A stretch of 31,403 nt of DNA from a virus. The notes under the pieces are model-generated. The model was not told the DNA's origin. It saw only the letters and a list, made by a program, of their open reading frames with translations, and did not search any database. Shown piece by piece: positions 1 to 31,403 of the stretch. The translations under genes and the position numbers were made by a program. The stretch is from IMG/VR virus record IMGVR_UViG_3300010885_016477, positions 1 through 31,403 of that record, one strand, 5' to 3'. Each line of letters begins with the position of its first letter. The first letter of the stretch is position 1.

Positions 1-258
1 ACAACCGGTGAAGCGAAGGGTAGATGAGGATAGACACAGGTTTAGGCTCCAAGCCTAATCCATACTTACAATCCAACTTGAAATTGGACCGTGTTTATGT
101 GATCCGATCCCTAATAGAATGTCATTTGTTAATCGGAAATATATAGACCTCTGTGTATTGTATTTTGCACATTGTCGCTGGAGATTACAAACCTCCCCTG
201 TCTATTGTCCGGTCTATTACTTGACCTTTCGTCGACCCGTCATTTAAAAAGGAGCCAT
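1..258. other. Non-coding lead-in with small hairpins
   Basis: I see no credible gene before the rpoZ start. Two short inverted repeats are visible: TTAGGCT/AGCCTAA with a three-base loop near 43-59, and TCCAA/TTGGA near 73-89. These suggest structured RNA, perhaps the 3' end of something starting outside the window, but I recognise no known RNA family. No convincing promoter for rpoZ is visible. The only clear signal is the ribosome binding site AAGGAG at about 249-254, just before the ATG at 259. Confidence 0.4.
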
Positions 259-489
259 ATGGCTAGGTATACTTCAGAGGCAGCGGCCAAAATGGTCGGA
301 AACAGATTTGATTTGGTGTTAATGGCATCACATCGTGCAAGAGAATTAAAAAACGGGCATCTGCAAAGAGTTGAAGGAACCGATGCAACAACAGTGGTTA
401 CTGCGTTGAGAGAAATTGAAGAAGGCAAATATACTAAAAAAGAATGGTACGATAGTTTACCAAGAAAACAGAAAGGACAGAGAGAATGA
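259..489 (+). CDS. rpoZ: RNA polymerase omega subunit (RpoZ), phage-encoded
   Basis: A 76-residue protein with the hallmark omega pattern. It begins [11 protein letters not shown], continues with [16 protein letters not shown] (residues 15-30), and has [13 protein letters not shown] (residues 44-56), which lines up with E. coli RpoZ over conserved regions 1-3. Omega is the small subunit that clamps the beta-prime C-terminus and forms part of ppGpp site 1 in proteobacterial RNA polymerase. The acidic C-terminal tail of E. coli omega is missing, giving 76 rather than 91 residues. The start is set by AAGGAG just upstream of ATG 259; an in-frame upstream start at 172 lacks a Shine-Dalgarno sequence. 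Its stop overlaps the start of the next gene (ATGA), so the two are coupled. A host-type core subunit gene in a phage-like setting is unusual. Confidence 0.9.
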
Positions 490-1058
490 ATATCACATTG
501 AGAAAAGCTAACGCGATCCAAAGTTCTATCAACGATGCTATCCGTAGCATTAAGGTTGAGAAAACTATTGAACTTACAGAGTTCCAGGATCCTGTAGTTG
601 AATTACAAAAGGCAAATGACAAGTTGTTTGCCAATGACGCTCGTCGTCAAAAGTTGTTGTTGGCTTTATACAACATTCGTGGACTAGTTGGTGCTGCAAA
701 CGCCAGTGCTGGCATTGATATGAATCTTGCAAAGGCAGCGTTCATCGACAAGCGTATTACCCAACTAGACGAAATTGCAAACAGTGACTCTGTTACTGAT
801 ATTGCAGTTATCAAAGGCAAGTTGGACAAAATCCGCAACCGCAAGGAAGAAAGCCGTGCAAGTTTGTACGGTCGTGATGACACAGTGTCTACTAGTGTTA
901 TTGGCGCTGAACAGGTAGATCAAGCAAAAGTTGAGATTAAGAATCTCAAGAAGCAGAAGCAAAAACTCAACGACGAAATTCTTGAGTTAAACATCAAGAC
1001 AGAGATTCCTCTGACTGATGAAGTAGTGGCAACACTACAAGCAGAAGGCTTGATCTAA
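486..1058 (+). CDS. Coiled-coil protein of unknown function
   Basis: 190 residues. I do not recognise a family. The sequence is rich in Lys, Glu, Ile and Leu with heptad-like spacing in two stretches: residues about 1-60, and about 145-172, where a [11 protein letters not shown]-type helix is visible. It is therefore probably an elongated helical protein. A glycine/alanine-rich patch near residues 68-78 ([12 protein letters not shown]) separates the helices. There are no cysteines, signal peptide or membrane segment. It overlaps the rpoZ stop by four bases (ATGA) and is followed by a hairpin that probably ends the transcript. The tight coupling to rpoZ could mean it acts on transcription, but that is only inferred from position. 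Confidence 0.75.
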
Positions 1059-1066
1059 CAATTATT

Positions 1067-1092
1067 GTGTCTAGGGAAACCTAGACACTTTA
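1067..1092 (+). terminator. Hairpin terminator after the rpoZ unit
   Basis: A perfect nine-base stem GTGTCTAGG/CCTAGACAC closed by a GAAA tetraloop (1067-1088), followed by TTTAAT. The stem is strong but the T run is short, so termination may be partial and some read-through into the tRNA genes is possible. It lies 8 bases after the stop codon. Confidence 0.6.
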
Positions 1093-1180
1093 ATCAAATA
1101 CACTTAGCCTAGACATAGTACTAGGTGGTAAGGACGATACACCCCCGTTGAGAAAAGTATTAAGTGTATTTGATTAAAGT
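1087..1180. repeat. 20-bp inverted repeat enclosing a structured spacer before the tRNA cluster
   Basis: The segment 1087-1106 is the exact reverse complement of 1161-1180, and the 54 bases between contain a further hairpin CCTAG/CTAGG (about 1108-1125). In RNA this would form a long closed stem with an internal arm. It overlaps the 3' arm of the preceding terminator and ends four bases before the initiator-like tRNA. It could be a processing signal for the tRNA precursor, a small structured RNA or an operator. I recognise no known riboswitch or ribozyme core in it. Confidence 0.75.
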
Positions 1181-1183
1181 TAT

Positions 1184-1258
1184 AGCGGGTTGGAGAAGAG
1201 GAATCTCGGGAGTCTCATAAGCTCCAGATCGGCGGTTCGAATCCGTCACCCGCAACCA
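1184..1258 (+). tRNA. tRNA-Met (CAT), initiator-like
   Basis: A full cloverleaf with encoded CCA. The acceptor is GCGGGT/ACCCGC with an unpaired A1:A72 at the end. The D stem is GAGA/TCTC, the anticodon stem GGAGT/GCTCC with loop CTCATAA (anticodon CAT at 1216-1218), and the T stem GGCGG/CCGTC. The unpaired 1:72 position and the purine 11:pyrimidine 24 pair (A11:U24) are features of bacterial initiator tRNA. However, the three consecutive G:C pairs at 29-31:39-41 that define E. coli initiators are missing. It is best read as a divergent formyl-methionine tRNA; an elongator tRNA-Met or an Ile2 type is the alternative. Confidence 0.85.
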
Positions 1259-1261
1259 TTT

Positions 1262-1338
1262 CGGAGTGTAGCGCAGTCTGGTAGCGCACCTGGTTTGGGA
1301 CCAGGGGGTCCAAGGTTCGAATCCTTGTACTCCGACCA
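1262..1338 (+). tRNA. tRNA-Pro (TGG)
   Basis: Clean cloverleaf with encoded CCA: acceptor CGGAGTG/TACTCCG, D arm GCGC/GCGC with GGTA in the loop, anticodon stem CCTGG/CCAGG around TTTGGGA (anticodon TGG at 1296-1298), and T arm CAAGG/CCTTG with TTCGAAT. It begins four bases after the preceding tRNA, so the two are almost certainly co-transcribed. Confidence 0.96.
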
Positions 1339-1357
1339 AGGAATATTGAGGAGAAGT

Positions 1358-2110
1358 ATGATTTTATTTCGACGTAAAAGGGTAGTAGTAGATTGCTTTA
1401 TAAATCTGCCGCCCGTTTATGAACTGTTTAAAATTGACTATGCGCATCGGTTTGTTCCGCAGGCATGGAAGTCAATGCCTGTTGCCAACGAAATGAAACC
1501 AAATACAAATCCAGCAAGTAAAATCACAATCCCAGTGTCTACTATAAAACGATGTGTAGGATTGACCAATCTGTTTACAACAGGATTCGTATTGCCCAGT
1601 TGGACCGATGTTAATATCGAGATGATGGCCGATGGTAGATTTAATATATATGATCCAATGAATGTACAAAAAGCAGATCCGCACCCAGATTGGATGTGGT
1701 GGGGAGATCTTTACAAAGGATACAATCATCTTAAATTGTACAGTCCTTGGCTAATCAAAGAAAAGTCAGGAATAAATTTTTCTTGGCAACAATGCGATTG
1801 GCACAATACAGATCGACTGGCAAACTTTCATGTGTTGTCTGGAGTTATTGATTACAAAGCACAGCATAACACACACGTGAATGTATTCATGAAAAAGAAC
1901 AGTTCTGTGAAAATTCAGGCAGGGGATCCGTTAGCTCACATTATTCCGTTAACAGATAATGATGTTGAGCTACGCAGTCACTTAGTTGACGACACAGAAT
2001 ACAACAAGATAGCAAATTCATTTACATCAAAGTTTATGTGGTTTGGACAACATAGGGCATTGCTGAACGCAAAGAAAGAACCTAAATGTCCATTCAGTTT
2101 TAAAAAATAA
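1358..2110 (+). CDS. Conserved phage protein of unknown function
   Basis: About 250 residues starting at ATG 1358, behind GAGGAGA. The layout recalls a family of uncharacterised phage proteins with an N-terminal segment about protein size and trimming (PQAWKSMP), then STIKRCVGLTNLFTTGFVLP, then a Trp-rich middle (DWMWWGDLYKG) and LKLYSPWLIK. A C-terminal block reads SGVIDY...NVFMKK...IQAGDPLAHIIPLTD. I recall this pattern (a proline-rich IP or VP dipeptide, G-P/D-PLA-IIP near the end) from T4-like and marine phages, but no function is known. There are no catalytic motifs, signal peptide or membrane helix. It sits between tRNA-Pro and tRNA-Gly. An upstream in-frame extension runs through the tRNA genes and is not used. 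Confidence 0.8.
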   Translation: MILFRRKRVVVDCFINLPPVYELFKIDYAHRFVPQAWKSMPVANEMKPNTNPASKITIPVSTIKRCVGLTNLFTTGFVLPSWTDVNIEMMADGRFNIYDPMNVQKADPHPDWMWWGDLYKGYNHLKLYSPWLIKEKSGINFSWQQCDWHNTDRLANFHVLSGVIDYKAQHNTHVNVFMKKNSSVKIQAGDPLAHIIPLTDNDVELRSHLVDDTEYNKIANSFTSKFMWFGQHRALLNAKKEPKCPFSFKK

Positions 2111-2129
2111 TGTAAATATCACCAACACC

Positions 2130-2203
2130 GCGGGATTAGTTTAATGGTAAAACAGCAGATTTCCAATCTTCGGTCGGGGGTTCGATTCCCCCATCCCGCT
2201 CCA
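2130..2203 (+). tRNA. tRNA-Gly (TCC)
   Basis: Cloverleaf with encoded CCA: acceptor GCGGGAT/ATCCCGC, D arm GTTT/AAAC with GGTA, anticodon loop TTTCCAA (anticodon TCC at 2162-2164), and T arm GGGGT/CCCC around TTCGATTC. The anticodon stem GCAGA/TCTTC carries one C-T mismatch, unusual but common enough in phage tRNAs. It reads GGA/GGG glycine codons, frequent in AT-rich genes. Confidence 0.94.
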
Positions 2204-2211
2204 AGGATTCT

Positions 2212-2787
2212 ATGAATAAAGTTATCGACTCAAATGAAGTATTTCAAAAATTTGATTTCAGTTCTATAATTAAAGAACAAGACAATCATGAAGTTATAGA
2301 AATTATTAAAAAAATTGTAGACAGCGGTAACTATTTCACCAACAGTCCAAAATATCAAACCAAAGAAAATTTGTTCGCCCGTACTGAACCAGTTTGGGTA
2401 AAGTATAGAATGAGTTTTTTAATGAGCTTGTTCATGTATCTCGGACGCGAAGTAAAAGTATCAAATATGATGGCATGGAGTTTTATGACAAATCTCGAGG
2501 GTGCCGAGGATCGTGACAATTTGTGGCATCATCATTGGCATCCACAAACTCCGAATAGCAAAATGATGAGCGGGATATTTTACCTACATATACCCGACGA
2601 TGTTAAAGATAGAGATTACTGCGGTACAGAGATGGCACCAAATGGTGTTGCCAGTGATGATAAATTTTTTGTTCGTCCTACCGACTTTAATTGGTTACTG
2701 TATCCGAGCAGTCATTGGCACCGTCCTGGAATTGTGCAAAGTGATCAATATAGATTTATATTGGCTGTAGACATAGAATATCAATAA
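2212..2787 (+). CDS. 2OG-Fe(II) oxygenase-like protein (2OG-FeII_Oxy_5 type)
   Basis: 191 residues predicted to form a double-stranded beta-helix dioxygenase. Visible motifs are the histidine-rich HHHWHP block (residues 106-111) followed by SGIFYLHIP (120-128), then FNWLLYPSSHWHRPG (159-173) and RFILAVDIEY (181-190). The HxHP-SGxxYLxxP...PS.xxHxxxP...R order is that of the TIGR02466/2OG-FeII_Oxy_5 group, which uses Fe(II) and 2-oxoglutarate to hydroxylate unknown substrates. The exact metal ligands cannot be assigned by eye; His108/110 and His168/170 are candidates and Arg181 would bind 2-oxoglutarate. The gene starts nine bases after tRNA-Gly and lies inside the tRNA array. It is cytosolic, with no signal peptide. 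Confidence 0.8.
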   Translation: MNKVIDSNEVFQKFDFSSIIKEQDNHEVIEIIKKIVDSGNYFTNSPKYQTKENLFARTEPVWVKYRMSFLMSLFMYLGREVKVSNMMAWSFMTNLEGAEDRDNLWHHHWHPQTPNSKMMSGIFYLHIPDDVKDRDYCGTEMAPNGVASDDKFFVRPTDFNWLLYPSSHWHRPGIVQSDQYRFILAVDIEYQ

Positions 2788-2792
2788 ATTTT

Positions 2793-2867
2793 CTGCCGAT
2801 AGGTAAAGGGATATACCAGTAGCCTTCTAAGCTATTATTCCAGGTTCGAGTCCTGGTCGGCGGGCCA
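2793..2867 (+). tRNA. tRNA-Arg (TCT)
   Basis: Cloverleaf with encoded CCA: acceptor CTGCCGA/TCGGCGG, D stem GGTA/TACC, anticodon stem GTAGC/GCTAT around CTTCTAA (anticodon TCT at 2826-2828), a short four-base variable loop, and T arm CCAGG/CCTGG. It decodes AGA/AGG arginine codons, which AT-rich phage genes use heavily. It begins five bases after the oxygenase stop codon. Confidence 0.92.
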
Positions 2868-2875
2868 AGTATTAT

Positions 2876-2951
<76 letters not shown>

Positions 2952-2960
2952 AAGAATGTC

Positions 2961-2989
2961 TTGACAAGTATGTTAATTGATGCTATAAT
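2961..2989 (+). promoter_or_regulatory. Consensus sigma-70 promoter for the traR-like unit
   Basis: TTGACA at 2961-2966, exactly 17 bases, then TATAAT at 2984-2989. An extended -10 TG sits at 2981-2982. Both hexamers match consensus perfectly. Predicted start is near 2996, with a leader of about 29 bases to the ATG at 3025. It points to strong early transcription by host polymerase. Confidence 0.93.
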
Positions 2990-3024
2990 ATATATGTAAA
3001 AATGTAAAGCTGAAGGAAAACGGT

Positions 3025-3276
3025 ATGATTAAAGAGTATGAAAGCATCCAAGGGGATAATTTAGAAGAAGCCGATATGGCTCAATTGCTGTCAGTAACTG
3101 CTAATGCAGATGCTGTTGCAAGAGTTCGAGCTGCCATTCCAACTGGTCCAAGCCAGAGCCATTGCGATGAGTGTGGTGAAGAAATTCCCGAAGCTCGCCA
3201 AAAAGCAGTGCGTGGATGTAAAACCTGTATTGATTGTCAAAATCACATAGATAGGATGAAGAAAAATTATGGTTGA
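3025..3276 (+). CDS. TraR/DksA-like C4 zinc-finger RNA polymerase regulator
   Basis: 83 residues. The C-terminal half carries the DksA/TraR zinc finger, with Cys47 and Cys50 (CDECG), the family signature EIPEARQKA (residues 53-61), and Cys68 and Cys71 (CIDCQ). The N-terminal part is a short helix with acidic residues (EEADMAQ, 14-20) followed by a helix ending VARVRAAIP, matching phage/plasmid TraR in length and layout. TraR-type proteins bind the secondary channel of RNA polymerase, contact the beta-prime rim and omega, and mimic DksA plus ppGpp. GAAGGA upstream sets the ATG. Its own consensus promoter sits just before it. A phage-encoded omega in the same window makes a shared role in reprogramming host polymerase plausible. 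Confidence 0.92.
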   Translation: MIKEYESIQGDNLEEADMAQLLSVTANADAVARVRAAIPTGPSQSHCDECGEEIPEARQKAVRGCKTCIDCQNHIDRMKKNYG

Positions 3277-3445
3277 TACTTTGTTAGCATTATGGTTAAT
3301 GGCATTTGCCAATAATTCCTATAATGAAATGACAGCGCCGCCTCCAGTAGTTAAGGTAGAGAAATTAACAGTGCCAGCAGAATTGTATTATCCGGAGTTA
3401 ACGGACAATATGTGGGATCCAAATTGGATTAACAAGAAAAGTTAA
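3269..3445 (+). CDS. Small protein with hydrophobic N-terminus, unknown
   Basis: 58 residues, beginning MVDTLLALWLMAFANN, so the first 15 residues could form a membrane anchor or uncleaved signal segment. The rest is polar, with a proline stretch (TAPPPVVKVEK, residues 22-32) and an acidic, tryptophan-containing end (DNMWDPNW). The start overlaps the traR-like stop by eight bases, so translation is probably coupled. There are no cysteines, so it is not a lipoprotein. Its stop is followed after about 20 bases by an intrinsic terminator. The function is unknown; a role at the host membrane is only suggested by the hydrophobic start. Confidence 0.6.
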   Translation: MVDTLLALWLMAFANNSYNEMTAPPPVVKVEKLTVPAELYYPELTDNMWDPNWINKKS

Positions 3446-3465
3446 TCTGTGGCATCTTTACAACA

Positions 3466-3498
3466 CCCCGTTAATTTTGGTTGACGGGGTTTCTTTTT
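3466..3498 (+). terminator. Intrinsic terminator overlapping the next promoter
   Basis: A nine-base stem CCCCGTTAA/TTGACGGGG (one T-G wobble, loop TTTTGG), followed by TTTCTTTTT. It ends the traR-like unit. The right arm of the stem (from 3481) also carries the TTGACG -35 box of the next promoter. Confidence 0.9.
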
Positions 3499-3509
3499 GG
3501 TGCTACAAT
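3481..3509 (+). promoter_or_regulatory. Sigma-70 promoter built into the terminator
   Basis: TTGACG at 3481-3486, 17 bases, then TACAAT at 3504-3509 with an extended -10 TG at 3501-3502. The predicted start lies at about 3515-3517, right at the ATG at 3516, so the mRNA would be leaderless or nearly so. Confidence 0.78.
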
Positions 3510-3515
3510 AGACAA

Positions 3516-3716
3516 ATGATAGAAGTAAAAAGTAAAACGAAAACAAAAGAATTTGAAACCCTGGCCCTAGCAATGACATGGGCTAAGACTGTAGATGAGT
3601 TCGTTACCATTAATGTTAATGGAATGGAAATAGTAGGACGATTTGGCGCTGACAGCGTTGTTGACGGCAAGTGTCCAGATGGTGTAGATTACACTTGGAA
3701 AAAACGGAGAATATAA
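3516..3716 (+). CDS. Small protein of unknown function
   Basis: 66 residues starting MIEVKSKTKTKEFETLALAM. I do not recognise a family. It appears to be a small alpha/beta protein: a basic N-terminal strand, a helix with the motif TLALAMTWAKTVDEF, and a strand pair VTINVNGMEIVGRFG near residues 30-44, with the ending YTWKKRRI being basic. The ATG at 3516 is chosen because any longer reading frame would start inside the terminator. There is no Shine-Dalgarno sequence and the promoter -10 lies just six bases upstream. The stop overlaps the next start (TAATG), so the following phosphatase is coupled. Confidence 0.65.
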   Translation: MIEVKSKTKTKEFETLALAMTWAKTVDEFVTINVNGMEIVGRFGADSVVDGKCPDGVDYTWKKRRI

Positions 3717-4192
3717 TGCCTTGGATTGAAAACGTAGCAGCCGCAGATATTCCTACTGGATTCCATCACGACTGCGGTCCTAACAGTATGCTGATCAGCA
3801 TCGTGGATCCAGCCAGCTGGCGTCCTGAAGCCAAACACCAATTCAAAGAGCGTCACAACTTTGAGTTCCTGGACATTGAAGAAAAAGACTTCGCCTTAGA
3901 CGAAGCCATGCGATGCAGCCAAGAGCAGGCAAACGAACTTGTTCGTCTACTGCAACACGCATTAGAGAATCGTATGAACGTGGTTGTTCACTGCTATGCA
4001 GGTATCTGTCGAAGCGGTGCAGTTTGTGAAGTTGGAGTTATGATGGGCTTTCAAGATACAGAAAGATTTCGTAGCCCTAACTTGCTAGTCAAGCATCGTA
4101 TGATGAAAGCATTAGGTTGGACATACGATGAGAATGAGAAGCACGTACCATTAGCCGGTGATGAGTTTATGCGTCAAGATGGCGATATCTAG
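3716..4192 (+). CDS. Dual-specificity/tyrosine-phosphatase-like protein
   Basis: 158 residues with the cysteine-phosphatase P-loop HCYAGICRSG (residues 92-101), matching the HCX5R(S/T) signature with nucleophile Cys93 and Arg99. The preceding beta strand is NVVV (88-91), and helix 61-85 lies before it, as expected for this fold. A general-acid aspartate is likely in the 53-62 loop (DIEEKDFALD) but cannot be fixed by eye. Such proteins dephosphorylate phosphotyrosine, phosphoserine or phosphorylated small molecules. The size suits compact phage and cyanobacterial examples. The start overlaps the previous stop (TAATG). It is cytosolic. It sits close to a second phosphatase-type gene (4438-5046), suggesting interference with host signalling or nucleotide pools. 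Confidence 0.85.
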   Translation: MPWIENVAAADIPTGFHHDCGPNSMLISIVDPASWRPEAKHQFKERHNFEFLDIEEKDFALDEAMRCSQEQANELVRLLQHALENRMNVVVHCYAGICRSGAVCEVGVMMGFQDTERFRSPNLLVKHRMMKALGWTYDENEKHVPLAGDEFMRQDGDI

Positions 4193-4195
4193 TGG

Positions 4196-4224
4196 TTGAC
4201 ATTTTGAGTGTTTGATGCTATAAT
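4196..4224 (+). promoter_or_regulatory. Consensus sigma-70 promoter for the phosphoesterase unit
   Basis: TTGACA at 4196-4201, exactly 17 bases, then TATAAT at 4219-4224, with an extended -10 TG at 4216-4217. It shares the 13-base stretch TTGATGCTATAAT with the promoter at 2961-2989, so the two are likely co-regulated. The start is expected near 4231, giving a leader of about 20 bases to the ATG at 4252. Confidence 0.93.
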
Positions 4225-4251
4225 TGTATATTAAACAGTGAAAGGCATCAA

Positions 4252-4422
4252 ATGGCTGGCAAGGCAAAATCGGTTTACTTAACAGTAACCACAATGGATC
4301 ATAAATCTGTTTTTCATCGCATGTTTTTCAATGCTAAACAATACAATGATTTTGTTAACACAGATGAGTTTAAAGCAAAGTACCCAACGACAGAATTTAA
4401 AATTGTAAAAGAAACTTACTAA
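4252..4422 (+). CDS. Small protein of unknown function
   Basis: 56 residues, basic (MAGKAKSVYLTVTTMDHKS at the start), with a likely beta hairpin (SVYLTVTTM and SVFHRMFF), a helix around KQYNDFVNTDEFKAKY, and a last strand EFKIVKETY. I do not recognise it. It lies directly behind a perfect promoter, has AAAGG as a weak ribosome binding site, and is the first gene of a two-gene unit with the phosphoesterase. The shape suggests a small nucleic-acid-binding or inhibitor-type protein, but nothing in the sequence proves it. Confidence 0.65.
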   Translation: MAGKAKSVYLTVTTMDHKSVFHRMFFNAKQYNDFVNTDEFKAKYPTTEFKIVKETY

Positions 4423-4437
4423 AGAAAGGAGCGTAAT

Positions 4438-5046
4438 ATGCCTAGTGTATTCTTAGTAAGCGATACACACTTTGGACACACAGGTGTATGTCGCTTCACA
4501 CGTAACGATGGAGTTACAAAACTTCGCCCATGGGACTCAGCAGAGGAAATGGACGAAGCTATGGTTAAGGCTTGGAACGAACGGGTAAAACCCACTGACA
4601 AAGTTTACCATTTGGGTGACGTTGTTATCAATCGTAAAGCGTTAAAAATCATGTCAAGATTAAACGGTGATAAAGTATTGATCCGTGGAAATCACGACAT
4701 ATTTCGAGATGACGAGTACCGCGAATACTTCCGTGAGTTACGAGCTTACCATGTTATGAACGGTATGATTTTGAGTCATATTCCTGTTCACGCTGATAGT
4801 TTAGGACGTTTTGGTGTTAACATACACGGACACTTACACGCAAATCGTGTACGTAAAGCCCGTGGAGTTGATGCTAGAACTGGAGAAATTTTGTACAGCG
4901 ACGAACCGGATGTGCGCTACCACTGCGTTTGCGTGGAACAGACTCCTGATTTTGCGCCAATCTTGTTTGAAGATGTTATTCGTAATATTGAAGCAGAAGG
5001 CGGAACAGTAGGGTTTAAAAACGGAAACTTCAGTGGGGCTGACTAA
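4438..5046 (+). CDS. Calcineurin-like metallophosphoesterase
   Basis: 202 residues with all five metal-binding motifs of the calcineurin-like fold in order: SDTHFGH (Asp9, His11), GDVV (Asp61), GNHD (Asn85, His86, Asp87), SHIPVH (His114) and GHLHANR (His132, His134). These enzymes use a two-metal centre to hydrolyse phosphodiesters or phosphomonoesters. In phages they are found as small-molecule phosphodiesterases or nucleotide phosphatases, possibly cyclic-nucleotide or ppGpp-type breakdown. The substrate is not readable here. A strong AAAGGAG site precedes ATG 4438. A clear terminator follows at 5061. It is cytosolic, with no signal peptide. The acidic/charged region 90-103 (RDDEYREYFREL) is a lid-like insertion. 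Confidence 0.93.
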   Translation: MPSVFLVSDTHFGHTGVCRFTRNDGVTKLRPWDSAEEMDEAMVKAWNERVKPTDKVYHLGDVVINRKALKIMSRLNGDKVLIRGNHDIFRDDEYREYFRELRAYHVMNGMILSHIPVHADSLGRFGVNIHGHLHANRVRKARGVDARTGEILYSDEPDVRYHCVCVEQTPDFAPILFEDVIRNIEAEGGTVGFKNGNFSGAD

Positions 5047-5060
5047 TAAGTTAGCATTTA

Positions 5061-5086
5061 ATAGGGCCTTAGGGCCCTATTTTTTT
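5061..5086 (+). terminator. Intrinsic terminator after the phosphoesterase
   Basis: Perfect eight-base stem ATAGGGCC/GGCCCTAT with a TTAG loop, followed by a run of T residues at 5081-5086. It isolates the early regulatory region from the late tail gene downstream. Confidence 0.95.
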
Positions 5087-5119
5087 GACTATTTTTATGT
5101 TCTGGAAAATTTCATCTGA

Positions 5120-5127
5120 CATAAATA
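5120..5127 (+). promoter_or_regulatory. T4-late-like promoter box for the tail gene
   Basis: CATAAATA at 5120-5127 matches the T4 late consensus TATAAATA in seven of eight bases. There is no sigma-70 -35. The predicted start is near 5134, leaving a leader of about 29 bases that contains AGGAG at 5150-5154 ahead of ATG 5163. Placement before a structural gene supports late use. Confidence 0.6.
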
Positions 5128-5162
5128 TATGATACAGGAATTGACATCCAGGAGTTAAAAAC

Positions 5163-6398
5163 ATGCCCTTACAGATTCGCAGAGGCACCGAACAACAAAG
5201 AACAGATATTGCAGCACCATTCGCCCCGGGTGAATTGGTGTATATTACCGATACTCAAAAATTATGGATCGGTGATGGCATTGTTAGAGGCGGTGTACAG
5301 GTTACAGGTTTCAATGCAGAAGATGCAAGAGATGCGGTAGGTGCAGCATTGGTTGCTGGTGTGCATCAAAACATTTCATTTACATACGGCACTACACAAG
5401 ACACTGCAAATAGAATTGATGCTACAGTTAGTCTTTCTAATCTACTCGGTGATTTAAATTTAAATAGTCGTAATATTGTAGGAACAGGAAACATCCAGAT
5501 TAATGGAATGGTATTTGCTAATTCCTTTATTGGGTCTGTTTTTCCAGACGGTTCGTCTTTAGGTGGACGTGCTTTAGTAGACGGCGGTTTAGCCAAAATT
5601 GAACTTGACGGTACTGTTAAAGGAAATGTAATTCCCGGAACAACCAATGCTTATGATCTAGGCTCAAATACATTTAAATTTAAAAATCTATATCTTCAAG
5701 GTTCTGTTACTGCTGGCACATTAACTGGTGCCTTAACTGGTAACACTACCGGGTATCATACAGGTGATGTTAAAGGATCGTTATTCGGTGATGACTCTAC
5801 AGTCATTATCAATGCTGCTGGGCCTGCAATAATAACTGCAAATACTATTTCAACAGTAACATTAACTGCTACTGGTGAGTTCTATTCAAATAGTATTTCC
5901 ACAGCTGACAGCAATAACACTGGTTTAGAAATTTATTCCAAACGTGGTAACGGTATTGATTTTAATACATTCAATGGAACACTTGCTAGTCCAACAACAA
6001 CATTAGCCGGAGAGTATGTTGGATCTATTACACTTAAAGGTAGGAATGGCTCAGCAGCTTATGTGGTGGCAGGAGCTATAAATGCTCAATGGGATGCGAC
6101 TGCAACATTATCCGACGAATATCCAAAATCAATAGTAAGGTTAATTGCAGGAGCGGGCAGCACCAATACTAAACAAGCATCACTAAGTGGAGTGACAGGT
6201 GTATTCACCGCTCCATTACAGTCAACTACGGTATATTCTGTAGCAACTACAGCATTGCCTAGCGCAGTAACAATGGGTGTAGGTGCTAGAGCATTTGTAT
6301 CAGACGCTACCTCTACAACATTTGCAGCGGCTTATGTGGGATCTAGTACTAACAAAGTTCCAGTTTACTCAGACGGCACAGTCTGGCGTATTGGCTAA
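5163..6398 (+). CDS. Tail-fibre/receptor-binding type structural protein
   Basis: 411 residues. The N-terminus MPLQIRRGTEQQRTDIAAPFAPGELVYITDTQKLWIGDG (residues 1-40) is a repeated phage structural motif: a small beta domain with GELxYxTDTxxLxxGDG, found in tail fibres, collars and the Mtd N-terminal domain. The middle is full of Gly, Ser, Thr and Asn with short repeated strands, typical of trimeric beta fibres. Residues 165-172 (AYDLGSNT) and the 186-203 stretch with three TG-type turns are examples. The C-terminus has a globular flavour (YVGSSTNKVPVYSDGTVW). It probably forms part of a virion adhesin. It is followed directly by the enzyme island, so the tail protein could be the target of the modification enzymes, though nothing proves this. 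Confidence 0.85.
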   Translation: MPLQIRRGTEQQRTDIAAPFAPGELVYITDTQKLWIGDGIVRGGVQVTGFNAEDARDAVGAALVAGVHQNISFTYGTTQDTANRIDATVSLSNLLGDLNLNSRNIVGTGNIQINGMVFANSFIGSVFPDGSSLGGRALVDGGLAKIELDGTVKGNVIPGTTNAYDLGSNTFKFKNLYLQGSVTAGTLTGALTGNTTGYHTGDVKGSLFGDDSTVIINAAGPAIITANTISTVTLTATGEFYSNSISTADSNNTGLEIYSKRGNGIDFNTFNGTLASPTTTLAGEYVGSITLKGRNGSAAYVVAGAINAQWDATATLSDEYPKSIVRLIAGAGSTNTKQASLSGVTGVFTAPLQSTTVYSVATTALPSAVTMGVGARAFVSDATSTTFAAAYVGSSTNKVPVYSDGTVWRIG

Positions 6399-6412
6399 TA
6401 TCTAACTAATTT

Positions 6413-6453
6413 TTGTTCATGGCAGTACCGGCAATAAATATTGCCATGAACAA
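6413..6453. repeat. 12-bp inverted repeat covering the start codon of the first island gene
   Basis: TTGTTCATGGCA (6413-6424) is the exact reverse complement of TGCCATGAACAA (6442-6453), separated by 17 bases that contain the late-like box. The right arm includes the ATG at 6446-6448. In RNA the start codon would be paired. A smaller nested repeat GGCAAT/ATTGCC (6430-6445) competes with it. There is no Shine-Dalgarno sequence. Confidence 0.8.
6433..6440 (+). promoter_or_regulatory. T4-late-like promoter box of the first island operon
   Basis: AATAAATA matches the TATAAATA late consensus in seven of eight bases. The start of transcription, about six bases beyond, would fall at the ATG at 6446, implying a leaderless mRNA. 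The box sits inside the loop of the inverted repeat 6413-6453. Confidence 0.45.
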
Positions 6454-7183
6454 CATCACAGGTATAGTTAATAGTCCATATATAGATTTACAAAATCATA
6501 TCGACCTAAAATCCTACGACATGCTCCATTCGGAAATATGTCTTGGTTTTTCTAAAGCGTCTCATTTAACAATAAACGGTTCACAAATAATTAATGAAGG
6601 GTCTATTAATCCCGGAAAATTTAAACCGTTATACGAAGCTTATAAAGAACTTCGATCGTTACCTGAATCCGATCCACTTAAACAAGCCGCACAAGGACTT
6701 GATTATAATCAACTAACCACCTATCTAAAATATGCGTTTGGTGGATATGACCTTTACACTCGGCATGTGCTATTTGAAAATTGTACAGAAGAAATAATTT
6801 TAGGTGAAGTAGCCGAATACTTTCCTAATGTAATAAAATGGATCTTGAATTTAAAAGACATTGGTGTTTTTTCAAACATTGACGGTGCTACATTTTTTCT
6901 ATTAGAAGCTGGCGGTGTCCCGTATGAACACTGTGACCCGGCACCGTCACCAGAGTCAGTATCCAGGGTGCCAGAATTTATACATATCAAGACAGATCTC
7001 GATAGACCGTTTTATCTAATTGATCCGCTATCAAAAGAAAAAACCTACATCACAACAAGAGCTGCATGGTGGAATGAAAGAGATTGGCATGGTGGGGAAC
7101 CTATTCTTAAACCTACGTATACATTCAGAGTGGACGGCACGTTTACTAACGAATTTAAAGAAAAGATATTAAAAAATGCTTAA
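6446..7183 (+). CDS. AspH-like 2OG-Fe(II) oxygenase, paralogue 1
   Basis: 245 residues. The C-terminal part carries a double-stranded beta-helix dioxygenase pattern: His162-x-Asp164 (EHCDP), His215 (DWHGG) and Arg228 (TFRVDG), the facial triad plus 2-oxoglutarate arginine. The N-terminal 100 residues form a helical domain shared with the next gene and with 15351-16151, whose recurring motif is NPYIDL..(Y)IDL.SFDKLHPEI.KGFA. The chemistry is probably Fe(II)/2OG hydroxylation; the substrate is unknown. I chose ATG 6446 because it aligns with the sister protein's start; in-frame starts at 6413 and 6419 also exist but none has a ribosome binding site. It overlaps the next gene by eight bases. Confidence 0.78.
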   Translation: MNNITGIVNSPYIDLQNHIDLKSYDMLHSEICLGFSKASHLTINGSQIINEGSINPGKFKPLYEAYKELRSLPESDPLKQAAQGLDYNQLTTYLKYAFGGYDLYTRHVLFENCTEEIILGEVAEYFPNVIKWILNLKDIGVFSNIDGATFFLLEAGGVPYEHCDPAPSPESVSRVPEFIHIKTDLDRPFYLIDPLSKEKTYITTRAAWWNERDWHGGEPILKPTYTFRVDGTFTNEFKEKILKNA

Positions 7184-7937
7184 GGGAATATTTGGAAACC
7201 CATACATAGACCTGTCAACCTATATAGATCTTACAAGTTTTGACAAATTGCATCCTGAAATATGCAAAGGGTTTGCAGTAGCTAGAGATATGGCTGCGGT
7301 TGGCAGTGTTGATGTTCCAGAAGGATTTATGAATTTAAAGGTGTACAACGATCAATTTAAACCATTGTATGTAGCGTATAACGATCTTTTAAATTTATCA
7401 GATGATAACCCTATAAAAATTAATGGTAAAGAGTTAAAGGACAACGAATTATCTACCTATCTAAAATTTGCAATGGGTGCATACGATCTGTATTCATTTT
7501 ATGTGCTTTATGATTTTAAAGATGGTTGGAGAGAGGACGAAACAATACGGGGAAGGCAAGGAATAGCTGATTATTTTCCAGCTGTTATTTCCTGGATCGA
7601 TAGTCTTGTAGAGAACAAAGTTTTTTCTCATATTGGTCGTGCTACTTTTTTTGTACAAGAAGCAGGTGGCATTTCTTTTGAGCACAAGGACCCATCGGTT
7701 GATCCTGAATACCCGGACGTGCCTAGCGAATTTATACACCTGAGTCCTTCTTTAGATAGACCGTTTTATGTTCGTGATTTTGAGACGGAAGAAAAAACTT
7801 ACATACGCACTAGAGCCGGTTATTGGAATGATCAAGACTACCACGGCGGAGATCCTGTAATGAAGCCTACATATTCACTTAGAATAGATGGCAGGTTTAC
7901 TGACGAATTTAAAGCAAAAATAAAAAATGGATTATAA
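7176..7937 (+). CDS. AspH-like 2OG-Fe(II) oxygenase, paralogue 2
   Basis: 253 residues, a tandem relative of the preceding protein. The shared N-terminal helical domain is NPYIDLSTYIDLTSFDKL, followed by GAYDLY near residue 101, and then the dioxygenase half. The triad is His170-x-Asp172 (FEHKDP), His223 (DYHGG) and Arg236 (SLRIDG). The aromatic box WN.QDYHGG matches WNERDWHGG in paralogue 1. It is probably an Fe(II)- and 2-oxoglutarate-dependent hydroxylase. The gene overlaps both neighbours (ATG inside the previous stop region; stop 11 bases beyond the next start). The pair arose by duplication and has diverged well beyond simple redundancy, which suggests two successive or alternative substrates. 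Confidence 0.78.
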   Translation: MLKGIFGNPYIDLSTYIDLTSFDKLHPEICKGFAVARDMAAVGSVDVPEGFMNLKVYNDQFKPLYVAYNDLLNLSDDNPIKINGKELKDNELSTYLKFAMGAYDLYSFYVLYDFKDGWREDETIRGRQGIADYFPAVISWIDSLVENKVFSHIGRATFFVQEAGGISFEHKDPSVDPEYPDVPSEFIHLSPSLDRPFYVRDFETEEKTYIRTRAGYWNDQDYHGGDPVMKPTYSLRIDGRFTDEFKAKIKNGL

Positions 7938-8487
7938 AATTATATGTACAGGTAATCCTAATACCGCAGGAATACCTAACGCTATCAGTAAACAATTTCC
8001 AGACACGACATTTATTTCTTTGACGTTGGGCTATGATCTTGTGTCTGAAGAAGGGCAGAACAAATTCAAAGATATAATTAAAAATTTCAATGTCTTTATC
8101 AATGTTGCCCAATTATCAGACGGCGCTCAAGAAAAACTTTTAAAAATAGCATACGCATCGGGTATGCAAGGACATGTGTTTAATATAGGAAGCATAGCGG
8201 AATACAAACGATGGGAATGGTACGATGCAGATTATACTGCCGAAAAAAGAAGTTTACGAGAAACCAGTTTAGAACTGTGTACTGAATTTTTTAAAACTAC
8301 TCACATAGTAACTGGTGGCTTTCAAGATGCAACTTCTGATCATCCAGATAGAATGGATCCCGTGGAAATTGTCAATGCTATACAATATGTGTTAAGTTCA
8401 AAAGTAAATATTCCTATCATCGGGATAGAAAAAATAAATGACATTGAAATGCAAAAACAATTAAAGGTACAACATGGTAAATTATAA
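7927..8487 (+). CDS. Short-chain dehydrogenase/epimerase-like protein
   Basis: 186 residues with a small Rossmann fold. The N-terminus has a degenerate dinucleotide motif (CTGNPNTAGIPNAI, residues 7-20) after strand YKIICTG. VFINVAQLSD (56-65) recalls the NAG strand, NIGS (86-89) supplies the catalytic serine, and Tyr103-x-x-x-Lys107 (DYTAEK) gives the YxxxK dyad. It would oxidise or reduce a hydroxyl or carbonyl with NAD(P)H. It is shorter than most SDRs (about 250) and lacks a clear substrate domain after residue 150. It lies between oxygenases, so it may act on the hydroxylated product. The start overlaps the previous gene by 11 bases, and the end overlaps the TauD-like gene by 14. Confidence 0.75.
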   Translation: MDYKIICTGNPNTAGIPNAISKQFPDTTFISLTLGYDLVSEEGQNKFKDIIKNFNVFINVAQLSDGAQEKLLKIAYASGMQGHVFNIGSIAEYKRWEWYDADYTAEKRSLRETSLELCTEFFKTTHIVTGGFQDATSDHPDRMDPVEIVNAIQYVLSSKVNIPIIGIEKINDIEMQKQLKVQHGKL

Positions 8488-9331
8488 AATACACGATAAC
8501 GGTTGGACAGTGATGTTAGAAGATTTTGATTTTAAAACAGCCACACAAGAAGATATTAATCACATAGCAAGACTGTTAGCAACAAACACCTTGGTTATTG
8601 CTCGCAAACAAAATCTTACAATTCAGGATGAAATCCGAGTTGAGAATATGTTTAAAGATCCCCAGCGATTTTACCACGACGACGAAACCAGTCCAGACTA
8701 TAATTTTAAAGGTGCTGAGATTCCAGAAGCAGATCGATATCTATTACGTGTAACTGCTGAATTGAACGAAGAAGGCTTAACTGGCATTGCAGGACACGAA
8801 AGTGAAATGCATTGGCATGCTAATGATCAAACAACTCCACATAGAAAATCTTTGGTGTGGTTGTACGGTGTTAAAGGCACTAAAGGATCTCGAACCAGCT
8901 GGAACAACAACATCATGGCTTATGAAAGTTTAGACGAAGATAAACGCAAGCCTTTAGAAAATTTAAAACTTACAGTATTAAAGAATGTTTCACTTAGAGA
9001 AGATCAAGCCGACGGCACTGATAAGATAGAAGATTACTGTCCAAATTTAGTAATGGAAAACATTGCAGGCAAAAAAGGATTTTATTTTCCGTTTTTACAA
9101 ATATCAGGATTTGAAGGATTAAGCGATGAAGAGAGTAAAGAAATAATCTCTTGGTTATCTGAGTATACCATACAAGATAAATTTTGCTATCATCACGATT
9201 GGGAAGACGGTGATGTTATTATTACTGAGCAATGGTTGGGTATTCATAAACGTTGGCCATTTAAAGAAATAGAAAAGCGCCTACTACATCGCGGCGCTTT
9301 TGAATTCCCAGATCAAGATTATAAAAGTTAA
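8474..9331 (+). CDS. TauD/TfdA-family 2OG dioxygenase with HxN motif, paralogue 1
   Basis: 285 residues. A typical TauD layout is visible: an N-terminal QEDINHIARLLATNTLVIARKQN segment, the metal motif WHAN (His115-x-Asn117), WLYGVKGTKGSRTSWNNN (129-146), the distal His258 in GIHKRW, and Arg273 in LHRGAF. The canonical first motif is HxD; here it is HxN, in this protein and in its paralogue at 13459-14313. Asn is a poor metal ligand, so iron binding may use a neighbouring residue (Asp118) or the enzyme may have altered chemistry. The family otherwise hydroxylates small acids using Fe(II) and 2-oxoglutarate. It ends in a convergent overlap with the next minus-strand gene (sharing TTAA at 9328-9331). 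Confidence 0.85.
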   Translation: MVNYKIHDNGWTVMLEDFDFKTATQEDINHIARLLATNTLVIARKQNLTIQDEIRVENMFKDPQRFYHDDETSPDYNFKGAEIPEADRYLLRVTAELNEEGLTGIAGHESEMHWHANDQTTPHRKSLVWLYGVKGTKGSRTSWNNNIMAYESLDEDKRKPLENLKLTVLKNVSLREDQADGTDKIEDYCPNLVMENIAGKKGFYFPFLQISGFEGLSDEESKEIISWLSEYTIQDKFCYHHDWEDGDVIITEQWLGIHKRWPFKEIEKRLLHRGAFEFPDQDYKS

Positions 9332-9975
9332 GGCAGTTCGTCAATAACAATATATTCGCCAGTAATACCTTGTTTGACTGCTGCATCTTCAATTAACTGT
9401 TTCCATTCATCTAATCCATCGTGTCTTGCAATAATTATATGCATACGATCTTCGTTGCTTTCATTAATTACTGAATGATGGTAATGTAAATTCATAGCAT
9501 ACACACCGCCTTCTTCCATAATTAATTCTTCACCGTCACCCCATATCCATTTACAGCCTACAGGATTGTTAAGAGCAACATTTATATTTTCAATCAGTTT
9601 CATTCTAGAATCACTGTGCAATTCTATTCTGCCCCCAGCACGTAACAGCATAAATCTAACACGCCCATAGGTCTTGCAAGGAAACACTTCCTTAAGCCAT
9701 TTGGTTGTCACTGGACACAAGTCTGCTATTTCAGTCCATATCATATCCTTGCTGGCATCTTTACCTTTTTTGTATCCGTAGGTATCGTAGTTCTCGTGCT
9801 TATCCCAACCCAATCCGTGTAGTGTTAGACTTTCCCAACCATTGTGTCCATATTCTCCTGCACGATGAGGAGAAAATTTATCTATAAGTGCAAACGCTTC
9901 AGCAAGCATTTCTTTGTAAGGTAACGGTATGTCTAGTTTTAAATATCTGCCTTCGGATTGATAATAGTCTCTCAT
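9328..9975 (-). CDS. AspH-like 2OG-Fe(II) oxygenase
   Basis: 215 residues of the aspartyl/asparaginyl beta-hydroxylase type. Motifs are RFMLLRAGGRIELHSDSR (107-124) with His120-x-Asp122, NPVGCKWIWGDGEE (137-150), then YHHSVINES with His166/167, and Arg177 in DRMHIII. Fe(II)/2OG hydroxylation is expected. An N-terminal extension of about 90 residues rich in aromatics (HGLGWDKHENYDTYGY) may hold the substrate. I place the start at the ATG overlapping the upstream stop (ATGA, 9975-9972) with AAGGA eight bases ahead; an in-frame start at 10044 would overlap the previous gene by 73 bases. It is the last gene of the 13390-9328 block and meets the plus-strand TauD-like gene at its 3' end. Confidence 0.85.
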   Translation of the reverse strand: MRDYYQSEGRYLKLDIPLPYKEMLAEAFALIDKFSPHRAGEYGHNGWESLTLHGLGWDKHENYDTYGYKKGKDASKDMIWTEIADLCPVTTKWLKEVFPCKTYGRVRFMLLRAGGRIELHSDSRMKLIENINVALNNPVGCKWIWGDGEELIMEEGGVYAMNLHYHHSVINESNEDRMHIIIARHDGLDEWKQLIEDAAVKQGITGEYIVIDELP

Positions 9976-11423
9976 GATAAAATCCTTACTTCTCCAGTTA
10001 ATGGGCAATAACTTTTCCAGTTTTCTTTTTGCCATGGCGGACAATTGAATTCGTTTATGTCAGACAGGGCAAAATCAGATACTTTTCCAAAATAGATTTT
10101 TTCAGTATCTTCTAATTTTGTGTTGTATATGTAACCTAATCTAGTTGGTATATGCAGCCAAATGTCTGGATTTATTTTTTTCAAATTAGTAATCAATGCA
10201 TTCTCTCTTGCCACTCTAAAATTAACAGGAGAAAAATGTGCATACGGAACATGATTAAATGCATCGCTTACATTTACCAATGTAGTTTCATTGGGACTAA
10301 TATAATCGAAATTATTATTAGAAAAGAAATCAGTCAGCACAAAATTAAATTTTAACTGTTTAACTTTATTCCATGTTTCTTGAAAATTTTCAAATTCCTT
10401 TTCAAATTTTACAAACCATTCTCGTATTCTGCGTTCGTGGGTAACTAAATCTAATTGATAGTTGTTAGGTACAAATTTTAATTGCTTCATGTAAAATGAT
10501 GCATAGTCTGTACCGTCCCATTCTTCTACCATAGCTTTCATGAAACTTAGCACAGGATAACTAATATCCATGAAAGTTAATTTTGTATTTTCGTGATAGC
10601 CTAGTCTAGTTATATTGTGTACCCAATTTAACCCTGTCCCCGTAGTGACAAAATGGTCTAATGTATTTCCAGGCACAGCAATGTGTTTAGGTAGCGTGTC
10701 GCTGTTCCATGGTGTAACCATAGTGTTGCAAATCAACGAGTATCCAAACAGCAAAGGAGCATGAGGTTCTCTAAAAAATGTGTGATTATATTCGTAATAC
10801 AGATATTTTTTTCCGTTACGGATCTTATCGCCTACATCACAAAAAATTGCATGGTTCTTCAACCCAGTCTCAATAAGATTCCAACCGTGGCGTTTATGTT
10901 TATAAATTCTTTCAGTTGTTCCTTCTTTGACCCATACAGGAATTTCTGTATCTTCACGAACACATTCGTCACTGCGCAACGGCTCTATTTTAGTATGTTC
11001 TTCATTCCAAGAAACTTGCCCTATCTCAGGACATCCTATTCTTTTGTATTCTTCTAAATTTACAATAAAAAATTGATTGTGTATTTCATAGTATGCATCA
11101 TTTCTGTCTAAAATATGACCGGCCACAGTAAAATGTTCTTTGCATTTTTCTTCAACTGAATTAATAATATTTTCGGACAGCGTAGGATGGGTTCCTGTAA
11201 TCACAAAAACTGCATGAGAATAAAAATCATCAGATGTGACTCGCTTTAATAATTTGTCACTATCGTCATCAATGATAATATCGTTTCCACTGTTTATAAC
11301 AAGTGAAAGAAAATAGTCGCTGACATTTCTAGCTACTTCTTTAGAATAAGTGCCGGCCTGATTTTCAATATTATCTAAGATACAATAAACTATTTTATTT
11401 TTGTGGTTAACAACGTAATCCAT
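9972..11423 (-). CDS. Large protein of unknown function with methyltransferase-like segment
   Basis: 483 residues. I do not recognise the full-length family. Residues 1-110 look like an alpha/beta nucleotide-sugar or nucleotide-binding domain (IVYCILDN, AVFVITGTHPTL). A middle stretch is rich in aromatics (HGWNLIETGLKNHAIF). From about residue 265, PGNTLDHFVTTGTGLNWV and LTFMDISYPVLSFM resemble motifs I and II of class I S-adenosylmethionine methyltransferases. The C-terminus has PTRLGYIYNT and CPPWQKENW. The sequence is soluble and lacks signal peptide or membrane helices. It lies between the PP-loop ATPase and an AspH-like oxygenase and overlaps the latter (ATGA). It may be a two-domain enzyme that modifies the island's product; the role is not readable. 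Confidence 0.6.
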   Translation of the reverse strand: MDYVVNHKNKIVYCILDNIENQAGTYSKEVARNVSDYFLSLVINSGNDIIIDDDSDKLLKRVTSDDFYSHAVFVITGTHPTLSENIINSVEEKCKEHFTVAGHILDRNDAYYEIHNQFFIVNLEEYKRIGCPEIGQVSWNEEHTKIEPLRSDECVREDTEIPVWVKEGTTERIYKHKRHGWNLIETGLKNHAIFCDVGDKIRNGKKYLYYEYNHTFFREPHAPLLFGYSLICNTMVTPWNSDTLPKHIAVPGNTLDHFVTTGTGLNWVHNITRLGYHENTKLTFMDISYPVLSFMKAMVEEWDGTDYASFYMKQLKFVPNNYQLDLVTHERRIREWFVKFEKEFENFQETWNKVKQLKFNFVLTDFFSNNNFDYISPNETTLVNVSDAFNHVPYAHFSPVNFRVARENALITNLKKINPDIWLHIPTRLGYIYNTKLEDTEKIYFGKVSDFALSDINEFNCPPWQKENWKSYCPLTGEVRILS

Positions 11424-11439
11424 TTAATTTTCCCTGTTT

Positions 11440-12165
11440 TTAAACATAGCCAAACGCCCATATTCTTTCTCTACACCACCAGCACTCTCCGCAATGCGAC
11501 TCAGGGTGATTATCATTTTCGCAACTTCGTGTAACAGGAAGCAAACTGTGTTCAACGTCTAGTGTTCTATATATTCTTGCTATGTCTTTTTTATCGTGAT
11601 TGAAGAAAGGAATATAAGCACGTTCGTCTATTGATAGTTTATCAACTACCCTGCCATCGGTAGTAAGAGGAACTTCTGAAAAACTTGTTGCCAAAGCAAC
11701 TGGAATACTAAATCCAAACAATGGATGTTCTTCTTCTGCTGCCCTAAATTTGTTATGCCAATCGGGTTGCTGGTTAGGCCATTTTGACAGTTCTTCTAAT
11801 GGAGGAAATTTAGTCAATCCCAAATAAACGATATCGACTTCTTTTTTATCTAGTGCTGCGGTTAACATGTTAATATAGAATTCTGCAGACTCGTCGGGAT
11901 CTACATAAGTTTTATGTACTGTATAATTAACATTACCTGTAAGTTTAGAGCAGGTTGCAACTACATCATCAAAATGTTTTTCTAAAATCGGCCTACGATA
12001 TTCAGCCATCATGTTATAGATATGTATGTGAGTTTTGATATTTGACATCAGTATGTATAATACCGCCGCACTATCAGCACCACAACTAACTCCTACACCG
12101 ACTGGGCCGTCTTGATACAGTCCTATTTTAATTCCGTCAATATCGATATAATTTAAATTTACCAT
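11440..12165 (-). CDS. QueC-like PP-loop ATPase with zinc motif
   Basis: 241 residues. The N-terminal P-loop VGVGVSCGADSAAVLYIL (residues 22-39) matches the PP-loop SGGxDS signature of ATP-pyrophosphatases, with Cys28 replacing the first Gly. The C-terminal cysteine cluster Cys215, Cys225, Cys228, Cys231 (HCGECWWCRERIWAFG) is the zinc site of QueC, the enzyme that converts 7-carboxy-7-deazaguanine to preQ0 by ATP-driven amidation/dehydration. The rest is divergent. No QueD, FolE or QueE gene is in the window, so a deazaguanine role is uncertain; related adenylation-amidation chemistry on another acid is possible. It overlaps the GNAT-like gene by seven bases. Confidence 0.75.
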   Translation of the reverse strand: MVNLNYIDIDGIKIGLYQDGPVGVGVSCGADSAAVLYILMSNIKTHIHIYNMMAEYRRPILEKHFDDVVATCSKLTGNVNYTVHKTYVDPDESAEFYINMLTAALDKKEVDIVYLGLTKFPPLEELSKWPNQQPDWHNKFRAAEEEHPLFGFSIPVALATSFSEVPLTTDGRVVDKLSIDERAYIPFFNHDKKDIARIYRTLDVEHSLLPVTRSCENDNHPESHCGECWWCRERIWAFGYV

Positions 12166-12710
12166 TTTTTATACTTTGCAAGTTCTTCTAAAAATTTCGT
12201 CGGGTATAATTCCCAAATAGTTTGCTCTGTGCCACGGTACATCATTTCTCTAATGCGCAGCATTTGTCCGGTAGCTTCCATAGCTGGTCCAAATATACGA
12301 TGAACAAGTCGCTGTGTCCCTACATCACTTTCATTACTGGTTATAAACAGCCTACTACCCTTAGGCACCCATTCAATACAGGCTGGAATCAAAAATTGAC
12401 TAGTGGCATGTTGATGAGTTACAATTTGATTGCGAGTACGTAGTGTATCCATGGGCAACATATCGCTGAATACACAAGTACGTGCGGCGATGCGATAGCA
12501 GTTATCTCCCATCTCTGGAAAACTATGTGCGCCTACACTACCCACGGCTTTATCGTTGTAATAAAGAATCCACACGCACCATTCTTTTTCTTTTGCTAAA
12601 CTATCTACTAGCATCTTTTGACTGGCGTTGTTTACAAAACCTCGATTTTTGGCCTGTTCGTAGAAAGAAGATAAATCTAAATCTGGAGACCAGGGTATTA
12701 TTTTATACAT
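12159..12710 (-). CDS. GNAT-like acyltransferase
   Basis: 183 residues with a GNAT-type core. The segment WCVWILYYNDKAVGSVGAHSFPE (about 44-66) fits strands 2-4 of the N-acetyltransferase fold, YRIAARTCVF (72-81) follows, and the usual R/Q-x-x-G-x-G/A acyl-CoA loop is not obvious. The second half has IEWVPKGSRLFITSN (113-127) as the beta-5-like strand. The protein ends KKW. It would transfer an acyl group from acyl-CoA to an amine or hydroxyl if the fold is right. Confidence is limited by the absence of the acetyl-CoA loop. It overlaps both neighbours, the kinase-like gene upstream and the PP-loop ATPase downstream. Confidence 0.5.
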   Translation of the reverse strand: MYKIIPWSPDLDLSSFYEQAKNRGFVNNASQKMLVDSLAKEKEWCVWILYYNDKAVGSVGAHSFPEMGDNCYRIAARTCVFSDMLPMDTLRTRNQIVTHQHATSQFLIPACIEWVPKGSRLFITSNESDVGTQRLVHRIFGPAMEATGQMLRIREMMYRGTEQTIWELYPTKFLEELAKYKKW

Positions 12711-13390
12711 TCTTTTACACGCTCAATAAAGTCTTCAGGATAGTTTGTTCTAAAACTTTCCCAACACAACTGATCCATGACCTCCCACGGTTGTGGCGTG
12801 TTCCATTCTATACCTAATCTATCTAAATGCTTACGCATTTCAGCCTGTCTGTTTGAGTGTATATGACTTTCAACATCTTGTATAGTAACCCAGGGTTCAG
12901 TTGTACGATATGTAAAAAAATAATTGATGCTTTTAAGGCGACCGTCTACTACAAAATAACTGCTAGGGTGCATACTATATTTGTGTAACCCTAGACTCTT
13001 GTGAGCTCGAATTATGTCTAGCATTTGTTCCTGCCAGTCGGGAAGTACTTTGTCAAAATTTGCTTTATTGCATCCTGCTTGTTCCCAAAAGTCAGGACCT
13101 TCTATTTCTAAAAATAATCTTTGTTTATCTAATTCTATATTAATAATTTTTGGAACTAAATCTGGAAACGCATTACGCATCTGTGTAAGGTAGTTAACTT
13201 CACGTAACCATTTCTCCTGCATGAGTAATGGATCAACAACTTGATTTTTTCCTTGATGATACTCGCTGTCGTTATGGTACCATTGGCAGAATGTTTTTTT
13301 ATCTTTGCTGATTAGGCTTGTATAAATTAAATTGTTTCTGCTTGGACTTTCGCCCGGAACGTTGTTATAGTAATACTCGAAGTCTAGCAC
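12698..13390 (-). CDS. Degenerate protein-kinase-like/phosphotransferase-like protein 1
   Basis: 230 residues beginning at GTG 13390 after GAGGAAAA. The order of features recalls a small kinase or aminoglycoside-phosphotransferase fold. A helix EKWLREVNYLTQMRNAFPDLVPKI (about 59-82) resembles the C-helix, followed by LFLEIEGPDF as a hinge, LPDWQEQMLDIIRAHKSLGLHKYSMHP (116-142) and FVVDGRLKSINYFF (146-159). The last segment occupies the place of the catalytic loop and the DFG strand, but neither HxD nor DFG is intact. A sister protein lies at 18823-19512 with the same LPxWxxQ and HPxxFxxxxGxLKxIxYxx pattern. It may be a pseudokinase or a carrier-like partner of the adjacent enzymes. Confidence 0.6.
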   Translation of the reverse strand: MLDFEYYYNNVPGESPSRNNLIYTSLISKDKKTFCQWYHNDSEYHQGKNQVVDPLLMQEKWLREVNYLTQMRNAFPDLVPKIINIELDKQRLFLEIEGPDFWEQAGCNKANFDKVLPDWQEQMLDIIRAHKSLGLHKYSMHPSSYFVVDGRLKSINYFFTYRTTEPWVTIQDVESHIHSNRQAEMRKHLDRLGIEWNTPQPWEVMDQLCWESFRTNYPEDFIERVKECIK

Positions 13391-13420
13391 TCTAATTTTC
13401 CTCTACACACTAATTTATGC

Positions 13421-13428
13421 CATAAATA
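13421..13428 (+). promoter_or_regulatory. T4-late-like promoter box of the second plus-strand block
   Basis: CATAAATA matches TATAAATA in seven of eight bases. It lies in the 68-base divergent gap between 13390 and 13459. A leader of about 25 bases with GGAG leads to ATG 13459. On the minus strand of the same gap only a weak ATAAATTA-like match is visible near 13410. Confidence 0.55.
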
Positions 13429-13458
13429 GATGCGTCTGTACAAATATGGAGTAACAAA

Positions 13459-14313
13459 ATGGATTATAAATTAGCCGAAAACGGCTGGACCGTTATTATC
13501 GACGATTTTAACATGGAACACGCGACCCAGGAAGATATCAATTTTATCTGTAAGTTGATCAGTCGCCACACATTGGTTGTGCTTAAGAATCAACCAACAT
13601 TAAGCGTAGCTCGCCAACTAGAAATTATACACATGTTCAAAGATCCTTCTCCGTTGTTTAATAAAGAAGATCAAAACTTTGTAGACACCGCAGTTGATCC
13701 CGACGGACTAATTTGCAGAGTAACCGCAGAAAAGAACGAGAATGGAAAAACTGGCATTGGTGCTAATCCAGGAGATTTTGATTGGCATGCTAATGTTACA
13801 TGGCGTAAGATTCGTGAGCCAATTATTTGGTTACATGGAGTTAAAGGAACCAAAGGGTCAACTACCAGTTATAACAACAATGTATTAACCTGGAAAGAAC
13901 TGCCTAAGATATTCAAAGACAAAATTAGAGACTATAAGTTGATCATTACTGGCGGTGTGCGCCACGATGGTACTCCTATTTTTGCAAGAGATGACGAAGA
14001 TCGTAGTGAGAAATTTAATCACCCGTTAGTATACATAAGCCCGTTAACTGGAGTTGAAGGTATGTATTTTCCTTACTTACAAGTTAGAGGATTTGTAGAT
14101 GTTCCGCAAGCTGAAGCAGAAGAATTAATTAAATGGCTCGGTGAATACACCATTCAAGAAAAATACATTTACCATCACCACTGGGAAGATGGGGATATCG
14201 TGCTTGGCGATCAATGGCATGGTATACACAAGCGTTGGAAGTTTGTTGATTTAGAAACTAGGGTATTACATCGTTGCGCCCTTTATTATCCGGAACAGGA
14301 CTATAGTGTATAA
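13459..14313 (+). CDS. TauD/TfdA-family 2OG dioxygenase with HxN motif, paralogue 2
   Basis: 284 residues, clearly homologous to 8474-9331 along the whole length (both begin with ...ENGWTV or DNGWTV, then ATQEDIN). Motifs: DWHANV with His110-x-Asn112 in place of HxD, WLHGVKGTKGSTTSYNNN (124-141), distal His257 in GIHKRW, and Arg272 in LHRCAL. The two copies keep HxN, which argues against a sequencing error. A probable role is oxidation of a small substrate with 2-oxoglutarate, or a redesigned metal site. GGAG precedes the ATG. It is the first gene of a five-gene block and overlaps the following radical SAM gene by eight bases. Confidence 0.87.
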   Translation: MDYKLAENGWTVIIDDFNMEHATQEDINFICKLISRHTLVVLKNQPTLSVARQLEIIHMFKDPSPLFNKEDQNFVDTAVDPDGLICRVTAEKNENGKTGIGANPGDFDWHANVTWRKIREPIIWLHGVKGTKGSTTSYNNNVLTWKELPKIFKDKIRDYKLIITGGVRHDGTPIFARDDEDRSEKFNHPLVYISPLTGVEGMYFPYLQVRGFVDVPQAEAEELIKWLGEYTIQEKYIYHHHWEDGDIVLGDQWHGIHKRWKFVDLETRVLHRCALYYPEQDYSV

Positions 14314-15364
14314 AGTAGATACAACATCAGTATGCGAACATTGCTATAGGCATGTACCAGCAGTTCGCTTTGAACGAGATGGTGCAATCTGGATAAGCAA
14401 AAAATGTAAATGGCACGGTGAGTCTGAATATCTCGTAGAACCTAATGCTGATTTTTATATCAACTACAAATATCCAAAACCTTACAATACTACATATTGT
14501 TTAGACATCACCAATAGATGTAATTTAAATTGTCCGCATTGTTATCAAATTCCAGATAACATGAGTAAAGATCCTACCATAGAAGAAATACTTAATACTG
14601 TAAAATCATGGAAAGACGACGGATATGGTATAGCACTAATGGGTGCTGAACCAACGGTACGAAAAGATCTGCCAGAGCTATGCAGACAAATACAAGCACT
14701 ACCAGGACAGACTCGCAGAATTATGATCTTAACAAATGGTGTATATCTATCTGATTACGAATATGCTAGTCAATTTGCGGACATGCCTGATGTGTTATGG
14801 ACTTTTGGATTAAACCATCCAGACTATCAAGGCGCAACTGTTAGAAAGAAACAAATCGAAGGCATTGAAAATTGTTTAAAGTTAGGTATGAAGATTAAGA
14901 ATGTCAGCTATACTCTCGAGACTGTGGCTCAACTTGAATACTGCTTAGAAGAAATACAGACGTTTGGAGATAGAATTTGTCAACAGTATAGAATACGAGT
15001 TGGGACTGATATTGGAAGACACCCTGGCGAAGAAAAAATATATCTATCAGAACTATTAGATTTAGTAATAGCAGTATGTGATAAAAAAGGTTGGACACAC
15101 GAATATGATCCGGCGTACGGAATTAGAGTACATTACCCATTGCGTATTAACGGTATACTGGTTAAGATTATACAGTGGCCAGATGTTCGAACTATCGACC
15201 TTGAGGAAGACCAAACAGAATCATGGGCCGACATGTTACCTGGTAAACCTGTAAGTCCATTAGTTCATCAAGTTATTCTAAGAGATGGTGCAGTAAATAA
15301 AAATTTACCGTTGTACGACACAGTTCCTGAAAAGTATCAAAGGAAATACAATGCACGGGATTAA
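14306..15364 (+). CDS. Radical SAM enzyme with N-terminal zinc ribbon
   Basis: 352 residues beginning at GTG 14306 inside the previous gene's end. Residues 10-37 hold Cys10-x2-Cys13 and Cys34-x2-His37 (CEHC...KKCKWHG), a zinc-ribbon-like lead domain known from tetraether-lipid-synthase-type radical SAM enzymes. The [4Fe-4S] motif is Cys72-x3-Cys76-x2-Cys79 (RCNLNCPHCYQ), followed by GAEPT (in place of GGEP) near residue 114. Radical SAM enzymes cleave S-adenosylmethionine to start radical chemistry. The C-terminal third (about 280-352) lacks a SPASM cysteine set. In archaea, enzymes with the lead domain join lipid chains; here the substrate is unknown. Its stop overlaps the next AspH-like gene by 14 bases. 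Confidence 0.85.
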   Translation: MYKVDTTSVCEHCYRHVPAVRFERDGAIWISKKCKWHGESEYLVEPNADFYINYKYPKPYNTTYCLDITNRCNLNCPHCYQIPDNMSKDPTIEEILNTVKSWKDDGYGIALMGAEPTVRKDLPELCRQIQALPGQTRRIMILTNGVYLSDYEYASQFADMPDVLWTFGLNHPDYQGATVRKKQIEGIENCLKLGMKIKNVSYTLETVAQLEYCLEEIQTFGDRICQQYRIRVGTDIGRHPGEEKIYLSELLDLVIAVCDKKGWTHEYDPAYGIRVHYPLRINGILVKIIQWPDVRTIDLEEDQTESWADMLPGKPVSPLVHQVILRDGAVNKNLPLYDTVPEKYQRKYNARD

Positions 15365-16151
15365 TAATAAACCATATTATGATATGACGCCATATTTAGA
15401 TATGGATCAATTTGATAAACTACAGCCCGAGATACTAACAGGGTTTGCTTTAGCACGACACTATGCTAAAGAAGGTACATGGATGAAACCGGGTTTCACT
15501 TTTGATGATATGAGCTATAAACTTAGTTGGAAACCTATCTACCAATCTATGGATGAGTTTATGGAACTACCTAAAGACGATCCTATATATCAAGCAGGCA
15601 TGGCCCTAATGCCTAAGAATTTTAAAAACTTTCAAGAACGTAATGTGTTTACACGTTTTTTAAAAATGGCCATGGGTGCATACGATCCATACATTTATTA
15701 TTATTTGTGGGAAGAAGGCTCATGGGATGACAGAACTGCTAAACGTAACTTGACACCTGAAGCAGAATATTTTCCTAATGTAGTTAAGTGGGTTGAAAGT
15801 CTAGTAGGTACAGTGTTTGAAGACATTGGTCGTGTTATATTCTTTCATTGCGAAGCAGACGGCATCCCATTTGAGCATAGAGACTTAGATGCTAATAATG
15901 GTATCGATATTGTCAGGCCACACCGTAATGAATTTATACATATACGTCCTAATACCAAGAAAGCCATGTACTTATGGGACCCAGAGACTAAAGACAAAAC
16001 TTATCTAAACACTCGAGCTGCTTGGTGGAATGATGTAGACTGGCATGGTGGGGAGAAGATCATGGAACAAAGTTATGGCTTACGCATTGACGGAAAATTT
16101 ACAGAAGAATTCCGTAAGACACTAGGTATCGATCACATAGAGGCATACTAA
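15351..16151 (+). CDS. AspH-like 2OG-Fe(II) oxygenase, paralogue 3
   Basis: 266 residues; third copy of the family at 6446-7183 and 7176-7937. The shared N-terminal motif is KPYYDMTPYLDMDQFDKL and GFALARHYAK. The dioxygenase triad is His176-x-Asp178 (FEHRDL), His232 (DWHGG) and Arg245 (GLRIDG). It is longer in the middle, with an extra loop around GTWMKPGFTFDDMSY (43-57). AGGA stands ahead of the ATG. It is expected to hydroxylate with Fe(II)/2OG. It lies directly behind a radical SAM gene and two bases ahead of another oxygenase, so the block combines three oxygenases of this fold plus a TauD-like enzyme. Confidence 0.82.
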   Translation: MHGINNKPYYDMTPYLDMDQFDKLQPEILTGFALARHYAKEGTWMKPGFTFDDMSYKLSWKPIYQSMDEFMELPKDDPIYQAGMALMPKNFKNFQERNVFTRFLKMAMGAYDPYIYYYLWEEGSWDDRTAKRNLTPEAEYFPNVVKWVESLVGTVFEDIGRVIFFHCEADGIPFEHRDLDANNGIDIVRPHRNEFIHIRPNTKKAMYLWDPETKDKTYLNTRAAWWNDVDWHGGEKIMEQSYGLRIDGKFTEEFRKTLGIDHIEAY

Positions 16152-16152
16152 A

Positions 16153-16746
16153 ATGCAGTACTTCAGTACGCAGCTTCCTATAACATTTGATTTAAACGAA
16201 GCTGTTAGTTATTATCACGAATTAGAAAAAAATTATCAGCACCTAAAATGGACAATGCCTGAATTAGGATTCCGCCACACAAAAGAAAATATAACTCCAA
16301 CAATAACCGGGTGGGCTATACAAACTCCAAAGGCTGTGGACGAACCACATTGTATGTTATACGATACAAATATACAGGGTAGAGAATTCTATAAAGAAAC
16401 CCCTTGCGCATTTGGTTTTGCACAGAAACTGCTGACTAAATTTCCAACAGCATTTAGGATGTATATAACCGTTAACTCACCGGGCGTAATAGTTGTGCCA
16501 CATGTTGACAATGAAAATATTCCTAGACGAGTTTACAAAATTATAATTCCTATACAAACTAACAACGATGCTACGTGGACAGTTGACGAAGGTACTATTC
16601 ATTTAAATGCTGGCGACGTTTATCTTGTTGATACTTTAAAAACACATGGTACACAAAATAATGGTAACACAGATCGTGTACATTTTATGTTCGAGTTGCT
16701 TGCAGAAGATTTAGAATTGATAAAAAATACAACAGGATGTATATGA
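16153..16746 (+). CDS. AspH-like 2OG-Fe(II) oxygenase
   Basis: 197 residues. The dioxygenase core is easy to read: VPHVDNEN with His117-x-Asp119, RRVYKIIIPIQTNNDATW (125-142), GTIHLNAGDVYLVDTLKTHGTQN with distal His165, and Arg175 in DRVHFMFEL. The pattern is that of aspartyl/asparaginyl beta-hydroxylases. The 100 N-terminal residues form a partly helical substrate-binding extension (YYHELEKNYQHLKW). No signal peptide. It begins just after the preceding stop and its own stop overlaps the next start (ATGA). The enzyme is cytosolic and probably acts within the same product pathway. Confidence 0.85.
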   Translation: MQYFSTQLPITFDLNEAVSYYHELEKNYQHLKWTMPELGFRHTKENITPTITGWAIQTPKAVDEPHCMLYDTNIQGREFYKETPCAFGFAQKLLTKFPTAFRMYITVNSPGVIVVPHVDNENIPRRVYKIIIPIQTNNDATWTVDEGTIHLNAGDVYLVDTLKTHGTQNNGNTDRVHFMFELLAEDLELIKNTTGCI

Positions 16747-17267
16747 AATACATAGGTAATTTTTTAGAATGGATGAATGAGCAAGGTATTGTAGCACATC
16801 TAAAATCTTGCCAAGGCGACAGTACACCGGTATGGCAACCAGATAGATGGAGCGGTAATCCAACGTTAGAAAAATTTAAAGAAATGGCTCGGCCAGGATA
16901 TTCGAGTAATAAACATTTCTTCCATCAAATGAATCCCGGTTCTAAAGAAATGCAGGACTTTAAATTTGTATTACCGGACTTACCCGAAAAGCGAAGCAAC
17001 ATAAATTGGTGGTTTGTTATGCTATATCCTGGCGAGTTTCAAGCCATGCACATTGATCCACAATTAACAGAAGTTAATAATCCTGTGCGTTATACCATGT
17101 TCCTACAAGACTGGGAGCCCGGACATATATTTGTCTACGATGACAAAGTTTCTGCAAATTACAAAGCTGGTGATGTGTTTGAATGGAGCGACCCTATGAC
17201 TGTGCATGGGCCTGCAAACATAGGTTACACTGTTAGATATACTTTACAAATAACTATGTACGATTAA
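16743..17267 (+). CDS. AspH-like 2OG-Fe(II) oxygenase
   Basis: 174 residues. Motifs: MLYPGEFQAMHIDPQ with His103-x-Asp105, NPVRYTMFLQDWEPGHIFVYDD (113-134), AGDVFEWSDPMTVHGPANIG with distal His155, and Arg165 in VRYTLQITMY. The same arrangement (RYTxFxxxxxxGHxF...W.D....H) is seen in the minus-strand gene 18339-18833, so the two are paralogues. I chose ATG 16743, which overlaps the previous stop (ATGA) and has AGGA five bases ahead; ATG 16737 has the ribosome binding site on top of it. It ends in a 14-base convergent overlap with the minus-strand radical SAM gene. Confidence 0.84.
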   Translation: MKYIGNFLEWMNEQGIVAHLKSCQGDSTPVWQPDRWSGNPTLEKFKEMARPGYSSNKHFFHQMNPGSKEMQDFKFVLPDLPEKRSNINWWFVMLYPGEFQAMHIDPQLTEVNNPVRYTMFLQDWEPGHIFVYDDKVSANYKAGDVFEWSDPMTVHGPANIGYTVRYTLQITMYD

Positions 17268-18339
17268 CTTGCTCTTCAATTTTAATAAATGGGGAACTAT
17301 TTCCACATAAAATAGTACAAGGGGATGATGCATATTCGTCCCATTTTTTATGAATAAGTTCTTGCCATATCGGCTGATCCATAATGTGTTTAATGCCGTG
17401 TATGTTGGAATCTAAACTGTCAAGGCCGCCATATTCGGCAATTAACTTATAGACTTCTTGTTGTAACTCTCTAGCAATACCAATTACTGAGGTGCTGTCT
17501 ATTAAATTATATTTTTTATACAATTCAACATCATAGTTTGCATAGAGGAACGACCCAATTAAACAACATGGCATTAAATGACCGTTAGCATCTATATATA
17601 ATTCTTTAGAATCAAGAGCAAAACAACTAACATCTATCTTCCATGTCTTGTAATCTTTTAAATCAACAAATTCTACTGGTTTAATGTTACTGCTAATTGG
17701 TTGTTCTATGTAATGGGTTACAACTCCTGCCCGGTCTACCACAGGAAATTGTTTTCCAAATCGTTTGCTTGTCTTTACATCGAATGTTTTAAAACCTAAT
17801 GTGTTGGCAACATTACGGGCAACATCAACTTGATGTTCATTATGTTTAAATTTAATGTACATCCAATGAGCGTTGCCGCCAGCATCCATAAATGCAGTAG
17901 CATTACGAATAATTATATCGTAATCTGTTCCTATTCTGTACAAACTGTGTGTATCTTTTAGACCATCTATTGCAAACTCTACCATATGATCAGCTGGTAA
18001 CGCTCTTGCCAACGATTCCCACCATGCAATATTTCTGGCACTACCATTTGTATGAATCTGTACGCTAACAGAACTATGATCTTTTAGGTATTGACACATA
18101 TCGATTAAATCATTATTCAATATTGGATCGCCAAAGTCACCACAAAAATTTACACATTTGATCTGTGCCAATACTTCAGAATTAAATATTTTTTTAAATT
18201 GATGCAAGCTCCAATCACTAAGAGGTAATGAAGGATTGTCAATACCGCCGTGGATGTTTCTTAGGCACATAGGACAGCTTGCCTGGCATCTGCTGGTAAT
18301 TTCAACCTGTATGTGATGTAGATCAGTAAACGAAAACAT
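17254..18339 (-). CDS. Radical SAM/SPASM-type enzyme A1
   Basis: 361 residues. The radical SAM motif Cys18-x3-Cys22-x2-Cys25 (SRCQASCPMC) is followed by LRNIHGG, CGDFGDP near residue 67, and HTNGSARNIAWWESLARALP with FAIDGLKDTHSLYRIGTDYD about residues 97-142. Later cysteines (VSCFALDSKELYIDANGHLMPCC, and SPCTILCG near the end) suit SPASM-type auxiliary iron-sulfur clusters. SPASM radical SAM enzymes modify peptides or small molecules by C-C, C-S or C-O bond formation, or oxidation. The start ATG overlaps the upstream stop (TAATG) and AGGA is eight bases ahead. The paralogue 27885-28970 is also 361 residues, with its CxxxCxxC at the same positions. Confidence 0.88.
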   Translation of the reverse strand: MFSFTDLHHIQVEITSRCQASCPMCLRNIHGGIDNPSLPLSDWSLHQFKKIFNSEVLAQIKCVNFCGDFGDPILNNDLIDMCQYLKDHSSVSVQIHTNGSARNIAWWESLARALPADHMVEFAIDGLKDTHSLYRIGTDYDIIIRNATAFMDAGGNAHWMYIKFKHNEHQVDVARNVANTLGFKTFDVKTSKRFGKQFPVVDRAGVVTHYIEQPISSNIKPVEFVDLKDYKTWKIDVSCFALDSKELYIDANGHLMPCCLIGSFLYANYDVELYKKYNLIDSTSVIGIARELQQEVYKLIAEYGGLDSLDSNIHGIKHIMDQPIWQELIHKKWDEYASSPCTILCGNSSPFIKIEEQVNRT

Positions 18340-18833
18340 TAGTATCCTAGTATATGAAACATGTATTTGTTTTTTAGTCCGCCGTTCATCCCACAATGCC
18401 ATTCTCTATAGTTGCTCCACTTGACTATAGTACCTACGGCATTGTTAATAAAATATTCTTTGCCTAATATAAAAACATGTCCAATAGCAGGTTCGCTAAT
18501 AAACACAGTATAGCGTTTTAGTAAACCATGTGATAAGTATTCTTGTTCGTTATCGTCGATATCATAATGGTATCCAGTCATGTATCCAGGCTCAACACAA
18601 CTGATCCAACTACGTAACGGAGTGATAGATAGCTCTGCTGCAATTTTTGATTCTATCTCTTTAGTGTCGTAGTAGTTTATCCACCTAACACTAGCAGTAT
18701 TAAAATTGTTAGACTCCCACAGCTCGACCATTTCTTTATACTTTGGATTATCCATATTCCAGTTAGCCGGATTGACTGTAATGATACGTCCGTCTTTAAG
18801 ATTGTCCACTACAGTTTTCCAATTAATCATCAT
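18339..18833 (-). CDS. AspH-like 2OG-Fe(II) oxygenase with Lys in place of Arg
   Basis: 164 residues, related to 16743-17267. Motifs: YMTGYHYDIDDN with His89-x-Asp91, RYTVFISEPAIGHVFILG (107-124), KWSNYREWHCGMN with distal His146, and KNKYMFHILG, where Lys156 stands in the place of the 2-oxoglutarate-binding Arg. The change may alter co-substrate binding. Two ATG codons stand side by side; the second (18830) has better spacing from GAGG. The gene overlaps the kinase-like gene upstream by 11 bases and hands over to the radical SAM gene downstream through TAATG. Confidence 0.78.
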   Translation of the reverse strand: MMINWKTVVDNLKDGRIITVNPANWNMDNPKYKEMVELWESNNFNTASVRWINYYDTKEIESKIAAELSITPLRSWISCVEPGYMTGYHYDIDDNEQEYLSHGLLKRYTVFISEPAIGHVFILGKEYFINNAVGTIVKWSNYREWHCGMNGGLKNKYMFHILGY

Positions 18834-19512
18834 TCACCTCTTCAAATAATTTAGGAAATACTGAATCGGGCCAGAAGTTGTTTAAATGTTGAGTAAGTGT
18901 GATCTTAAAAAACTTCTTGAAATCAATCTTTCCGTCGTCGGTTGACTCATCAAATCTATAAGCACCTTCTGGTCCAATTATTTCTTCGATGATTTTACGG
19001 TCAATAAATCTCTCACTATAAGGAACTACTGAATAATAATCAATAGTCTTTAATTGCCCTTGTTTAGAAATATAAAAACAATGTGGGTACAGAGACATCT
19101 TCCAACAGTTTTCTTTTTTAATATCCTTTAAAATTTTACCAATCTGTTCTTTCCATTCGGGAAGTTCTTGATTTAGATCTCTATTAGGATCAAAAACTAT
19201 TTGAGACAATGTTTCATTATTCCACTCAATGATAATTTTTCTATTCACTGTGTCTATTTCGTAAACTGCAGGAGTTGAATCTAGATGACTAAATTCTTGG
19301 AGGAAGCGAACTTCTCGGTCAAAGAACCAAGTAATTACATCTTCTGATATTACAGAAGTTTGATTCCTATAAGAAGGATCAGAACAATAGTGCATACACA
19401 TCATTGTGCCTTCTGGATTTACTGTAGGAGTATATAACAGATTAGATTCCGATGGGTTTCCATTGGGTTGTAACTTAAGATAATACTTCCAGTCTGTTGT
19501 GTTAATATTCAT
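18823..19512 (-). CDS. Degenerate protein-kinase-like protein 2
   Basis: 229 residues starting at ATG 19512, which overlaps the upstream stop (TAATG); a TTG further upstream is less likely. It shares the kinase-like pattern of 12698-13390: NGNPSESNLLYT (versus PGESPSRNNLIYT), a helix DREVRFLQEFSHLDSTPAVYEI, the hinge-like KIIIEWNNETL, LPEWKEQIGKILKDIKKEN, and YPHCFYISKQGQLKTIDYYS. The HRD and DFG motifs are missing, so it may be a pseudokinase or a distant phosphotransferase. Its tail after residue 170 is more acidic than in the sister copy. It lies between a B12-type radical SAM gene and an oxygenase. Twin copies in two blocks suggest that each block needs one. Confidence 0.6.
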   Translation of the reverse strand: MNINTTDWKYYLKLQPNGNPSESNLLYTPTVNPEGTMMCMHYCSDPSYRNQTSVISEDVITWFFDREVRFLQEFSHLDSTPAVYEIDTVNRKIIIEWNNETLSQIVFDPNRDLNQELPEWKEQIGKILKDIKKENCWKMSLYPHCFYISKQGQLKTIDYYSVVPYSERFIDRKIIEEIIGPEGAYRFDESTDDGKIDFKKFFKITLTQHLNNFWPDSVFPKLFEEVNDD

Positions 19513-21053
19513 TATGCTGTCCAACTTAATTTATTATCAATATATTTTTGTACAAACTGTTTAAATTTTAAATCATCTGTATCTACACCTGTAACTTTTT
19601 TATCGTATATATTTTGATAATCATTTGTTTCATTGTAAACAAACAGTCTATCAGATAAAAACGGGTTACACCCACGCAATCCAATAAATCCTTTATCAGA
19701 ATAGAATTCTTTTACAAGTGCTTCGGCTTGATACCAATCCATGTTGTTGTGTTTCCAAATAACAATGTCGTTCCTAGTACTGCCAACTCCACCACCCCTA
19801 GGTGTTGTAGACTTGAATATAACATTTCCTCCGCTATCTTTTGAAACTTCGTAGCCTGGATTTTGTCTGGCTTCTAATTTAAGCAGTCCATTACTGACCA
19901 GCTCTTTGGTAAACCGGCTTTGGTTAGTTAATGTCTCATCGTAGTCAGGCACTTCTAAGATATGTGCAGATGCGCTTTGTCTAGTCCAGTAGGTATTAAG
20001 CCAATCTAAAGATGTGTTCCAGGACTCTACACTTTCTCCCGGTATACCGCAAATCATCTGTATGTTTGCTCTGTAACGTTTAGGTGCATGAATATCTGTA
20101 TACTCTTGGAAGTCTAATAGTCCTTGTTGTAGCTTATCTGGATCCATACCTTTGCGTACAAGTTTACCAGCAGCATGATTAAATGTTTCAATACCCATGC
20201 TGTGTCCTAGGAAACCTAATCTAATATAAGTGTCCCAGTGTTCTCGATGTTTAACGACTAAGTCACCACGAGCAAATCCACATATCCAAGGATTATAGTT
20301 TAATTCATCAACTGCATCTGCATACTTTTGCAACTTCTCAGGACGATCATTAAAGGTTTCGTCCATGACTCGCCAATTTTTAATGCCCCACTTTTCATAT
20401 CCTGTTTGCATTTGCAATTTAAATTCTTCTTTGCTTACACTAACGTCCTTGGCTTGTCCTATGATAGGGAAGTTACAATAACTGCAACTGAACATACAGC
20501 CACGTGCAGTTTCGATCTGAGGACATTCATATGACATCATAAAGTCACGTGCTTCGTAATCTACTAGATAGCTGTCTAATGGCGCTGATGGATAATGGTA
20601 TAAACCTCTAATTACTTTTTTACTGCCAAAGAATGCCGGGTCAGTTAATAAAGGTGCGCCTAATGTTCCAATAAGGTGTTGGCATAGAGCCAGTACTGCG
20701 TTCTCACCATAGCTGTCTACCCAGTAGTCTACTCCTTCTGCCGGTGTGACCATTGCATTGTTGCCGCCTACCACAATAGGTATGCTAGGATATTCTTTTT
20801 TCAGCCATGCGATAAATTCGTTTAGGTAAGGACTCCACGGATTAAGGAATGCTGTGCCAAAGCAAAACATAACTGTCTTGTCTGAAGTTCTTGAACGTAC
20901 AAGTTCTTGTAGTTCTTCAAGTTTCCAAAATGCTGTAAAGTCTACAACTTCTGCATTCCAGTCATTCATTCTTAAGAATGTGGCCACGCGGTGAGACCAC
21001 AAGGCCCTTTCCCAGCGTTTGCCGGTTAATGAAAAGAACAACACATGATTCAT
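19512..21053 (-). CDS. Radical SAM enzyme with N-terminal cobalamin-binding-like domain
   Basis: 513 residues. Residues 1-130 form an alpha/beta domain like the B12-binding fold of class B radical SAM enzymes (VLFFSLTGKRWERALWSHRV, VMFCFGTAF, IPIVVGGNNAMVTPAEGVDYWVDSYGE). The DxHxxG histidine of classical B12 proteins is absent, as is common in this class. The radical SAM motif is Cys186-x3-Cys190-x2-Cys193 (RGCMFSCSYC). GIETFNHAAGKLVRKG and QMICGIPGES lie downstream. Such proteins methylate unactivated carbons, or do related radical steps. The protein ends with about 80 extra residues. It overlaps the AspH-like gene upstream (ATGA) and the kinase-like gene downstream (TAATG), within a fully coupled five-gene block. 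Confidence 0.88.
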   Translation of the reverse strand: MNHVLFFSLTGKRWERALWSHRVATFLRMNDWNAEVVDFTAFWKLEELQELVRSRTSDKTVMFCFGTAFLNPWSPYLNEFIAWLKKEYPSIPIVVGGNNAMVTPAEGVDYWVDSYGENAVLALCQHLIGTLGAPLLTDPAFFGSKKVIRGLYHYPSAPLDSYLVDYEARDFMMSYECPQIETARGCMFSCSYCNFPIIGQAKDVSVSKEEFKLQMQTGYEKWGIKNWRVMDETFNDRPEKLQKYADAVDELNYNPWICGFARGDLVVKHREHWDTYIRLGFLGHSMGIETFNHAAGKLVRKGMDPDKLQQGLLDFQEYTDIHAPKRYRANIQMICGIPGESVESWNTSLDWLNTYWTRQSASAHILEVPDYDETLTNQSRFTKELVSNGLLKLEARQNPGYEVSKDSGGNVIFKSTTPRGGGVGSTRNDIVIWKHNNMDWYQAEALVKEFYSDKGFIGLRGCNPFLSDRLFVYNETNDYQNIYDKKVTGVDTDDLKFKQFVQKYIDNKLSWTA

Positions 21054-21715
21054 AATATTTTAAATTCTTCTGGTAGCATACGTTTAAACGATTCTAGTTT
21101 ATCTTGCTCTATGTTGAACTTTATTGACACAGCACCCTGCGTAAAATTGTTTATGAAGCCTAGTTTATTTGCTTCGTTAAACCAAGGACTCATCGTGTTG
21201 TCGAATAAGAATCTAGCATGATTAGTGTTTTCCATGCTTGTGGCCAGCGACACTTCTATTGGATTAGATAATATGTTCTTCTTTAATAGTTTACGCACAA
21301 CTAACTGTACTCTAGCCGTACGTCCAAAGTTAGTAGCAGTATGCAAGAAGCTGGCATCCATATCGTGCCAAATACCATCTTGTGATAATAGATGCATTGT
21401 TTCTTGAACTAAATTAATTAGATAGCTATTGTCACCTAGTATGTTTAGATGGTACCTATCATCTATGTCTGCATGGATTTGGTAGCATTGGCCTGGATCT
21501 AAAATAATAATCCTTGCTTCGCCCTTGGCAACTGGCAACGAATCGTAAAGGGTTTCCCAAACTGTGCCTTTGTATTCATCCTTTAATTGCCACGGATCAT
21601 AAAAGAAATCCCCAGTTGGCTGATTAATTGTTGTTTTCATCCCGGCTTCTGGTAACGCAATACATGCGTCTTGAAATAGAGATGTGTTGACTGTGTATTT
21701 GGTTGGGGTTAACAT
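21050..21715 (-). CDS. AspH-like 2OG-Fe(II) oxygenase
   Basis: 221 residues. Core motifs: EARIIILDPGQCYQIHADIDDRYHLN with His81-x-Asp83, DMDASFLHTATNFG with distal His125, and Arg135 in ARVQLVVRKL. The second half after residue 150 is an extra domain (SLATSMENTNHARFLFDN and FTQGAVSIKFNIEQD) not present in the smaller oxygenases. Fe(II)/2OG hydroxylation is likely. The ATG sits only four bases after a CATAAATA box on the minus strand and no Shine-Dalgarno sequence is visible, so it may be translated from a leaderless mRNA. It opens the 21715-17254 block. Confidence 0.84.
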   Translation of the reverse strand: MLTPTKYTVNTSLFQDACIALPEAGMKTTINQPTGDFFYDPWQLKDEYKGTVWETLYDSLPVAKGEARIIILDPGQCYQIHADIDDRYHLNILGDNSYLINLVQETMHLLSQDGIWHDMDASFLHTATNFGRTARVQLVVRKLLKKNILSNPIEVSLATSMENTNHARFLFDNTMSPWFNEANKLGFINNFTQGAVSIKFNIEQDKLESFKRMLPEEFKIL

Positions 21716-21719
21716 GAAA

Positions 21720-21727
21720 TATTTATG
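21720..21727 (-). promoter_or_regulatory. Late-like promoter box for the minus block
   Basis: CATAAATA read on the minus strand, seven of eight bases of the late consensus, ending four bases before ATG 21715. The transcript start would be at the ATG. Confidence 0.5.
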
Positions 21728-21742
21728 TGCTACTATTATATG

Positions 21743-21750
21743 GTTAAATA
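21743..21750 (+). promoter_or_regulatory. Late-like promoter box for the plus block
   Basis: GTTAAATA, six of eight bases of TATAAATA, ends four bases before ATG 21755. GTTAAATATT recurs on the minus strand at 31304-31295, before the far-right operon. Confidence 0.45.
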
Positions 21751-21754
21751 TTTC

Positions 21755-22603
21755 ATGGAAAGAATAAAACGAGCTACCAGCTATGATCCTAAATGGCTAG
21801 AAACTGACAGGCCTCAACCGTTAGTGGATTTGGTTATTGAACAGCTAATACAAGATGTGCTGTCTGGAAAAACAGATAAAGACATTACAGATAATGTGTA
21901 CCTTAATTTTAAACAGGAAATGACTGATTGGATTTTTGGCAGCAAACTTAATACACTATCAGGATTTGAATCCTTTAATCGAGTTGATATTATCAACGGG
22001 TGTACTCAGTTTATTGATGCGATTTACATGAGAGGACCAGTGCAGGTATTACAAGGTGATTATAAGTATCATCATAGATTGGGCAATTGGGGACGAACCG
22101 TCGGCAATTTATCTACCAATGTGCCATTAATTATAGCAATGCCATTTCCTAGTACAGGTGCTGTGCATGGACAAATAAAGGAGATTCTAGATGAAGCGCA
22201 AGACAAAGGAATTAGTGTACATGTGGATGGCGCTTGGCTTACTTGCTGCCGCGGAATTGACTTTGATCTATCTCATCCTGCAATTAAGTCTGTAGGTATA
22301 AGTCTAAGTAAAGGATTAGGGTTAGGATGGAACAGAATTGGCCTGCGTTGGACCAGAGAGAAAAACCAAGATTCTATTACTATCATGAATGATTTCAATA
22401 TGAATAATCGAGCTTTGGCAATTATTGGATTACATTTTATACGCAACTTGCCAACGGATTATCTTTGGAATACGTATGGTGAAATTTATCATAAAATATG
22501 TAAAGATTTCGATCTTACTCCGACCAATAGCATTTATCTTGCATTGAGAAACAATCAACCCGTTGGACTAAGTCCATTAATTAGATATGTCGCAGAACAG
22601 TAA
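21755..22603 (+). CDS. PLP-dependent aminotransferase-fold enzyme
   Basis: 282 residues. Fold-type I signatures: NGCTQFIDAIYM (81-92) as the cofactor phosphate loop, VPLIIAMPFPSTGAVH (123-138), GISVHVDGAWLTC with Asp158 (the residue that binds the pyridine nitrogen), and VGISLSKGLGLGWNRIGLR with Schiff-base Lys186 (180-198). The chemistry could be transamination, decarboxylation or racemisation of an amino acid. It is short compared with most class I/II enzymes (about 380), lacking much of the C-terminal small domain. I chose ATG 21755 because it mirrors the divergent gene's start; an in-frame ATG at 21725 would overlap the opposite promoter. It overlaps the following radical SAM gene by 17 bases. 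Confidence 0.83.
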   Translation: MERIKRATSYDPKWLETDRPQPLVDLVIEQLIQDVLSGKTDKDITDNVYLNFKQEMTDWIFGSKLNTLSGFESFNRVDIINGCTQFIDAIYMRGPVQVLQGDYKYHHRLGNWGRTVGNLSTNVPLIIAMPFPSTGAVHGQIKEILDEAQDKGISVHVDGAWLTCCRGIDFDLSHPAIKSVGISLSKGLGLGWNRIGLRWTREKNQDSITIMNDFNMNNRALAIIGLHFIRNLPTDYLWNTYGEIYHKICKDFDLTPTNSIYLALRNNQPVGLSPLIRYVAEQ

Positions 22604-23849
22604 AACATTTTGTATGCACCCCTTCACTGGGTTAGCAACTAGAGAAGATGGCGCAATACAAGTATGCTGCCGTAGCCATCCTATTGGATTTATACAAGAC
22701 AACACCTTAGAAGAAATCTGGAACGGAGACAATATGAAACGTATCCGTAAACAGGTACTGTCGGGAGAAAGGCCTTCTGAGTGTGAACCGTGTTTTAGTT
22801 TAGAGGATCAAGGAGTTGAAAGTCTTCGTCAACGACACGTTGCAGGAGTAATTCCAGAAGCACGTATTACCCTATATCCTAATGCTGTTAGCACAATGCG
22901 CAAAGACTATACGATGCCGTTTGAGATTCCTACTATGGAACTTAAACTAAACAACCTGTGTAATTTAAAATGTCGTATGTGCCATCCTGGAGATAGTACT
23001 AGTTGGAACGACTGGTCAGAAGTTAAAGACTTTTACAAAGGTACTGGCAAAGTTATTTTTGATCTAGTAGAAGAACATAATTTAGAAAAGAAACCACTGT
23101 TAGATAAGTTTGAAGACAATCCCAAATGGTGGGAAAGTTTAGAAAAGAACTTACCGCATTTTAGACGTGTAGAATTTGCTGGTGGAGAACCACTAATGGA
23201 TCCACAGCACTATCGCATATTAGATATGCTTGCACCTTACGGGCATCAAATTGAAATTAAGTATGCTACCAATCTAACTACACTAGGTAAAAGCAACCGT
23301 ACTATCTGGGAGTATTGGCCTAAGTTTAAAAGTGTAGCAGTTAATGTAAGTATTGACGGTATCGGTACAAGTTACGAATACATTCGAGGCAATGCATCGT
23401 GGGCAGAGCTCATAAACAACATTAGACAAATACAAAATGTTTCAAACATCAGCCGCATCGTCGGTGCTGTAGCAGTACAGGTCAGCAATATTCTTATATT
23501 AGATAAAATGATAGAATATTTTTTAAATGATTTAGGCATTGTATTTTATACCAACATGGTAAAATATCCCGATGTCTTGTCAGCACAGGTATTACCTAAG
23601 CCTTTAAAAGCATTGGCTATCATGCGGCTTGAAGAAGTTAAGAAACGTGTACCCGACTTCAAATATGTCAAGGCTAATCCTATTTTATTAAACATTACTC
23701 TAGAACAGATTAATGGAATTATCAATTACCTTAACGCTGTGGATCAAAACGACAAGTGGGAAGACTGTGTAGAATTTAATCGTAAGTTAGATATCACCCG
23801 TCACCAAAGTTTTACAGACATTACTCCGGAATTTAAAGACTATGTATAA
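22587..23849 (+). CDS. Twitch-domain radical SAM enzyme 1
   Basis: 420 residues. An N-terminal cysteine domain comes first: Cys9 (FCMHPF), Cys27-Cys28 (IQVCCRS), LEEIWNGDNMKRIRKQVLSG (41-60) and Cys66-x2-Cys69 (SECEPC). It resembles the twitch/SPASM-type domain that binds an auxiliary iron-sulfur cluster, but sits ahead of the radical domain. The radical SAM motif is Cys125-x3-Cys129-x2-Cys132 (LCNLKCRMC), followed by FAGGEPL (197-203), then SIDGIG about residue 261. Proteins with this layout are common in T4-like marine phages. A radical modification of a peptide or small molecule is likely. It overlaps both neighbours. The paralogue is 25701-27086. Confidence 0.9.
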   Translation: MSQNSKTFCMHPFTGLATREDGAIQVCCRSHPIGFIQDNTLEEIWNGDNMKRIRKQVLSGERPSECEPCFSLEDQGVESLRQRHVAGVIPEARITLYPNAVSTMRKDYTMPFEIPTMELKLNNLCNLKCRMCHPGDSTSWNDWSEVKDFYKGTGKVIFDLVEEHNLEKKPLLDKFEDNPKWWESLEKNLPHFRRVEFAGGEPLMDPQHYRILDMLAPYGHQIEIKYATNLTTLGKSNRTIWEYWPKFKSVAVNVSIDGIGTSYEYIRGNASWAELINNIRQIQNVSNISRIVGAVAVQVSNILILDKMIEYFLNDLGIVFYTNMVKYPDVLSAQVLPKPLKALAIMRLEEVKKRVPDFKYVKANPILLNITLEQINGIINYLNAVDQNDKWEDCVEFNRKLDITRHQSFTDITPEFKDYV

Positions 23850-24738
23850 AGTTACCAGTGCTTGGCCGCATCAAGATCAAATTAAAGTTGAGTGGAATCT
23901 AGGTAAACGCTGTAATTATGATTGTACATATTGTCCTGCATCTATCCACGATAACTTTAGTCCCCACACTGATATTAATGTTTTAGAAGCAGCAGTTGAT
24001 AAACTTTGCGAATTAGGAAAACCCTTGCGTATAAGTTTAACCGGGGGAGAACCCTGTGTGCATCCAGACATTGAGGATTTTTTAGAATACTTAAAACGTA
24101 AAGATATATTTTGGGTTAACCTAACAACAAACGGCACTAGGGGATACCAGTGGTACTTGCACAATGAAATGTTCTTCAATCATCTTGTGTTTAGTTTACA
24201 CTTTGAAAAAATGGACTGGACACGGGTGTTTGATACTATTCTAAAGTTTTATGATGAAACTGATAGAGATTTTTTTGTAAATGTTATGGCCCATCACAGT
24301 TACATGCACAACGTAAAAGTTGTTGTTAAAAAGTTTGATGAGCTGGGAATTAAATATGCCATTCGTAGAATCCGTTGGACTGAAGGCGACCATAACGTAT
24401 TCGACGATTTAAAATACGATGGCAAGGATCTAGGATGGATTTTAAAGCATGACGCCACAGTTAAACCTAATTGCAGAATTGACAACGAACAAATAATTCA
24501 TGCCAACGATGTTATTAAAAAACATATGAACCAGTTTAAAGGTTGGACTTGCAACGCAGGTATAGAAAGCCTGATGATAAATTGGGACGGAGATGTACAC
24601 CGAGCGACTTGTAGAGTGGGTGGTAGTCTAGGCAACATATACAAAGGTACATTTACATCTCCTACCGATCCAGTCATATGTACTAGAGATTGGTGTACCT
24701 GTGCTGCTGATATTCCGTTAACTAAGACTCTTGGTTAG
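23842..24738 (+). CDS. Radical SAM enzyme B1
   Basis: 298 residues. Cys24-x3-Cys28-x2-Cys31 (RCNYDCTYC) is followed by SLTGGEPCVHPD (65-76), NLTTNGTRG (92-100) and a C-terminal cysteine set (GWTCNAGIESLMINWDGDVHRATC and CTRDWCTCAADI) that suits one or two auxiliary clusters. It belongs to the same group as 24718-25704 and 30309-31286, which share GW(T/N/S)CN.G and a late Cys pair. The protein is soluble. It starts 8 bases inside the preceding gene and its last 21 bases are shared antisense with the minus-strand gene, whose C-terminus reads almost the same peptide (LTKTLG versus LTKSLS). It closes the three-gene plus block with the PLP enzyme. Confidence 0.88.
   Translation: MYKVTSAWPHQDQIKVEWNLGKRCNYDCTYCPASIHDNFSPHTDINVLEAAVDKLCELGKPLRISLTGGEPCVHPDIEDFLEYLKRKDIFWVNLTTNGTRGYQWYLHNEMFFNHLVFSLHFEKMDWTRVFDTILKFYDETDRDFFVNVMAHHSYMHNVKVVVKKFDELGIKYAIRRIRWTEGDHNVFDDLKYDGKDLGWILKHDATVKPNCRIDNEQIIHANDVIKKHMNQFKGWTCNAGIESLMINWDGDVHRATCRVGGSLGNIYKGTFTSPTDPVICTRDWCTCAADIPLTKTLG
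24718..24738. repeat. Imperfect palindrome encoding two C-termini
   Basis: TTAACTAAGA C TCTTGGTTAG folds back on itself (10 pairs, two of them G-T). It holds the last codons of both convergent radical SAM genes, giving LTKTLG-stop on plus and LTKSLS-stop on minus. In RNA it could act as a bidirectional terminator hairpin. Confidence 0.8.
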
Positions 24739-25704
24739 GTGTGTCTCTGGAATACAACTACAGCAGGTTATTTGACATTTTGATTGTTTGAATTCTGGAT
24801 CAAACAAATTAATAAAATTACTATCTAACATATTATATCTTTGATCAAACAGCGTCTGTCCACAAGCACCTTGTATTATGCCATCCCAATTTACATAGAT
24901 AGAATCTAATCCAATGTTACAATTCCAACCTGTAAAGTCAGTCCACCCATGATTGATATATGTGTTTGACGTTGCCATCACTGGCAGAGTTTTATCTTCT
25001 AACCATACAGCACTTTCAAATATCTTTATAGATCCGTCAAATATTAAGTTGTAATTTTTTAAAAACCAAGTTAGATTAGGCAATCTTTTTAATTCTTTAG
25101 ACATATACTGCTTTTGCAATTTAGTATAGGGAAGATATCCTACAACTTCTTTAGCAAGGACGAACCAAGGATGTTTGCTAGATGCCTTCATGTATTCAAC
25201 AGCAGCAACACATTCGTCCCATCTGGTTGGATCCATTAATACTAATACAGTTACTTTTTTGTTTAAAGCGTACAGCGTGTCAGCAACTTCGATCATGTGA
25301 TCAATATTACTTTCTTTTACATGATGCGACAATGTTGCATTGTCAATTAAATGACCATTGTCTTTCCACCAGCGTAATGTTCGTGACCCGTTTGATGTAA
25401 CGCTTACATAAACATCATTTGATTTTTTTATTTCTAAAATAAACTTATCTAAGTCTTTCCATACAGTGGGTTCACCGCCGCCTATGTCTAAATGAAATTT
25501 AGTTTTTCCTAGTTTAGTAGTGTACTCTTTAAACAGATGTTGAAAATTAGCAATTACAACATCGGTGTTAACCGGTGATTTAAAATTTCCTTCGTTAGAA
25601 CCTGGGAAACAATAATCGCATTTGAAGTTGCACACATTACTTGGACTCCAACGTACATTTAAAATATTGGGTTTAGAAAGAGATTTTATTTTAATCGGTT
25701 TCAT
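24718..25704 (-). CDS. Radical SAM enzyme B2
   Basis: 328 residues. Cys25-x3-Cys29-x2-Cys32 (VCNFKCDYC) with FPGSNEGN after it, DIGGGEPTVWKD (74-85), VTSNGSRTLRWW (102-113), and the C-terminal cysteine set (GWNCNIGLDSIYVNWDG, ACGQTLFDQ, CQITCCSCIPETHLTK). It is a paralogue of 23842-24738, placed tail to tail with it. The radical SAM core is complete, and the late cysteines suggest an auxiliary cluster. It overlaps the upstream twitch-type gene by four bases (ATGA) and is the last gene of the seven-gene minus block. Substrate unknown. Confidence 0.88.
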   Translation of the reverse strand: MKPIKIKSLSKPNILNVRWSPSNVCNFKCDYCFPGSNEGNFKSPVNTDVVIANFQHLFKEYTTKLGKTKFHLDIGGGEPTVWKDLDKFILEIKKSNDVYVSVTSNGSRTLRWWKDNGHLIDNATLSHHVKESNIDHMIEVADTLYALNKKVTVLVLMDPTRWDECVAAVEYMKASSKHPWFVLAKEVVGYLPYTKLQKQYMSKELKRLPNLTWFLKNYNLIFDGSIKIFESAVWLEDKTLPVMATSNTYINHGWTDFTGWNCNIGLDSIYVNWDGIIQGACGQTLFDQRYNMLDSNFINLFDPEFKQSKCQITCCSCIPETHLTKSLS

Positions 25705-27086
25705 AAAATATGTTCTAGTTCAGGAAACACCGATTTGGCGCTCATGTGTCGAATTGAATCTAAATTAACAACGTATTCTTTAAAGTCTGGCAGTAGGTGT
25801 GTGTGATCTTCTGCTTGAATAAATTTTAAAATGCCTTCCCAACGTTTCCAACCGTATGGATTGTCTTTCCAGAAGTTGTCGTCTTGTCTATAATTGTCCC
25901 ATAACCATTGTTTAAAGTCTGCAAACTGTTGTACAATTTCATCCTTGTCTGCTTGTGGTAAAATCCTAGCACTTAGAAATGTAGGAATGTATAACAAATG
26001 TAGGTTAATGATTCCGCCGCCAGTTTCGTATTCGTCAAGTGCAAATTTATTAATCTTTTTAAATCCTTGACTCAGTTTCCATTTGGCAAAATCAATGATA
26101 TGTTTAACGTTAAACACCTGCACTGCGCAGGCTATTGCACAATGTATGTTATCGGGAGCATTATCCATTAACCAAAGACTGCGTTCAATGTCTGCCCAGT
26201 CTGTAGGATAACGAATATAATTGTTTCTTTCCATCACAGCATCAATACTAAATGCATATCGTACCTGTTTAAACTGACTCCATACATTGATGATGTCGTC
26301 GTTAACAAATATTCCATTACTGTTATATCGTAGGCTAATATTTTTAGCATAACCACGTTTGATAATTTCATCTAAGAACCGTCTATGTTCTTTAATCATC
26401 AACGGCTCACCACCTGCAAAGTATAACTGTGTTATGTTTGGTATTTGCTCAAACACATCATCCCAGAACTCTGGTTTTTCATACCAAGTATTATTGAATT
26501 CGGCTTTGTCAAATCCTACTTGTTTTAATACAATAGTGCTTTTTGTTTTTGCAATTAGTTTATCGTAGTCTTGCAACCAACGACTACTGTCATGCGGACT
26601 ACACATAACGCATTTTAAATTACAAGTATGCCCAAGTCTTAAATCCAAGTATCGTATAACAGGAGGAACAGCACCAGTTAGATCAGTGTCTGCAATAAGT
26701 TTATTAAAATCTAATCCATCACGATTCCATTCGTACATTTCCCAAAGACGTTTGCTTACAACTCCGTTAGCTTCTTCTTCAAAGCATTTAGTACAACTTG
26801 CTGGTATCTTTCCTTCTAGCATTGTTGTACGTACACTACGCATATACTGATTGTTAAATGCTTCTAATGGTGTTTCTCTTCCAAAGTTTGCCGGAGTACC
26901 ATCTTCTTTCTTGACCAGTCCTACTGCATAGTCGCCGGTGTGAGCTCCGCTGGCATTTGTAACACAACAAAGCCTAGCATCCCCATTGGGTCTAGTTGCT
27001 AGATGTATCCAAGGTAAAGCACAAAAGGTCGGTGAGCCTGTTCGTTCTTCAATTATCTTAATGTAAGTTTTAATTTTATTAGTCAT
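25701..27086 (-). CDS. Twitch-domain radical SAM enzyme 2
   Basis: 461 residues, the layout of 22587-23849. The N-terminal domain has Cys22 (FCALPWIHLA), Cys40-Cys41 (RLCCVT), LEAFNNQYMRSVRTTMLEG (74-92) and Cys98-x2-Cys101. The radical SAM motif is Cys155-x3-Cys159-x2-Cys162 (TCNLKCVMC), followed by YFAGGEPLMIKEHRR about 225-239, and SIDAVMERNNYIRYP about 290. Compared with paralogue 1 it has extra residues in the linker (108-140). It overlaps the SGNH-like gene upstream by eight bases. A radical modification is expected; the twin copies in opposite blocks recall the twinned kinase-like and oxygenase genes. Confidence 0.9.
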   Translation of the reverse strand: MTNKIKTYIKIIEERTGSPTFCALPWIHLATRPNGDARLCCVTNASGAHTGDYAVGLVKKEDGTPANFGRETPLEAFNNQYMRSVRTTMLEGKIPASCTKCFEEEANGVVSKRLWEMYEWNRDGLDFNKLIADTDLTGAVPPVIRYLDLRLGHTCNLKCVMCSPHDSSRWLQDYDKLIAKTKSTIVLKQVGFDKAEFNNTWYEKPEFWDDVFEQIPNITQLYFAGGEPLMIKEHRRFLDEIIKRGYAKNISLRYNSNGIFVNDDIINVWSQFKQVRYAFSIDAVMERNNYIRYPTDWADIERSLWLMDNAPDNIHCAIACAVQVFNVKHIIDFAKWKLSQGFKKINKFALDEYETGGGIINLHLLYIPTFLSARILPQADKDEIVQQFADFKQWLWDNYRQDDNFWKDNPYGWKRWEGILKFIQAEDHTHLLPDFKEYVVNLDSIRHMSAKSVFPELEHIL

Positions 27087-27885
27087 TATTCCACATCACC
27101 GAAATATCATTAGAGTAGTTTAAAATTTTTCCATCCTCGTATTCATCTATAGCATTTTTAATAAATTGAAATACCATAGTATTTTTAACGCCTTCTAGAT
27201 GATTTGGCCTATCATCTATTTTAGGATATTGAAATGTATTCTGTGCATCACCTGCTATGCTTAGACTATTAAGGGCTGGTCTAATTTCAACACCGTGTTT
27301 CCAATTATAGTTATAGGTAATACTGTTAGGATGAAATCCATCAAAGTCCCAAGACTTGGGATTACCAAATGCCCAAAAATGAATAATTTTTGTAGAAGAA
27401 GGAAATGTAGACAATACATTATTGTCAATATATTCTAAAATGGCTCGATGTTCAATCTCTTCTTTTTCTTGATCATACAGATATAGATAAAACTGTTTAG
27501 CAGCTTCCCATAAATCTTTAGTAAACGGATTTGTTTTTCCGGGATACTCTGTTTCAAACCATTTTTCTTTTTCTGGTCTATGTCCAGCAATGCCAGAGCT
27601 TGCGTGAATTGACCTAGCAGTTCTATTGAATAGTCGTCCTGAGTTGGTCCACACAAATACGCACACATCTGGAATTGACTGAGATGCGATTAATGGCTGC
27701 AATTGAATTAACAATGCATCCCAAACAGATGAACCTCCGTAGCCAAGATTAACTATATTGGCGTTGTAATAATCTCTTGTCTGTTCGATATAGGTTTGAT
27801 ATCCGTGTTCTATGCTGTGCGGATTATTCAATTTTGTACAAAAGCTATCACCAAAAAAGCCAACGGTTTTTATTTTGTCCTGCAT
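27079..27885 (-). CDS. SGNH-hydrolase-like protein 1
   Basis: 268 residues. Block I is GFFGDSFC (residues 9-16) with Ser14 as nucleophile, block II is VNLGYGGSSVWDAL (about 45-58) with its glycine, block III is VFVWTNSGRLFN with Asn, and block V is DDRPNHLEG with Asp225 and His229. All four SGNH elements can thus be read. Family members hydrolyse or transfer acyl groups, such as O-acetyl groups on sugars or lipids. No signal peptide is present, so it works inside the cell. The gene meets its upstream neighbour at TAATG and overlaps the twitch-type gene downstream. A second SGNH-like protein lies two genes upstream (29551-30309). Confidence 0.75.
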   Translation of the reverse strand: MQDKIKTVGFFGDSFCTKLNNPHSIEHGYQTYIEQTRDYYNANIVNLGYGGSSVWDALLIQLQPLIASQSIPDVCVFVWTNSGRLFNRTARSIHASSGIAGHRPEKEKWFETEYPGKTNPFTKDLWEAAKQFYLYLYDQEKEEIEHRAILEYIDNNVLSTFPSSTKIIHFWAFGNPKSWDFDGFHPNSITYNYNWKHGVEIRPALNSLSIAGDAQNTFQYPKIDDRPNHLEGVKNTMVFQFIKNAIDEYEDGKILNYSNDISVMWNND

Positions 27886-28970
27886 TAAAAAACGTCCAAG
27901 TCTAAAAATTGATCTCTACACTGACTTACTTCTACCTTGGTAAACTTACCGCAGACTCTTGCACACATGATAACCGACTTGTCTTCAAACCCTTTGTTCC
28001 AAACAGTTTGCCAAGCTTCACTGTTAATAAGCTCTTTAATAGGATGTTTGTTTAAATTTAATCCTTCTATGCCGCCAAATGCTTCTAAGGCAGCAGTTAA
28101 ACTTTCTTTGCTGTGTGTCATAAAATCCCAAACTAATTTGTTGGGTCTAGAATACTGATAGGGAACACTGGCTAAGAAACAGCAGGGCCACGCATATCCT
28201 TGAGAATCAATGTATAAACTTTTTGTTTCTTCAACTTCACAACTCACTGTACAGCTTGCAATTGCTTCTTTATAATTTTCAACAGTTTTTCTATCTATGA
28301 ATGCTATCTTCTTTTCAGTTGGTGATTCTAATTTATAAGCAACATTGCCACTGCTATCTAATACTTCAAAATATGGATCTCCGATGAACCTACTGGTTTG
28401 TTTTTCGTGAAAACTTTCAAACCCTAGTTCTTTAGCCAACTGCCTAGCAGGCTCTAGTTGATGTTCATTATGCTTAAATGTGATGAAGTTCCAACGTGCT
28501 CGGCCACCTGCTGCAATAAATGATTTAGCGTTGCTGATAATTTTATTAAAATCCGTTCCTATTCTATACAAATGATGTGTATCTTCGAGACCGTCTATAC
28601 CAAACAATACTATATGATTCTCTGGCATGGCTTTTGCCAAATCTCTCCACCAGGACGTGGTTCTTGCGCCACCGTTGGTGTGTACTTGTAAATCAATATT
28701 GGGATTTGATTCAGCAATATGCTCAACAATCTTAACTAGATCTTTATTTAAAATAGGATCACCATAGTTGCCACACAATGAAATAGCATTAACCTGTGCT
28801 ATTAGCTCGCTAGGAACAATAGATTTAAATTTCTTTATATCTAGATTTTTTTCAATTATATTTGGGTTAGGTAAACCGCCGTGCTCGTTCCTAGCGCACA
28901 TTGGGCACTTCGCCTGACATAGGCTAGAAACCTCTAAATGTAATTTTTTTATTTCTTCATACTTGTACAT
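27885..28970 (-). CDS. Radical SAM/SPASM-type enzyme A2
   Basis: 361 residues. Cys18-x3-Cys22-x2-Cys25 (SLCQAKCPMC), ARNEHGGLPNPN, CGNYGDPILNKDL about 66-78, and FGIDGLEDTHHLYRIGTDFN about 123-142. Later cysteines: VSCEVEETKSLYIDSQGYAWPCC and MCARVCGKF near the end. It is clearly homologous along the whole length to 17254-18339 and has the same number of residues. The start ATG overlaps the upstream methyltransferase stop (TAATG); an in-frame start at 29030 would extend into that gene. SPASM-type chemistry on a peptide or small molecule is likely. The substrate is unknown. Confidence 0.88.
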   Translation of the reverse strand: MYKYEEIKKLHLEVSSLCQAKCPMCARNEHGGLPNPNIIEKNLDIKKFKSIVPSELIAQVNAISLCGNYGDPILNKDLVKIVEHIAESNPNIDLQVHTNGGARTTSWWRDLAKAMPENHIVLFGIDGLEDTHHLYRIGTDFNKIISNAKSFIAAGGRARWNFITFKHNEHQLEPARQLAKELGFESFHEKQTSRFIGDPYFEVLDSSGNVAYKLESPTEKKIAFIDRKTVENYKEAIASCTVSCEVEETKSLYIDSQGYAWPCCFLASVPYQYSRPNKLVWDFMTHSKESLTAALEAFGGIEGLNLNKHPIKELINSEAWQTVWNKGFEDKSVIMCARVCGKFTKVEVSQCRDQFLDLDVF

Positions 28971-29560
28971 TATTTTTTTCCAATAATCATCCAACGTGTG
29001 TATAGAGGTAGTTCTAATTCGCCTGCCCATAATACATTAATATTGCTTTGTGTTTTAAATTCTTCAAGGCTTTTTGCTGTTCTAACGTGTTCTGTAATTT
29101 CATAATCGTTACTTTGCAATACTAATAAACTATTTTGAGGTATTCCGCTTAACCACAAATCGTATTGATCCTGAGTTATGTGTTCGCAACTGGTGTTAAT
29201 GATAACGTCCGCATCGCTTCGTAGCTCACACATGTCTGCGGTAACGGCACGAAACTTTCCAACCATTTCTTCAATTTTATTCATGTTGACAGCAATAGGT
29301 TCGCACGTAGGATCAATATCTACGCTACGAATATTCAATACAGGTACATCGCTTTGAAATATCATACTGGCTAACACACCAACCCAACCGCCGTGAATAT
29401 CAATAGTGACAAACTTTTTTACATGCGGACGTAAATTTTTAATTAACCATTCTTTGCTTTTTAATTGACCGCTCCAAAAGGCATCCATAGTTCGCATTGG
29501 CTCGGGACTTTGTCGGATAGCCTGCATCCAATGATGTAGATGTTCAGTGTTTATTTGCAT
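28970..29560 (-). CDS. Class I SAM-dependent methyltransferase-like protein
   Basis: 196 residues. FVTIDIHGGWVGVLASMIF (50-68) holds a motif-I-like loop with GGWxG, SVDIDP (79-84) is the acidic motif II that binds the adenosine ribose, FRAVTADMCEL (103-113) is motif III, and VIINTSCEHIT (119-129) stands in the position of motif IV with NTSCEH in place of DPPY. A small-molecule or protein O/N-methyltransferase is possible. It is compact (196 residues versus 220-300). It overlaps the SGNH-like gene upstream by ten bases and the radical SAM gene downstream through TAATG. Confidence 0.75.
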   Translation of the reverse strand: MQINTEHLHHWMQAIRQSPEPMRTMDAFWSGQLKSKEWLIKNLRPHVKKFVTIDIHGGWVGVLASMIFQSDVPVLNIRSVDIDPTCEPIAVNMNKIEEMVGKFRAVTADMCELRSDADVIINTSCEHITQDQYDLWLSGIPQNSLLVLQSNDYEITEHVRTAKSLEEFKTQSNINVLWAGELELPLYTRWMIIGKK

Positions 29561-30309
29561 AACTGTAATCCTTTCGCTATATCGTTAGCTGCCAATTTTG
29601 CTGATTCGATTCCAGGATGCAATAAATCTCTAGCCTTGTCGAGATTTTTAAAATGCTTACAGCCCAACCATTCATTTGGTCCAGAAAAAGATCCTTCAAA
29701 ATATCTACTTTTGTGTTGCCACAACAGCGTTGCTGTCTTTTGAATAAATGTAGCATTCACTTTGGCATGGTGGCTGTTTTTATTCCACACATCCATAAGA
29801 CTATTAGGTTCCATATTCCAGGAGCCATGATTTTTTATACTGCTGCGATTGTATTCGATCACTCTAGTATAGTCGGGCCAAATGTAAACAACAGCGAACG
29901 GTGTGGGATAACCGTCATCTAGGATAATAGAGTTGTGTAGAGCAAATGTCATAGACGACCCACCTGATCCTAAATTGACCACGGGGCGCCCTGTCATCTC
30001 AGATAATCTACTGCTGATAGTATCTTCATCACTTAGTCCAACACCATAGGCATTAGAGCATCCAAATATCACAATTGATTCCGCCCAATTAATTTTATCA
30101 AACTCGTCTGTTCTATATCCTTGAGAATTATTTTTATAAGTTACCTTATGTGTTCTGTAATACCAATCTTGTGATTGAGCTTTTAAATTTTTTTCAAATG
30201 TTTCTTTTGTGTCAGTTCCGCTCCACGACGGAGAAAGGTAAGTGTCCGTAGGAAGAAATTTATTTTTCCTAACATGATTCAACAAAGGATTAACTGTAAA
30301 AATATTCAT
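29551..30309 (-). CDS. SGNH-hydrolase-like protein 2
   Basis: 252 residues. IVIFGCSNAYGVG (79-91) is block I with GCSN in place of GDSx, so Ser85 remains but Asp is Cys. VVNLGSGGSSMTFALHNS (110-127) is block II. VVYIWPDYTRVIEYN (about 137-151) follows, with block III Asn not obvious. DLLHPGIES with Asp228 and His231 closes the active site. The overall pattern fits an SGNH fold related to 27079-27885, perhaps with altered activity. The first 70 residues are an extra N-terminal part (YRTHKVTYKNNSQGYRTDEF). The start overlaps the upstream radical SAM stop (TAATG). Confidence 0.72.
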   Translation of the reverse strand: MNIFTVNPLLNHVRKNKFLPTDTYLSPSWSGTDTKETFEKNLKAQSQDWYYRTHKVTYKNNSQGYRTDEFDKINWAESIVIFGCSNAYGVGLSDEDTISSRLSEMTGRPVVNLGSGGSSMTFALHNSIILDDGYPTPFAVVYIWPDYTRVIEYNRSSIKNHGSWNMEPNSLMDVWNKNSHHAKVNATFIQKTATLLWQHKSRYFEGSFSGPNEWLGCKHFKNLDKARDLLHPGIESAKLAANDIAKGLQLCK

Positions 30310-31286
30310 TATTTGTTTTTAGGTATTTTCGAATCTGCCGAACTAACACAACTTGGAGTTATACAAAGTTGTGGATTTTTAAAAAGTTCAAACTTATCCA
30401 AAGTTCCCAGTATCTGATCATGACAACTGTATGATCGTTTTACCTCATTACTTCTTATTATAACACTTTGATATCCAGAATTGCAACTCCATCCTTGAAA
30501 TTTGTTAAATCCAAACGCATTAAATCGTTCAGCCTGATCAAAAAGATATTCTTTATTATTGTTATCGTACAGTGCTATTTGGTAAATCTCTTCACCTTGT
30601 GATTTTTGTGGGAATCCCGTCTGCATCAAGTTAATCATTTCTTCTGTGTACCCATCTACAATTCCGCTGGCTGTTGGATCGCTTTGCGGTTTGAGCGTTA
30701 CATTGATTCCACGTTTATGGAATCGTTCTAACCTCTCATATAACTCGTGAAACTTTTCTGGAACCATTACTTGATTAATGGTCACGTGTACTAGTTCGTG
30801 CATCAATTGTAGGCACTTGTCGCCAAACTCCTGTTCTCGGGCAAACTCATCATGAAAGCTGGCTGTAATACTACGACGTTGTAATAATTCAGTATTCTTA
30901 CACCAAGTGTTCCACCATTTTGATCCAGGCGACAAATTGGTAGTCATGTGTATGCTTTGGTATGTGCTTTCTGTTTCATCTAGATGTTTAACCAAATCAT
31001 TCAATTGTTTGTAAGCAGTAGGTTCACCTCCGCTGAAACTCCAATGGAATTGATTAAATCCATTTAGTCGAGCTTGTCTTTTAATTTCGTCTATGGCGTT
31101 AGTATAAACTTCAAATGATTGATAGTCCATTTTGTCGCTACGGGCATAAGGCCAACAATAGCTACAATTGTAATTACAAAATCTTCCCAATATCCAACTA
31201 GTGGAGAACAATGGACGACTTAACATCGTGCGTTGTCCAAAACGTACAATGTTTTGAAATGGTATTGTTTGAAAATTGGATATCAT
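30309..31286 (-). CDS. Radical SAM enzyme B3
   Basis: 325 residues. Cys37-x3-Cys41-x2-Cys44 (FCNYNCSYC) with WPYARSDK after it, HWSFSGGEPTAYKQ (83-96), IHMTTNLSPGSKWW about 113-126, and a C-terminal set (GWSCNSGYQSVIIRSN, YSCHDQILG, LCITPSCVSSADS) of auxiliary-cluster-type cysteines. It shares its family with 23842-24738 and 24718-25704. The late-like box GTTAAATA ends ten bases before the ATG and no Shine-Dalgarno sequence is visible. It is the first gene of the seven-gene minus block and meets the SGNH-like gene downstream at TAATG. Confidence 0.88.
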   Translation of the reverse strand: MISNFQTIPFQNIVRFGQRTMLSRPLFSTSWILGRFCNYNCSYCWPYARSDKMDYQSFEVYTNAIDEIKRQARLNGFNQFHWSFSGGEPTAYKQLNDLVKHLDETESTYQSIHMTTNLSPGSKWWNTWCKNTELLQRRSITASFHDEFAREQEFGDKCLQLMHELVHVTINQVMVPEKFHELYERLERFHKRGINVTLKPQSDPTASGIVDGYTEEMINLMQTGFPQKSQGEEIYQIALYDNNNKEYLFDQAERFNAFGFNKFQGWSCNSGYQSVIIRSNEVKRSYSCHDQILGTLDKFELFKNPQLCITPSCVSSADSKIPKNK

Positions 31287-31296
31287 AAAGTGCTAA

Positions 31297-31304
31297 TATT
31301 TAAC
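31297..31304 (-). promoter_or_regulatory. Late-like promoter box of the far-right minus block
   Basis: GTTAAATA on the minus strand, continuing as TATTAGC, ten bases ahead of ATG 31286. The same GTTAAATATT stretch precedes the plus block at 21743. The predicted start leaves a leader of only a few bases. Confidence 0.45.
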
Positions 31305-31316
31305 CTATTATAGGTT
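31302..31316. repeat. Palindrome between divergent promoters
   Basis: AACCTA/TAGGTT with TTA in the middle. It touches the minus-strand late-like box on one side and the -35 of the plus-strand promoter on the other, a suitable place for an operator. Confidence 0.6.
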
Positions 31317-31343
31317 GCTACTAGGCAAACGAGAGTATATAAT
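31315..31343 (+). promoter_or_regulatory. Sigma-70 promoter at the right edge
   Basis: TTGCTA at 31315-31320, 17 bases, TATAAT at 31338-31343. It points out of the window towards a tRNA-like sequence that starts around 31352. Like the left-hand promoters, it has the 17-base spacing, but not the extended -10. Confidence 0.8.
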
Positions 31344-31351
31344 ATACATGT

Positions 31352-31403
31352 GGTCGTCAGTGGAACTTGGTAGACCTCCTGCTCGTTGGGAAACGATGCT
31401 TGG
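31352..31403 (+). tRNA. Possible start of a further tRNA, cut by the window end
   Basis: The sequence after the promoter contains GTGGAACTTGGTAGACC, which resembles the D-arm and A-box of Leu/Ser-type tRNAs (GTGG...GGTAGAC). The rest of the cloverleaf is beyond the window. I cannot assign an anticodon, and the stem after it does not fold cleanly, so this is tentative. Confidence 0.3.

Follow-up and report, generated by a model that had tools for sequence, protein, structure and literature searches.

A phage island of 29 genes combines nine radical SAM (rSAM) enzymes with ten 2OG-oxygenase-like proteins, and in hundreds of related phage contigs most of these genes are again found grouped. Part of its core also occurs in Bdellovibrio-like islands, a new observation, and one of these lies next to sugar-transferase and polysaccharide genes. 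We tentatively propose, as plausible rather than probable, that the island is a late-expressed modular cluster in a T4-like host-recognition (tail-fibre) region, where it makes or tailors a surface glycan or glycoconjugate. The island spans 24.9 kb of the window, by which we mean the whole stretch of viral DNA analyzed (31,403 nucleotides; IMG/VR record IMGVR_UViG_3300010885_016477). Its genes, the adjoining tail gene and the promoter-like motifs are as follows:

5120-5127: late-promoter-like CATAAATA, 35 nt 5' of the tail gene start (motif search)
5163..6398, +: tail/receptor-binding-type protein adjoining the island, start MPLQIRRGTEQQR...; homologues in relatives match PF18454 Mtd_N
6413..7183, +: O1, 2OG oxygenase of a new family, 49% to O2 and 38% to O3; HxD...H...R
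7176..7937, +: O2, 2OG oxygenase, family of O1 (paralogue comparison, motif)
7927..8487, +: SDR-like reductase, accessory; 28% to the SDR-like gene of bacterial island L375
8474..9331, +: TauD1-like oxygenase, conserved HxN; PF02668 E 2e-18
9328..10044, -: AspH1, 2OG oxygenase, PF05118 E 1.2e-12; start probably internal (closest relative 215 aa)
9972..11423, -: U483, predicted GT-A-like and class I methyltransferase-like domains (AF2 model, fold comparison)
11440..12165, -: QueC-like ATP pyrophosphatase, Cys/His zinc motif; PF06508 E 8e-7
12159..12710, -: GNAT-like protein (putative fold), O3/K1 core; in 57/61 O3-anchored loci
12698..13390, -: K1, protein-kinase-like fold, catalytic Asp and Asn lost; kinase profile E 3e-6, alignment A3
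13421..13428, +: late-promoter-like CATAAATA, 30 nt 5' of TauD2 (motif search)
13459..14313, +: TauD2-like oxygenase, HxN; PF02668 E 2.5e-23
14306..15364, +: rS1, rSAM with N-terminal HMPTM zinc ribbon; PF04055 E 2.5e-16, PF23545 E 1.3e-13
15351..16151, +: O3, predicted 2OG oxygenase, core; AF2 and fold search, H176, D178 and H232 invariant
16153..16746, +: AspH2, 2OG oxygenase; PF05118 E 1.4e-9
16737..17267, +: AspH3, 2OG-type oxygenase, core; invariant H105, D107, H157
17254..18402, -: rS2, rSAM, start probably internal; PF04055 E 4.7e-6, 37% paralogue of rS8
18339..18833, -: O4, 2OG-type oxygenase, paralogue of AspH3
18823..19524, -: K2, kinase-like, paralogue of K1 (kinase profile)
19512..21053, -: rS3, B12-binding rSAM; PF04055 E 2.2e-11, PF02310 E 5e-4, PhpK family sub-threshold
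21050..21715, -: AspH4, 2OG oxygenase, core; PF05118 E 4e-4, HxD conserved
21720..21727, -: late-promoter-like CATAAATA of the AspH4 operon, conserved in relatives
21725..22603, +: PLP-dependent enzyme, probably fold type I, core; 33% to the L375 relative, weak aminotransferase match
22587..23849, +: rS4, N_Twi_rSAM, core; NF033640 343 bits
23842..24738, +: rS5, rSAM, core; PF04055 E 1.7e-14
24718..25704, -: rS6, rSAM; PF04055 E 3.6e-11
25701..27086, -: rS7, N_Twi_rSAM, core; NF033640 381 bits, 129 viral relatives
27079..27885, -: SGNH1-like, accessory, weak; PF13472 sub-threshold, E 0.006
27885..29030, -: rS8, rSAM/SPASM-like, core, start probably internal; PF04055 E 3.9e-11, PF13186 sub-threshold
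28970..29560, -: MT, methyltransferase-like by motif reading, core; 591 viral relatives
29551..30309, -: SGNH2-like, accessory, as labelled in the first-pass annotation; no family match
30309..31286, -: rS9, rSAM, core; PF04055 E 4.5e-11

The genes overlap, and intergenic sequence totals 94 bp across the island. A RiPP cluster with its precursor inside the island was rejected, because these gaps leave no space for one.

The first-pass annotation had read nine radical SAM enzymes from their motifs. Indeed, the CxxxCxxC set matches PF04055 in all nine proteins, eight of them above the curated cut-off, with best per-gene E values of 1e-18 to 5e-8. The ninth, rS2, scores 27.5 bits against a cut-off of 29.5, yet is 37% identical to rS8. 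Full-length matches to NF033640, at well above the curated cut-off of 170 bits, place rS4 and rS7 (motifs CNLKCRMC and CNLKCVMC) in the N_Twi_rSAM family, to which the model description gives no assigned reaction. rS1 has partial similarity to Tes/TrsS.

The ten 2OG oxygenases were likewise borne out, each having the metal motif. AspH1 and AspH2 are assigned by Pfam; AspH4 falls just below the PF05118 cut-off and matches AspH2 in profile-profile comparison (E 1.6e-7). O1, O2 and O3 are paralogues (38-49% identity) with no match in Pfam or PHROG. The AlphaFold2 model of O3 (pLDDT 90) has only 2OG oxygenases as its top PDB matches in a fold search, and it superposes best on peptidyl/prolyl hydroxylases (PHD2: Z 11.0, rmsd 3.6, 170 aligned). 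Together with the invariant triad, the model predicts that O3 has the 2OG oxygenase fold, and O1 and O2 are assigned through homology to it. The defining features of this enzyme class are a double-stranded beta-helix, an HxD/E...H facial triad and an Arg/Lys that anchors 2OG. AspH3, often duplicated in relatives, and O4 are the weakest two assignments: HxD and the distal His are invariant, but the beta-hydroxylase profile gives E 1e-3 and comparison with AspH2 a probability of just 45%. TauD1 and TauD2 lie well above the PF02668 cut-off and have HxN in place of the HxD of TauD/TfdA enzymes, as do most of their viral relatives. An eleventh 2OG-like gene (2212-2787; PF13759 sub-threshold) lies outside the island.

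Other labels fared unevenly. The SDR and the QueC-like ATPase were supported by the bacterial homologue and the PF06508 match listed above. The PLP label gains some weight from its bacterial relative and an aminotransferase profile at E 0.018. For the two kinase-like proteins the fold stood and the catalysis did not: in the alignment other residues stand in place of the HRD Asp and the Asn, and the DFG-like Asp is kept in K2 alone, so their relation to kinases appears to be one of fold only. The methyltransferase and GNAT labels come from motif reading, with no profile match, and of the two SGNH-like proteins one has a sub-threshold match and the other none. Profile searches returned no database family for O1/O2/O3, U483, GNAT, K1/K2, MT or PLP; the GNAT-like protein had no PDB match, and comparing profiles A1, A4, A5, A6, A7 and A9 with the PDB gave nothing useful. 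U483 models as a GT-A-like domain joined to a methyltransferase-like domain (pLDDT 76): residues 7-225 resemble the LH3 accessory GT-like domain (Z 10.7) and residues 220-450 NNMT (Z 8.9).

The same annotation suggested a dedicated pathway, and conserved co-occurrence around three different anchor genes agrees with it. At 29 viral loci anchored on MT, rS9 is present in 27, rS8 in 26, and rS7 and rS5 in 22 each. At 61 loci anchored on O3, K1 is always present, GNAT and K2 occur in 57 each, O4 in 50, AspH4 in 49 and rS1 in 48, with a median of 5 rSAM and 7 2OG genes per ~20 kb. Scattered, independent single-gene acquisitions are thus not the pattern. The island is not one fixed pathway: a core is retained, while TauD, SGNH, U483, QueC and other genes vary. 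Accessory genes in relatives include members of the tryptophan-halogenase and 3-dehydroquinate-synthase families, amidinotransferase-like genes, class III aminotransferase, sulfotransferase and nitroreductase; a DxD protein without a Pfam or PDB match occurs in 9/40 and 5/29 viral loci. Among catalogued phages, O1, U483, MT and K1 have no relatives, and rS7, rS8 and rS9 have remote matches only. An alternative is that unrelated auxiliary genes have gathered in a recombination hotspot without a common pathway: accessory genes differ between phages, sequence identities are uneven, and a hypervariable region is known here in T4-like phages. We consider this very unlikely, as core genes co-occur at 75-100% around independent anchors and several recur together in bacteria.

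The bacterial counterparts are sporadic chromosomal islands of Bdellovibrio-like, predatory bacteria with rS7, rS8, rS9, the methyltransferase, the PLP enzyme, the SDR and the ATP pyrophosphatase, usually accompanied by a DxD glycosyltransferase-like protein. One, L375, on a 1.62-Mb contig, has homologues of rS7 (46%), rS9 (48%), PLP (33%), rS8 (34%) and SDR (28%), together with the DxD protein and a GNAT-like protein; it lies ~4 kb from Polysacc_synt_2, a Bac_transf sugar transferase, an epimerase and GT1. L374 holds rS9, rS7, rS8, ATP pyrophosphatase, DxD protein, MT, GT2 and PLP, and L338 is flanked on both sides by GT2 genes. All three share rS7, rS8, rS9 and PLP, and partly MT, SDR and ATP pyrophosphatase homologues; unlike the phage island, they are without O3, K1/K2, TauD, rS1 and rS3, and they carry the DxD gene near polysaccharide genes. 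We found no published function for them. Homologues of rS9, ~50% identical, occur in six Bdellovibrio-like genomes, only 6/129 of the bacterial order, so any bacterial use is rare, which counts against a glycan product. MT has 135 bacterial relatives, the best 80 of which are 33-43% identical; Rhizobiales homologues adjoin GT28, GT1 and ABC-exporter genes, each family in 42-47 of the 80 loci.

We then considered expression and genomic setting. The motif NATAAATA, the late promoter of T4-like cyanophages (PMC2984593), shows a ~20-fold enrichment 5' of genes, and it stands ahead of the tail gene and of two operons of the cluster. No exact copy of the T4 late promoter TATAAATA occurs in the window; the looser NATAAATA fits. 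In four contigs just 4-5 nt separate the CATAAATA of the AspH4 operon from the called start, which means that the real start may be more internal. Homologues of the tail gene match Mtd_N in 19/30 relative contigs, mostly at the cluster end; in one contig, G001, the Mtd_N gene is 30 kb from the cluster. Gp23 was found in 2/30 relative contigs, which are mostly fragments, so it is through its relatives that the window itself is identified as T4-like. The motifs, the nearby tail gene and the published pelagimyophage island suggest late expression in a host-recognition setting.

Among the products first proposed, a glycan or lipid is best supported, through gene neighbourhoods and the GT-A-like domain of U483. 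We infer a glycan substrate because the core recurs on bacterial chromosomes beside polysaccharide and sugar-transferase genes and because U483 appears GT-A-like and methyltransferase-like; grouping around independent anchors argues for a tailoring cluster. In such a pathway, the PLP enzyme, SDR, ATP pyrophosphatase and acetyltransferase-like protein would supply amino, keto, amide and acyl groups. Oxygen-independent rSAM enzymes and oxygen-dependent 2OG oxygenases could then hydroxylate, deoxygenate, epimerise or methylate C-H positions, methyltransferases would cap, and GT-A-type proteins (U483 here, others in relatives) would transfer. The finished product would be displayed on the tail fibre or on the infected-cell envelope; this order of steps and attachment site are our proposal, and the benefit might be receptor recognition, masking or superinfection exclusion. 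Several findings speak against a glycan: the window has no sugar-nucleotide enzyme or standard glycosyltransferase, U483 lies outside the core and has its best GT-A match in an LH3 domain that is non-catalytic, and the DxD protein is confined to a minority of viral loci.

Two rSAM enzymes are of twitch/SPASM types, which often act on peptides, and O3 is nearest to peptidyl/prolyl hydroxylases. Apart from weakening the case for a glycan, this fits a scheme in which a virion protein, the neighbouring tail protein being the simplest candidate, is modified directly after translation: rSAM/SPASM and AspH/PHD-like enzymes would hydroxylate, cross-link or methylate fibre side chains without sugars. 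The two N_Twi_rSAM and the SPASM-like rSAMs, the likeness of O3 to PHD2, proline hydroxylases and AspH, the motif common to cluster and tail gene, and the Mtd_N gene, which in most contigs sits at the end of the cluster, are all consistent with it. We nevertheless judge it unlikely: the bacterial counterparts adjoin polysaccharide genes and have no tail fibre, the island has no room for a separate precursor gene, the SDR, PLP, ATP pyrophosphatase and amidinotransferase-like enzymes point to chemistry on small molecules or sugars, and the tail gene is distant in G001, a placement that also tells against a glycan.

A product acting on the infected host or competitors, whether a small diffusible molecule or a natural product resembling a nucleotide, is distinctly unlikely. 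The relatives' accessory genes do resemble natural-product tailoring, and a RuBisCO-like protein adjoins one cluster, but the window showed no exporter and no enzyme that would make a scaffold (NRPS, PKS, terpene synthase), and the promoter motif is late, not early. Enzymes of the rSAM, 2OG, PLP and GNAT types are known from pathways that hypermodify thymidine and cytosine. That the island hypermodifies phage DNA is nonetheless extremely improbable: canonical PF00303 occurs in just 3/9 large contigs, with a Thy1-type synthase in others, no DNA-modification kinase was recognised, the enzymes are too many for one base, and the bacterial counterpart sits at polysaccharide loci.

Taking the glycan proposal further, it is conceivable, if rather doubtful, that T4-like phages join oxygen-independent and oxygen-dependent C-H functionalisation, with a core common to rare bacterial surface-glycan islands, to make a new, heavily modified glycoconjugate on the virion or infected cell that decides the next infection. 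If so, phages would offer new sugar or peptide chemistry, as well as a novel means of altering surface recognition.

T4-like phages rich in rSAM genes have been on record since 2010 without an assigned function. The present analysis defines a conserved core, widespread in uncultured phages, and places homologues beside bacterial polysaccharide genes, so that a set of auxiliary genes hitherto merely listed becomes a pathway open to testing. The first-pass statement that such genes number one or a few in known phages was wrong. The T4-like Campylobacter phages CP220 and CPt10 (Firehammervirus) have 11-12 rSAM genes per genome, with a module of 10-12 genes, exchanged between phages, that includes five rSAM genes and one amidinotransferase-like gene; two genes were noted for NDP-sugar-transferase folds (PMC2853527). 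Similarity to the island is remote (rS8, 24% identity); their module has no annotated 2OG oxygenase, and the search of catalogued phages yielded no MT or K1 homologue. The window has no amidinotransferase; amidinotransferase-like genes occur in 7-9 loci per relative set, with PF02274 below cut-off. The marine T4-like genome TARA_ERS488813_N000010 has 12 rSAM genes, read as Fe-S metabolism with neither clustering nor 2OG partners described (PMC5332604); the window showed no gene for Fe-S assembly. The pelagimyophage-type cluster is defined by lying between VrlC and gp14 and by its tail fibres; near the island we located the tail gene and a baseplate-connector match, and neither VrlC nor gp14. 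Its freshwater members are without rSAM, and a 2OG/rSAM core is not described (PMC7029224). Still, the host recognition cluster of pelagimyophages and cyanomyophages, likened here by gene content rather than by homology of gene families, is likewise a large variable island of T4-like phages, and in pelagimyophages it unites tail fibres, glycosyltransferases and rSAM cassettes (PMC7029224).

The window is one whole IMG/VR record, a linear fragment of 31,403 bases. In its island at 6413-31286, 29 genes are arranged as six alternating strand blocks; nearly all overlap by a few bases, and the gaps sum to 94 bp. The enzyme count of the first-pass annotation was right: nine proteins (rS1 to rS9) match the radical SAM (rSAM) profile PF04055, and ten are 2OG-oxygenase-like, including two of TauD type and three of AspH type, of which AspH4 falls just below the cut-off. 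Among the rSAM proteins, rS4 and rS7 are N_Twi_rSAM over their full length, rS1 has an HMPTM zinc ribbon, and rS3 has a B12-binding domain. Genes discussed individually are these:

5163-6398, + strand: tail gene adjoining the island
8474-9331: TauD1, 2OG-oxygenase-like
9972-11423, - strand: U483, a two-domain protein
11440-12165: QueC_11440, QueC-like
12698-13390: K1, kinase-like
13459-14313: TauD2, 2OG-oxygenase-like
18823-19524: K2, kinase-like paralog of K1

Upstream of the island, five tRNA genes (Met, Pro, Gly, Arg, Gly) lie among small genes at 1184-2951. Between them is an eleventh 2OG-like gene (2212-2787; PF13759 below cut-off), which is outside the region first described, yet is conserved in relatives.

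Scattered single-gene acquisitions, the outcome that had been named as speaking against a grouped pathway, were not observed. We sought viral relatives in IMG/VR with three anchors, rS7, the small methyltransferase-like gene MT and the oxygenase O3, and obtained 129, at least 591 and 438, respectively. Core genes co-occur with the MT and O3 anchors. Among the 29 MT-anchored loci of 15 kb or more, we found rS9 in 27, rS8 in 26, rS7 and rS5 in 22 each, and rS4 in 19. The 61 O3-anchored loci that span 18 kb or more carry K1 (61/61), GNAT and K2 (57/61 each), O4 (50/61) and AspH4 (49/61), along with rS1 (48/61), rS4 (47/61) and rS3 (44/61); the medians for a locus are 5 rSAM and 7 2OG genes. MT and O3 lie at opposite ends of the cluster, so a locus of about 20 kb covers one half better than the other. 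Gene order is mostly preserved, with some inversions and swaps. TauD1/2, U483, QueC_11440, SDR and SGNH are less constant members. Several relatives have a second, different QueC-like gene between rS4 and PLP, and its family is present in 30 of 40 rS7-anchored loci.

The O1-O3 oxygenases form one family without a counterpart in Pfam or PHROGs. The AlphaFold2 model of O3 (pLDDT 90) matches PHD2 (Z 11.0, rmsd 3.6, 170 aligned), and the predicted fold is clearly that of a 2OG enzyme. In the AspH3/O4 pair, HxD and the distal His are invariant, with weak profile support. TauD1 and TauD2 have HxN in place of the HxD of their family, and HxN forms (HCN, HSN, HAN, HNN) predominate in viral relatives, accounting for 64 of the 77 aligned TauD1 matches. 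Asn is an unusual residue for the metal triad, and the reaction might differ.

Among the remaining labels, QueC-like and SDR were borne out, PLP enzyme has weak profile support, and SGNH, GNAT and methyltransferase stand mainly on motif reading. K1 and K2 match a kinase-like profile (E 3e-6), with the catalytic Asp and Asn replaced; despite this loss, they are among the most constant cluster members (61/61 and 57/61 O3-anchored loci). U483 is predicted to have two domains, one similar to GT-A-type domains (residues 7-225; LH3 accessory domain, Z 10.7; RmlT and PBCV-1 glycosyltransferases, Z about 9) and one similar to NNMT-type methyltransferases (residues 220-450; Z about 8.9).

Cluster-bearing contigs reach 85-353 kb, and two encode a T4-type Gp23. 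The nearest relative (G006) has, beyond the cluster, matches to a Thy1-type synthase, an EndoV-like protein and a baseplate connector. Homolog searches did not find the core in catalogued phages. A tail gene with an Mtd_N domain (PF18454) was found in 19 of 30 contigs, within a few kb of the core in most contigs checked and 30 kb away in one (G001).

In the window and seven related contigs, the 60 bases ahead of genes show about 20-fold enrichment of NATAAATA octamers; AATAAATA, for example, occurs there 24 times, with 1.0 expected. T4-like cyanophages use NATAAATA as their late promoter (PMC2984593). In the window the motif lies 35 nt upstream of the tail gene, 30 nt upstream of TauD2 and 4 nt upstream of AspH4; in the related contig G002, rS1, rS4, AspH4 and several long genes (900-2100 residues) are each preceded by it. 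With this motif upstream of both tail and cluster genes, late expression of the cluster is likely, as judged from sequence.

Close to the cluster in the related contig G009, a RuBisCO-like gene (L126:2540-3769; PF00016, E 1e-43) is in a run with 3-dehydroquinate-synthase-family, kinase-like, cupin-like and nucleotidyl transferase genes. In G003, a natural-product-like accessory block adjoins the core (L097:14535-16100 and neighbours: tryptophan-halogenase-family, class III aminotransferase, amidinotransferase-like, SAM-decarboxylase-like and B12-rSAM genes).

Queried with MT, the genome collection yielded 135 relatives, the best 80 of them 33-43% identical. Most come from Rhizobiales, in which GT28, GT1 and an ABC exporter are among the conserved neighbours. 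Seven bacterial loci have rSAM core homologs alongside the MT relative. Distribution of rS9 is sporadic, since a homolog is carried by 6 of 129 genomes from the order to which a Halobacteriovoraceae genome belongs. On a 1.62-Mb contig, locus L375 reads rS7, rS9, DxD protein, GNAT-like, PLP, rS8, SDR, with Polysacc_synt_2, Bac_transf, epimerase and GT1 about 4 kb away. L374 reads N_Twi-like rSAM, PLP, then rS9, rS7, rS8, ATP pyrophosphatase, DxD protein, MT, GT2, and L338 is flanked on both sides by GT2 genes. The DxD protein (conserved VDGDN) occurs in 5/7 bacterial and in 9/40 and 5/29 viral loci. Database searches gave no match to it, so we only infer, from the motif and context, that it may be a glycosyltransferase. 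Loci L351 and L376 were left out of the chromosomal evidence as maybe misbinned or integrated phage. At L376 (contig G091 C21), rS7, rS9 and DxD genes directly adjoin bacterial trmD/rimM/pheST-like genes and a phage-like gene; it is perhaps an integrated element with the core.

Our leading, still tentative, reading is that the cluster is a late-expressed, modular pathway for tailoring a surface glycan or glycoconjugate, with a core common to bacterial islands. Its product would sit on the virion or on the infected cell. The main rival, which we hold less likely, is peptidyl modification of the tail fibre.

In a limited search of open-access full text, we found no description of the large 2OG partner set, a defined core, the core's breadth or a bacterial counterpart. 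Islands rich in rSAM genes are, as a kind, already known from T4-like phages. In Campylobacter phages CP220/CPt10, which have 11-12 rSAM genes, an exchangeable module contains five of them and an amidinotransferase (PMC2853527); a marine T4-like genome has 12 rSAM genes (PMC5332604); and pelagimyophages have a host-recognition island in which rSAM cassettes occur alongside tail fibres and glycosyltransferases (PMC7029224).
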